A stretch of 49,521 nucleotides of DNA, taken from the NCBI GenBank assembly GCA_016874095.1, contig VGVH01000018.1:1-49521 (forward strand), in the 5' to 3' direction. Positions 1 to 49,521 of the stretch are shown here, in pieces. A program made the translations under genes and the position numbers. The stretch comes from Gammaproteobacteria bacterium. GTDB lineage: Bacteria > Pseudomonadota > Gammaproteobacteria > Steroidobacterales > GCA-2729495. Numbering within the stretch: the first letter of the stretch is position 1; each line of letters opens with the position of its first letter. The notes beneath the pieces are model-generated. The model ran no database searches, had not been told where the DNA came from, and saw nothing but the letters and a program-made list of their open reading frames with translations.

Positions 1-308
1 GCGCCGAAGCCCTGCGCGCCGACGAGGTCCTCTATGCGCTTGCCCGGCCGCACCGCGTTAACGTAGCCCTTGAACCAGAAGTACTTCTGCTGGCCCCAGT
101 TGGTGTCACCCTGGATGCGGGCATAGGCCATCTGGTTGCCCTTGCCGGTGCGCAGGTCGAGATAGGGACCCTCGATCGCCGGGCCTTTGCCGCCCTGGCT
201 GGTCAGTTTGGCAGCCGCTTTTTCCGACCAGGCACCGAGCGCGAGCGCTGAAGCACCCAGTACGCCCACGGAAGCGAAGGACAGTGCGTCCCGGCGAGTC
301 GTCTGCAT
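1..308 (-). CDS. DUF1838-like exported protein (N-terminal part)
   Basis: The gene runs off the left edge of the window, so only the first 102 or so residues are visible. It begins MQTTRRDALSFASVGVLGAS, a twin-arginine-like start followed by a hydrophobic stretch, suggesting Tat export. The mature part contains the motifs GPYLDLRTGKGNQMAYAR and GQQKYFWFKGYVNAVRPGKR, which resemble the start of the DUF1838 family as I remember it. That family has no established biochemical role. It lies 97 bp downstream of the MFS permease on the same strand, so the two may be co-transcribed. The family call is from memory of the pattern only; the remaining sequence outside the window would settle it. Confidence 0.6.
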   Translation of the reverse strand, partial: MQTTRRDALSFASVGVLGASALALGAWSEKAAAKLTSQGGKGPAIEGPYLDLRTGKGNQMAYARIQGDTNWGQQKYFWFKGYVNAVRPGKRIEDLVGAQGFG

Positions 309-405
309 GTGGAATCCTCTGTCGGTTATTGCTTGTGCGGATCGGCGACGGCCCTGTTTATCAGCCAATGATGACCGGCGGCGGCGGCCGGAAGCAACCT
401 GCGTT

Positions 406-1803
406 TCACTGCGGCGTCGCGGTGGTCTGCTGGGGTTGGCGCCGTGCGTACCAGGCCAGCATCACCAGCGCGGCCACGACGAGCACCGCATTCGAGCCCG
501 CCATGTAGAGGAACGGACCTACAGGGCGCCAGTTGTCGAAGAGCCAGCCGCCGACGAGGCCGACGACCATGATGCCGAAGGCCCCGAACAGGCTGAACAG
601 CCCGAGCACGGCACCGCGCCCGCGATCCGGCGCCTCCTTGCCGATCAGGGATGTCGCAGAAATGTTCGCGCCCATCTCGCCAGCGCCGACGAAGGCGGCG
701 GCGATGTACATCTCCCAGCTCAGCGGGTTCTCGAGGAAACCAAGGGAGGCGTAGCCGACGAAGGCCACGCCCATGCCGAGCGCAAGTCCCTTCAGGCGAT
801 CGATCTTGTCGAGAACGATGCCGAAGATGACCGCCCAGGGCAGCGCGAAGGCCTGGATCACGATATAGAAGGTGGTTGCCTTGATCGTTGCCTCGGCGAC
901 CGTCATGCCCTGCGCCATGCCCTCGCGCACCAGCCACAGCGTGAGGAACTGACTGACCACGGCGAGATCGGCGCGCGAGACGAAAGCTGCGACATAGCCA
1001 AGGGCCACGCGCGGGTTGCGCCCGGCCGCGAAACCGACCTTGAGCGTCGCCAGCATGGGCTCGCGCTTTTCCGCCGGCTTGCCGGGCACGCCGCGCTTCA
1101 GCCCCCACAGCAGCACCATCGCGAGCATCACGCACGTGCCGGCGAGGCACCAGTAGGCGAAGCGGCCTGCGGTGATCGAGTCGTAGCCCATGTCGATGAA
1201 ACGCTGCGGCAGCCCGCCGATCAGCCGCGGCAGGGAAGCGATGCCGATGCCGTTGAAGATGAACACCGCCGCGATCATCTTCGCGCGGGTGCGGTCGACC
1301 GGATAGTCGTTGGCTATCGTCGACAGCATTACGTTGATGCAGGCCACGCCCGAGGCAATGAACAGCCGGAAGAGCACCAGCTCGATGGTCACGGCGTCGA
1401 TGTCGCCGGTGGCCAGCGGATACAGGCAATAACCGATGGCGAGCAGGATGAAGCCCGTCGCGAACACGGGCGGGCGGCCCGTCCTGTCGGATACGGCCCC
1501 CGCCACGCCGACCAGCGCGATGACCACCAGTTCCTGGACCACGAGCAGGGTGCCGGTGAGGACGCCCTGCTGGTTCGCCGGGATCTTCAGCATCTCGTTG
1601 AACAGGTAGGCCTGCATGATGCCCACCGAGTTCATCATCGCGATGCCGAAGAACGAGACGAAAAACAGGCTGTAGACGTGCTTGTAGGTGACGCCCTCGC
1701 GCATGCGCAGCGGGCCAATGCGCAGGCCGGTCTCGTTGTCGGGGCTTGCGGCGGCGGGCGTTGCGCTCACTGGGGGATTCCTGCGATCTGGGGGCACCGG
1801 CAT
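406..1803 (-). CDS. MFS transporter
   Basis: A major facilitator superfamily permease of about 465 residues with roughly twelve hydrophobic segments in the inner membrane. The loop between segments 2 and 3 carries GAVSDRTGRPPV, matching the MFS signature G-x-x-x-D-R-x-G-R. A central hydrophilic stretch (KRGVPGKPAEKREP) separates the two six-helix halves. I chose the ATG at 1803; the frame extends upstream to a TTG at 1830 without a better ribosome site. The substrate cannot be read from the sequence. It is divergent from the paraoxonase-like gene at 1973 and is followed by the DUF1838-like gene on the same strand, so it may serve a small uptake or catabolic unit. Confidence 0.85.
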   Translation of the reverse strand: MPVPPDRRNPPVSATPAAASPDNETGLRIGPLRMREGVTYKHVYSLFFVSFFGIAMMNSVGIMQAYLFNEMLKIPANQQGVLTGTLLVVQELVVIALVGVAGAVSDRTGRPPVFATGFILLAIGYCLYPLATGDIDAVTIELVLFRLFIASGVACINVMLSTIANDYPVDRTRAKMIAAVFIFNGIGIASLPRLIGGLPQRFIDMGYDSITAGRFAYWCLAGTCVMLAMVLLWGLKRGVPGKPAEKREPMLATLKVGFAAGRNPRVALGYVAAFVSRADLAVVSQFLTLWLVREGMAQGMTVAEATIKATTFYIVIQAFALPWAVIFGIVLDKIDRLKGLALGMGVAFVGYASLGFLENPLSWEMYIAAAFVGAGEMGANISATSLIGKEAPDRGRGAVLGLFSLFGAFGIMVVGLVGGWLFDNWRPVGPFLYMAGSNAVLVVAALVMLAWYARRQPQQTTATPQ

Positions 1804-1972
1804 GGTCACCGATGCCGGCCATGGAGACAACCGGTCTGGACGGCGCTGACCATACCGCGATCCAGCCGCCGTTGCCCGGCTATTCGCCGCGGCAGCCCCC
1901 CCGGTTTCGGCTGACGGCTGTCGGGCGGAGGATTATCCTGCGCGAACCCCAAATGCCCGGAGGCCACAGGCC

Positions 1973-3043
1973 ATGCGCATGTTCAAGCGACTCCTCAAGA
2001 TCGTCGGCGCGCTGGTGCTGGCGAGCATCGCCGTTTCCGTCTGGCTGCTCGCCCGCGGCGGGTCATTCGACGCGATCGAGCCGCATTTCGCCGGCAACTG
2101 CGAAGCCCTGCCCCTCGAGGGCAGCGGCGAGGACATCCTGATCGACCACGAGCGCGGCTACGCCTACCTCTCGCTGCTCGACCGCAAGGGCAAGATCGAG
2201 GGCAAGGACGTGCAGGGTGGCACGGTCGCCCGCATCGACCTGAACCAGCGACCGTTCGTGGCAGTGGACGCGCTCGTCACGAAGCCCGGCCCACTGCACC
2301 CGCACGGCCTGAGCCTGTACACGGCGGCCGACGGGACGCGGACGCTGGTGGTCATCAATCATGGCGCACGGCGCGGGGTCGATCCGGAAGCGGTCGAGAT
2401 CTTCACCGAGTCGGCGCCCGGCGAATTCACTCACAGCGAGAGCGTGGCGGGCCCCGAACTGCTCTCGCCCAACGATCTGGTCGCGGTGGGTCCGCGCCAG
2501 TTCTACGTGGCGAACGACAAGGTGCTGGGCGGCGGACTTGCGGCCGGGCTGCAGCAGGTCGGCATCGGCGGCTCACCGCTCACCTGGTTCGACGGAACGA
2601 GCCTGCGTTACGTGCTCGACGACATCGCCTCGGGTGGCGGCATCAACAGCTCCGCCGACCACCGCACGCTCTACGTCGCCGAGACCTCGGGCAAGCGCGT
2701 GCGCGTGCTCGACCGCAATGACGCCGGCGACGTGACCGAGCGCGCCAGAATCGCCGTCGATACCTCGCCGGACAACATCGACGTCGCCACCGACGGCAGC
2801 CTGTGGGTCGCGGGCCACGCCAACACCCTCAAGCTCATCCAGCACTTCGTCCGCGGCGCGCCCGCGCCGAGCCAGGTCTGGCGCGTGGCGCTCGGCGAAG
2901 ATGGCGTGAGCGAGCAGGAAGAGGTCTACCTCGACGACGGCACCAACATGTCCGCCGGCAGCGTCGGCGCGACCTACGGAAACCTGCTGCTGGTAGGCTC
3001 CATCACGGAGCGCAAGATCCAGATCTGCGAGATGGCGGGGTGA
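1973..3043 (+). CDS. Paraoxonase/arylesterase-like lactonase, membrane anchored
   Basis: A 356-residue protein with an N-terminal transmembrane anchor (residues 7-27, IVGALVLASIAVSVWLLA) and a six-bladed propeller-like body. Three motifs match the calcium-dependent paraoxonase (PON) family: PLHPHGLSLY, LLSPNDLVAVGPRQFYVAND and DTSPDNIDVATDGSLWVAGH. These supply Asn/Asp/His residues that bind the catalytic calcium in PON1. PON enzymes hydrolyse lactones and aryl esters, so a periplasmic lactonase is the best guess; a related SMP-30/gluconolactonase role is the alternative. A GGAGG at 1959-1963 sits 9 nt before the ATG. The gene converges on the TonB receptor and shares a terminator hairpin with it. 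Confidence 0.75.
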   Translation: MRMFKRLLKIVGALVLASIAVSVWLLARGGSFDAIEPHFAGNCEALPLEGSGEDILIDHERGYAYLSLLDRKGKIEGKDVQGGTVARIDLNQRPFVAVDALVTKPGPLHPHGLSLYTAADGTRTLVVINHGARRGVDPEAVEIFTESAPGEFTHSESVAGPELLSPNDLVAVGPRQFYVANDKVLGGGLAAGLQQVGIGGSPLTWFDGTSLRYVLDDIASGGGINSSADHRTLYVAETSGKRVRVLDRNDAGDVTERARIAVDTSPDNIDVATDGSLWVAGHANTLKLIQHFVRGAPAPSQVWRVALGEDGVSEQEEVYLDDGTNMSAGSVGATYGNLLLVGSITERKIQICEMAG

Positions 3044-3050
3044 AAAAACA

Positions 3051-3074
3051 AGGGCCGCCCTCGCGGGCGGCCCT
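3051..3074 (-). terminator. Rho-independent terminator between convergent genes
   Basis: A perfect 10-bp inverted repeat AGGGCCGCCC / GGGCGGCCCT encloses the 4-nt loop TCGC. On the minus strand it is followed by a run of T (plus-strand A run at 3043-3048), so it fits a terminator for the TonB receptor transcript. It can also fold in the plus-strand message just after the stop codon of the paraoxonase-like gene. Confidence 0.8.
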
Positions 3075-3108
3075 GTCGTGGCACGACCCTTCGGTCCGGC
3101 TGGCGCGC

Positions 3109-5829
3109 TTACTCGCCACCGAAGCGGTAGCTGAGACGCACGCCGTACTGGCGGCGATCCGGCAGCGTGACCGTCGCCTTGTCCATGAACAGGTTCGTGC
3201 TCTGGAACGCCGGGATGTCGCCGTCGGCGAATCCGGTCTTCACCGTGTCGTCGTCAAAGGCGTTGTCGATGTAGGCAATAGCGGACCACTGGTCGCCGAC
3301 GAGACCAGCACGCAGGTTGAACAGCCAGTACGACCCGAAGACCATCTGGTTGTTGTCCTTCGCGTAGCGATCGGACTGGTACTCGAAATCCGCGCCGTGC
3401 GTCCAGTCGAGACCGTCGGTGATCGGATACCGGAACGTGCCGCTGCCGACCAGGACGTGGTCCGGTGCGCCTTCCAGTTCGTTGCCGGAGTAGTCGGTGA
3501 CACAGGCCGCCTGGGTCGGACTGACCCCGGTAGCGACCAGCGAAATGCAGTTACCGACGTAGGCGATCTGACCGACGCCGCGCGTGATCGCCAGGTATTC
3601 GGTGTACTCCGTGTCGAGCCAGGTGTAGCTCAGCGAGAACGTCATGTTCTCGTTCGGGTTCCACAGCAAGTCGATCTCGGCGCCCCACACCTCCGCCTTG
3701 CCTGCGTTCGTCGTGCGCGGCACAAGCGTCGCACCCTGCTGGACCTGGGTCGATACCTGCTTGTTCTTGAAGTCCTCGAAGAACAAGGCGCCGTTCAGGC
3801 GCAGCCGGTTTTCGGCCCAAGTGGTCTTGGCACCCAGCTCCCATACGACCAGTTTCTCCTGCTTGAACTTCGAGCCCTCCGGATCGAAGGACCCGGCGCC
3901 GCCGGTGAAGCCCTGCACGCCCTCGGGCTTGTAGGCCTCGGCCCAGGAGAAGTAGTAGTTCTGGTCGTCCGTGGCCTGCCAGGCAATGGTCGCCTTGGGC
4001 GCGAAGAACGAGTCGTCGACCTTGGCCGTGTTCAGTCCCGACACGGTGGTGACGAAGCCGCCGGGACCAGGACCGTCGGCGTCGACCGTGCCCGGACCGA
4101 TGGACGGACAGGGTGTGAACGGCGGGCCAAATGCACAGGGGAAGGTTCCGGACGGATCCCAGAGGCCGGTGGAAACACTCGGGCCGCTGTTCTCTGTCTC
4201 ATCCCAGGTCTGGCGGGCCTCGACGCTGAGGGTCAAGGATTCGGCGAACTCCCAGTCGATGTGCCCGTAGATCGAATAGTGCGTGGTCTCGCGAGCCCAA
4301 CGCGCCGGATTGAGCGGCACCGCCATCGGGTCCGCCAGCGGAATCGGGGCGCCCATCGGCAGCGGACCGCCGACCACGACGTTGCGCCAGGCGGCGCCGC
4401 AACTGCCGTTCAGGGACGGGAAGCCGCTGTAGTCGAGGCAGGTGGCCGAACCGTCGGCGACATCGACGTCCTCGTTCCAGTACAGCGCGCCGACGACCCA
4501 GCGCAGCGGGCCGTCGCCCTTCGACAACACGCGGAACTCCTGGCTGAACAGGTCCGTCTCGTTGAAGACGTGGAGTTCACCGGTCGCCGTGCCGGTGCTG
4601 GCGCTCTGGTCCTCGGAGCCTTCGTGCTGCTCGGTGTCGGTCGTCGCGTAATGCGAGAGCGACTTCAGGGCCAGCGTACCGAGATCCCAGTCGACGGTGA
4701 GCGAACCACGGGTCACCTCGCGATCGGTGCCGGGGTAGTCACTGCATCCCGCGAGCGAATCCGGGTAATCCTCGCCGCAGGTGCGCGGATCCTCGCTCAT
4801 GCGCGGCTGCAGACTGTCGGCACCCGGCACTTCACCCTTGATGCCGAGAATGGCTGTCTGACTCGTTACACGCGACAGGTTGCAGGTGGGGTTGCTTTCG
4901 GGGCAGAACTCACCGACCGCCGGGTCGTACTGCGCGAGGTCCGGGACGGCGAACAGGTGGTTCAACTGCACCCGGCTGTTTGCGTTGATCAGTGGTGCCT
5001 GGCCCAATCCCTGGGCGCCGTCACCATCGGGATAAAAGCCGTTGGCGAAGGGCGTGATTTCGAACTGGTCGTCGCTGCGTTCGACGCGGGCCGTCAGGGA
5101 GAGGCCGTCCGTCACTTCCCAGACCAGCGTGCCTGAGACGGCGTTGCCGTCGCCGCCGCCCATTCTTCCGCCGGTGATCGAATTGCGATAGAAACCGTCG
5201 TGGTTCCAGAGCACGCCGGAAAAGCCGAGTTTCAGGCTGTCGGTCACCGGGCCGCTGACGGCGCCGCTGATTTCCCGTTGGCCCTCGGTGCCGAGATCGC
5301 TGGACACGCGGGCCTCGAAGGTATCGCCGGGCTTCTTGGTGATGAAGTTCACGGCACCCGCGAACGCCGATCGGCCGTAAAGCGCGTTCTGCGGGCCCTT
5401 CACGATTTCGACGCGCTCGATGTCGAACAGGCGCGGATTGATGAGGAGCGAACCACCGGCCGTGGCGCCGAGCGTCTCGCTCGAGATGTCGATGTCGTCG
5501 ACCAGCACGGCGACGTTCTGCCGGCCGCGTGTCGGTGACAGTCCGCGGATCACGATGCGCTGGTCCTGCGGGGCGAAGCCGCGGTCGAGGATGACGCTGG
5601 CCGACTGGCTCAGCAGGCTTTCCAGGTCCACGATGCCCTTGGTCGCGATGGTGTCTGCCGTGATGGCTTCGACCGCGACCGGTATGTCCTGCAGGCTCTC
5701 CTCACGCTTGCGCGTGGTGACGACGATCTCCGCAACCGCCGACCAGGCCTCGGTCGACAACCCGAGCGCTGCGAAGACGACGAGCGGTGCGCCGACGGCG
5801 CGCCAGGCGATTCGTTTAGCGTGACCCAT
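3109..5829 (-). CDS. TonB-dependent outer-membrane receptor
   Basis: About 906 residues. The start MGHAKRIAWRAVGAPLVVFA is a Sec signal peptide ending near STEAWSA; it is followed by a TonB-box-like EIVVTTRKREESLQDIPVAV. The plug domain follows (residues ~45-170: IRGLSPTRGRQNVAVLVDDI, VEIVKGPQNALYGRSAFAGA), then a 22-strand-type barrel ending in LSYRFGGE. This is the sphingomonad/gammaproteobacterial branch of large TonB receptors, whose ligands range from siderophores to carbohydrates and steroids. No ligand can be assigned here. An open frame extends 38 codons upstream, but the signal peptide decides the ATG at 5829. No TonB, ExbB or ExbD gene is nearby. The long plus-strand frame inside this gene is a high-GC shadow. 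Confidence 0.92.
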   Translation of the reverse strand: MGHAKRIAWRAVGAPLVVFAALGLSTEAWSAVAEIVVTTRKREESLQDIPVAVEAITADTIATKGIVDLESLLSQSASVILDRGFAPQDQRIVIRGLSPTRGRQNVAVLVDDIDISSETLGATAGGSLLINPRLFDIERVEIVKGPQNALYGRSAFAGAVNFITKKPGDTFEARVSSDLGTEGQREISGAVSGPVTDSLKLGFSGVLWNHDGFYRNSITGGRMGGGDGNAVSGTLVWEVTDGLSLTARVERSDDQFEITPFANGFYPDGDGAQGLGQAPLINANSRVQLNHLFAVPDLAQYDPAVGEFCPESNPTCNLSRVTSQTAILGIKGEVPGADSLQPRMSEDPRTCGEDYPDSLAGCSDYPGTDREVTRGSLTVDWDLGTLALKSLSHYATTDTEQHEGSEDQSASTGTATGELHVFNETDLFSQEFRVLSKGDGPLRWVVGALYWNEDVDVADGSATCLDYSGFPSLNGSCGAAWRNVVVGGPLPMGAPIPLADPMAVPLNPARWARETTHYSIYGHIDWEFAESLTLSVEARQTWDETENSGPSVSTGLWDPSGTFPCAFGPPFTPCPSIGPGTVDADGPGPGGFVTTVSGLNTAKVDDSFFAPKATIAWQATDDQNYYFSWAEAYKPEGVQGFTGGAGSFDPEGSKFKQEKLVVWELGAKTTWAENRLRLNGALFFEDFKNKQVSTQVQQGATLVPRTTNAGKAEVWGAEIDLLWNPNENMTFSLSYTWLDTEYTEYLAITRGVGQIAYVGNCISLVATGVSPTQAACVTDYSGNELEGAPDHVLVGSGTFRYPITDGLDWTHGADFEYQSDRYAKDNNQMVFGSYWLFNLRAGLVGDQWSAIAYIDNAFDDDTVKTGFADGDIPAFQSTNLFMDKATVTLPDRRQYGVRLSYRFGGE

Positions 5830-5950
5830 GACATTCCCCCCCAACCGTGAATGGTTATTACCACCGGAACGCGGCGCGATCGGGAGGACGCAGCCACTCA
5901 CCCTCACGATCCCCATGAGCCGCAGGCCGTGGTATGCATGCAACGGCCCG

Positions 5951-5980
5951 ATACTGCTATGGATGTGTAGGGATCGTCAA
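5951..5980 (-). promoter_or_regulatory. Possible sigma70-type promoter of the TonB receptor gene
   Basis: Read on the minus strand, TTGACG (5975-5980) and CAGTAT (5951-5956) are separated by 18 nt. The -35 box matches five of six consensus bases, the -10 box only three of six. It lies about 120 bp upstream of the start codon, inside a 233-bp gene-free stretch (5830-6062) in which I see nothing else. Confidence 0.3.
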
Positions 5981-6062
5981 GAGTTATTGCTACTTATAGG
6001 GGTCAGGCCCGCGCCAGCGCCGGCCAAATGTCGCGCTCAGCCGACAGATGGGGCTAGCGGGT

Positions 6063-6926
6063 CTAAAGCAACAGCTTGTCGAGAATCGCCGCGGTCAGCA
6101 GCAGCCCGAGCTGCACGATGGACGCCGCGAACACCCGCCAGCCCTGGGCGATGGTGGGCTTGCGGATGAGCTGCCAGCTCGAGGCGACGAAGTAGACGCC
6201 GCCGGCGGCAGCGCCCGCGAAGTAGATCCAGCCCATGCCGTAGGCGACGGGCACGAGCGACAGCAGCACCAGCACGGCGGCGTGCGCGAAGATCGTGCGG
6301 GTGGAGATGTCGTCTGAGACGACGGTCGGCAGCATCGGCACGCCGGCTTTCTGGTAGTCGCGCTTGCAGGCGAAGGCCATCGCCCAGAAGTGCGGCGGCG
6401 TCCAGAGGAACAGCACGATCGCGAGGATCAGCGGCGCGGGTTCGAAGGTGGCGTCGACCGCGGCAGCGCCGGCCATCACGGCGAAGCTGCCCGACAGGCC
6501 GCCGATCACGATGTTCCACCAGGTGCGCCGCTTCAGCCACACGGTGTAGACCACCCCGTAGGTGAAGGCGCCGAGGAAAACATAGAGAGTCGCTTCGAGA
6601 TTCGTCGCCCAGGCCGTCGCCGCGAGTGCGCCCACCAGCACCGTCACCAGTCCGATCGGCCAGCCGGCGCCGGCGCCGAAGCGGCCCGTCGCGAAGGGGC
6701 GCGTCTGGGTGCGGGTCATCTGCGCGTCGAGGTCGCGCTCCCAGAACTGGTTGAAGGCCCCGGCCGCGGCCGAGGAAGCCAGCACGCCGAGCCCGAGCAC
6801 CGCCAGCTGCCACGGCGCGAGTCCGGCCGACGGGCTGACCGACACGCCCGCGATGGCGCAGGCGGCAATGAGGAAGCCGAGCCGCACTTTGGCAGCCTGG
6901 TAGATCAGTCGGATGGTCTCGTTCAT
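6063..6926 (-). CDS. cyoE: Protoheme IX farnesyltransferase (heme O synthase)
   Basis: A 287-residue UbiA-superfamily prenyltransferase that farnesylates heme b to heme O for terminal oxidases in the inner membrane. The first Asp-rich motif is NQFWERDLDAQMTRTQTRP (residues ~60-78; N-x3-D-x3-D). The second region has YTVWLKRRTWWNIVIGGLSG and TPPHFWAMAFACKRDYQKAGVPM, typical of CtaB/CyoE. About nine hydrophobic segments are visible. I chose the ATG at 6926; a longer in-frame extension to 7016 has no family similarity. No cytochrome oxidase subunit gene adjoins it within the window, which is unusual for this gene. The heme theme continues with the hem operon further right. Confidence 0.93.
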   Translation of the reverse strand: MNETIRLIYQAAKVRLGFLIAACAIAGVSVSPSAGLAPWQLAVLGLGVLASSAAAGAFNQFWERDLDAQMTRTQTRPFATGRFGAGAGWPIGLVTVLVGALAATAWATNLEATLYVFLGAFTYGVVYTVWLKRRTWWNIVIGGLSGSFAVMAGAAAVDATFEPAPLILAIVLFLWTPPHFWAMAFACKRDYQKAGVPMLPTVVSDDISTRTIFAHAAVLVLLSLVPVAYGMGWIYFAGAAAGGVYFVASSWQLIRKPTIAQGWRVFAASIVQLGLLLTAAILDKLLL

Positions 6927-7017
6927 CGGGGACTCTGCTGGAGCTGGCCGTGCGCTCCATGGGAGCGCGGCGGCGGGCATGTTACCTGAGCGCCCCGACG
7001 CTGGACAGGCAAGCATT

Positions 7018-7191
7018 TCATCCCCGGAAATGAGCCCGAAGCGCAGCCACGCAACCCTGTATGTCCTGCAGTCGCCCGATGCTCAGCCGACACCAGGTCG
7101 CGTAGGGCGGGAACGGTCGACCCACGATGTAACCGCGGGTGCGCATCGCGCGGCTGAAGTCGGCGACCCGGCCACCGGGACAGGGTCGCGG
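7018..7191 (-). pseudogene. C-terminal remnant of a class I/II PLP aminotransferase
   Basis: In the frame ending at the TGA at 7018-7020 the translation reads GGRVADFSRAMRTRGYIVGR, then PFPPYATWCRLSIGRLQDI, ending AALRAHFRG. This is the ending expected of a histidinol-phosphate-aminotransferase-like protein, in which G-R-x-F and C-R-[IV]-S-[IV]-G are conserved. A stop codon at 7192-7194 closes the frame after 58 codons and no catalytic domain is present. Just upstream, a GAGGAG six nt before an ATG (7197) opens a short peptide in another frame. This is compatible with an internal deletion that kept the start and the end of the gene but shifted frame. Confidence 0.6.
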
Positions 7192-7252
7192 TCATGCTGG
7201 ACTCCTCGCGCCTGCGCTGGGAAAAAGGCCGCTTTCCAGGGTATGCGGACGG

Positions 7253-7268
7253 GTTATACCGGGATAAC
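7253..7268. promoter_or_regulatory. Palindromic operator-like site upstream of cysH (candidate CysB site)
   Basis: GTTAT-ACCGGG-ATAAC is a 16-bp inverted repeat with 5-bp arms about 80 bp upstream of cysH. The same GTTAT/ATAAC arms recur in the cysB-cysG intergenic region. ATAAC-like half-sites are known in enterobacterial CysB binding sites. The function is inferred from position and recurrence. The rest of the 420-bp region 6927-7346 holds only the aminotransferase remnant and a short CCTGGAG/CCAGGG hairpin near 7311-7334. Confidence 0.4.
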
Positions 7269-7346
7269 AACAACTACGTTCCCGGCCCCGGCGGTGCTTC
7301 GTAAGTTAGCACCTGGAGTCCTCCCATCCAGGGGACAGAAAGACTC

Positions 7347-8147
7347 ATGTCACCCCCGACCGCACAGCTGAAGATCGTCCGCGAGACCCTGCCGACCCTG
7401 GCGGACACGGTAGAGCGTTTCGCCGTGAGCGAGGACGATTCGCGCGCCCGGGCGGTTGCCCACTGCAATGAACTGCTGGCGGCCCGCACGGCCGAGGAAC
7501 GGATCATCTGGGCGCTGGAGAACCTCCCAGCCAACGCGGCGCTGAGCTCGAGTTTCGGCGTACAGGCAGCGGTATCGCTGCACCTCGTGAACCGCCTGCG
7601 ACCGGGCATCCCGGTGATCTTCATCGACACCGGCTACCTGTTTCCCGAGACCTACCGCTTCGTCGAGGAACTGACGGAAAAACTCGACCTGAATCTCAAG
7701 ACCTATCGCGCCGAAATGAGCTCCGCCTGGCAGGAGGCCCGCTACGGCCGGCGCTGGGAGCAGGGCCTCGAAGCGCTCACCGCGTACAACCAGCAGAACA
7801 AGGTCGAACCGATGGAGCGCGCGCTGCGCGAACTGAGTGTCGGCACCTGGTTCGCCGGCCTGCGCCGCAGCCAGTCGAAGACCCGCGCCGGGGTCGACTT
7901 CGTGAGCTGGAGCGGCGGCGAGCGCTGCAAGGTCCATCCGATCGCGGACTGGACCGATCGCGACATCCACCGCTATCTCGTGCAGCACGGGCTGCCGCGG
8001 CACCCGCTGTGGGAACAGGGTTACGTCTCCATCGGCGACGTACACAGCACGAGGCCGCTGCAGGAAGTCGATCACATCGACGAAACGCGCTTCGCGGGCC
8101 TGAAGCGCGAGTGCGGCCTGCACGAGATCAATCTCTCCGGCCTCTGA
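7347..8147 (+). CDS. cysH: Phosphoadenylyl-sulfate reductase
   Basis: A 266-residue cytoplasmic PAPS reductase that reduces PAPS to sulfite with thioredoxin. The P-loop-like [15 protein letters not shown] and the sulfonucleotide-binding [17 protein letters not shown] are present. The C-terminal KRECGLHE supplies the catalytic Cys256 in the E-C-G-L-H signature. Where [4Fe-4S] APS reductases carry a Cys-Cys pair, this protein has [10 protein letters not shown], so it should be the cluster-free PAPS type. It converges on cysB with a 12-bp gap. Control by CysB is likely given the upstream palindrome. No sulfate transport, ATP sulfurylase or sulfite reductase gene lies in the window. Confidence 0.93.
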
Positions 8148-8162
8148 GGTCGGACAACCTCA
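8145..8162. terminator. Short hairpin overlapping both stop codons of cysH and cysB
   Basis: TGAGGT-CGGACA-ACCTCA is a perfect 6-bp inverted repeat whose ends are the TGA codons of the two convergent genes. A second GC-rich repeat (GCCCGCC-TGC-GGCGGGC) follows at 8163-8179. Neither has a T run, so intrinsic termination is uncertain. Confidence 0.3.
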
Positions 8163-9158
8163 GCCCGCCTGCGGCGGGCCGCTGCGCAAGGGCAAGGGTG
8201 TTGCCGCGAGCAGCGCGTCGACATCTGCCTGCGTCGGCAGCTCGGCTGCCCGCCGGATCAGCTCCGGCGCAAGGTGCGGCGCAAACAACGCGATGAAATC
8301 GGCCATGTAGCCGCGCAGGACGCCGTCGCGCCGGAAACCGAGCCAGGTCGTCACCCGCGGAAACAGTTCCACCGCATCGAGCGCCACGAGATCGCGCTCG
8401 TCCGCGCGCTCGTAGGCCATCGATGCCACGACGCCCACGCCCATGCCCATCCGCACATAGGTCTTGATGATGTCGGCATCGCGTGCCGTGAAGACGACCT
8501 GGGGCTCGAGACCCTGGTCGGCGAAGGCGCGCTTGAAGGACGATTCTCCCGTCGCATTGAACACGTAGGTGATGAGCGGGAAACCGGCCAGTTCTTCCAC
8601 GGTGATGGGGCCCTGATGGTTCGCCAGCGGGTGGCCCCGGGGTACGAGGACGATCCGGTCCCACTCGTAGCACGGCAGGATCGTGAGCGTCGGGAACAGC
8701 TGGCGCGACCCGGTGGCGATCGCGAAATCGGCCCGGTTGGCAGAGATCAGCTCGGCGATCTGCTCTGACGTGCCCTGGTGCAGCTCGAGGTTGATCTTCG
8801 GGTAGCGCTCGCGGAACTCGCGGATGACTTCGGGCAGTACGTAGCGCGCCTGAGTATGGGTCGTGGCGATCGAGAGCGTCCCCTCCTGCTCGCCGGACAT
8901 CTCGCGCGCCAGGCTGCGGATGTTCTGCACCTCGCGCATGATCTTGCGCGCACGGGTGATCACGTCGCGGCCCGCCGGCGTGATCGCCACCAGGCTCTTG
9001 CCCTTGCGGGTGAACAGCTGCACGCCGAGTTCCTGCTCGAGCAGCTTCAACTGCTTGCTGATGCCTGGCTGGCTGGTGTACAGCCGTTCTGCCGCGGCCG
9101 TTATATTCAGGCCGCTGTCAGCTATCGCCAGCAAGTACTTGAGCTGTTGAAGAGTCAT
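8160..9158 (-). CDS. cysB: CysB, LysR-type regulator of cysteine biosynthesis
   Basis: 332 residues, close to the length of enterobacterial CysB (324). The N-terminal helix-turn-helix starts MTLQQLKYLLAIADSGLNIT and includes AAERLYTSQPGISKQLKLLE (residues ~22-41). The effector domain contains TTHTQARYVLPEVI and the inducer-pocket-like LHQGTSEQIAELI, both characteristic of CysB/Cbl rather than other LysR proteins. In known systems CysB responds to N-acetylserine and activates sulfate assimilation genes. It lies between cysH and the divergent cysG operon, a position that fits local control of both. It probably autoregulates through the shared control region at 9159-9344. Confidence 0.92.
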   Translation of the reverse strand: MTLQQLKYLLAIADSGLNITAAAERLYTSQPGISKQLKLLEQELGVQLFTRKGKSLVAITPAGRDVITRARKIMREVQNIRSLAREMSGEQEGTLSIATTHTQARYVLPEVIREFRERYPKINLELHQGTSEQIAELISANRADFAIATGSRQLFPTLTILPCYEWDRIVLVPRGHPLANHQGPITVEELAGFPLITYVFNATGESSFKRAFADQGLEPQVVFTARDADIIKTYVRMGMGVGVVASMAYERADERDLVALDAVELFPRVTTWLGFRRDGVLRGYMADFIALFAPHLAPELIRRAAELPTQADVDALLAATPLPLRSGPPQAG

Positions 9159-9161
9159 GGA

Positions 9162-9272
9162 GTTATTAACAGGTGCCCGGACACCAACTATATAACCATC
9201 GGTTACAAAGCCCTGTCAATGGGGCCGGGGCCGGCTGGCCAGTCCCAACGGTTATAGGCAGCCGCTATAAAC
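9162..9272. promoter_or_regulatory. Divergent cysB/cysG control region with repeated ATAAC/GTTAT half-sites
   Basis: The 186-bp region between the cysB and cysG starts is AT-rich compared with its surroundings. It contains GTTATTAAC (9162-9170), ATAACC-ATC-GGTTAC (9192-9206) and GGTTATA-N9-TATAAAC (9250-9272). The arms match those of the palindrome upstream of cysH. I read these as a set of CysB half-sites; this is inference from recurrence, not proof. Confidence 0.45.
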
Positions 9273-9344
9273 GCAGAAAGCGGCAATATTTTCCAACGGG
9301 TTAGCTGAAGTTTAAGGTGTCCGCCCCAGTTGCCCGGATGCCCC

Positions 9345-10793
9345 ATGGACTACCTCCCCCTCTTCGCCCGGCTCAATGGCCAGCCGTGCCTCGTGGTGGG
9401 CGGCGGCGAGGTGGCAAACCGCAAGGTACAGCTGCTGCTCGAGGCCGGCGCCCGGGTCGTCGTCAACGCGCACGACCTCGTTCCGGCGCTCGCCCGACTG
9501 GCAACCGCCGGGCGCATCCGCCATGTCCCCGGCCCATTCAACCCGGCGTACGCCGGCGAGGCGGTATTGGTGATTGCCGCCACGGACAGCCACGAGGTGA
9601 ATGCGGCAGTGGCCGCCGCTGCCCGGACCTCCGGCCGCTTCTGTAATGTCGTGGACGATGCGGAGCACTCGAGCGCCATCCTGCCCGCCGTGGTGGACCG
9701 CTCCCCGGTGATCGTCGCGGTCTCCAGCGGCGGTCTTGCACCGGTGCTGGCCCGAAGACTTCGCCAGTATCTCGAAGCGCTGCTGCCGGCGCGGCTCGGC
9801 CGACTTGCTCTCTGGGCAGGACGCTGGCGCGAACCATTGAAGAAAGCGATCCCCGGGATCGAGCGGCGCCGGCGCACCTGGGAGTCGTTGCTCGGCGGTG
9901 AGGCGGCCGCTGCCGTACTTGGCGGCGACGAGACACGCGCCGATACGCTAGCAGCGGCGGCAGCCGATGGTCCCGGGCCTGCCGGGCACGCCTGGCTGGT
10001 GGGCGCGGGTCCCGGCGATCCAGGGCTGATTTCCGTGCGCGGTCTGCAGGCATTGCGCGAGGCCGACGTCGTCCTGCACGACCGGCTCGTCGCACCGGAA
10101 CTGCTGCAGGCCGTGCGGCGCGAAGCGCTGCTGATCGACGTCGGCAAGGCCGGGCACGGCGGCTCGACCGCGCAAGCCGACATCAACGAACAGCTGGTCG
10201 CGCAGGTGCGCGCCGGCCGCCGCGTCTGCCGGTTGAAAGGCGGCGATCCGCTCATCTTCGGCCGCGGTGGCGAGGAAGCCCTTGCGCTGGCGCGTGCCGG
10301 TCTGTCGTTCGAAGTCGTGCCAGGGATCACCGCGGCGAGCGGCTGCGCTGCCGCCGCCGGCATCCCGCTGACCCACCGGGGCCTGTCCTCTGCCGTCACT
10401 TTCGTCACGGCGAGCGCCGCGCCGGGCCAGAGGCAGCCGGACTGGTCGCGACACGCGTCGGCTGGCGCAACGCTGGTCGTCTACATGGGCGGCGCGCAGG
10501 CAGCCGCGATCGCTGCCGCACTGGTCGCGGCGGGCCGCGACCCCGCCACGCCGGCTGCCGTGATAGTTGACGGCACGCGGCCGACGGCGCGCCAGCACCT
10601 CACCAATCTGGCAGAACTCGCCGCGGCCGGCATGGATCACGACGGGCGACGACCGGCGCTGCTGATCGTCGGGGAAACGGTTGCGCTCGCGGCCGAACTC
10701 GTCCCGACGGCGGAGGAGCCCTTCACGCTGGCGGCAGTGCCCCGCGCTCGGGGAGAATGGCCGGAAAGCGCCCCCGCACCAGGGGCCCGGTGA
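9345..10793 (+). CDS. cysG: Siroheme synthase (multifunctional CysG)
   Basis: 482 residues with both halves of CysG. Residues 1-150 are the NAD-dependent precorrin-2 dehydrogenase/sirohydrochlorin ferrochelatase, with the Rossmann motif CLVVGGGEVANRKVQLLLEA. Residues ~215-465 are uroporphyrinogen III C-methyltransferase, with LVGAGPGDPGLISVRGLQAL, VCRLKGGDPLIFGRGGEE and VVPGITAASGCAAAAGIPLT. The enzyme converts uroporphyrinogen III to siroheme, the cofactor of sulfite and nitrite reductases. I chose the ATG at 9345; an in-frame TTG at 9330 adds only five residues. It heads an operon with cysteine synthase and heme-pathway genes, which supply its substrate. Confidence 0.95.
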   Translation: MDYLPLFARLNGQPCLVVGGGEVANRKVQLLLEAGARVVVNAHDLVPALARLATAGRIRHVPGPFNPAYAGEAVLVIAATDSHEVNAAVAAAARTSGRFCNVVDDAEHSSAILPAVVDRSPVIVAVSSGGLAPVLARRLRQYLEALLPARLGRLALWAGRWREPLKKAIPGIERRRRTWESLLGGEAAAAVLGGDETRADTLAAAAADGPGPAGHAWLVGAGPGDPGLISVRGLQALREADVVLHDRLVAPELLQAVRREALLIDVGKAGHGGSTAQADINEQLVAQVRAGRRVCRLKGGDPLIFGRGGEEALALARAGLSFEVVPGITAASGCAAAAGIPLTHRGLSSAVTFVTASAAPGQRQPDWSRHASAGATLVVYMGGAQAAAIAAALVAAGRDPATPAAVIVDGTRPTARQHLTNLAELAAAGMDHDGRRPALLIVGETVALAAELVPTAEEPFTLAAVPRARGEWPESAPAPGAR

Positions 10794-10809
10794 TGACGGT
10801 AGGGCTGTC

Positions 10810-11781
10810 ATGATCTACAACAACATCCTCGAGACCATAGGCGACACGCCGGTCGTGCGCCTGAATCGCATCGCCCCGAAGCACGTCGAGATGTACGTGA
10901 AGATCGAGGCGTTCAATCCGGGTTCTTCCGTGAAGGACCGGCTTGCCTTCGCGATCATCGACGACGCCGAACGCCGCGGCGCGATCCGCCCGGGCCAGAC
11001 CGTGGTCGAGGCGACGTCCGGCAATACCGGCATCGCGCTCGCGATGGTGTGCGCGGCGCGGGGCTATCCCTTCGTCGCGACGATGGTGGAAACCTTTTCG
11101 ATCGAGCGACGCAAGATCATGCGCGCCTTCGGCGCGAAGGTGATCCTCACGCCCGCCGCCGAGCGCGGCACTGGCATGGTGCGCCGTGCCGAGCAGCTCG
11201 CGAAGGAGCACGGCTGGTTCCTCGCGCGCCAGTTCCAGAATCCCGCCAATCCCAGCTATCACCGCCAGACGACGGGGCCGGAGATCCTGCGTGACTTCGC
11301 CGGCCGGCGACTCGATTTCTGGGTCACGGGCTGGGGCACCGGCGGCACGCTGACCGGCGCCGGCGAGGTCATCAAGCTCGCCCGGCCGGACGTGAAGATC
11401 ATCGCCACCGAACCCGCCGGCGCATCGCTCCTCGGCGGCGGGGAATGGAAGCCGCACAAGATCCAGGGCTGGACACCGGACTTCCTGCCCGATGTCCTGC
11501 GACGCGACCTCCACGACCAGCTCGTACCGGTCGCCGATGACGAAGCCAGGGCCACCGCCCGCCGTCTCGCCGCCGAAGAAGGCATCTTCGTCGGCATCTC
11601 GGCCGGGGCCACGCTGACGGCTGCGCTGCGCGTAGCGGAGCAGGCACCGCAAGGCTCGGTGCTGCTCGCGATGCTGCCGGACACCGGCGAGCGCTACCTG
11701 TCGTCCTATCTCTTCGACGACATTCCCGATGGCTCTGACGATGCCTGGCTCGCCGGCCTGGCATCGGGCAAGAACGGCTGA
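10810..11781 (+). CDS. cysK: Cysteine synthase (O-acetylserine sulfhydrylase)
   Basis: 323 residues, fold-type II PLP enzyme that makes cysteine from O-acetylserine and sulfide. The PLP lysine is in NPGSSVKDRLAFAIIDDAE. The substrate loop is VEATSGNTGIALAMVCAARG, and the phosphate-binding glycines are in VTGWGTGGTLTGAGEVIK. GISAGATLTAALRVAE also matches the family. The signature TTGPEI favours CysK over CysM, though the two are hard to separate by eye. It starts 16 nt after cysG, and a weak TAGGG precedes the ATG. Its place after siroheme synthase ties the operon to sulfur assimilation. Confidence 0.92.
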   Translation: MIYNNILETIGDTPVVRLNRIAPKHVEMYVKIEAFNPGSSVKDRLAFAIIDDAERRGAIRPGQTVVEATSGNTGIALAMVCAARGYPFVATMVETFSIERRKIMRAFGAKVILTPAAERGTGMVRRAEQLAKEHGWFLARQFQNPANPSYHRQTTGPEILRDFAGRRLDFWVTGWGTGGTLTGAGEVIKLARPDVKIIATEPAGASLLGGGEWKPHKIQGWTPDFLPDVLRRDLHDQLVPVADDEARATARRLAAEEGIFVGISAGATLTAALRVAEQAPQGSVLLAMLPDTGERYLSSYLFDDIPDGSDDAWLAGLASGKNG

Positions 11782-11791
11782 CGGGAGCGGC

Positions 11792-12706
11792 ATGTCGCAG
11801 CAGCGCACACCACTCGACCTGCACGCCCTGTGGGTCGGCCACTGGCCGAAGCCGGGCGTGAGCATGCCCGGCATTGCGCGCGGCACCGGCATGGCACTCG
11901 ACACCTGCCAGCGCAGCCTCTACGCGACGACTGACCACGCCCTGGCGCAGGCACTGGCGCCGCTCGCACCCGCTGTCCACCGCGCGGCAGACGCCTACGG
12001 CTTCCTGCTCGAGGTCGCTGCGGGCCTGTTGAGCGCAATCCCGGGCGAGACGAACGTGTTCGGCCAGTTCAAGCGCGCCTGGCACGCCGCGGGTCGCGAA
12101 GCGAGCCCGCACACGCTCGCCACGCTGGCACCGCTGATCGCGCAGGTCGTGTGCGACACGCGCAGCTTGCGCCACGACTGGCTGCAAGGCATCGGCGGCG
12201 CATCCTATGGCTCGCTGGCGCGACGACTGCTGGCGCCTGCCGCCGGCGAGCGCGTCCTCATCGTCGGTGCGGGCGACCTCGCCCGCTCGCTGCTGCCGTT
12301 CTTCCGGGGCAGCACGCTCGGCGTATGGAATCGCCACCTGCCGGGCCCGGTATTCGCCGCCGCCGCGCAGGTCTTTGCTCCGGCCGACGCGGCACTTGCC
12401 GCGTCGGCCGCGGACTGCGTGATCATGACCACGCCCGCCGATGCGGCTCACGACCGGCAGTGGGGCCACTGGCTGTCGGCGAGTCCTGCCCGCGTCGTCC
12501 TGCACCTGGGCCGTCGCCGGCACGATCCGCCAGCCTGGCAGGCGGGCCCGCGCATCCTCGACCTGGACGACGTGTTCGAGCTGCGGCAGTCGCAGGACAA
12601 CGTGCGTTCGATCGGCATCAAGCGCGCACGCCTGGCCTGCCGCGAGATCGCCGCCGCGCGCGCGGCGCTGCCGGATCCCGCCGCTCTGCGCCGCGCCGCC
12701 GGCTGA
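11792..12706 (+). CDS. Truncated, divergent glutamyl-tRNA reductase-like protein (HemA-like)
   Basis: 304 residues, against about 420 for standard GluTR. The catalytic-Cys motif is recognisable as ALDTCQRSLYAT (Cys39; family S-T-C-N-R). The next block AYGFLLEVAAGLLSAIPGET with NVFGQFKRAW parallels the family's F-R-V-A-x-G-L-x-S-x-x-x-G-E-x-x-I-x-G-Q-V-K. An NADPH-binding glycine motif follows (ERVLIVGAGDLARSLLPF). The C-terminal dimerisation helix bundle is missing. GluTR reduces Glu-tRNA to glutamate-1-semialdehyde, the substrate of the HemL encoded three genes downstream. A GGGAG lies 7 nt before the ATG. Either this is a minimal GluTR or a derived paralogue; operon position favours a role in tetrapyrrole synthesis. 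Confidence 0.65.
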   Translation: MSQQRTPLDLHALWVGHWPKPGVSMPGIARGTGMALDTCQRSLYATTDHALAQALAPLAPAVHRAADAYGFLLEVAAGLLSAIPGETNVFGQFKRAWHAAGREASPHTLATLAPLIAQVVCDTRSLRHDWLQGIGGASYGSLARRLLAPAAGERVLIVGAGDLARSLLPFFRGSTLGVWNRHLPGPVFAAAAQVFAPADAALAASAADCVIMTTPADAAHDRQWGHWLSASPARVVLHLGRRRHDPPAWQAGPRILDLDDVFELRQSQDNVRSIGIKRARLACREIAAARAALPDPAALRRAAG

Positions 12707-12715
12707 GCCGACACC

Positions 12716-14242
12716 ATGCCGTCGCGCACCGCCCTGCGGCTGGGCACCCGTGATTCCCTGCTGGCACGTGCGCAGAGCCGGCTCGTGGCGCGTGCCCTGC
12801 AGGCTGCGGATCCCGGGATCGAGATCGAACTGGTAACGATCGAGACACGCGGCGACCGCGACCGGGCCACGCCGCTCGGCAACGTGCGCGATCCGGGATT
12901 CTTCTCGGCCGAACTGGATGATGCATTGCTTGCGGGCGAGGTCGACTTCTGCGTGCACTCGCTGAAGGACCTGCCCCTGGAACCGCGGCCGGGCATCGTC
13001 ACCGCGGCGATTCCGCAGCGCGAGGATCCGCGCGACGTCGTGCTTTTCCGGCCGGAAGTGCTGGCCCTGCTGCGCGGCGACGAGCGACTGCGCATCGGCT
13101 CGTCATCCGACCGGCGCGTCAACGCCGGGCTGGAGTTCCTGCCGGAAGCGCTGCCCAAGCTCGGCAGCAGCCTGCCGGCGCTCGATTTTCCGCCGTTGCG
13201 CGGGCCGGTGGACGATCGCGTCGCGCGCCTGCGCCTGCCGCGCAGCGACCCCCGCAGCCTCGACGGCGCCGTCCTCGCACTGGCCGGTCTCGCTCGGCTC
13301 TGGGGCGACCGCGAAGGCCATGCGCGGCTCGCGCCATTGCTCGAGGGTACGCGGTGCATCGTGCTGCCGCTCAGCGAGTGCCCGGCAGCTCCAGGGCAAG
13401 GTGCGCTGGCGATCGACTGCCGTGAGGCAGACACGCGATTGCGCCGCCTGCTCGCCGAAATCAACGACGCGCCCAGCGCCCGGCGCGCCCTGCGCGAGAT
13501 CGCCCTGTTGCGGGCCCAGCCGGAAGCCGACCGCGGCGGATTCGCGGCAACGACGCTGCGCCACCAGGCCTGCGGTACCCTGATGTTCACACGCAGCCGC
13601 GCCGGCCAGCACCTGATCTGGCAGCAACCGCCGCGCCCGCAGTCGCCGCGCCGCTGGGACGGGGCCGACTGGGTGCACGCCAGCGATTACCGCCCGCTGC
13701 CGCGGGTGGACTTCGGATCGGCTCCAGCCCTGTTCCTCGCCCACTGGCGCGCGCTCGTGCCTGGCAGGACGCTCGCCCCGACAACGCGCGTATGGGTGAG
13801 CGGCGTCAAGAGCTGGCGGCGCCTCGCGGCGCGCGGCGTATGGGTCGAGGGCTGCGCCGACGACCTCGGATTCGAGGCGGTGCGGAACACGCTGCTATCG
13901 AGTGTGCTCAGGCTGCCGCCACTGCGCGACTGGACCGCCCTCACCCGCAGCGACGCGACGGAAACATGGGCTACCAGCGGCGTCGGCCGTGTGCTGGCAA
14001 CCTATTCCATGCTCAAGCCCGATGACGACGACGCGCTCGCCGAGATCCAGCGCCATGTTGCCCGCGCCACCCACTTCTACTGGGGCAGCACCGCGCAATA
14101 TCGTGCGCTCGCGCAGTGGCTGCCGCCGGACTCGCACCATGCCTGCGGTCCGGGCAAGACGTTCAGCGCGCTGCGGGCCGCAGGTGTCGCCAACCTGCAG
14201 GCCTTTCCCTCGCGGCGGGAGTGGCAGTCATGGCTGGCATGA
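12716..14242 (+). CDS. hemC: Hydroxymethylbilane synthase fused to a uroporphyrinogen-III-synthase-like domain
   Basis: 508 residues. Residues 1-260 match HemC: LRLGTRDSLLARAQ, the catalytic Asp85 in CVHSLKDLPLEP, the paired Arg in GSSSDRRVNA, LRGPVDDRVARL and AAPGQGALAIDCR. Where HemC carries the G-G-C loop whose Cys holds the dipyrromethane cofactor, this protein has DRGGFAATTLRHQACG: the Cys position is Phe276 and the nearest Cys is 286. Residues ~335-508 look like HemD (WATSGVGRVLATYSMLKP, FYWGSTAQYRALAQWLPP, CGPGKTFSALRAAGV). If active, the protein would convert porphobilinogen to uroporphyrinogen III in one chain. No separate hemD is in the operon, which fits the fusion. It starts 9 nt after the HemA-like gene. 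Confidence 0.8.
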   Translation: MPSRTALRLGTRDSLLARAQSRLVARALQAADPGIEIELVTIETRGDRDRATPLGNVRDPGFFSAELDDALLAGEVDFCVHSLKDLPLEPRPGIVTAAIPQREDPRDVVLFRPEVLALLRGDERLRIGSSSDRRVNAGLEFLPEALPKLGSSLPALDFPPLRGPVDDRVARLRLPRSDPRSLDGAVLALAGLARLWGDREGHARLAPLLEGTRCIVLPLSECPAAPGQGALAIDCREADTRLRRLLAEINDAPSARRALREIALLRAQPEADRGGFAATTLRHQACGTLMFTRSRAGQHLIWQQPPRPQSPRRWDGADWVHASDYRPLPRVDFGSAPALFLAHWRALVPGRTLAPTTRVWVSGVKSWRRLAARGVWVEGCADDLGFEAVRNTLLSSVLRLPPLRDWTALTRSDATETWATSGVGRVLATYSMLKPDDDDALAEIQRHVARATHFYWGSTAQYRALAQWLPPDSHHACGPGKTFSALRAAGVANLQAFPSRREWQSWLA

Positions 14243-15207
14243 CGCTCAGGCGAATGCGCCAGGACCGCCATGTGCGGGCGCTCGCGCGCGAGGTGGAGCT
14301 CCCGTCGGACAAGTTCATCCAGCCGCTCTTCGTCGTCGAAGGCCTCACCGCGCGCACGGCCGTGCCGGGCCTTGCTGGCGTCCATCGCGAAAACGCGGAC
14401 AGCCTCGCGCGGCAGGTCGAGGCGGATGTCGCCGCAGGCATCACGAAGTTCCTGCTCTTCGGCGTGCCCGGCGACAAGCGCGAGCGCGACTTCGATGCTT
14501 CTTACACCGCCACCCAGGTCGCCGCGCTGCGCAGGCGATTCGGCGCCGACATCTGGCTCGCGGTCGATGTGTGCCTCTGCTCGAGCACGACGCACGGTCA
14601 CTGCGGCATCCTCGACGACACTCGCGAGCACATTGCCAACGGGGCCACAGTGGAGGCGCTTGCCGCGGCCGCGATGTCCTACGCGCAGGCTGGCGCCGAC
14701 TGCGTCGCACCCAGCGACATGATGGACGGGCGCATCGGCGCGATACGCCGGGCACTGGACGTGGACGGCCTCGAGCGAGTGCTCGTGATGAGCTACGCGG
14801 CAAAGTTCCACTCCGGCCTCTACGGCCCGTTCCGTGTCGCCGCCGACTCGACGCCGGGAGCCGGATCGTCGCTGCGCGACCGCGCAACCTACCAGATCGA
14901 CCCGGCACGGCCCGCTGACGCACTGGCCTCGGCGGAACGCGACGCGCGCGAGGGCGCCGATATCCTGATGGTGAAGCCCGGCCTGCCCTACCTCGACGTG
15001 CTGGCGTCGCTTTCGCAGGCGCTGCCGCAGCCCTGGGCGGTGTACCAGACGAGCGGCGAACAGGCCGCGCTGGAACTGCTCGCCGGCGCCGGACTCGGCG
15101 ACCTCGACCGGTTGCAGCTCGAGACCTGGACCGCGTTTCGCCGGGCCGGCGCCGACATGATCATCAGCTACGCGGCGCGGCGCGCGCGGGCGCTGCTCGG
15201 CGCGTGA
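14230..15207 (+). CDS. hemB: Delta-aminolevulinic acid dehydratase (porphobilinogen synthase)
   Basis: 325 residues, a TIM-barrel enzyme that condenses two 5-aminolevulinate molecules to porphobilinogen. Both Schiff-base lysines are visible: Lys192 in MSYAAKFHSGLYGPFR and Lys249 in ILMVKPGLPYLDV. The zinc-type metal site is complete (DVCLCSSTTHGHCGIL, Cys115, Cys117, Cys125), so this is a Zn-dependent rather than Mg-only HemB. The start overlaps hemC by 13 nt; a GGGAG at 14217-14221 sits 8 nt before the ATG. A second ATG at 14239 would give an ATGA overlap. Confidence 0.95.
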   Translation: MAGMTLRRMRQDRHVRALAREVELPSDKFIQPLFVVEGLTARTAVPGLAGVHRENADSLARQVEADVAAGITKFLLFGVPGDKRERDFDASYTATQVAALRRRFGADIWLAVDVCLCSSTTHGHCGILDDTREHIANGATVEALAAAAMSYAQAGADCVAPSDMMDGRIGAIRRALDVDGLERVLVMSYAAKFHSGLYGPFRVAADSTPGAGSSLRDRATYQIDPARPADALASAERDAREGADILMVKPGLPYLDVLASLSQALPQPWAVYQTSGEQAALELLAGAGLGDLDRLQLETWTAFRRAGADMIISYAARRARALLGA

Positions 15208-16451
15208 GCGAGGAACTCTTCCGCCGCTCGAGCGCGGTCACGCCAGGCGGCGTGCATTCCCCGGTGCGCGCATTTCGCGCGGTGGGCGGCACGCCCTTCT
15301 TCACGCGCAGCGCGCGCGGCGCCCGGCTCATCGACACCGGGGGGCGCGAACTCGTCGATTTCTGCATGGCCTTCGGGCCGCTGATCCTCGGCCACGGGCA
15401 TCCGGCCGTGGCGGCCGCTGCGACGCAGGCGCTCAGCGACGGCTGGAGCTATGGCACCGCCGACCCCTACTCGCTCGCGCTGGCCGAGCTGATCGCCTCG
15501 CGCATCCCCTGGGCCGAGAACATCCGCTTCGTGAACTCGGGCACCGAGGCGGTGATGACGGCCCTGCGACTCGCGCGCGGCGCAACCGGCCGGCGGAAAC
15601 TGATCAAGTTCGCCGGCTGCTACCACGGGCACGCCGACTCGATGCTGATCCGCGCCGGATCAGGGCTTGCCGGGACTGGCGCCGCGGACAGCGCCGGCGT
15701 TACGCCGGGCGTTGCAGCCGACACGATCGTCGTGCCGCTCGACGACGAGACGGCGCTAGTCGCGGCATTCGCTGCACACGGTGCCGATCTCGCGGCTGCA
15801 ATCATCGAACCGCTGCCCGCGAACCACGGGCTCCTGCCGCAACGGCCGGAGTTCCTGCGCGAGCTGCGTGCGCTCTGCTCCAGGCACGGCACATTGCTGA
15901 TCTTCGACGAAGTGATCACGGGATTTCGCCTGCAGTTCGCCGGCAGCGCCGGCGCGAGCGGCATCCGGCCGGACCTCGTCACCTACGGCAAGATCGTCGG
16001 TGGCGGCTTTCCGGTCGGCGCGGTGGCCGGATCCCGCGAACTGATGCGCGAGCTCGCACCGCTCGGCCGCGTGTACCAGGCCGGCACCCTGAGCGCGAAT
16101 CCCATGGCGATGCGCGCCGGACTGGCGACGCTGGAAGCCCTGCTCGACGGCAGCGTCTATGGCGAACTGGAATCGCTCGGCGCGACGCTGGAGTCAGCCG
16201 TTGCCGCGACCGGCCTGCATTGCGCGCGCTCGGCCTCGCTGGTCTGGCTGCCGGGCGGGCCGCGTGCGGCGCAGGCCATACGCTCGCCGGCACAGATCGA
16301 CGCGGCGCTCACCGCGCCTTTCCCTGCCATGTTCCGTCGCGCGCTGGATGCGGGCATCTACCTGCCGCCGAGCTGCTACGAAGTGGCTTTTCTCTCGACG
16401 GCGCACAGCCGCAGCGACATCGAGCGACTCGCGGCCGCGATCGCGGCCTGA
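15204..16451 (+). CDS. hemL: Glutamate-1-semialdehyde 2,1-aminomutase
   Basis: 415 residues, PLP-dependent mutase forming 5-aminolevulinate. Family motifs are SSAVTPGGVHSPVRAF, FVNSGTEAVMTALRLARG, KFAGCYHGHADSML, LIFDEVITGFR and the PLP lysine in TYGKIVGGGFPVGAVAG. The GTG start overlaps the hemB stop as GTGA (15204-15207), so the two are translationally coupled. It is the last gene of the cysG-hemL operon. Together with the HemA-like, HemB and HemC-D proteins it provides a complete C5 route to uroporphyrinogen III for the siroheme synthase at the head of the operon. Confidence 0.95.
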   Translation: MSEELFRRSSAVTPGGVHSPVRAFRAVGGTPFFTRSARGARLIDTGGRELVDFCMAFGPLILGHGHPAVAAAATQALSDGWSYGTADPYSLALAELIASRIPWAENIRFVNSGTEAVMTALRLARGATGRRKLIKFAGCYHGHADSMLIRAGSGLAGTGAADSAGVTPGVAADTIVVPLDDETALVAAFAAHGADLAAAIIEPLPANHGLLPQRPEFLRELRALCSRHGTLLIFDEVITGFRLQFAGSAGASGIRPDLVTYGKIVGGGFPVGAVAGSRELMRELAPLGRVYQAGTLSANPMAMRAGLATLEALLDGSVYGELESLGATLESAVAATGLHCARSASLVWLPGGPRAAQAIRSPAQIDAALTAPFPAMFRRALDAGIYLPPSCYEVAFLSTAHSRSDIERLAAAIAA

Positions 16452-16488
16452 CGCCTACCGCTCAGGCGGCAAGCATGCTCTGCATATC

Positions 16489-16875
16489 CTAGATGTCCTG
16501 CTGGCTCGCAGGCAGCAGGTCGATGAAATTCGTGGAACCGAAACTCACGGCCGCGAGAACTGTTTCGGCGCCGGGCGGCGCTGCGCGGAAACACGGCTCG
16601 TTCGCAAGGCGGTGACGGAGCTTTGCCGCCGAGAGCAGCCGTGGCAGGGGCTCGAGCTGTGAGGGATCGCCGCCCGGCAGTCCCCAGCCGTTCAGGATCG
16701 ACTGGCCGAGCTTCGGTTGCCAGTCCTCGACGATGGCAGCGAATTGCGGATCGGCGTGCGTCATCTGCAGGCGCCGCACGACATCCGGGAATGCGGGCAG
16801 GTCCACGTCCTTGCCAGGCAGGTTAGCCAGCAGCTGCCGGACGAACGCGAACGCCTTGCTGACATCTGCCGTCAT
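16489..16875 (-). CDS. Small protein with an HDOD-like N-terminus
   Basis: 128 residues. Residues 20-45 (KDVDLPAFPDVVRRLQMTHA, then DPQFAAIV) resemble the opening helix of HDOD output domains, which begin L-P-x-x-P-x-x-[VA]-x-x-[LI]. The rest (SILNGWGLPGGDPSQLEPLP and AVSFGSTNFIDLLPASQQDI) does not continue the domain as far as I can tell. It may therefore be a shortened or decayed HDOD protein. The ATG at 16875 starts the conserved-looking part. It is convergent with hemL across a 37-bp gap. No function is assigned. Confidence 0.5.
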   Translation of the reverse strand: MTADVSKAFAFVRQLLANLPGKDVDLPAFPDVVRRLQMTHADPQFAAIVEDWQPKLGQSILNGWGLPGGDPSQLEPLPRLLSAAKLRHRLANEPCFRAAPPGAETVLAAVSFGSTNFIDLLPASQQDI

Positions 16876-16955
16876 GATCGCGCCTGCGGTCCTTGCCGCG
16901 GCCACCCCGGGAAGCGTCCTCGGTTGCGGCGCTGGCGCGATCTGCCGACGGATTC

Positions 16956-17783
16956 TCAGAACAACGGTGGACCTGTCCCGCGCCGCGAGCGCAGGGCCCA
17001 GACCGAGACGATGATCACGGCCCCGACCATTACCAGGGTACTGATCGCCAGGAACATCTGCATGGAGTACGCGAGCGCGAGGCCGCGCACGACGTTGATC
17101 AGCAGGTGCCAGAGGATCGCCATGAGCAGGCTGCCGGTGGTCTCCATGAGCCAGGTGAGCCAGACCGCGGCCGACAGCACGCCGAGACCGAAAGCGACGA
17201 ACTGCGGCAGGCCGAACTCGGGCCTGCCGAGGAACGCGGGCAGGTGCCAGAGAAACCACACCGGCCAGAGGATGAGCGTCGCCGCCAGCACTCCGCGCGT
17301 CGCGCGCAGCTGCGGCAGCATGAATCCGCGCCAGCCGGGCTCTTCGCCCAGGCTCTGTACGAGCCCCGAAATCACGAACAAAGCCACCCAGCCGCCGGCC
17401 GTGGCGAGCTTGCCCGTCTCGAGCGCAGCGGGATCCGGCCAGGCGCCGCTGCTCGCGCGCACGACGATCGCCGCGCCGGCCAGCAGCACGAAGGGCGTCG
17501 CAACACCCGCGGCCCAGCCGCGCAGCCCGATACGCCAATGACCCATCGCGGCGAGGAGCTGGCGCACCCCCGCCGATCCCTGCAGGACTCGCGCGAGGAG
17601 GAAAGCTGCGACCAGCGGCCCGAAGGCAGCCAGCATCTCCCAGTGCTCGGAGACCTCGGTCTCCATCCAGCCGCGCCGGGACGCGAGCAGCGGCAGCTGT
17701 ATCCCCCAGGTGAAGAGATAGGCGAGCCCGACGAAACCCAATACGGGATGACGCGCGAGGAAAGAACCGCTGGCAGCCGTCAT
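16956..17783 (-). CDS. CPBP family intramembrane metalloprotease
   Basis: 275 residues, about eight hydrophobic segments. The CPBP (CAAX protease/bacteriocin-processing, formerly Abi) motifs are all present: motif 1 LGEEPGWRGFMLPQL (E-E-x-x-W-R-G), motif 2 PVWFLWHLPAF and motif 3 AILWHLLINVV. The paired Glu and the two His are the expected metal ligands or catalytic residues. Members cleave within membranes, process peptides or give immunity to bacteriocins. A GGAG lies 6 nt before the ATG at 17783. No peptide gene adjoins it, so the substrate is unknown. Confidence 0.85.
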   Translation of the reverse strand: MTAASGSFLARHPVLGFVGLAYLFTWGIQLPLLASRRGWMETEVSEHWEMLAAFGPLVAAFLLARVLQGSAGVRQLLAAMGHWRIGLRGWAAGVATPFVLLAGAAIVVRASSGAWPDPAALETGKLATAGGWVALFVISGLVQSLGEEPGWRGFMLPQLRATRGVLAATLILWPVWFLWHLPAFLGRPEFGLPQFVAFGLGVLSAAVWLTWLMETTGSLLMAILWHLLINVVRGLALAYSMQMFLAISTLVMVGAVIIVSVWALRSRRGTGPPLF

Positions 17784-17932
17784 GGAATCTCCAGTCCCCT
17801 GGTCCGCGCGGATCATGCCGGAAAAACCTGACCCCGGTCACGCCCCACCCGCCGCTCGCTCAAGGGTGCGGCTGGATTGCCGATGCCAGTCTCGTGGAGC
17901 CCCGCGTCGCGGGGCCGTGGCACCGTGGGTAG

Positions 17933-18067
17933 GGCCGTTCATGCAGGAATCGCGAAAAGGGCTTCTACGGGCGCAGCTACCGCGTGAAGGCGGACATCAC
18001 GGCCGAAGACCTCATGCAGCGGCTGCACACGACGGCGACGCTGGACGCCTGGAACCGCATCGGCTGA
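17933..18067 (+). pseudogene. C-terminal remnant of an unidentified protein
   Basis: The frame between a TAG at 17930-17932 and a TGA at 18065-18067 reads NREKGFYGRSYRVKADITAE, then DLMQRLHTTATLDAWNRIG. It has a protein-like composition and codon use, in contrast to the alternative frames, but no start codon or upstream domain. I take it as the tail of a lost gene. I do not recognise the family. The rest of the 348-bp gap 17784-18131 shows only a CCCGCG-T-CGCGGG hairpin at 17911-17923. Confidence 0.4.
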
Positions 18068-18131
18068 AACAGGCAAAAGCAATTCCTCTATGATGTCGCC
18101 CGCCCGCCGCGGGCCCTGAGGAGATCGCCCG

Positions 18132-19292
18132 GTGAGAATCGTCAAGCGGCTGCTGGTCGCGGTCGCCGCACTGCTGCTCCTGTCCTTCGCCGCTGCCTAC
18201 CTCGCCAGCCCCGTCGTGACGACGCGCGCGCTGGCCGGATTGCGCGGCGGCCCGACCGGCGTCCTCGAGACGGTGAAGGGCGGGCTGCCGGCGGAAGTGC
18301 CGGTCGCAAGCGCGGCGGAGCGCGCCATCGACCAGGCGACGCTCGACGAGGCGGTCGCCTGGGCCAGTGCCAACGACAGCCACAGCCTGCTGGTCTGGCA
18401 CAACGGCGCGCTGCAGCTGGAGCAGTACTTCCCCGGCTACGATCGCAACACGCGCTCGCCGACGCAGTCCATGCACAAGTCGGTGCTGGCCCTGGTCATC
18501 GGCGTCGCTATCAGCGACGGCTTCATCGCCTCCGTCGACGACCCGGCCGGCCGCTATCTCAAGGAATGGGCCAAAGACCCGCGCGGCGCGATCACCATCC
18601 GCCAGTTGCTGCAGCAGGCGAACGGGCTCGACTTTCCGACGCTCGACCTGGCCAGCGGCGGCGAATTCCTGTCGCTGATGCTGGGCGATCGTCTCGCCGA
18701 GGTCGTGCTGTCGCAACCCCTGGCCACGACCCCGGGCACTTTCTTCGAGTACAACAACGTGGGCCCCGAGGTCCTCGGCATCATCCTGGAGCGCGCCACC
18801 GGCCGCCGTTACGCCGACTACCTGTCGGAATCGCTGTGGTCGAAGATCGGCGCCGATGACGCCCAGGTCACGCTCGACTCGGAGGAGAACCGCCTCGCGC
18901 GCGTGTTCTGCTGCCTCGACGCGACGGCGCGCTCCTGGCTGCAGGTGGGGCTGCTGTATCTCAACGGCGGCATGGCGAACGGCGAGCAGATCGTGCCGGC
19001 CAGCTGGATGCGTGAGGTCACGACCCCCTCGCCCGCCAACCCGAATTACGGTTACCTGACGTGGCTCGGCACCGAGCACGTGCCCATCCGCAGCTACAAC
19101 AGCAAGGCCGGCAGCACCGCATCACACTCCGAGCCCTTCGCCGCCCCGGACGTCATCTACTTCGACGGCTTCGGCGGCGCCCGCGTCTACGTGATCCCTT
19201 CCGTCTCCCTCGTCATCGTCCGCACCGGCGCCATCGTCGGCAAGTTCGACGACGCCTGGCTGCCGAATCTCCTGACCCGGGCGGTGGACTGA
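18132..19292 (+). CDS. Serine hydrolase (class C beta-lactamase-like), membrane anchored
   Basis: 386 residues with an uncleaved or lipid-free N-terminal hydrophobic segment (RLLVAVAALLLLSFAAAYLA), so probably periplasmic. The S-x-x-K nucleophile motif is QSMHKSVLALVIG and the Y-x-N motif is FFEYNNVGPEVLG; the body matches the beta-lactamase/esterase EstB-like family (PF00144). The third KTG-like motif is not obvious; SHSEPF may occupy that region. Members are esterases, D-peptidases or amide hydrolases more often than true beta-lactamases. The start is a GTG at 18132 preceded by TGAGGAGA. It converges on the VPLPA-CTERM gene. Confidence 0.85.
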   Translation: MRIVKRLLVAVAALLLLSFAAAYLASPVVTTRALAGLRGGPTGVLETVKGGLPAEVPVASAAERAIDQATLDEAVAWASANDSHSLLVWHNGALQLEQYFPGYDRNTRSPTQSMHKSVLALVIGVAISDGFIASVDDPAGRYLKEWAKDPRGAITIRQLLQQANGLDFPTLDLASGGEFLSLMLGDRLAEVVLSQPLATTPGTFFEYNNVGPEVLGIILERATGRRYADYLSESLWSKIGADDAQVTLDSEENRLARVFCCLDATARSWLQVGLLYLNGGMANGEQIVPASWMREVTTPSPANPNYGYLTWLGTEHVPIRSYNSKAGSTASHSEPFAAPDVIYFDGFGGARVYVIPSVSLVIVRTGAIVGKFDDAWLPNLLTRAVD

Positions 19293-19324
19293 GATTCATC
19301 GACTTCACGGCTCCCGAAAAGACA

Positions 19325-19346
19325 ACGGCCGCCCGAAGGCGGCCGT
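19325..19346. terminator. Bidirectional terminator hairpin
   Basis: ACGGCCGCC-CGAA-GGCGGCCGT is a perfect 9-bp stem with a 4-nt loop between two convergent genes. On the minus strand it is followed by GTTGTCTTTTC, a weak T-rich tail, so it suits the VPLPA-CTERM gene best. Confidence 0.65.
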
Positions 19347-19370
19347 CGCAGTCGCGTTGCGCGGAACCTG

Positions 19371-19946
19371 TCAGCGGCGAAGGCGCGCTCGCGTGCCGGC
19401 GAGGCCAAGGGCAGTCAGGAACAGCCAGGCGGCGGCCGGCAGCGGCACGGCAGTCGCAGAGCCGTAGCCGAAACCTGCTATTGCATGGCCGTCGCTGAGG
19501 TTGATGAACGGACCCCAGCGGCTTTCAGGACTCGGGTTCATCGTGATGGAGCCGGCGCCGCTGACCGATACCGTCAGCGTACCGAGCGAATTCGAGCTGC
19601 CGCCGAGGCCAGAGAAGGCACCGATGTAGATCTCGAAGGGACTGCTGCCGGGCGGATCGCCGAAGCCGCTGAAGTCGGTGGAGCCGGTCGGATCGGTGTC
19701 GAAGGTGTTGAAGTATACCGAGGGCGCGAAGCCTACGAAGATGACGCCACCACTGAAGGTCAGTTCGGCGCCACCGCCCTGGGCCTGTACGCCGACCAGG
19801 TCGAGGATGATCTGCAGCTGCACGGTGCCGCTGTTGGGGAACGTCGTCGCGTCGAAGCCGATCGACGCGGCATTCGCCGTACCGATCGACGTGAGGCCGA
19901 GCACGGCGAGAGCTGTAGCGATTCGGGATTTCACGTTGACTACCAT
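19371..19946 (-). CDS. VPLPA-CTERM sorting-domain protein
   Basis: 191 residues. A Sec signal peptide (RIATALAVLGLTSIGTANA) precedes a Gly/Ser-rich beta domain (residues ~25-165). The C-terminus is AVPLPAAAWLFLTALGLAGT followed by RARLRR: a V-P-L-P-A motif, one transmembrane helix and an Arg-rich tail. This three-part signal marks substrates of exosortase/rhombosortase-like sorting in Gram-negative bacteria, usually tied to exopolysaccharide. The mature domain resembles cohesin-like or PEP-CTERM adhesion domains (FPNSGTVQLQIILDLVGVQA). No exosortase gene is in the window. The ATG at 19946 is chosen for the signal peptide. Confidence 0.75.
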   Translation of the reverse strand: MVVNVKSRIATALAVLGLTSIGTANAASIGFDATTFPNSGTVQLQIILDLVGVQAQGGGAELTFSGGVIFVGFAPSVYFNTFDTDPTGSTDFSGFGDPPGSSPFEIYIGAFSGLGGSSNSLGTLTVSVSGAGSITMNPSPESRWGPFINLSDGHAIAGFGYGSATAVPLPAAAWLFLTALGLAGTRARLRR

Positions 19947-20018
19947 CGATTTTCTTTTTGGCCGGCCAGGCATCCATGGCCCTGATCGGTCGCGGGCCCC
20001 CCGCCCCGCTTTGCGATC

Positions 20019-20047
20019 ACTGTAGCCCAGCCTCAGGCACCGGGCAA
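20019..20047 (-). promoter_or_regulatory. Candidate promoter of the VPLPA-CTERM gene
   Basis: On the minus strand TTGCCC (20042-20047) and TACAGT (20019-20024) are 17 nt apart, each matching four of six sigma70 consensus bases. The site is about 73 bp upstream of the start codon. The same TTGCC-/TACA-T pattern precedes the dockerin-like gene at 21198. Confidence 0.35.
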
Positions 20048-20112
20048 TCGCCGATTTGACAATATGCGCGAACTTTGCGTCATCCCGAAGTATTGCCGGG
20101 CCCAGGCCCGAT

Positions 20113-21198
20113 TCACGGCGGCGCAGCAGGCCCTGGCGGTTTGCCGAACAGCGCCCTCAGGATATTCAGGTCCGCCGCATTGACCGAATTGGAGCTGTTG
20201 AAATCGGCATTCAGCGTCGACGATCCCTGCGCGCCGAAGGACTGCCGGAACAGGTTCAGGTCGGAGAAGTTCACGTTGTTGTCGTTGTTCAGATCGGCGT
20301 CGCAGCGGTTGCCGAAACCGTCGCCGTCCGTGTCCCGCTGGTCGTTAGCGAGCTGCGTGCAATTGTCGCAGGCATTGCCCCGGCCGTCGCTGTCGGTGTT
20401 TGCCTGGTCGGAATTAGACCGCACCGGGCAATTGTCGCAGGCATTGCCCCGGCCGTCGCTGTCGGTGTCTGCCTGGTCGGGATTCGACTGCGCAGGGCAG
20501 TTGTCGAACGGGTCCAGCAGTCCGTCGCTGTCCGTGTCAGCCGACACCTGCAGCGTGACCGTGGCCGTGCTCGTGTCGATGCTGTCGCTCAACTGGTACT
20601 GGAAGCTGTCCTGCCCCACGAAATTCTGGCCAGGGGTGTAGAACACACCGATATATGCCTGCCATAGCGGGTTCGGGATGATCAGGTTCAGCGTGCCGTT
20701 CGCCGGCTGCTGCAGGATCTGGAATGTCACCGGGTCGGCGAAGCCGAGGTCATTGAAGAGGATGTCCACGAATGTGTTTGGATCCTGGCCGACGACGAAC
20801 TGATCGTTGCCCGCGACGGCCGGCACGTTGCCCACGTTGATGCTGATGAGCCCGATGCTGATGTCGCCGTCGACGTCCTGCACGCGGAAGTAGAACTGGT
20901 CCAATCCCGTATATCCCGCGTTCGGCGTGTAGGTGATGCCCTGTCCCGGCGTACCGGTGATCGGCGACGGGACGGTCAAGGTCCCGTGCGCCGGCAGCGG
21001 ATTGGTCAGCACCGGGATCGTCACCGTATTGATGCCATCCCCAGGGGTCACGATCACGCTGTACGGCACGACCATCGGCGTGTTCGCCGGCGTGCGCACG
21101 GCATAGATCTCCGCGACCGGCTCGAGGGCGGCGGCCGGCAGCGTGAACGCGACGAGCACGGCGGCGGCAGCAAGGCAGACTTTACGGTGCGGGATCAT
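20113..21198 (-). CDS. Secreted protein with Ig-like, thrombospondin type 3 and dockerin-like domains
   Basis: 361 residues. A signal peptide (KVCLAAAAVLVAFTLPAAA) leads into two cadherin/Ig-like repeats (residues ~30-215), with YTPNAGYTGLDQFYFRV and YTPGQNFVGQDSFQYQL as the matching strands. Three Asp-rich thrombospondin type 3 repeats follow (DTDSDGRGNACDNCP). The C-terminus is a paired EF-hand-like dockerin-type module (DADLNNDNNVNFSDLNLFR and NAADLNILRALFG) with a PPGPAAPP tail. The whole protein should bind calcium outside the cell. The ATG at 21198 follows AAGAAGGGG. It is divergent from a subtilase-like gene carrying the same C-terminal module, so the two may act together at the cell surface. 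Confidence 0.8.
   Translation of the reverse strand: MIPHRKVCLAAAAVLVAFTLPAAALEPVAEIYAVRTPANTPMVVPYSVIVTPGDGINTVTIPVLTNPLPAHGTLTVPSPITGTPGQGITYTPNAGYTGLDQFYFRVQDVDGDISIGLISINVGNVPAVAGNDQFVVGQDPNTFVDILFNDLGFADPVTFQILQQPANGTLNLIIPNPLWQAYIGVFYTPGQNFVGQDSFQYQLSDSIDTSTATVTLQVSADTDSDGLLDPFDNCPAQSNPDQADTDSDGRGNACDNCPVRSNSDQANTDSDGRGNACDNCTQLANDQRDTDGDGFGNRCDADLNNDNNVNFSDLNLFRQSFGAQGSSTLNADFNSSNSVNAADLNILRALFGKPPGPAAPP
20361..20498 (-). repeat. 69-bp tandem coding repeat (thrombospondin type 3 units)
   Basis: Two nearly identical copies begin at 20361 and 20430 and share the 20-mer GTCGCAGGCATTGCCCCGGC. The 69-nt period equals 23 codons and keeps frame. They encode the calcium-binding type 3 repeats, so the array arose inside the gene. 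Confidence 0.75.
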
Positions 21199-21243
21199 CA
21201 GTAGTGCCCCTTCTTGGCGAGAGCTTCGGTCGTGGCGCTGCAG

Positions 21244-21273
21244 CGCCAGCCCTAGCAGAAACAAGGGCTGGCG
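21244..21273. promoter_or_regulatory. Perfect 10-bp hairpin in the leader of the dockerin-like gene
   Basis: CGCCAGCCCT-N10-AGGGCTGGCG lies 46-75 bp upstream of the ATG at 21198, between it and a candidate promoter. On the minus strand it is preceded by AATTTTT; on the plus strand it is followed by AAAAATT. It may be an mRNA leader stem-loop or an operator. Confidence 0.4.
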
Positions 21274-21292
21274 AAAAATTGCTCAGGGGTAA

Positions 21293-21322
21293 AATGTACG
21301 CCGGACAGGCTCTTTGCGGCAA
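21293..21322 (-). promoter_or_regulatory. Candidate promoter of the dockerin-like gene
   Basis: On the minus strand TTGCCG (21317-21322) and TACATT (21293-21298) are separated by 18 nt, about 95 bp upstream of the start codon. Each box matches four of six consensus bases. The 276-bp divergent gap 21199-21474 otherwise shows only the leader hairpin. Confidence 0.3.
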
Positions 21323-21474
21323 TCGGCAAACGGTGTCACTTGCGACATAACGCCGGGCGCGGCGCACATCGCCGGCAATGCGCCTGGCGTTAAGGTCAAA
21401 CGCGCGCTTGTCACCCATCCGGTGATCCCGCAGAGTGGCCGAAATCCATCGACTCGGTGTCAGGGAAATCCATC

Positions 21475-23214
21475 GTGACCAGCACGCGCCGCCGGGGCGC
21501 CTTCAGGCGCCTGTCGCTCGGGCTCGGTCTTCTGGGTGCGGCACGCTTGGCCGCGGGCGCGTACGCCGACGACGTCGGGTTCACGAAACTGCAGCAGGAA
21601 CTCGGTGCCGGTACGCCGACCGGCGCCGGTGTAGTCGTCAGCCAGGTCGAGGCGGCGGTCACCGTCAAAGGCCAGCTGACCTGGTACCCGGACATCGGCA
21701 ACGTGCAGTTCGCCGGCAAGACCATCACCGATGTGTCCAATGCACCGGACGGCATCTATTCCGGCCACGCCACCAGCGTCGGCACGGTGTTCTACGGCAA
21801 CACCGGGTCCGTCGCCCCCGCCATCGACACCATTGCCAGCTATTACGCGTCGACCTGGCTGGGCGGCGAATTCCTCTGGGCCACGGGCGTGCAGCGGCCC
21901 GACAGTTCGGCGAGCCGCATCGTCAACCACAGCTGGGTCGGCGACGGGACGACGAGCAATGCCGAGATCCACGCGCGCGTCGACTGGGTCGTCGAGAACG
22001 ACGACCAGCTGCATGTCACGGGGATGAACAACAACATCGGTGCCAACACGCGGCCGCTCATGGGCAACAGCTACAATGTCCTGGCGATTGGCCGCAGCGA
22101 TGGGCTCCACCAGACCGGCTCCTTCGCGGTCGACGCCGTCTACACCGGCACGCGGGCCAAGCCCGACCTCGTCGTGCCGGCCGGCAGCACCAGCAACGCG
22201 GCACCCGGGGCGTCGGCGATCGCCGCCCTGCTGGTCCAGACCGGGCATGGCAACCCGTCGCTGTCGGTGAGTCCGGCGTACACCAACCGCGCGGGGCTGT
22301 CGATCTACAACGCCGAACGAACCGAAGTGCTGCGCGCCGCGCTGATGGCCGGCGCCGAGCGCGTCACCCGCAACACGAGCACGGCCAATCTCGGCATCTA
22401 CCGCGATGTCGCCGGCAACCAGACGGCCAACGGCCTCGACCGCCGGTATGGCGCGGGCCAGGTCAACGCCTACAACAGCTACCAGATGATCGCCGCGGGC
22501 GAACGCAACAGCAGCGAGGACGGTGGCGGTTCGGCCGGGGCGCGCGGCTTCGACTACGACCCGGCGTTCGGCGGCTCAGCCGGGAGCAATACGACCGCGA
22601 CCTATCCCCTGCCCGCCGCCACAGGCCCGCAGCTGCTCACCGCCAGCCTCGTCTGGAACCTGGAGATCCACGGCGGCACCCAGAACACCTTCAACGCGAC
22701 CGCCACCTACCGCGACCTGAATCTCTCGCTGATAGACACAGCGAATGACAATGGCGTCGTCGCGAGCTCGCAGAGCACGATCGACGGCACCGAGAACCTC
22801 TGGCTGGTCGTGCCGGCGGGGGCGCAGTACGCGTTGCGCGTCAGCCGGGCGGTGGCGACGAATTTCAACTACGACTTCGCCATCGCCTGGCAGCTGCTCA
22901 CCGACACCGACGGCGACGGCGCGCACGACGGCCAGGACAACTGCATCGGCAGGGTGAACGGCCCGATCCTGCGCGATCGGTCCGGCTTCAGCCAGCGCGA
23001 CTCGGACAACGACGGCTACGGCAATGTCTGCGACGCCGACCTGGACAACAACGGGACCGTGAACGCCGCCGACCTGAACATCTTCCGCGCGGCCTTCGGC
23101 TCGGCGAACGCCGCCGCCGACCTGGATGGCAGCGGCTTCGTCAACGCCGCCGACCTGAACATCTTCCGCAGCCTGTTCGGGTTCGCGCCGGGCCCCTCGG
23201 CCTACGCGCCCTAG
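21475..23214 (+). CDS. Divergent subtilase-like secreted protein with dockerin-like C-terminus
   Basis: 579 residues. A signal-type N-terminus ([20 protein letters not shown]) leads to a subtilisin-like domain. [11 protein letters not shown] occupies the catalytic-Asp strand with Glu instead of Asp. [14 protein letters not shown] fits the H-G-T-H block, GMNNN the oxyanion Asn, and [17 protein letters not shown] the G-T-S-x-A-A-P nucleophile block. Residues ~495-579 hold Asp-rich type 3 sequence and two N-A-A-D-L-N-I-F-R repeats ending [11 protein letters not shown] chose the GTG at 21475, which follows AGGGA by 8 nt; a GTG at 21457 is possible. The catalytic Asp change leaves activity uncertain. 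Its stop interleaves with that of folE. Confidence 0.7.
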
Positions 23215-23780
23215 CGGATCAGGCCGAGGAACTCGTTCCGCGTCTGCGGCTGGGTCCTGAAGTTACCCAGCATGCAGGACGTGGTCATGACGGAGTTCTG
23301 CTTCTCCACGCCGCGCATCATCATGCACATGTGCTGGGCTTCGATGACCACGCCGACGCCCTTGGCATGGATCGCGCCCTGGACGCACTCGGCGATCTGC
23401 TTCGTCAGCACCTCCTGGATCTGCAGGCGCCGTGCGAAAAGATCCACGACGCGCGCGATCTTCGACAGTCCCAGCACGCGGCCGTTGGGCAGATAGGCCA
23501 CGTGGCACTTGCCGATGAAAGGCAGCATGTGGTGCTCGCAGAGCGAGTACATCTCGATGTTGCGCACGATCACCATTTCGTCGGTGTCGCTGGTGAACAC
23601 CGCGTCGTTGACCAGCTCCGAGACGTTCTGGCGGTAGCCGCGGGTGAGGAAGTGCAGCGCCTCCGCCGCGCGCTCGGGCGTGCGCTCGAGTCCCTCGCGG
23701 TTCACGTCCTCGCCCAGCAGTTGCACGATTTCGCGAAAATGCCGCTCCATCGCCTCGATGACTTTTCTGTCGCCCGACAT
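23211..23780 (-). CDS. folE: GTP cyclohydrolase I
   Basis: 189 residues, zinc-dependent type IA enzyme that turns GTP into 7,8-dihydroneopterin triphosphate, the entry step for folate, biopterin and 7-deazapurine routes. Zn ligands are visible in [15 protein letters not shown] and [28 protein letters not shown] and [20 protein letters not shown] are also diagnostic. AGGAG stands 6 nt before the ATG. It is the last gene of the NRPS operon, 36 nt after NRPS3, on the same strand. With queD at the other end of the operon it would supply 6-carboxytetrahydropterin. A general folate role is the alternative. Confidence 0.95.
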
Positions 23781-23816
23781 CCCCCGCTCCTGCCGTTGTC
23801 CAATGAAGTGCGAAGT

Positions 23817-26800
23817 CTAGCCTGATCGGCTGCCCGCCGCGCTCTGCCGCTGGCGCCGCAGCGCAGGCAGGCCCTCGGGCAGAGCTTGCGAGCGTGTCCG
23901 CTCGATCGCCGCCGCCATCCCCGCGATGGTCGGCGACTCGAAGAGCGCGATAAGCGGCAGCTCGACGTCGAAGGCGTCACGCACGCGCGCGATCAGGCGC
24001 GTCGCGAGCAGCGAGTGGCCGCCGAGGGCGAAGAAGTCCTCGTGGGAACCGATGGTCTGGCGATCGAGGACGCCACACCACAGTGCTGCCAGCTGCTCGA
24101 GCGACGCCGGCGGCAGGTCCGTGGGCTCCGGCATGCGGGCCCGAACTGATGCCCGCGCGGCGTCGAGCGCGGACCTGTCGAGCTTGCCGTTCGCTCGCCG
24201 CGGCAGGGCGTCCATCGGCACGAACTCCGCCGGGATCATCGATTCCGGCAGCCGCTCGCGCAGCGCGCGGCGCAGCTCACCCTCGTCCACTGCGCCAGCC
24301 GGCGCCACCCAGGCGAGCAGCCTGTCCGCACCATCAGCGCCGCAGGCGAGCGCCACGACCGCATCGGCGCAACCGCATTCCCGCAGCGCCAGTTCGATGT
24401 CCGCGGGCTCGATGCGGATGCCGCGCAGCTTGACCTGCCGGTCCCTGCGGCCGGCGTGCACCCAGTTGCCATCCGGCAGCCGGCGCAGCTGGTCACCGCT
24501 GTGGAAGGTCCGCAGGCCATGGTCAGCGCTGTCGTCCGCCGGATCGACGTAGCGGGCCAGCACGGCACTCTCGAAGACGAGCTCGCCCAGCCAGCCGTCG
24601 ACCCGGACGCCGGAGCCGGGCACCGGCCGGCCGACGGGCAGGCGCTCGCCGAGGATTTTCGTGTCGTGGTCCGCGAAGAACTGCAGCGCGGTCGTGCTCT
24701 CCGAGAGGCCAAGGCCGTTGACCAGCCGGGCACCGCGTCCGAACCGCAGCCGGAACAGATCGAAGTCGCTGCGTCGCGCCTCCTCGCCTCCCAGCACGAC
24801 CAGGCGCACGCGCGAAAGATCCTGGTCGCAGGTGACGCGACCGCCGAACAGATGCCGGTAGACCGTCGGCGTGAGGTGCAGCAGCGTCACGCCGGACTGC
24901 GCGATGCGATCGACGAGCTCGGGTCCCGACTCCGCGCCACGCAGATCCAGCACCTCGATGGCCGCTCCGGCCACGAGTGCGCCGAAGATGTCCTGCACAG
25001 CGGCGTCGTAGCCCAGTGCCGCAACCAGCGCCAGCCGATCGGCGGGTCCGATGCCGAGCTGCCTGCCCCAGGCACGCACATGCGCGAGCGCGCCGGCGTG
25101 CGTCTGTTCGATCGCCTTCGGCCGTCCCGTCGTGCCGGAGGTATGCAGGCGATAGGCGGGCCTGCTGCCATCGACGGGTCCGGGCGGCGGCTCGCCTCCT
25201 CTGGCAGCGACGAGCGGCGCGCGCGGCAACGCCAGCAGTTCCCGTTGCCGCGCCGCGGGTGCCCAGGGATCGAGGGGCGCGTAGTGGCCACCCGAGCGCA
25301 GCACGCCGAGCACGGCCGCAATCATCGGCGCGTCGTGCGTGGCATCGACCGCCACGGCGCCCGGCTCGCCACGCGCCGCAGCACGGATCGCCACCGCGAT
25401 CGCGCCGGCGCGCGACCACAGCTCCGCGTACGACCAGTCATGCCGGCCGTCGCTGACTGCCGGGGCGTCCGGTTGCTCCAGCACGCGGGCAGCAATGGCC
25501 GAGACCAGCGTCTCGCCCGGATCGGCCGCAGCAGGTTCCCATGCCGGTGGCCAGACTCGCTCGTGCTCGGCTGCGAGACGGCACCGCCATGACGGGCCTG
25601 CAAGCGGCAGGTCGGCAAGGCGCAGCGCTGCATCGGCAGCCACTCCGTGCAGCAGTTCGCCGTAGCTCTCGGCCAGCAGCGCGACGGTTCCGGCATCGAA
25701 GAGATCCGTGTCGTACTCGATCCCGACTTCGAGCCCGCCGGCAGCCTCGATCACGCTCACGCTCAGTTCGTACTTCGCCGTGGCGCGGACGACGCCGATG
25801 CGCGATACGGCGAGGCCGTCGGGTGCGAACGCCTGGACCGGCTCGTTGTGGAAGTTGAACAGCACCTGGAAAAGTGGCGTGCGCGCGGGATCACGCACCG
25901 GCGACAGCGTCTCGACGATCTGCTCGAGCGGCACATCGCCACGCGACCAGGCGTCGAGCGTCACCGCCTTGGTCCGCTGCAGGATCTCGCTGAACCGCGG
26001 ATTCCCGCGCAGATCACCGCGCAGAGCCAGCGTGTTCACGAAAAACCCGACGAGTGGCTCGTGTTCCGGCCGCGGTCGGCCGGCATGCGGGATCCCGACC
26101 ACGAGGTCTTCATCGCCGCTCCAGCGCGCAAGCAGTGCCTGGAATGCGGCGAAGACTGCCATGAAGAGCGTCGCGCCCTCTGCCCTCGCGAGCTGGCGCA
26201 GCCGGCCGGTGGTTTCCGGCGGCACGTGCATCCCGAGGCGCGCACCGCGATGACGCTGGCGCACCGGCCGCGGATGATCGACTGGCAGGGCGATCGCCGG
26301 CGGCGCGCCGGCCAGGTGAGCACACCACCAGCGCAGTGCCTCGCCTCCGCTGCCCGCTGCGCGCTGCTGGTGCGCGACGTCCGCGTAACGGGTCGGCAGC
26401 GGCGACAAGTCCGGCGACTCGCCACGCCTCAGGGCAGCGTAGGCCGCAGCGAGGTCCCCGAGCAGCACCGACAGCGACCAGCCATCCGCGACGAGGTGGT
26501 GCACGACGACGAGCAGTGCAGCCTCGCTGCCTGACAGCTGCAGCACAGTCGCGCGCAGCAGCGGCCCGCGCTCGAGATCGAAAGGCAGCGCGACCCGCCG
26601 CGCGAGCTCGGCCTCCAGCGCGTCCTCGCGGATACCGGCCTGCTCGAGTACAACCGGCATGGCCGGCAGGATCACCTGTTCCGGCTCGCCGTCGGTCGCG
26701 CGGAACACCGTGCGCAGCGAGTCGTGCCGGTCGACGGCGTGGCGCAGCGCGGCTTGCAGCGCCGCCACGTCGAGCTGGCCGTTGATGCGCCAGGCAAGAT

Positions 26801-29800
26801 GCAGGTGCCAGGTACTCGTGCCCGGCTCGAGTTGCTCGAGGAACCACAGGCGACGTTGCTGCCAGGTGAGCGGCGCGCGCGTTCCGCGGGATCGCGCTGG
26901 AGCCGGTGCCGCCGTCGCCGGCACATCCGCGAGCAAGGCCCGGAGCGCGGCTACCGTCGGCCGCTCGAACACCGAGCGCAATGGCAAGGCACGGCCGAGC
27001 ATCGCCTCGACACGGGCGACGAAGCGCGCCGCCGCCAGCGAGTGCCCGCCCAGCGCAAAGAAGTCGGCGTGGATGCCGACCGGCGCGTCGATCGCCAGGA
27101 CGTCCTGCAGCGCCCGGCAGAGGGCCTCTTCTATCGCGTCACGCGGCGCAACGTGACCGGTCGCCTCACCCCACTGCGGCATCGGCAGCGCGCCGCGGTC
27201 GATCTTGCCGTTCGGGGTGAGCGGCAACGCATCGACCGGCACGATGGCCGCAGGCAGCATGTAGTCCGGCAGCATGCGGCGCAAAGCTTCACTCAGGACC
27301 GCAGCATCGAGGCGGGGGGCAACGACCCAGGCACAGAGCCGTTCGTCCCCCGGCGCCGGAGCGCGGATCGCGGCAGCAGCAGCCGCGACACCCGGCTGCG
27401 CGGCGAGCACTGCTTCGACCTCGCCCAGCTCGATGCGGAAACCGCGCAGCTTCACCTGACCGTCGTTCCGTCCCAGCAGCTCCACCCGGCCGTCGCGGCG
27501 AAACCTGGCGCGATCGCCGCTGCGGTACGCGCGGCCGAGCTGCGGTACCTCGATGAAACGCTCCGCCGTGAGCTCCGGCCGTCGCCAGTAACCCGCTGCC
27601 ACGCCGGCACCGGCGATCGCGAGTTCGCCCACGATGCCCGCTGGCAGCGGCCGACCGGCGGCGTCGAGGCAGGCCAGGCTGGTGTTGGCTACAGGCCTGC
27701 CTATGTGCGGCGTGTCTGCGGCATCGAGCCGCGCGACGGTCGACCAGACGGTCGTCTCGGTCGGTCCATAGAGGTTCCACAGCGCGGCACCGCGTTCGGC
27801 GAGCGCACGTGCCAGCGTGGCGTCGAGAGCCTCGCCGCCGGACAGGATCCGCAACGGCGGACAGCCGCGCCAGCCGGCAGAGACGAGCGCCCGCCAGGTC
27901 GATGGCGTCGCCTGCATCACGGTCGGTGCGCAGGCGGCGATCAGCCGCGCGAGCGCCGCGGGATCGCGCGCCTCCCCGGCGCTGGCCAGAACGACTGTTG
28001 CGCCGGCGGCCAGCGGACCGAGCAGCTCGAGCACCGCGATATCGAACGACAGCGTGGTGACGGCAAGCCAGCGGTCGCCCGAACCGATCCCCGGCTCGTG
28101 CAGCATGCTCCGCAGGAAATTGACCACGCTTCCATGCCGCACCGGCACGCCCTTGGGTGTCCCGGTGCTGCCCGAGGTATACAACAGATAAGCGCCGTCA
28201 TCGCCGGACACCGCAGCCTCGCCGGCCGGCGCGAGCGCGCAATGGAGGGGCTGCAGGTCCTCGATGCAGAGCACGCGCCCGGCGAAGGCGGCATGGCGGT
28301 CGAGCAGGCGGCGGCTGGTGACGAGCAGGCTGCAGCCACTGTCCTCGAGCATGAAAGCCAGGCGGGCCGGCGGAAACGCCGGATCCAGCGGCAGGTAGGC
28401 GGCGCCAGCGCGCAACACGGCGAGCAGCGCCGCGACCATTTCCGGGCTGCGCTCGAGGCAGAGCCCGACGACGCTGCCGCGACCGGCTCCGGCGAGCCGC
28501 AGGCGGTCGGCCAGCATCGACGACCAGTCGAGCAGGTCGCGGTAACGCCAGCTCGCGTTCCCGCACTCGATGGCCATCGCATCAGGATCGCGCTGCCCGG
28601 CAGCCAGCACGAGGCCGTGCACGGTCGCGGACGGCTGAGGTGACGGTAGGTCCTGCGCCGCGGTGATGACCCGCGCTTCCTCGCCGAATGGCAGTTCGTC
28701 GACAGGCATGGCAGGAGCGGCGAGCGCCGCATCGATCAGCGCCGCATAGCGCCGCGCCAGCGTCGCGACCGTGTCGGCATCGAACAGCGCCGTCGCGTAT
28801 TCGAAGCCGAGCCACAGCTCGCCGGCGTACTCCGTTGCCGACAGCGTGAGGTCGAATTTGGCGGCATCCGGCGCATCGGTCTCGGCCGGCTCCACGACGA
28901 TGCCTGGCATGCGGCCGGCTTCCCAGGGCGAGTTCTGCAGGATGAACATCACCTGGAATACGGGCGCGTGGGCGAGGCTGCGCGGCGGCCGCAGCGCCTC
29001 GACCAGCCGCTCGAAGGGCAGGTCCTGGTGGTCCCATGCCGCCAGCGCGGTCGCGCGCACGGCCGCAAGCGCGGCGCGGAATCCCTCGTTGCCGTCGATA
29101 CGCGCACGCAGCGGCAGCGTGTTCGCGAAAAAGCCCGCGACCGGCTCGAGTTCGGTGCGTCGCCTGCCCGCGACCGGCGTGCCGATCACCAGGTCGTCCT
29201 GCCCGGCATGGCGCCTCAGCAGCAGCGCGAACGCCGTGAAGAGCACCATGAACGGCGTCGCGCCCTCCGCCACTGCAAACTCGTGGATGCGACGCACGGC
29301 GTCGCGCGGGAGGATGTGGGTCCACCGGCTGCCCTGCCAGGACTGCACCGGCGGACGCGGCCGGTCGGTGGGCAGGTCGATGAGCGGCGGCGCGCCGGCA
29401 AGAGCTTCGCGCCACCAGGCGAGTTGCCGCTCGAGCGCCGCACCGGTGAGCCACTCCCGCTGCCACACGGCGTAGTCGGCGTACTGGACGGTGAGTTCCG
29501 GAAGCGCGGACTCCCGGCCTTCGATGTCCGCCGCATACAACTCGGCCAGATCCCGGAACAGCACGCCGCTCGACCAGGCATCGCCGATTGCATGGTGCAT
29601 CAGGAGCACGAGCACGTGATCATCCGCCGCCGCGTCGATCAGCACGAAGCGGACGAGAGGGCCCGCGGCGAGCTCGAAGCGCTGCCGGGAAACGGCGGTT
29701 ATCGCCGCGCGCAGCGCGGCATCTCCCTCGACGCTGCGGCGCTCGAGCGGAACAGAAACGCAAGGCGACACCAGCTGCACCGGCTCCCCGTCGCGCGTGG

Positions 29801-29984
29801 CGATGCGCGTGCGCAGCGACTCGTGGCGCGCCACCAGCGCATCGAGCGCGCGCTCGAGCGCAGCGATGTCGAGCAAGCCCCGCAGCCGCACCGCGAGCCG
29901 CAAGGTATAGGCGCTGCCGGTGTCCTCGATCTGCTCGAGCAACCACAGCCGCTGCTGGGCCCATGAAACGGGAAAGACGCTCAA
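23817..29984 (-). CDS. Nonribosomal peptide synthetase, modules 5-6 (C-A-T-C-A-T)
   Basis: 2055 residues. Domain order: C (1-430; HHAIGDA at 130-136, where the usual last residue is Gly), A (450-935; A3 YTSGSTGTPKG), T (Ser982 in FFALGGHS), C (~1020-1430; HHLVADG), A (~1475-1925; HTSGTTGRPKA), T (Ser1991 in FFALGGHS). Specificity residues read by eye are D-I-L-Q-L-G-L-V-W for the first A domain, nearly the classic glycine code, and D-A-Q-H-V-G-G-T-A for the second, which I cannot assign. No thioesterase, reductase or terminal condensation domain follows the last T domain. The TTG start overlaps the NRPS2 stop (TTGA) after GGGGAGA. It is the last synthetase of the assembly line. Confidence 0.93.
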   Translation of the reverse strand: MSVFPVSWAQQRLWLLEQIEDTGSAYTLRLAVRLRGLLDIAALERALDALVARHESLRTRIATRDGEPVQLVSPCVSVPLERRSVEGDAALRAAITAVSRQRFELAAGPLVRFVLIDAAADDHVLVLLMHHAIGDAWSSGVLFRDLAELYAADIEGRESALPELTVQYADYAVWQREWLTGAALERQLAWWREALAGAPPLIDLPTDRPRPPVQSWQGSRWTHILPRDAVRRIHEFAVAEGATPFMVLFTAFALLLRRHAGQDDLVIGTPVAGRRRTELEPVAGFFANTLPLRARIDGNEGFRAALAAVRATALAAWDHQDLPFERLVEALRPPRSLAHAPVFQVMFILQNSPWEAGRMPGIVVEPAETDAPDAAKFDLTLSATEYAGELWLGFEYATALFDADTVATLARRYAALIDAALAAPAMPVDELPFGEEARVITAAQDLPSPQPSATVHGLVLAAGQRDPDAMAIECGNASWRYRDLLDWSSMLADRLRLAGAGRGSVVGLCLERSPEMVAALLAVLRAGAAYLPLDPAFPPARLAFMLEDSGCSLLVTSRRLLDRHAAFAGRVLCIEDLQPLHCALAPAGEAAVSGDDGAYLLYTSGSTGTPKGVPVRHGSVVNFLRSMLHEPGIGSGDRWLAVTTLSFDIAVLELLGPLAAGATVVLASAGEARDPAALARLIAACAPTVMQATPSTWRALVSAGWRGCPPLRILSGGEALDATLARALAERGAALWNLYGPTETTVWSTVARLDAADTPHIGRPVANTSLACLDAAGRPLPAGIVGELAIAGAGVAAGYWRRPELTAERFIEVPQLGRAYRSGDRARFRRDGRVELLGRNDGQVKLRGFRIELGEVEAVLAAQPGVAAAAAAIRAPAPGDERLCAWVVAPRLDAAVLSEALRRMLPDYMLPAAIVPVDALPLTPNGKIDRGALPMPQWGEATGHVAPRDAIEEALCRALQDVLAIDAPVGIHADFFALGGHSLAAARFVARVEAMLGRALPLRSVFERPTVAALRALLADVPATAAPAPARSRGTRAPLTWQQRRLWFLEQLEPGTSTWHLHLAWRINGQLDVAALQAALRHAVDRHDSLRTVFRATDGEPEQVILPAMPVVLEQAGIREDALEAELARRVALPFDLERGPLLRATVLQLSGSEAALLVVVHHLVADGWSLSVLLGDLAAAYAALRRGESPDLSPLPTRYADVAHQQRAAGSGGEALRWWCAHLAGAPPAIALPVDHPRPVRQRHRGARLGMHVPPETTGRLRQLARAEGATLFMAVFAAFQALLARWSGDEDLVVGIPHAGRPRPEHEPLVGFFVNTLALRGDLRGNPRFSEILQRTKAVTLDAWSRGDVPLEQIVETLSPVRDPARTPLFQVLFNFHNEPVQAFAPDGLAVSRIGVVRATAKYELSVSVIEAAGGLEVGIEYDTDLFDAGTVALLAESYGELLHGVAADAALRLADLPLAGPSWRCRLAAEHERVWPPAWEPAAADPGETLVSAIAARVLEQPDAPAVSDGRHDWSYAELWSRAGAIAVAIRAAARGEPGAVAVDATHDAPMIAAVLGVLRSGGHYAPLDPWAPAARQRELLALPRAPLVAARGGEPPPGPVDGSRPAYRLHTSGTTGRPKAIEQTHAGALAHVRAWGRQLGIGPADRLALVAALGYDAAVQDIFGALVAGAAIEVLDLRGAESGPELVDRIAQSGVTLLHLTPTVYRHLFGGRVTCDQDLSRVRLVVLGGEEARRSDFDLFRLRFGRGARLVNGLGLSESTTALQFFADHDTKILGERLPVGRPVPGSGVRVDGWLGELVFESAVLARYVDPADDSADHGLRTFHSGDQLRRLPDGNWVHAGRRDRQVKLRGIRIEPADIELALRECGCADAVVALACGADGADRLLAWVAPAGAVDEGELRRALRERLPESMIPAEFVPMDALPRRANGKLDRSALDAARASVRARMPEPTDLPPASLEQLAALWCGVLDRQTIGSHEDFFALGGHSLLATRLIARVRDAFDVELPLIALFESPTIAGMAAAIERTRSQALPEGLPALRRQRQSAAGSRSG

Positions 29985-32900
29985 GGCGCGCTCTCCCCGC
30001 GCCGCTCCAGTCGTCGCACGGGCGGCAGCGCGCAGGCGCTGCCTGCGCGAGAGGTCCGGATGGCCTCCGCCATTGCGGCGAGCGTGGGCGTATCGAAGAT
30101 CGTCGCGAGCGGCAGCTCGACAGCGAAGATGTCGCGTACGCGCGCAACGAGACGTGCAGCAAGCAGCGAATGGCCGCCGAGCGCGAAAAAGTCACCCTCG
30201 GCCGGCACGGGACCGCAGCCGAGCAGTTCTTCCCATAGCTCGGCCAGCCGCCCGAGCGCCGGTGTCGCCAGCGCAACGGCGGGAGCCGTCCGCCCCGGCG
30301 GCGCGTGCAGCGCGCCGGAATCAAGCTTGCCGTTGGGCCGGCGCGGCAGTTCGGCGAGCTGGATGAATCGGGTCGGCACGCTCACCGCCGGCAGCCGCCC
30401 GCGCAAGGCTGCGCGCAGCGCTGGCTCGTCGATGGCAGCTGCCGTCACGACCCAGGCGACGAGCTGCGTTCCATCGCCGGCTGCCACGACGTCCACGAAC
30501 GCATCGCGCACGGTCGGAACCGAGCGCAGCGCAGCTTCCACCTCCGATGGCTCGATACGGATGCCGCGCAGTTTCAGCTGACGATCGAGCCGCCCGGCGT
30601 GGGCCCAGTGACCGTCGCTCAGCCGCCGCAGGCGGTCCCCGGTGCGCAGCTCCCGCAACGGCGGCGAACCCGCATAGCGTGCGATCCGCTCGCCGCCGAG
30701 CACCAGCTCGCCACACCAGCTCTCGCGGCCGTCACTGTCCTCGACTCTCAGTAGCGTGCCGGGTACTGCGCTGCCGACGGGCAGTCGCTCACCGGCGATA
30801 CGGGTGTCGTGGTCCGCGAAGAACTGCAGCGCCGTCGTGCTCTCGGTGAGTCCGAGCCCGTTGACCAGGCGGGCGCCGCGCGCGAAGCATCGGCAGAAAA
30901 GCTCGAAGTCGCTGCTGAGCGCCGCTTCCCCGCCGAGCACGACCAGCCGCACGGTCGGCACTGCCGCTGCGGCCTCGCCCGCGAAGAGATGTCGCAGCAG
31001 CGTCGGGGTGAGGTGCAGGACGGTCACGCCGGCGGCGGCGAGGCGCTCGACGATCCCGACCGGGGAAGACGCCCGCAGGTCGACGACCTCGAGGCAGGCG
31101 CCGCTGGTCAGAGCGCCGAAGATGTCCTGGGTGGCCGTATCGAAACCGAGCGCGGCGACGAGCGCCAGCCGGTCGGCCGGCGACAACGCGAGCTGCCGGC
31201 TCCAGGCGTGCGCATGGGCGGCAAGGCCAGCGTGCGTCTGCTCGACGCCCCGCGGCTCGCCGGTCGTGCCGGAGGTGTGCAGGCGATAGGCCGTCGCGCC
31301 AGGTGTCGGCGTCGGGCCATTCCACTGCGCCGTGCCACCAGCGATGATCACCGGCAGCACCGCACCGGCGAGCCGCCGCGCGACCTCAGCGTGCGCAGGA
31401 TCGGCGACGATGGCAGCGACGTCCCGCAGCAGTGCCTGCTGCCGCGCCGCCGGCAGCAACGGGTCGACCGGCACGTAGGCGCCGCCAGCCCTGAGCACAC
31501 CGAGGACAGCGGCCACCATGCCGGCATCGTGGCCGGCCAGCACGGCAATACCGGCTCCCGAGGGCAGGGCAGCAGCGATTGCGCCCGCCCGCCCCCACAG
31601 TTCCGCGTAGCTCCAGCACTGGCCGGCAGCAGCGACCGCCGGCGCCTGCGGCCGGGTGGCGACCTGGGCGGCGATCCGCTCGAGGACCGTGCCGCCCGCC
31701 GAACCGGTGACCGACGCAGCCGGCGCCGGCCAGACGCGTGCGCGCTCGGCGGCCAGCCTGCCGAGCGCCCGCGGCCCGCAGACGGGCAGGTCGCCCAGGG
31801 CCAGGCGACTGTCGGCCGCTGCCGCGTCGAGCAGGCTGACCAGGCCCTCGGCGAGATCCTCGATCGTTCCGGCATGGAAGAGATCTGTGTTGAAGGCGAA
31901 GCTCGCCGCAAGCGAGCCGCCCTCCTCGGCCACGTGCAGCGCCAGGTCGAACTTGACCGCTTCGCCCGTCAGCGGCTGCTCCTCGACGGACAGGCCGGAG
32001 AGCACCAGCGCTCGGCGCGGCTGGTTGTGCAGCACGAGCAGCACCTGCGCGAGCGGCTGGTGCGCGCGGCTGCGACGGGGCGCGGCGAGCTCGACCACCT
32101 GCTCGAACGGCAACTCCGCGTGCGCGAAGGCGTCGAGCATCGTGCGCCGCGCGCGACCGACGACGGCACCGAACGCGGGGTTGCCCGAGAGGTCACCGCG
32201 CAACGCCAGCATGTTGAGGAAGTAGCCGATCATCGGCTCGGTCGCGGTCGCCGCGCGGCCGGCAACCGGCGTGGCGATGACGAGATCCTCGTCTCCCGTC
32301 CAGCGCGCAAGCAGCGACTGGTATGCCGCGAGCAGCACCATGAAGAGCGTCGCATGCTCCTCTGCCGCGATCCGCCGCAGCGACGCCACGGTCGCGGCCG
32401 GGATGGTGAACCGGTGCCAGGCGCCGCGCGACGAGGCCACGACCGAGCGCGGCCGGTCGAGCGGCAGGTTCATCACCGCGGGCGCCCCGGCGAGCGCTGC
32501 GCGCCAGTAGCGACGTGCCGCATCGAGCTGCGATCCGCTGAGCAGGCCCTCCTGCCACTGCGCGTAATCGGCGTATTGCAGCGGCAGGGCGGGCAGCCGC
32601 GCGCCTTGCCCGGCGTAGGCCGCACCGATTTCGTGCGCGAGTATCCCGACGGACCAGCCATCCGCGATGGCGTGGTGCAGGACGACGAGCAGCACCGCCT
32701 CGGCTTCCCCGCAACGGGCAAGCAGGGCGCGCCAGAGCGGTCCGCGACCCAGATCGAAGGCCTGCGCCACGAAGACGGCAAGCGCCGCGTCGAGGGCAGC
32801 GCCGGGAGCAACATCTAGTCGCTGCAGCGTCGAGCCGCAGCCGGGTTCGATGAGCTGGAACGGCTCCCCCTCGTGCGCGAGGAAACGCGTGCGCAACGAT

Positions 32901-35900
32901 TCATGCCGGGCGGCGACGGCGGCAAATGCCCTTTCCAGCGCGGACTCGTCGACCGTGCCGCGCAGCCGCCAGGCAACCGGGATGTGCCACGCCGCGTTGC
33001 CCGGCTCCAGCTGGTCGAGGAACCAGAGCCGGCGCTGTTGTGGCGTCAAGGGAATCCGCGCCGGCCGTTCGACCGCGACGGCAGCAGGCGCCGCCGCTCG
33101 CGGTGCGCTGCGCAAGGCCGCGGCCAGCCCTGCGACGGTCGGCGCGTCGAACAACGCCCGCAGCGACAGCTCGCAGCCCAGGGTCTCGCGGATGCGCGCC
33201 ACGAGTCGTGCCGCGAGCAGCGAGTGGCCGCCGGCGGCGAAGAAGTCCGTGTGTACGCCCACCGGCCCGCCGCTGCCGAGCACATCGGCGTACAGCTCGG
33301 CCAGCAGCGCTTCGACCGGATCTCGTGGCGCGTCCGATCCCGCCGCCCCGCGCGACGGCGCCGGTGTAGCGAGCGCCGCGCGATCGATTTTTCCGTTCGG
33401 GCTGATCGGCAGGCGTGCCACGACAGCCACGACATCGGGCAGCGCGTACTGCGGCAACAGCGCGCGCAGCGCGGCGGCGAGGTCATCCGGCTGCAACAGG
33501 CAGCCCGGGCGGGGCTCGACCCATGCACAGAGCTGCCCGACGCCCTGCTCCTCGCGCGATTCCACGGCAGCCGCGGCGACACCCGGCAGCGCTGCCAGCG
33601 CCGACTCGACCTCGCCCAGCTCGAGGCGGAAACCGCGCCGCTTCACCTGGCTGTCGGCGCGGCCGAGCAGTTCCACGAGCCCGTCGGCGCGCAGTCGCGC
33701 ACGATCACCGCTGCGGTAGGCGCGGCCGATGCCGTCGACCTCGACAAACCGCAGCGCGCTCAAATCCGGCCGACGCCAGTAGCCGGCCGCGACACCGTCG
33801 CCGCCGATCAGCAGCTCGCCCACGGCACCGGTGGCAGCAGGTCGCAGCCGCTCGTCCACCACCGCCAGCCGCGCCTGCGGAAACGGCTGGCCCACCGGCA
33901 ACGGCCTGCGCAGATCCGGCACGCCTTCGAACCAGCTCGAGTCGATCGTCGCCTCGGCAACACCGTAGGTATTAAGCACCCGCGCATCCGGCCGGCAGAG
34001 CGCCTGCAGCGCGCGATACTCCTCCGCCTGCCAGCGTTCGGAACCGACCGCCACGAGCCGCAGTCCGTCCAGCCGCTCGCCGACCTGTCCGATCCAGGCG
34101 AGCAGTGGCCGCAGCACGGCTGGCACGAACTCCGCGACCGTCACACCGGCGAGCGCGATCAACGCGTGCAATGCCGGCGGATCAAGCAGCACTTCGCGGG
34201 GACAGAACACCAGCCTGCCGCCGGTCGCGAGAGCCCGCAGCCAGTCGCCGTTGAACACGTCGAAACTGCTGGCGGCCATCTGCAGGTGCACGTCCGCGGG
34301 TGTCAGCTGCCACGTATCGATCCAGCCTTCGACCGTCGCCGCGAGATTGGCATGCGTCACCACGACTGCCTTCGGCTCGCCGGTCGAACCGGAGGTATAG
34401 ACGAGACAGGCGGGATCGTCGGGCGCGACTTCGCTGGCAGGTGTGCCGCCGCCATCGCAGCCGTGCATGTCGACGCACTCCACGCCCGCGATCGCAGCAG
34501 CCGCGTCCGGCCCGGCAAGGATCAGCGCCAGCTCCGCGTCGCGCGCCAGCATGGCGAGCCTGGCCGGCGGCAGACCCGGGTCGAGCACGACATAGGCCGC
34601 GCCCGCGCGCAGCACCCCGAGCAGCGCGCTGACCAGCACGGGTTCGCGCGGCAGCAGCAGCCCGACGCGCTGGCCGCGCCCGATGCCGCGATCGGCGAGG
34701 CAGCGCATGACGCGAGACGCTTCCTCCTCGAGCCCGGCACGGGTCAGCACGGTATCGACGAGCTGCAACGCCGGGGCCTGGGGCCCGGACCGGGTGATCG
34801 CCGCGATGCGCTCCAGCACAGGCAAACGCGCGCCCTGGCCCGCGCGGCGACCATGCAGGATCGGCGACGTATCGGTGCCGTGCACCCTGAGCGCGGACAG
34901 ATGCCGGTGCGGCGACTCCATCGCGTCGTCGAGCAGCGCCTCCCAGGCGTCGGCCAGCGCGGCAACGGTCTCTTCGCGGAACAGATCCGTTGCGTACTCG
35001 AACACCAGTTCGAGGCCATCCGGAAAGTCGCCGACCGTGAGCGCGAGATCGAATGCGGCCACGCCATGATCGAGGAGCGGTCCGAGGCGGAGCTGCGCGG
35101 CGCCGACGCGCGCTGACCGCTGCGGCATGGTCACGAGATTGAAGAGCGTCTGGAAGACCGGCGCACGCGACAGGCTGCGCTCGGGCTCCAGCACGGCAAC
35201 CAGGCGTTCGAACGGCAGCTCGTGGTGCGCGAGCGCGCCTTCCACCGTCGCGCGCACGCGGGCGAGTATCTCGGTGAAAGACGGGTCGCCCGACAGCTCC
35301 GTGCGCAGCGCGAGGGTGTTCACGAACAGTCCGACCACGCCTTCCAGTTCGGCGCTCGGGCGCAGCGACACGGGCGTGCCGATGACGATGTCATTCCCGC
35401 CGGTGTAGCGGACCGCCAGCGATTTCAGCGCGGCGAGCAGGACGATGTAGGGCGTCGTGCCCGCATGTCGGGCGTACGCACGCAGCGCTCGCGCACGTCG
35501 AGGACCCCAGCTCCGGCGCAGCCAGGCGCCGCGGAAGCTCTGCTCCGGCGGACGCGGGTGATCGGTGGGCCACTCGATCGCTGCCGGTGCGCCGCGCAGG
35601 CGCCCGAGCCACCACCCGAGGTGGGCCTCCCCCGCGGTGGTACGCTGGCGCGCCGCGAACTGTGCATAGGTTGCAGCAGGTGGCGACCAGCGCAGCTCCT
35701 CGCCGCGGCCGAGTACAGCCGCAGCCTCGGCGATCTCGCGAAACAGGATGGCGTTCGAACCGCCGTCGGTCACCGCGTGATGCATCACGAGCACGATCTC
35801 GGCGGGGCAGCCGGCATCGAGGAACAGCGTCGCGCGCACCAGCGGGCCATGCGCGAGGTCGAAGGGCTCGCGCGCCAGCGCGATCCGGCGCACTTGCCGT

Positions 35901-38900
35901 TCCGCGGGCGTCGCTGACTCGATCGCGAGCCGGATGCAGCCGGCCGGCAGCTCACCGGTGCCGGGCCGGCCGCCACTCGCCGGAAATACCGCGCGCAGCT
36001 GCGGATGCCTGGCGACCGCAGCCGCGAATGCGGCCTGCAGCAAGGCGGGTTCGATCGGACCATCGATCAGCACGGTCCAGGCGACGTTGTAGGCCGGGCT
36101 GCCCGGATCGAGCTGGTCGAGGAACCAGAGGCGCTCCTGCGCGTAGGACAACTGATCGGCCACCGCAGGTACAGGAAGAGGCAGCCGGACGACCGGCTGG
36201 CGACTGCGCAGGACTGCGGCCAGCCCTGCCACGGTGGGTGCCGCGAACAGATCGGCCAGCGTGAGCTCCAGGCCGAAGTGACCGTTCAGGCGCGCGATCA
36301 CGCCCATCCCGGCCAGCGACTCGCCGCCGAGATCGAAGAAGCTCTGGTTGCGGGACACGGCGCTGCGGCCGAGGCGCGCCGCGAATTGCGCGGCGATCGC
36401 CTGCTCGACGGCATCGGCAGGCGGCGTGACGTCGATGTCGAGCGCTGCGGACGGCGCCGGCAGCCGGACGCGATCGACCTTGCCGCTCGGCGTAAGCGGC
36501 AGCGCATCGAGGACGACCCAGGCGGCAGGACACAGCGCGCCAGGCAGCCGCTCGGCAATGCGCGCCGCGCAGTCCGCGGACGTCAGCGTCGCGGCGTCCG
36601 GCACGACATAGGCGACAAGCTGCGCCATGCCGGCCTCTTCCCGCAGGACGACCGCTGCATCGCGCACCGGCAATTCGCGCCGCAACAGCGACTCGATCTC
36701 GCCGGGCTCGATGCGCCAGCCACGCAGCTTCAATTGCCGGTCGACGCGACCGAGACATTCCAGCGTGCCGTCTGCGAGCCAGCGCGCCAGGTCGCCGGTG
36801 CGATACAGCCGCAGGCCGGGCTGGAACGGCGCATCGACATAGCGCTCCGCCGTCAAAGCCGCACGCCGCCAGTATCCCGGACCGACGCCGACCCCGGCGA
36901 CGCAGAGCTCGCCGGCGACCCCGGCCGGCACCGGCTGCATGCGGTCGTCGAGTACGTAACAGGCCATGCCGGGAATCGGCCGGCCGATCGGGACGCGGGT
37001 CGCGCCGGAGGCGATATCGGTCGTGTCGAAACAGGTTGCGTCCCAGATTTCGGAGGTGCCGTAGGTGTTCAAGATGCGCACGGCCGGCAACGAGCAGCGC
37101 GCGCGATCCAGCAGCTGTGGCGACAGCGGCTCGCCACTCGTGACGAGCCGGCGCAGCGCGGGCAGCCGGCTGCCCGCTACATCAAGCAACGCACTGAGCA
37201 GCGACGGCACCACGACCAGGTGAGTGACCGCGGATGCGGCCAGCGCCGGCCCCAGCCGGTTGGCATCCCGCGCAACCTCGGCGGGGAGTATCACCAGCGG
37301 CACGCCGTGCAGCAGGGACCCGAAGATCTCCCACAGCGAGTCGACGAAGTTGAGGCTGGTGCGCAGACAAAAGCGCTCGCCGGCGTCGAAGCCGTATTCG
37401 CGCCACATCCAGCGGCAGCGGTTCAGGATCGCAGCGGTGCCGAGCAGTGCGCCTTTCGGCTCGCCGGTCGAGCCGGAGGTATAGAGCAGCAAGGCCGCAC
37501 GGTCGGCCGCCAGCGCGGGCAGAGATGCCTCGGTCGGACATGGCGCATACACATCGATGCGCGGGACACCCGGCAGGCTGGCGCCGGCGCCGATCAGCGC
37601 GGCCAGGCCGGCATCGGCGGCGATGAAGTCGCGACGCGCCGGCGGATACGACGGGTCGAGCGGCACCGCCACTGCGCCGGCGCCGATGACGCCGATCAGC
37701 GCGGCGACGAGGTCCGGCGAGGGCGGCAGATCCAGCGCGACCCGATCGCCGGGCGCGACACCGGCAGCGACCAGCGCGTTCGAGATGCACAGGGCGCGAT
37801 CCAGCAGCGCCGCACCACCCATCCGCGCGTCACCGTGCTCGAGCGCAATGCCTTCACCGCGCGCGACCAGCGCCTCGGCGAGCACCGCGGAAAGCTCACC
37901 GGCGGGCGCTGCCTGCGCCAGCGTGTTGCACTCCTCGAGTACGCGACGACGCCCGGCATCGTCGAGCAGCGGCAGCTCGTCGACTGGAGTGGCCGGCGCC
38001 GCGGCGACCGCCTCGAGCAAGCGGCTGTAGCTGCCGATCATTTCCCGGACCAGGTTCCCGTCCAGCACTGCCGTGGCCCAGCCGATGTGCCCCGCGAAGC
38101 CGCCGCCCTCGCCGTGGTCGAGCAGCGAGCACTCGAGGTCCCACCATGAGTCCCGCGGCGCGCAGACCGGCTCGATCGTCCAGGAGACCGCGCCTCTGAC
38201 ACAGCCCGCCGGCGCGGAGTCGAACTGGAAGAGCAGCTGCGAGATGGCCCGGCGTGGATCGGCGCCGGGTGCGCGCAGGGCGACCGCGATGTCCCGCAAC
38301 GGCGCCGTGCGATGGGCGAGCGCACCGAGCACGGAGTCGCGCTCGGCGGCCAGCAGCCCGCCGAAAGACATGCCCTCGTCGACCGTCGTGCGCAGGGGCA
38401 GCGTGTTGATCAGGCAGCCGACGGCGCGTGAGTCGGCAGCGTCCTCGCGCAGGGTCACCGGCACACTCACCAGCACATCGCGCTCGCGCGAGTAGCGAAC
38501 CAGCAACACCCGCCATGCGGCAAGCAGGACGGTGAACACGGTGCAACCCTGCTCCCGCGCCAGGCGACGCAGGCTCCGGGCCAGCGGCGCTTCCACGGCG
38601 AACGGCAGGCGCAGGGACTCGCGCGCCATCGCCCCCGCGACACCCGATCGGGGCAGCCCGTGCCCCTGCGGCGCCCCGGCAAGCGTCGCGCGCCACCAGG
38701 CGACATCGGCCTGCACCCTGCCGTCGCGGTCATGCCCGCGCGGGAGACGCGCCGCGGGAGACGCGACCGGCGGCAACCCTGACGCCGGCGCTGCATACAG
38801 GGCAGCAAGATCGTCGCGAATCACCGCGACCGAGGGACCGTCGGCCACGATATGGTGCGCGGTCACCAGCAGGCGGTGATCGCGCGGACCGACAGGCACC

Positions 38901-39406
38901 AGCACGGGACGCAGCAGCGGGCCGCATCGCAGGTCGAACGGCCTTCGCGACTCAGCGGTCGCGAGCTGGCGCCAGGCTGCGTCGTCGAGCTCACCCGCGA
39001 GGCTCGGCGCGATCGGCGCAGCGGCGCCGGGTTCCTGCCATACCTCGCCGCCCTCATCTGCGAAGCGTGAGCCGAGCACCGGGTGCCGTGCCACGACAGC
39101 ACGCCAGGCTGCAGCGAGCCGCTCACGGTCGATCTCCCCGGCGATGCGGATCACGAACTGCTCGTGACTGCCGGCGTGGCCGTGCCAGAGGCGGTCGAGG
39201 AGCCAGAACTCGAGCTGGGCAGCGCCGAGCGGCAGTCGGCGGGGCCCGCGTACCAGGTCGAGCAATTCGAGCTTGTGCTGGCGCAGCCGCTCGAGCGTGG
39301 CTTCGTCGAGCGCGTCGGCCGGCGCGTCGTATCGCAGCCTCGAACCGTCGGCCCACAGCTCGACGCCCGCGCGATGCAGGCGATCGAGCAACTCGGTCGC
39401 GGTCAT
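29981..39406 (-). CDS. Nonribosomal peptide synthetase, modules 2-4 (docking-C-A-T-C-A-T-C-A-T)
   Basis: 3141 residues. Residues 1-52 match a TubC N-terminal docking domain (ELLDRLHRAGVELWADGSRL), which pairs with the upstream synthetase. Then C1 (57-480; HHIVADG 184-190), A1 (500-980), T1 (Ser1030, LGGES), C2 (1085-1510; HHAVTDG), A2 (1525-2015), T2 (Ser2062), C3 (~2110-2530; HHAIADG), A3 (~2570-3020), T3 (Ser3080). Specificity residues read by eye are V-D-W-V-V-S-T-D-A for A1 (beta-amino acid type), D-V-G-E-A-G-T-I-D for A2 (close to an ornithine code) and D-T-Q-H-V-G-G-T-A for A3 (unassigned). No epimerase domain is seen. The start overlaps NRPS1 as ATGA. Confidence 0.93.
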   Translation of the reverse strand: MTATELLDRLHRAGVELWADGSRLRYDAPADALDEATLERLRQHKLELLDLVRGPRRLPLGAAQLEFWLLDRLWHGHAGSHEQFVIRIAGEIDRERLAAAWRAVVARHPVLGSRFADEGGEVWQEPGAAAPIAPSLAGELDDAAWRQLATAESRRPFDLRCGPLLRPVLVPVGPRDHRLLVTAHHIVADGPSVAVIRDDLAALYAAPASGLPPVASPAARLPRGHDRDGRVQADVAWWRATLAGAPQGHGLPRSGVAGAMARESLRLPFAVEAPLARSLRRLAREQGCTVFTVLLAAWRVLLVRYSRERDVLVSVPVTLREDAADSRAVGCLINTLPLRTTVDEGMSFGGLLAAERDSVLGALAHRTAPLRDIAVALRAPGADPRRAISQLLFQFDSAPAGCVRGAVSWTIEPVCAPRDSWWDLECSLLDHGEGGGFAGHIGWATAVLDGNLVREMIGSYSRLLEAVAAAPATPVDELPLLDDAGRRRVLEECNTLAQAAPAGELSAVLAEALVARGEGIALEHGDARMGGAALLDRALCISNALVAAGVAPGDRVALDLPPSPDLVAALIGVIGAGAVAVPLDPSYPPARRDFIAADAGLAALIGAGASLPGVPRIDVYAPCPTEASLPALAADRAALLLYTSGSTGEPKGALLGTAAILNRCRWMWREYGFDAGERFCLRTSLNFVDSLWEIFGSLLHGVPLVILPAEVARDANRLGPALAASAVTHLVVVPSLLSALLDVAGSRLPALRRLVTSGEPLSPQLLDRARCSLPAVRILNTYGTSEIWDATCFDTTDIASGATRVPIGRPIPGMACYVLDDRMQPVPAGVAGELCVAGVGVGPGYWRRAALTAERYVDAPFQPGLRLYRTGDLARWLADGTLECLGRVDRQLKLRGWRIEPGEIESLLRRELPVRDAAVVLREEAGMAQLVAYVVPDAATLTSADCAARIAERLPGALCPAAWVVLDALPLTPSGKVDRVRLPAPSAALDIDVTPPADAVEQAIAAQFAARLGRSAVSRNQSFFDLGGESLAGMGVIARLNGHFGLELTLADLFAAPTVAGLAAVLRSRQPVVRLPLPVPAVADQLSYAQERLWFLDQLDPGSPAYNVAWTVLIDGPIEPALLQAAFAAAVARHPQLRAVFPASGGRPGTGELPAGCIRLAIESATPAERQVRRIALAREPFDLAHGPLVRATLFLDAGCPAEIVLVMHHAVTDGGSNAILFREIAEAAAVLGRGEELRWSPPAATYAQFAARQRTTAGEAHLGWWLGRLRGAPAAIEWPTDHPRPPEQSFRGAWLRRSWGPRRARALRAYARHAGTTPYIVLLAALKSLAVRYTGGNDIVIGTPVSLRPSAELEGVVGLFVNTLALRTELSGDPSFTEILARVRATVEGALAHHELPFERLVAVLEPERSLSRAPVFQTLFNLVTMPQRSARVGAAQLRLGPLLDHGVAAFDLALTVGDFPDGLELVFEYATDLFREETVAALADAWEALLDDAMESPHRHLSALRVHGTDTSPILHGRRAGQGARLPVLERIAAITRSGPQAPALQLVDTVLTRAGLEEEASRVMRCLADRGIGRGQRVGLLLPREPVLVSALLGVLRAGAAYVVLDPGLPPARLAMLARDAELALILAGPDAAAAIAGVECVDMHGCDGGGTPASEVAPDDPACLVYTSGSTGEPKAVVVTHANLAATVEGWIDTWQLTPADVHLQMAASSFDVFNGDWLRALATGGRLVFCPREVLLDPPALHALIALAGVTVAEFVPAVLRPLLAWIGQVGERLDGLRLVAVGSERWQAEEYRALQALCRPDARVLNTYGVAEATIDSSWFEGVPDLRRPLPVGQPFPQARLAVVDERLRPAATGAVGELLIGGDGVAAGYWRRPDLSALRFVEVDGIGRAYRSGDRARLRADGLVELLGRADSQVKRRGFRLELGEVESALAALPGVAAAAVESREEQGVGQLCAWVEPRPGCLLQPDDLAAALRALLPQYALPDVVAVVARLPISPNGKIDRAALATPAPSRGAAGSDAPRDPVEALLAELYADVLGSGGPVGVHTDFFAAGGHSLLAARLVARIRETLGCELSLRALFDAPTVAGLAAALRSAPRAAAPAAVAVERPARIPLTPQQRRLWFLDQLEPGNAAWHIPVAWRLRGTVDESALERAFAAVAARHESLRTRFLAHEGEPFQLIEPGCGSTLQRLDVAPGAALDAALAVFVAQAFDLGRGPLWRALLARCGEAEAVLLVVLHHAIADGWSVGILAHEIGAAYAGQGARLPALPLQYADYAQWQEGLLSGSQLDAARRYWRAALAGAPAVMNLPLDRPRSVVASSRGAWHRFTIPAATVASLRRIAAEEHATLFMVLLAAYQSLLARWTGDEDLVIATPVAGRAATATEPMIGYFLNMLALRGDLSGNPAFGAVVGRARRTMLDAFAHAELPFEQVVELAAPRRSRAHQPLAQVLLVLHNQPRRALVLSGLSVEEQPLTGEAVKFDLALHVAEEGGSLAASFAFNTDLFHAGTIEDLAEGLVSLLDAAAADSRLALGDLPVCGPRALGRLAAERARVWPAPAASVTGSAGGTVLERIAAQVATRPQAPAVAAAGQCWSYAELWGRAGAIAAALPSGAGIAVLAGHDAGMVAAVLGVLRAGGAYVPVDPLLPAARQQALLRDVAAIVADPAHAEVARRLAGAVLPVIIAGGTAQWNGPTPTPGATAYRLHTSGTTGEPRGVEQTHAGLAAHAHAWSRQLALSPADRLALVAALGFDTATQDIFGALTSGACLEVVDLRASSPVGIVERLAAAGVTVLHLTPTLLRHLFAGEAAAAVPTVRLVVLGGEAALSSDFELFCRCFARGARLVNGLGLTESTTALQFFADHDTRIAGERLPVGSAVPGTLLRVEDSDGRESWCGELVLGGERIARYAGSPPLRELRTGDRLRRLSDGHWAHAGRLDRQLKLRGIRIEPSEVEAALRSVPTVRDAFVDVVAAGDGTQLVAWVVTAAAIDEPALRAALRGRLPAVSVPTRFIQLAELPRRPNGKLDSGALHAPPGRTAPAVALATPALGRLAELWEELLGCGPVPAEGDFFALGGHSLLAARLVARVRDIFAVELPLATIFDTPTLAAMAEAIRTSRAGSACALPPVRRLERRGESAP

Positions 39407-42312
39407 AGGTCGCCGTGCTTGCGGCGGGCCTCGCCGGCGCCGCGCTGCTCGCCCGACCGCGAACGCGCAGGCCCGTAGAGCCGCCCTACGGCTTGCGCAT
39501 GGCGCTCGTGCAGGTAACGCGACAACGCGGCGATCGTCGGCGCCTCGAATACCGCGGCCAGCATCACGCCATCGTCGAGCAGTTTCTGGAGCCGCGTGGT
39601 CATGCGCACGGCTGCGACGGAATCGCCACCGAGGTCGAAGAAGTTGTCCTGCACGCCCAGCGCCACCGCGCCGAGAACTTCGGACCAGATCGCCGCGAGG
39701 TCCGACTCCAGCGCCGTCTCCGGCGCACCGCCGTGGCCGCCCCAGGTGCGCTCGGGCGTGGGCAGCGCGCGCCGATCGAGCTTGCCGTTCGGCGTCCGCG
39801 GCAGGGCGTCGAGCAATATCAGGGCATTCGGCAGCAGCGGCTCGGGAAGGCGTTCAGCGAGCCAGCCTCGCAGGCTGCCAGGCTCGAGTGGCGGACGCTG
39901 CACCGGCTCGCAGTCGACTGCTGCCAGCAGCCGCTGGTGCAGCGGCGTGCCGCCGCGGACGGTCTCGTGGTGGCGCGACTCGCAGCGGAAACGAAGCTGG
40001 CTGCCGCCCTGCTCCAGCGCGGCGCTGATGCGGTAGTCAGGGCAGACACTGTCCGCCCCGCTACGCCGCTCCCAGTCTGCCTCGATGCGCGTGCCGCGGC
40101 CGATGTCCGGCGGGTCGACGGGAAGCGGGATGAACACCGGCAGCCAGGCCTGCTGGTGCGCGAGGTAGTCGATCGACACGCCGTCGATCGTCGTCACGAC
40201 GGTCCACAGCAGGAATCCGTCGAAGCGGCCGTCCCGCTGTGCGCTGAATCCGGCGCGCCCGGCAAGCTCCACGGGCAGCGGGCCCGAAAAATCGAGATCC
40301 TCGAAGAGCGCCGGTGAAGCCAACAGGCATGACGTCGGCAGGTTGCGGACGCACAGACGCGGGTCGAACACCCGACGCTGCGACTCGAACAGCCGGCGCA
40401 GGTATCGCGCGGCGATCGGGCCGAACGCGGGCGCGTCACGCAGCGACGCGGGCAATTCCACCGGCGCAATCCAGGTCGTGCAGCGCGCCGGGACCGGGAT
40501 GACTCCCCGGGCGAGACGCGGCCACAGGCTGTTCCAGACGGGAACGATGCCATCGGCGCTGCCGATGTTGCCGACGATGCCCTGCGCGCACACCTCGGCC
40601 GGCTCGGGCAGCTCGACCGTCGCGGCATCGCCGGTGAGCACCGTGATCCGATCGGCAAGTCCGGCAGCAGCCACCGCCGCGCGCGCCTGCGCAGCAGCGT
40701 CGGGCAGCAGCTCGATGGCATGGACGTGGCGCGCGCCCGCGGCGACCGCCAGCCGGGCGAGCAAGGCATGCGGGCCGGTGCCAACGTCGAGCACGACCTT
40801 GCCGCGCGCCTGCCGCTCGAATGCGACGCGATGCGCCTCGACGCGCCGGGCGTCGCTGGTCATCAGCTCGTAGAGAAAATCGTCGTAGACCTGATAGCCG
40901 CCGAGCGACGGCCAGAACTCCGGCCGCTCATGGCTCCGCTCGCCATCGGTGCCGGCAACGACGTAGGCAACCAGCTTCTCCTCGCCACCGGCATCGGCAC
41001 GCACAGCCGCCGCGGCTTCGGCAACGGCCGGATGCGATCGCAGGAGGGTCTCGATTTCGCCGAGCTCGAGGCGGTGCCCGCGCCACTTGACCTGATCGTC
41101 AGTGCGACCGCGGAACTCGACGGAGCCGTCGGGACGCAGGCAGACGCGATCCCCGGTCCGATAAGCGATGGTTCCCGGGGCGATCCGCAGGAACCGCTCG
41201 GCCGTAAGTGCCTCGTCGTCCAGATAACCCTGCGCGACGCCTGGCCCGCTCACCGCGAGCTCGCCCTCCCCGCCCGGCGCGACCGGCAGGCCGGACGCAT
41301 CGAGGACATGGAGAGAAACGTCGGTGAGCGGCTTGCCGATATTCGCGGCATCGATGTCGCCGTCGGCGTACTGCCGCAACATGACGTTGCCGCCTGTCTC
41401 GGTGATGGCGTACGTATTGAGCAGCCGCGGGCGCGGCCCCGCGCCGCGCGACCACGCCACGAGATCGTCGCCGCGGACAGCTTCGCCGCTCAACACCAGC
41501 GCGCGCACGGCGGTCTCTGCCCAGGCACCATCGAAGGCCGTCGAGAGCGCCGTACTGCGCCAGGCAGACGGCGTCTGGCTCAGGATCGTGACGCCCGACC
41601 GGCGCAGGTAGTTGCGCATTTCTCGTGCGTCGCCACGCACGGCCGCAGGCGCGATGGCCAGCTCTCCGCCGGAACCGAGCGCGCCCCAGATCTCGAAGAT
41701 CGAAAATCCGAAGGCACTCGAGTGGATCTGGCTCCACACTTCACCGGGGCCGCGGCCGAGGACAGCGCCAAGGTCGTCGAACAATCGCGCGACGTTCGCG
41801 TGGGTGACGACCACGCCTTTCGGTTCCCCGGTCGAACCCGAAGTGAAGACGATGTAGCAGGCGTCGCCCGGAGCGGAGGTGTTCGCGACGTCGGCGGCCG
41901 ACGCGGCCTCGATCGCGGCAGCATCCCGCTCGAGATGCAGCGTCGGATACGCCGTTCGCCAGTCGCTGTCGACATCGCCGGATGTGACGAGCAGTCCCGG
42001 CCTGCCGCGCGCCGCGATCCGGGCGAGCCGCTGCGCCGGGTACCCGGGGTCGAGCGGCAGGTAGGCAGCACCGGTCTTCAGGACGGCGAGCAGCGTGGCG
42101 ATCCAGTCGACACCGCGCGGCAGGCAGACGCCGACCCGCTCACCGGCGCAGGCTCCACGCACCCGCAGTGCCGCGGCGACGCGGTTGGCGCGGGCATTCA
42201 ACCCGGCGTAGTCCAGCGTCACCTCCGCAGCAGAAACGGCGCGCGCATGGGGCCGCTCCCGCGCGTGCCGCTCGACGGCCTGACTCAGCGTGTGATCGCG
42301 CAGGTCCGCCAT
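39403..42312 (-). CDS. Nonribosomal peptide synthetase loading module (A-MT-T)
   Basis: 969 residues with no condensation domain, so it should start the peptide. The A domain spans 1-455 (A3 IVFTSGSTGEPKGV; A5 TYAITETGG) and 815-850 (A10 PNGKLDR). A SAM methyltransferase of the protein-arginine-methyltransferase type is inserted at ~465-770 (VVLDVGTGPHALLARLA; IVGNIGSADGIVPVWNSLW). The T domain Ser898 is in FFDLGGDS. The A4 motif is SSAFGFSIFEIWG: Gly202 stands where alpha-amino-acid-activating domains have Asp235. The substrate is therefore likely a carboxylic acid without a free alpha-amino group. The PRMT double-E loop acids are absent, so arginine methylation is unlikely. Confidence 0.9.
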   Translation of the reverse strand: MADLRDHTLSQAVERHARERPHARAVSAAEVTLDYAGLNARANRVAAALRVRGACAGERVGVCLPRGVDWIATLLAVLKTGAAYLPLDPGYPAQRLARIAARGRPGLLVTSGDVDSDWRTAYPTLHLERDAAAIEAASAADVANTSAPGDACYIVFTSGSTGEPKGVVVTHANVARLFDDLGAVLGRGPGEVWSQIHSSAFGFSIFEIWGALGSGGELAIAPAAVRGDAREMRNYLRRSGVTILSQTPSAWRSTALSTAFDGAWAETAVRALVLSGEAVRGDDLVAWSRGAGPRPRLLNTYAITETGGNVMLRQYADGDIDAANIGKPLTDVSLHVLDASGLPVAPGGEGELAVSGPGVAQGYLDDEALTAERFLRIAPGTIAYRTGDRVCLRPDGSVEFRGRTDDQVKWRGHRLELGEIETLLRSHPAVAEAAAAVRADAGGEEKLVAYVVAGTDGERSHERPEFWPSLGGYQVYDDFLYELMTSDARRVEAHRVAFERQARGKVVLDVGTGPHALLARLAVAAGARHVHAIELLPDAAAQARAAVAAAGLADRITVLTGDAATVELPEPAEVCAQGIVGNIGSADGIVPVWNSLWPRLARGVIPVPARCTTWIAPVELPASLRDAPAFGPIAARYLRRLFESQRRVFDPRLCVRNLPTSCLLASPALFEDLDFSGPLPVELAGRAGFSAQRDGRFDGFLLWTVVTTIDGVSIDYLAHQQAWLPVFIPLPVDPPDIGRGTRIEADWERRSGADSVCPDYRISAALEQGGSQLRFRCESRHHETVRGGTPLHQRLLAAVDCEPVQRPPLEPGSLRGWLAERLPEPLLPNALILLDALPRTPNGKLDRRALPTPERTWGGHGGAPETALESDLAAIWSEVLGAVALGVQDNFFDLGGDSVAAVRMTTRLQKLLDDGVMLAAVFEAPTIAALSRYLHERHAQAVGRLYGPARSRSGEQRGAGEARRKHGDL

Positions 42313-42317
42313 GCTGA

Positions 42318-43085
42318 TTACCCGCCAGGACGCCGGCAGCTCAGCCCGAGAACCGGCGGATTCTCCAGGTACTCGCGCCAGTAAGCGGCGCCATGGCTCT
42401 CGATGCCTGCCGGATCGACCGCGGGTGCGTGCCAGGCGATGTCGGTGAAGCCAGCCGCGGTCAGCGCCCGCTCGTAGGTACGGCGCTCGTAGTGGTAGAC
42501 CTCGAAACGGAACAGTTCCCTGCCGCTCACCATCGCGTAGGTGATGGGCGCGCCCTCGCGGCGCGGGCTGACGACCGACTTGCTGAAGCCATAGTCGAGG
42601 TACCCGCGGTAGCGCTCCTCCGGCTGCTCGGGATTCTCATTGAGCGCTACGAAGCGGCCACCCGGTGGCAGCCGGGAAGCGATGCCGTGGCACATCGCCT
42701 CGAGCTCGCCGACGTCACGTGCGTAATGCAGTAGGTAGGCGGCGCAGACCAGGTCGTAGCTGCCGGTTTCCGCAAGACAACGCGCATCGCCGACGGCAAA
42801 ACTCAGGCCCGGAAGCAGCGATTGACCGCGGGCGAGCGCGATCATCTGCGGCGAGATGTCGATGCCGTGGACGCATCGCGCGCCGCGGGACGCCAGCAGG
42901 CGCGAATAGTGCCCATCGCCGCAGGCGAGGTCGAGCACCGTCAGACCCGACACGTCGCCGAGCCAGCCGAGAAAGCTCCAGGCCTCGACGTAACGGCTGA
43001 GGGGCGAATGCTTGGACTGGCTGTAGGAACCGGCGATTGCATCGTACTGGGTAACCGGCGCGAAAACCGCGGGATTAGCGCTCAT
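42318..43085 (-). CDS. Class I SAM-dependent methyltransferase
   Basis: 255 residues with a Methyltransf_25/11-type fold. Motif I is VLDLACGDGHYSRLLASRGA; motif II is HGIDISPQMIALARG. Then come the DLVCAAYLLHYARD post-motif and LPPGGRFVALNENP (motif III). The ATG overlaps the deaminase stop (ATGA), and NRPS1 starts 5 nt downstream, so it belongs to the NRPS operon. It may methylate the starter unit, the peptide or a pterin ring nitrogen; the sequence does not say which. It is not part of an assembly line, having no carrier domain. Confidence 0.88.
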   Translation of the reverse strand: MSANPAVFAPVTQYDAIAGSYSQSKHSPLSRYVEAWSFLGWLGDVSGLTVLDLACGDGHYSRLLASRGARCVHGIDISPQMIALARGQSLLPGLSFAVGDARCLAETGSYDLVCAAYLLHYARDVGELEAMCHGIASRLPPGGRFVALNENPEQPEERYRGYLDYGFSKSVVSPRREGAPITYAMVSGRELFRFEVYHYERRTYERALTAAGFTDIAWHAPAVDPAGIESHGAAYWREYLENPPVLGLSCRRPGG

Positions 43086-43552
43086 GCAGACCTCCCGCCC
43101 GCCCACGCGCGCAGCAGGGACAGCGCTTCGGTGCGCAGACAGCCGCCACGCATCGCGGGCCCCGCGACCGTCACGCCGAGCTCGCCGCCGGTCAGTGCCT
43201 GCATGTCGGCGAGACTCGCTGCGTAAACGATTTCGCCGATGCCCGCGTAGTGGCTGGCCGCCTGGCACATCGCGCAGGGCTCGACGGTCGAATACAACAC
43301 TGTGCCGCTGAGATCGAGCGTGCGGCCGCGACGGCAGGCTTCGCGAATGAGCATCACCTCGGCGTGCGCGGTGATGTCGAGTTCGGCAATGACGGCGTTG
43401 GCAGCCGTTGCGATGACGGCGCCGTCGCGAACCAGGCAGGCGCCGATGGGCGGTTCGCCGGCGAGTGCAGCCCGGCGCGCCGCGGCGAGCGCTAGACGCA
43501 TGAATGCCTCGTCGCCGGTTACGCCCGGTTCGGTACCAGCGACTGCCGCCAT
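43082..43552 (-). CDS. CDA-superfamily zinc deaminase (guanine/adenosine-deaminase-like)
   Basis: 156 residues. The zinc and catalytic signature is complete: ITAHAEVMLIREA (His63, Glu65) and VEPCAMCQAASHYAGI (Cys93, Cys96). The length and the EPPIGACLVRDGAVIATAAN start resemble nucleoside/guanine deaminases and TadA. Its place between queD and the methyltransferase, with a 1-nt and a 4-nt overlap, argues for a role in the operon product rather than tRNA editing. A pterin-type substrate (2-amino to 2-oxo, giving a lumazine) is my hypothesis; guanine, cytosine or a nucleoside cannot be excluded. Confidence 0.82.
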   Translation of the reverse strand: MAAVAGTEPGVTGDEAFMRLALAAARRAALAGEPPIGACLVRDGAVIATAANAVIAELDITAHAEVMLIREACRRGRTLDLSGTVLYSTVEPCAMCQAASHYAGIGEIVYAASLADMQALTGGELGVTVAGPAMRGGCLRTEALSLLRAWAGGRSA

Positions 43553-43926
43553 CACCCGCCCTGTCCTTCGTCCTCGCCGCGATAGATGCAGCCCGAGGTG
43601 CAGGTTTCGTTGATGACGACCCGCGACAACGCCGGCAGTGCCGGTTTCAGCTGTCGCCAGATCCAGCGCGCCAGGATCTCGCTCGTCGGGTTCTCGAGGC
43701 CCGGGATGTCGTTGAGATAGTTGTGGTCGAGCTGGCTGAATATCGGCTCGAAGGCGCGGCGGATATCGGCGTAGTCCATGATCCAGCCGCTGTGCGCGCC
43801 GATCTCGCCCTGCACGTAGATCGTGCCCTTCCAGGAGTGCCCGTGCAGCCGCGCGCAACGGTGCCCGCTCGGCACGTTCGGCAGCAGATGCGCGGCCTCG
43901 AAGACGAACTCCTTATATATTTCCAT
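43552..43926 (-). CDS. queD: 6-carboxytetrahydropterin synthase (QueD/PTPS family)
   Basis: 124 residues. The zinc ligands are His13 (FEAAHLLP) and His28/His30 (RLHGHSW). The catalytic Cys24 lies in [10 protein letters not shown], the C-x-x-x-H-G-H motif of QueD, and the His/Glu pair is in LDHNYLN and NETCT. QueD converts 7,8-dihydroneopterin triphosphate to 6-carboxy-5,6,7,8-tetrahydropterin, which carries a free carboxylate. It is the first gene of the NRPS operon, and folE is the last. QueE, QueC and the rest of the queuosine route are absent from the window, so a dedicated secondary-metabolite role is plausible; ordinary queuosine supply is the alternative. Confidence 0.92.
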
Positions 43927-43977
43927 CGGTTGTCGCCATTGCCGGACCTGCGCCGCCGGCCGCGGGTAATTCTGGAT

Positions 43978-44007
43978 ATTCTTTTTAACTGCTGGTTTTG
44001 CTTGTAA
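43978..44007 (-). promoter_or_regulatory. Candidate promoter of the queD-NRPS-folE operon
   Basis: The 251-bp gap 43927-44177 separates the NRPS operon from the divergent F420 locus. It includes an AT-rich stretch at 43968-44008 that stands out from the surrounding GC. On the minus strand TTACAA (44002-44007) and AAGAAT (43978-43983) are 18 nt apart. Both boxes are imperfect; I see no clear promoter for the plus-strand genes. Confidence 0.3.
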
Positions 44008-44177
44008 TCGGCCGCTGACCGTAACGCCCAGGCAAGCCCGCTACCGGCTATTCTGCATGAGGGGTGGCGGGCCGGCCACCACCCCGTCGCTGCCGTGTTC
44101 GCGGTGCGCGCGACCAGGCGCCGACGCGGCGGCCGTCCGTGTATCCTGCGGCGCCTTCATCACCGCGGATCACTGCC

Positions 44178-45245
44178 ATGCAGATCGACATCATCCTCGA
44201 ACCCGACCTGCCGCCTTCGCAGGTGACGGAAATCGCGGTCGCGGCGGAGAACTACGGATTCCGCACGCTGTGGCATTCCAATTACCACCAGAACCCCGAC
44301 GCTTTCATGATGCTGGTGCCGGCGGCACTGGCGACGAAGCGCATCCGCCTGGGCGTGCTGGCCGTCAGCCCCTACGAGATCCAGCCGCTGAAGATCGGCA
44401 ATGCGTTGCTGACGCTCAACGAGTTTGCACGCGGTCGCGCGACGGTCGCGATCGGCGGCGGCGGCTCGGTGATGGGCGCCTGCGGCATCAAGCTCGACCC
44501 GAAGGCGCTGCGCATGGCGCGCGGCGTGCGCGAAGCGGTCGAGATCACCCAGGCGGTCGTGTCCGGCAAGATGATTATGGGTTACACGGGCGAAGTGTTC
44601 AAGGTGTCGCGCCCCTTCAAGCACGGCTGGAAGAAGGCGCCGACGGCCAGGGTGTTCACCTGCTCCACAGGACCGAAGATGCTTGAGATGGCCGGTCGCG
44701 TCGCCGACGGCACGCAGATGAGCGATGTCACGCCCGAGAAGATCGACCATCACATGGAGAGCCTGCGCAAGGGACTCGCAGAGCGGAAGAAGCCGGCCGA
44801 AGACTATCGCGTCGGCAATTTCTGGGCCTGGCACATCAAGGAAGACCCCGCCAAGTCGTTCTACGAGGCACGCCGCGAACTCGTGTTCCGCGGCGAGCTG
44901 CTGCCGCCGGCCTACGACATGCTGCCCTACGTGACGCCGGAAGAGCGACAGCTCGTCATCGACAAGTGGCAGAACTTTGCGAAAGCATTCTGGACACGCT
45001 CCGGCGTGATCGAGGACGTGCCCGCATCGATCGTCGACCGGCTGATCGCCGCATGCTCCTCCGCCGGCGGGCTCGATGCCATCGACGCGCAGATCGAGCG
45101 GTTCCGCGTGTTCGAGAAGGCGGGCCTCACGGAGCTGTCGATCCGGCTCTTCGACGAGCCGATGGCCGGGCTCAAGATCCTCGCCGAACGCGTGCTGCCG
45201 AAATTCGAGAAGTACGAGGGGCCGGTGACGGGGCCGGCGGCGTAG
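44178..45245 (+). CDS. F420-dependent LLM-class oxidoreductase
   Basis: 355 residues, TIM-barrel luciferase-like fold. The start MQIDIILEPDLPPSQVTEIA and the motifs FRTLWHSNYHQNPDAFMMLV, RLGVLAVSPYEIQPLKIGNA and RATVAIGGGGSVMGACGI fit the F420-binding branch of the bacterial-luciferase superfamily. These enzymes use F420 to reduce or oxidise alcohols, imines or enones. The following genes make and reduce F420, which supports the cofactor choice over FMN. It is divergent from the NRPS operon and may be driven from the shared intergenic region. The substrate is unknown. An in-frame upstream extension to 44064 is unlikely to be coding. Confidence 0.85.
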   Translation: MQIDIILEPDLPPSQVTEIAVAAENYGFRTLWHSNYHQNPDAFMMLVPAALATKRIRLGVLAVSPYEIQPLKIGNALLTLNEFARGRATVAIGGGGSVMGACGIKLDPKALRMARGVREAVEITQAVVSGKMIMGYTGEVFKVSRPFKHGWKKAPTARVFTCSTGPKMLEMAGRVADGTQMSDVTPEKIDHHMESLRKGLAERKKPAEDYRVGNFWAWHIKEDPAKSFYEARRELVFRGELLPPAYDMLPYVTPEERQLVIDKWQNFAKAFWTRSGVIEDVPASIVDRLIAACSSAGGLDAIDAQIERFRVFEKAGLTELSIRLFDEPMAGLKILAERVLPKFEKYEGPVTGPAA

Positions 45246-45304
45246 CCCGTCAGCGGGTTACGCGACGCTGGCCGCGGGCCGAAACGCACCTCTACAATGG
45301 CGGG

Positions 45305-45973
45305 ATGGCACAACCAACCATCGCCGTCATTGGCGGCACAGGATCCCTGGGCAGCGGCCTCGCCAGACGCTGGGCGCAGGCCGGTTTCACGGTACGCATC
45401 GGCTCGCGTGTCGGTGGCAAGGCTGCCGCGGCAGCGGCTGAGCTGGCAGCGGCTCTCGGCGGCGCCAAGGTGACCGGTCACGCCAACCTGGAGGCAGCGC
45501 AGGGCGCAGGCATCGCGGTGCTGGCGGTGCCGTTCGCCCATCAGCGCCCGATCCTCGAGGAGATCCGCCCGGCGCTGGCCGGCAAGATCCTCGTCGACAC
45601 CACCGTGCCGCTGGTACCGCCGAAGGTCATGCGGGTGCAACTGCCGGCAGAAGGCTGTGCAGCACTGATCGCGCAAGGCATCCTCGGCACAGACACTGTT
45701 GTCGTGTCGGCGTTTCACAACGTCGCGGCCGACATGCTGGCCTCGGGCGCCGATCCGGAATGTGATGTGCTGGTGGCCGGCGACAAGGCCGAGGCGCGCG
45801 AGACCGTCGTGCGCCTGGCGCAGGCCGCCGGCTTCCGCGCCTGGCACGCGGGCCCGCTCGCCAATTCGGCGGCGATGGAAGCGCTCACCTCCGTGCTGAT
45901 CTTCATGAACCGGCACTACAAGGCCGAACACGCCGGCATTCGTGTCGCCGGCGTCACATGCCGGACGCCCTGA
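45305..45973 (+). CDS. npdG: NADPH:F420 oxidoreductase-like protein
   Basis: 222 residues. The Rossmann motif is IAVIGGTGSLGSGLARRWAQ and the NADP-selecting residues follow in RIGSRVGGKAAAAAAELA. Matches to the F420-reductase family continue with VAVPF-like VLAVPFAHQR, ILVDTTVPLVPP and AFHNVAADMLAS. It passes electrons between NADPH and F420, here presumably to supply F420H2 to the LLM enzyme just upstream. The 3' end overlaps cofE by 16 nt, so the two are co-translated. The gap to the LLM gene is 59 nt. Confidence 0.9.
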   Translation: MAQPTIAVIGGTGSLGSGLARRWAQAGFTVRIGSRVGGKAAAAAAELAAALGGAKVTGHANLEAAQGAGIAVLAVPFAHQRPILEEIRPALAGKILVDTTVPLVPPKVMRVQLPAEGCAALIAQGILGTDTVVVSAFHNVAADMLASGADPECDVLVAGDKAEARETVVRLAQAAGFRAWHAGPLANSAAMEALTSVLIFMNRHYKAEHAGIRVAGVTCRTP

Positions 45974-46719
45974 GTTTCCTGCCGGTGCCCGGGCTGCCGC
46001 GTGTGCAGCCCGGTGATGACCTGGCTGCGTTGATTGCTGCTGCACTCCGAACCACCCGGCTCGCGCTTGCCGACGGCGACGTCCTCGCCGTCACGCAGAA
46101 GATCGTGTCGAAAGCGGAAGGCCGGCTCCGCCGCCTGACCGACGTCGTGCCGAGCCCGCGCGCGCTCGAGCTCACTGCCGGCACCAACAAGGACCCGCGC
46201 CTCGTCGAGCTGATCCTCGCGGAGTCGACGCGCGTCGTGCGCACGCGGCTTGACCTCATCATCACCGAGCACCGGCTCGGACTCGTGCTGGCGAACGCCG
46301 GCATCGATCGCTCCAACGTCGGGGAGAGCGAGGAGCAGGTGTTGCTGCTGCCCGTCGATCCGGATGCGAGCGCGCGCCGGCTCCGCGATGCGCTCGCCGC
46401 CGGCAGTGGCCGGCGCATCGGCGTGATCGTCACCGACAGCCTCGGCCGCGCCTGGCGCAAGGGCACCGTCGGCGTCGCCATCGGCACCGCCGGCGTCGCG
46501 CCATTCACCGATTTGCGCGGTCGCCGCGACCTCGACGGCAGGCCGCTGCAGGTGAGCGAGATCGCGCCGGCCGACAGCCTCGCTGCCGCAGCCGTGCTGC
46601 TGATGGGTGAGGCCGCCGAGGGCACGCCCGTGGTGCTGATCCGCGGTGCCGGTGCCACGACCGACGACACGCCGGCTGGCGCGGCGTTGCGCCTGGCGGC
46701 CGACGACCTGTTCCGTTGA
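45958..46719 (+). CDS. cofE: Coenzyme F420-0:L-glutamate ligase
   Basis: 253 residues, adding gamma-linked glutamates to F420-0 with GTP. Motifs are DGDVLAVTQKIVSKAEGR, IITEHRLGLVLANAGIDRSN, IGVIVTDSLGRAWRKGTVG and IGTAGVAPFTDLRGRRDLDG, all characteristic of CofE/FbiB N-terminal domains. It lacks the C-terminal nitroreductase-like domain found in mycobacterial FbiB, so it is the stand-alone form. The ATG lies inside the end of npdG. cofD starts 10 nt after its stop. Confidence 0.94.
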   Translation: MPDALSFLPVPGLPRVQPGDDLAALIAAALRTTRLALADGDVLAVTQKIVSKAEGRLRRLTDVVPSPRALELTAGTNKDPRLVELILAESTRVVRTRLDLIITEHRLGLVLANAGIDRSNVGESEEQVLLLPVDPDASARRLRDALAAGSGRRIGVIVTDSLGRAWRKGTVGVAIGTAGVAPFTDLRGRRDLDGRPLQVSEIAPADSLAAAAVLLMGEAAEGTPVVLIRGAGATTDDTPAGAALRLAADDLFR

Positions 46720-46729
46720 GAATGCCGGC

Positions 46730-47674
46730 GTGACCACCGAGCGCTGGCTGCTCCTCTCGGGCGGCGTGGGCGGCGCCAAGCTCGCGCTCGGCCTCGACCG
46801 CGTGTTGCCGCCGGGCGCGCTCACCGTCATCGCGAACACCGGCGACGACTTCCGGCACCTCGGACTGCACGTCTCGCCCGACCTCGACACTCTGGTATAT
46901 ACGCTCGGGGGCCTGGTGAACCCGGAGACGGGCTGGGGCCGCGACGGCGAGACCTGGCAGTTCATGAACGCAGTCGCCGAACTCGGCGGCCCCGACTGGT
47001 TCCGGCTCGGCGATCTTGACCTGGCGGTGCACGTCGAACGCACGCGCCGGCTTGCCGCCGGCGAAACGCTGACGGCGGTGACCGCTGCGCTCGGCGAGCG
47101 GCATGGGCTGCGCACGCGCATCCTGCCGATGAGCGACGCGCCGGCACCGACGCGCGTACGCACCGCGAACGCCCTGCTCGACTTCCAGGACTACTTCGTG
47201 CGGCAGCGCGCGGAGCCCGTCGTCACGGGTTTCGACTACGGCGGCGGCGCGGCCACGCCGGCAGTGCTCGCCGCCTGCGCGGCGCCCGGGCTCGCCGGCA
47301 TCCTGATCGCGCCGTCCAATCCCTGGCTCAGCATCGCGCCCGTGCTCGCGGTGCCCGGCCTCGCAGCGGCGCTGCGGACATCGGCAGCGCCAATCGTCGC
47401 GGTGTCGCCCATCATCGCGGGCGCGGCGCTCAAGGGGCCGACGGCGAAGATCATGCGCGAGCTCGGTGTCGAGGTATCGGCCACCGGCATCGCGCACTAC
47501 TACCGCGGCGTCGCCGATGGCCTCGTGCTCGACTCGGCCGACGCCGCCGAGGCGACGCCTGTCGAAGCCGCGGGCCTGCGCGCCCGCACGGCGCCGACGG
47601 TGATGCGCACGCTCGAGGATCGCTGCGCGCTCGCACGGGCCACGCTCGACTTCGCGAGATCGCTGCGCCCGTGA
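46730..47674 (+). CDS. cofD: 2-phospho-L-lactate (or phosphoenolpyruvate/glycerate) transferase
   Basis: 314 residues. CofD/FbiA joins the phospholactate-type moiety to the deazaflavin FO to give F420-0 or its variants. Diagnostic stretches are LLLSGGVGGAKLALGLDRVL, VIANTGDDFRHLGLHVSPDL, TLVYTLGGLVNPETGWG and LIAPSNPWLSIAPVLAVPG. The start is a GTG at 46730 with no good ribosome site, suggesting coupling to cofE. Which three-carbon unit is used (2-phospholactate, PEP or 3-phosphoglycerate) cannot be read by eye. Its stop overlaps the cofC start as GTGA. Confidence 0.94.
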   Translation: MTTERWLLLSGGVGGAKLALGLDRVLPPGALTVIANTGDDFRHLGLHVSPDLDTLVYTLGGLVNPETGWGRDGETWQFMNAVAELGGPDWFRLGDLDLAVHVERTRRLAAGETLTAVTAALGERHGLRTRILPMSDAPAPTRVRTANALLDFQDYFVRQRAEPVVTGFDYGGGAATPAVLAACAAPGLAGILIAPSNPWLSIAPVLAVPGLAAALRTSAAPIVAVSPIIAGAALKGPTAKIMRELGVEVSATGIAHYYRGVADGLVLDSADAAEATPVEAAGLRARTAPTVMRTLEDRCALARATLDFARSLRP

Positions 47675-48351
47675 GCGGCATGCACGCCATCGTCCCGGTC
47701 AAGCTCGGCGGCGCCGCCAAGACGCGGCTCGGTGCCCCGCTCGATGCCGGCGAGCGCCGCGCGCTGTGCGAGTGCATGGCCCGCGACGTGCTCGGGGCGC
47801 TCCGTGGCGCGACGGGTCTCGCCGGCATCGTGCTCGCGACCACCGGCGATGGCGCGGATGCACTGGCCGCCGAATTCGGCTGCCGCGTGCTGCAGGACCC
47901 GCCGGGTGCCGACCTGCGCTCTGGCGTGCAACACGCGCTCGACCGGCTCGCCACCGAGGGCGCCGGCGGCGCACTGGTCGTGCCTGGCGACCTGCCGGCG
48001 CTGACCCCCGGCGATGTCGAGGCCCTGCTCGGCCAGCATCGTGCCGGCCTCACCCTGGTCGCGGCGGCACGCGACGGCGGCACCAATGCCCTCGTGCTGA
48101 CGCCGCCCGACGCCGTGCCCTGCCAGTATGGCGCTGACAGCGCCCGGCGCCATCTCGAGGCGGCTGCGGCCAGCGGCGTCGCGGCCCGGCAGGTGGACAT
48201 CGCCGGTTTTGCGCGCGACCTCGACACCGTGGATGATGTGCTCTGGCTGTGCGGCCCCGGCGGCCGCGGCCACGCCCGCGAGTACCTGCTCGCGAGCGGC
48301 ATCTGCCAACGACTCGCTGCCGGCAGCGGCGGCAACACGAAGACATCATGA
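47671..48351 (+). CDS. cofC: 2-phospho-L-lactate guanylyltransferase-type enzyme
   Basis: 226 residues, nucleotidyltransferase fold. AIVPVKLGGAAKTRLGAPLD is the CofC/FbiD GTP-binding start; GGALVVPGDLPALTPGDVEA and DGGTNALVLTPPDAV with CQYGADSARRHLEAA complete the family pattern. It activates the three-carbon acid for CofD. Gram-negative CofC enzymes can prefer 3-phosphoglycerate or PEP over lactate, so the product could be a 3PG-F420 variant; this is from family knowledge, not visible in the sequence. GTG start overlapping cofD by 4 nt; the stop overlaps cofG as ATGA. Confidence 0.92.
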   Translation: MSGMHAIVPVKLGGAAKTRLGAPLDAGERRALCECMARDVLGALRGATGLAGIVLATTGDGADALAAEFGCRVLQDPPGADLRSGVQHALDRLATEGAGGALVVPGDLPALTPGDVEALLGQHRAGLTLVAAARDGGTNALVLTPPDAVPCQYGADSARRHLEAAAASGVAARQVDIAGFARDLDTVDDVLWLCGPGGRGHAREYLLASGICQRLAAGSGGNTKTS

Positions 48352-49521
48352 ACGACTGGCAATCCCTGGCGCAGCACGAGATCGAGGCCGAGGCCGCGCG
48401 CCTCGAACTCGGCGAGCTGATGTCCGCCGCAGCCGCAGTGCGCGATGCCGGCAAGGGCGCCGTGGTCACCTGGTCGCGCAAGGTGTTCATCCCGCTCACC
48501 GAACTCTGCCGCGACGTGTGCCACTACTGCACCTACGCGAAGACGCCGCGGCGGCTCAAGGGCGCCTACATGACGCCCGACGAGGTGCTCGCCATCGCGC
48601 GAGCCGGCGCCGCCGCGGGCTGCCGCGAGGCCCTCTTCACGCTCGGCGACAAGCCGGAGCTGCGCTATCGCGTGGCGCGCGAAGCGCTCGCGGCTCTCGG
48701 TTACTCCTCGACGCTGGCTTACCTGCGCTCGATGGCGGAACTCGTGCTCAGGGAGACCGGCCTCCTGCCGCACCTGAATCCCGGTGTGTTGAGGCCGGAC
48801 GACTACCGCACGCTACGGCCCATGGCGCCGTCGATGGGCCTGATGCTCGAATCGGCCTCGGCTCGACTCGCGGCACGCGGCGGCCCGCACTACGGCTCGC
48901 CCGACAAGGAGCCGCGCGTGCGGCTGAAGGCGCTCGCCGATGCGGGTGAGGCACAGGTGGCGATGACCACGGGCCTGTTGATCGGCATCGGCGAGACGCG
49001 CGCCGAGCGCATCGGGAGCCTGCTCGCCATTCGCGAGCTGCATGAGCGCTACGGCCACGTGCAGGAGATCATCATCCAGAACTTCGTGCCGAAGCCCGGC
49101 ACGAAGATGGCCGACGCCGCCGCGCCACCGCTCGAGGAACTGCTCTGGACGCTTGCCGTCACGCGCCTCGCCTTCGGCCCGCAGATGAACATCCAGGCGC
49201 CGCCGAACCTGAACGCGGGCCGGCTCGCGGACCTCGTCGCCGCCGGCTCCAACGACTGGGGCGGAGTGTCGCCGGTGACGCCCGACCACGTGAACCCCGA
49301 GTCGCCCTGGCCACAGCTCGCGGTGCTCGCGGCCGACACGGCGGCGGCGGGCAAGGTGCTGGTCGAGCGGCTGACGCTGTATCCCGAGTACATTCGCGCG
49401 CGCGAGCGCTGGCTGGACCCGGCGCTCCTGCGGAGCGTGCTGGCGTCTGCTGACGCCGAGGGCTTCGCCCGCGACGGCGACTGGACGGCGGGCGACGGCA
49501 ATGCCGCCGCGCCCGCGCCGC
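48348..49521 (+). CDS. cofG: FO synthase, CofG half (probable FbiC-type fusion; truncated by window edge)
   Basis: 391 codons are visible and the frame is still open at the edge. The radical SAM signature is LTELCRDVCHYCTYAKTP (C-x3-C-x2-C). It is followed by EALFTLGDKPELRY, LNPGVLRPDDYRTLRPMAPS, SMGLMLESAS and GAPNLN-like QAPPNLNAG, all CofG features. CofG, with CofH, makes the 5-deazaflavin FO from tyrosine and 5-amino-6-ribitylaminouracil. Stand-alone CofG usually ends near 330-380 residues; here the frame continues into ALA/PRO-rich sequence (GDGNAAAPAP), as expected for a linker into a fused CofH. The fusion is an inference. Confidence 0.9.
   Translation, partial: MNDWQSLAQHEIEAEAARLELGELMSAAAAVRDAGKGAVVTWSRKVFIPLTELCRDVCHYCTYAKTPRRLKGAYMTPDEVLAIARAGAAAGCREALFTLGDKPELRYRVAREALAALGYSSTLAYLRSMAELVLRETGLLPHLNPGVLRPDDYRTLRPMAPSMGLMLESASARLAARGGPHYGSPDKEPRVRLKALADAGEAQVAMTTGLLIGIGETRAERIGSLLAIRELHERYGHVQEIIIQNFVPKPGTKMADAAAPPLEELLWTLAVTRLAFGPQMNIQAPPNLNAGRLADLVAAGSNDWGGVSPVTPDHVNPESPWPQLAVLAADTAAAGKVLVERLTLYPEYIRARERWLDPALLRSVLASADAEGFARDGDWTAGDGNAAAPAP

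What the first reader, a model, noticed from the sequence alone, without database searches (positions are those of the whole stretch)
23211..43926. Operon linking pterin biosynthesis (folE, queD) with a six-module NRPS
Seven same-strand genes run queD, CDA-type deaminase, methyltransferase, NRPS1, NRPS2, NRPS3, folE, with gaps of -4 to +36 nt. GTP cyclohydrolase I plus QueD give 6-carboxytetrahydropterin, a free carboxylic acid. NRPS1 is a loading module whose A domain lacks the alpha-amino-binding Asp. Together this suggests a peptide capped with a pterin- or lumazine-6-carboxylate. Fungal penilumamides show that lumazine-carboxamide peptides exist in nature; I know of no described bacterial operon of this form.
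Basis: partly seen in the sequence, partly recalled or inferred. Interest (0 to 1): 0.88.

Follow-up and report, generated by a model that had tools for sequence, protein, structure and literature searches.

The report
Bacterial NRPS operon with pteridine genes
One family of gammaproteobacteria carries a conserved peptide-assembly operon whose accessory genes suggest that it caps a small peptide with a methylated pteridine (a folate-like ring), an unusual starter unit that a single enzyme assay could confirm or refute.

Summary
The operon is real: queD, deaminase, methyltransferase (MT), three NRPS genes (six modules) and folE, one strand, gaps -4 to +36. It is conserved family-wide: MT in 35 of 40 family-f1 genomes and 1 of 59 others; some cluster part in 39 of 40. 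New evidence supports a pteridine. (1) The MT's best solved relatives, alone near full length in the list, are ToxA, N-methyltransferase of the azapteridine toxoflavin. (2) The operon folE is a paralog distinct from two other copies. (3) The starter A domain has Gly at Asp235 in all ten domains read, with an embedded PRMT-like MT. Predicted product: N-methyl-lumazine- (or pterin-) 6-carboxyl-betaAla-Orn-X-Gly-X. Against: queD is the genome's only PTPS and may serve queuosine; three genera keep the NRPS without adjacent queD, and one 96%-complete genome shows no PTPS. Closest known: pepteridine cluster and fungal lumazine peptides. No chemistry was tested.

The parts
43552..43926 (-). queD, 6-carboxytetrahydropterin synthase
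   Evidence: TIGR03367 QueD equivalog over cut-off; CxxxHGH motif in 23 of 23 loci holding queD; only PTPS match in the genome
43082..43552 (-). CDA-fold deaminase (TadA/guanine-deaminase type), proposed pteridine deaminase
   Evidence: PF00383; nearest solved relatives TadA and guanine/guanosine deaminases; HAE...PCxxC in 31 of 31. Substrate inferred
42318..43085 (-). stand-alone ToxA-like N-methyltransferase
   Evidence: profile A1 vs PDB: 8rdl 'ToxA protein' 2e-54 and 5jdz/5jdy/5je3 groups (labelled only 'Methyl transferase'; ToxA by recall) 1e-52 to 5e-51, near full length; next best 1e-19 over half
39403..42312 (-). NRPS1 starter module A-MT-T
   Evidence: Pfam; code GFFSVSTGN(K), Gly at 235
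39877..40950 (-). embedded PRMT-fold methyltransferase of NRPS1; PRMT double-Glu loop not kept
   Evidence: PRMT6 E 2e-14 by sequence; model pLDDT 73, Foldseek PRMT6 E 2e-22, TM 0.65
29981..39406 (-). NRPS2: TubC-type docking domain + C-A-T x3; codes VDWVVSTDA (beta-Ala-like), DVGEAGTID (Orn-like), DTQHVGGTA (unknown)
23817..29984 (-). NRPS3: C-A-T-C-A-T, no thioesterase; codes DILQLGLVW (Gly-like), DAQHVGGTA (unknown)
23211..23780 (-). folE-A, GTP cyclohydrolase I paralog of the operon
   Evidence: TIGR00063; in another clade than the genome's two other copies
44178..45245 (+). LLM-class oxidoreductase, Mer-like; close relatives seen only in genus g1 loci
   Evidence: PF00296; best NCBIfam PRK02271 Mer 115 bits, below its cut-off of 276; 79-89% identity in six g1 loci, 30-36% elsewhere
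45305..45973 (+). npdG, NADPH-dependent F420 reductase
   Evidence: TIGR01915 equivalog over cut-off
45958..46719 (+). cofE, F420-0:glutamate ligase
   Evidence: TIGR01916 over cut-off
46715..47674 (+). cofD, 2-phospho-L-lactate transferase
   Evidence: TIGR01819 over cut-off
47671..48351 (+). cofC, 2-phospho-L-lactate guanylyltransferase
   Evidence: TIGR03552 over cut-off
48348..49521 (+). fbiC-like FO synthase (N-terminal radical-SAM part; runs off the contig)
   Evidence: Radical_SAM; sequence read; FO synthase name recalled
18132..19292 (+). beta-lactamase-fold serine hydrolase, convergent with folE here and in some relatives; weak candidate release enzyme
   Evidence: PF00144; found beside or near folE in L135, L157, L180, L206 and at 5.7 kb in L161 (5 of 15 loci)

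Best explanation
The operon makes a short nonribosomal peptide whose N-terminal cap is a pteridine-6-carboxylic acid. FolE-A turns GTP into dihydroneopterin triphosphate and QueD makes 6-carboxytetrahydropterin (established chemistry of these families). The CDA-type deaminase probably removes the 2-amino group (pterin to lumazine). The ToxA-like MT and/or the embedded PRMT-fold MT add ring N-methyls. NRPS1 loads the carboxylate, and modules 2-6 add beta-Ala, Orn, X, Gly, X. Shown here: gene content, domain order, family membership, conservation, starter code without Asp235. Inferred: every substrate, the deamination and methylation sites, the aromatising oxidation, the release step (no thioesterase) and the function of the peptide.
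For: MT profile: the ToxA group is hit at 2e-54 to 5e-51 near full length, at least 31 orders of magnitude better than the next of the 60 hits listed of 128; in Streptomyces klenkii a relative of this MT sits near a second MT of the kind and a GTP cyclohydrolase II-like ORF, both recognised by eye. Operon folE is a separate paralog: eight relatives' NRPS-linked copies are 72-86% identical to it, f1 copies of the other clades 38-48%. Starter code with Gly235 conserved. No biopterin-dependent aromatic hydroxylase match in the genome. queC lies on another contig and none of the seven operon genes is a queE or queC. Fungal 1-methyllumazine-6-carboxyl peptides exist (PMC4377984, abstract and passages seen).
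Against: queD is the sole PTPS and may be housekeeping. Genera g4, g7 and g9 keep CDA-MT-NRPS1 without adjacent queD. G024 (96% complete) has no PTPS match, and G015 and G017 only a divergent one. G015 and G017 gave no folE of the operon clade, and that clade also holds the lone folE of family f5, which has no cluster beside it. The embedded MT also occurs in an unrelated NRPS-like gene without pterin genes (G273), so it is no pteridine marker. A-domain codes are interpreted by recalled rules. No MIBiG or antiSMASH comparison and no chemistry was possible.
Confidence: 0.58

Rival explanations
1. queD is only a housekeeping queuosine gene that sits in front of an NRPS operon. The real cluster is CDA-MT-NRPS(-folE), and its starter is a pteridine whose carboxylate does not come from QueD, or a different aryl acid.
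For: Only PTPS match in the genome; QueC match in 98 of 99 genomes, some of them weak, the own one strong (2e-71); cluster without adjacent queD in g4, g7, g9; G024 lacks any PTPS match.
Against: queD and CDA overlap by one base in the window, and queD is adjacent in 26 of 31 f1 genomes with both. Several genomes of the order (for example G040, G044, G045, G046, G047, G054) have strong QueC but no PTPS match, so QueD is not strictly tied to queuosine there. A dedicated folE stands at the other end.
Confidence: 0.22
2. NRPS1 loads an ordinary aryl or beta-amino aryl acid (anthranilate-like; fungal anthranilate codes also have Gly at 235, recalled), and FolE/QueD/CDA/MT supply a separate pteridine cofactor or decorate the peptide late.
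For: Gly235 is not specific for pteridines; the code has no known match that I could test.
Against: No aryl-acid biosynthesis gene was recognised among the flanking genes that I annotated (not every flanking ORF was searched). QueD gives a carboxylic acid that fits the missing alpha-amine. No tetrahydrobiopterin-type hydroxylase match in the genome.
Confidence: 0.13
3. A 7-deazaguanine (toyocamycin-like) or toxoflavin-like free heterocycle is made, and the NRPS belongs to a different pathway that shares the operon.
For: folE + queD is the start of 7-deazapurine pathways (recalled); ToxA-like MT.
Against: No queE or queC among the operon genes, genomic queC on another contig; no GTP cyclohydrolase II in the operon; MT, CDA and NRPS1 stay together in 31 of 31 loci examined.
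Confidence: 0.05

Closest known systems
Pepteridine cluster, Photorhabdus luminescens (eLife 2017, PMC5384830; one section and passages read)
   Same: Gammaproteobacterial cluster joining GTPCH I and a PTPS-family gene to NRPS parts.
   Different: There only a T and a C domain fused to a pyruvate-dehydrogenase E2-like protein plus an E1-like subunit, pteridine reductase and pyrophosphokinase; no A-MT-T starter, six-module line, deaminase or ToxA-like MT is named in the section read.
Fungal lumazine peptides (terrelumamides PMC4377984, passages; penilumamides PMC9861175, passages)
   Same: Peptides capped by N-methyllumazine-6-carboxylic acid (terrelumamides), the cap predicted here.
   Different: Fungal, very short, anthranilate ester end; PMC9861175 (2023) says the penilumamide cluster was not characterised.
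Toxoflavin N-methyltransferase ToxA (PDB 8rdl, and 5jdz-5je6 by recall; PMC10708333 passage)
   Same: Near full-length homology of the stand-alone MT.
   Different: Toxoflavin is made by toxABCDE (PMC10708333 passage); it is a free azapteridine made without an NRPS (recalled).
Toyocamycin-type 7-deazapurine clusters (recalled)
   Same: folE and queD homologs in one cluster.
   Different: queE/queC homologs absent from the operon here; NRPS present.

Membership tests
Pteridine-starter NRPS (proposed) | starter A domain without the alpha-amine-binding Asp | tested here: met
   Gly at 235 in 10 of 10 domains captured
Pteridine-starter NRPS (proposed) | A domain activates a pteridine carboxylate | not testable with these tools
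   needs enzymology
Pepteridine-type cluster | E1/E2 2-oxo-acid dehydrogenase-like parts fused to T and C | tested here: not met
   no such domains in the seven operon genes
QueD (6-carboxytetrahydropterin synthase) | QueD equivalog score and CxxxHGH active site | tested here: met
   103 bits against cut-off 89; motif
ToxA-type N-methyltransferase | near full-length similarity to ToxA above other solved MTs | tested here: met
ToxA-type N-methyltransferase | methylates a pteridine or azapteridine ring nitrogen | not testable with these tools
   no assay
Protein arginine methyltransferase | PRMT fold | tested here: met
   best matches in sequence and fold are PRMTs (model pLDDT only 73)
Protein arginine methyltransferase | double-Glu substrate loop (positions recalled) | tested here: not met
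   in the PRMT6 alignment the two Glu face Gly and Ala; loop reads QGIVGNIGSADGI
7-deazapurine cluster | queE and queC homologs in the cluster | tested here: not met
   none among the operon genes; QueC of the genome on contig C3; none recognised by eye among flanking ORFs
F420 biosynthesis operon (neighbour) | cofC, cofD, cofE, fbiC | tested here: met
   equivalog cut-offs for cofC, cofD, cofE; fbiC only partly in the window

The most novel reading that the evidence does not exclude
A whole bacterial family keeps, usually at one locus beside the F420 operon, an NRPS that makes an N-methyl-lumazine-6-carboxyl-betaAla-Orn-X-Gly-X pentapeptide with a core physiological role (metal chelator, photoactive pigment or redox cofactor), possibly in partnership with F420.
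Probability: 0.3. Interest if true: 0.87.

Novelty: new variant of a known kind. Interest (0 to 1): 0.73.

Why it matters
If true it would be, as far as the searches here show, the first bacterial NRPS known to use a pteridine carboxylate as starter unit. It would give a genetic basis for N-methyllumazine peptides (fungal compounds; the penilumamide cluster was uncharacterised in 2023, PMC9861175), supply a candidate pteridine deaminase of the CDA fold, and pose the question why a family conserves one NRPS so strictly. It can be tested with single purified proteins.

Tried and rejected
Co-loss of queD, F420 and NRPS: first suggested by five MT-negative and six CofD-negative f1 genomes (Fisher test on sets that I entered by hand from those outputs). 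Rejected: four of the five MT-negatives still carry other cluster parts (NRPS1 in G033 and G038; NRPS end plus folE in G023 and G028). These absences look like assembly gaps and the Fisher values should not be used.

Tetrahydrobiopterin cofactor idea: no PF00351 match in the genome. Riboswitch control of queD: no Rfam match in the window or around the queD start. Embedded MT as pteridine marker: rejected because of G273. L066 has a 37% CDA-like match 3.4 kb from the MT but no NRPS1. In 369 class genomes the embedded MT was found in G000 and G017, in G273, and weakly in three more. FolE tree: the operon clade also holds the lone folE of family f5, so it is not exclusive to the operon.

Literature searches (papers): pterin + NRPS + GTP cyclohydrolase + gene cluster (18: 1, pepteridine); pterobactin (19: 0); lumazine + NRPS + biosynthe (33: 10, listing; one then read in passages); pteridine + nonribosomal + cluster + methyltransferase + deaminase (48: 0); penilumamide (49: 30, 20 listed); Woeseia/F420/nonribosomal (50: 61, 20 listed); toxoflavin (56: 2); 6-carboxytetrahydropterin synthase + nonribosomal peptide + cluster (57: 0); lumazine peptide + gene cluster (83: 14, listing; PMC12843210 passages, lumazine only in a citation); pteridine + adenylation domain + cluster (84: 4, listing). 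Nothing that I saw described this operon; only open-licence PMC papers were searched, and most hits only as listings.
Full report
Observation. The window is a whole contig (C18) of a 2.8-Mb genome rated 100% complete; the window's G+C is 69.7%. On the - strand, queD, a CDA-fold deaminase, a class-I methyltransferase, three NRPS genes and folE follow each other with gaps of -4 to +36 nt. NRPS1 is A-MT-T. NRPS2 has an N-terminal TubC-type docking domain and three C-A-T modules. NRPS3 has two C-A-T modules and ends after the T domain, without a thioesterase.

Conservation. Among 99 genomes (40 of family f1, 59 of other families of the order), the MT profile hits 35 of 40 f1 genomes and 1 of 59 others (E up to 1e-20); the latter, G049, has the MT alone in the 20 kb fetched. 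Four of the five negatives have NRPS1 or the NRPS end plus folE on other contigs. Only G039 (70% complete) gave nothing with the two MT profiles, so part of the cluster is seen in 39 of 40. CDA-MT-NRPS1 stand in order in the window and in all 30 f1 loci fetched, that is 31 of the 35 MT-positive f1 genomes; five queD loci of other families (L044-L048) have queD alone. The operon is thus nearly universal in one family and was not seen elsewhere.

Which genes belong. folE: the 31 f1 genomes searched have one to four FolE matches each. In the tree all NRPS-linked copies fall in one clade. They start 39-136 bp after the last NRPS match in G000, G002, G007, G008, G012, G013, G014, G020 and G021, and stand behind an NRPS end in G016, G018, G023 and G028. 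The clade's fork support is modest (89/100) and it contains the lone folE of family f5. G024 keeps it about 5 kb beyond the NRPS; G029's copy has no NRPS in the 12 kb fetched; G015 and G017 gave only other-clade copies. queD: the only PTPS match of the genome; adjacent in 26 of 31 genomes with both genes, but separate in g4, g7 and G029 of g9. G024 has no PTPS match and G015 and G017 only divergent ones. QueC matches occur in 98 of 99 genomes, some weak. queD may serve both queuosine and the peptide, and its role in the peptide is the weakest link.

The methyltransferases. The A1 profile hits 8rdl, labelled ToxA protein, at 2e-54 and three groups labelled Methyl transferase (5jdz and kin, ToxA by recall) at 1e-52 to 5e-51, over nearly the whole length; the next protein is at 1e-19 over half. 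ToxA is predicted to be the N-methyltransferase of the last toxoflavin step (PMC10708333, passage). In Streptomyces klenkii (L064) a relative of this MT sits near a second such MT, a GTP cyclohydrolase II-like ORF and a transporter-like ORF, recognised by eye. The MT embedded in NRPS1 is PRMT-like by sequence (2e-14) and by predicted fold (pLDDT 73; PRMT6 2e-22, TM 0.65), but the two Glu of the PRMT loop face Gly and Ala. The same domain occurs, at 34% identity, in an NRPS-like gene of G273 without pterin genes beside it.

Specificity. Codes were read on GrsA numbering. Starter: G[FY][FW]SxS[TS]G[NQR] in the 10 NRPS1 domains captured of 16 genomes, five genera. Module 2: [VI]DW in 16 of 16, like beta-alanine (VDWVISLADK, recalled). 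Module 3: DVGE[IA]G[ST][IV]D in eight genomes, like ornithine (recalled), and DIES[VI]GTI in G024 and G029. Module 5: DILQLG[LM][IV]W in four genomes, like glycine (recalled). Modules 4 and 6: DA[QM]HVGG (DTQHVGG in module 4 of the window), unknown. The deaminase motif HAE...PCxxC is kept in 31 of 31 and the QueD CxxxHGH motif in 23 of 23 loci that hold queD.

Surroundings. Divergent to the operon lie npdG, cofE, cofD, cofC and a truncated fbiC-like gene. cofE is on the opposite strand upstream of the operon in 29 of 31 loci; L033 and L035 lack it within the stretch held. CofD occurs in 34 of 40 f1 genomes and 9 of 59 others. In genus g1 a Mer-like LLM oxidoreductase stands between. On the other flank lie haem genes (PF01379 and PF00202 proteins, named hemC and hemL by me; a hemL relative near folE in 5 of 15 loci: L135, L159, L165, L180, L194) and, in some genomes, a beta-lactamase-fold hydrolase. 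Whether F420 acts in the pathway is unknown.

Mechanism and verdict. The most economical reading is GTP to dihydroneopterin triphosphate (FolE-A) to 6-carboxytetrahydropterin (QueD), then oxidation, deamination (CDA) and N-methylation (ToxA-like MT and/or embedded MT) to an N-methyllumazine- or pterin-6-carboxylate, which NRPS1 loads and the line extends with betaAla-Orn-X-Gly-X. The steps after QueD are inference. It would work like the unknown source of lumazine peptides. It is not a pepteridine-type cluster (E1/E2 parts absent) and not a 7-deazapurine cluster (queE/queC not in the operon). I rate it a new variant of a known kind (NRPS with an aryl-type starter), of high interest because one enzyme assay can settle it.

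Noticed in passing
44178-49521: An F420 biosynthesis operon (npdG, cofE, cofD, cofC, start of fbiC) in a gammaproteobacterial family, conserved next to the NRPS operon.
   Followed up: partly
relatives: Several genomes of this order (for example G040, G044, G045, G046, G047, G054) have strong QueC but no PTPS/QueD match, suggesting an unknown replacement of QueD or salvage.
   Followed up: no
L031/L137 and L159 (G013): In G013 the NRPS region is split: queD-CDA-MT-NRPS at 3.19 Mb and an NRPS end plus folE at 0.756 Mb, with an NRPS in reverse orientation after the first part; rearrangement or misassembly.
   Followed up: no
L064:5401-13436: Streptomyces klenkii locus with two ToxA-like methyltransferases and a GTP cyclohydrolase II-like ORF (by eye), perhaps a fervenulin/toxoflavin-type cluster.
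   Followed up: partly
L203/L204 (G273): A 3587-aa NRPS-like protein in an AT-rich region of a genome of another family carries the same embedded PRMT-like methyltransferase.
   Followed up: partly
18132-19292: Beta-lactamase-fold serine hydrolase convergent with folE in some relatives; such enzymes can release NRPS products (recalled), but this one has an N-terminal hydrophobic stretch.
   Followed up: partly
3109-5943: TonB-dependent receptor on the same contig, about 17 kb from the operon; relevant if the product is a metallophore.
   Followed up: no
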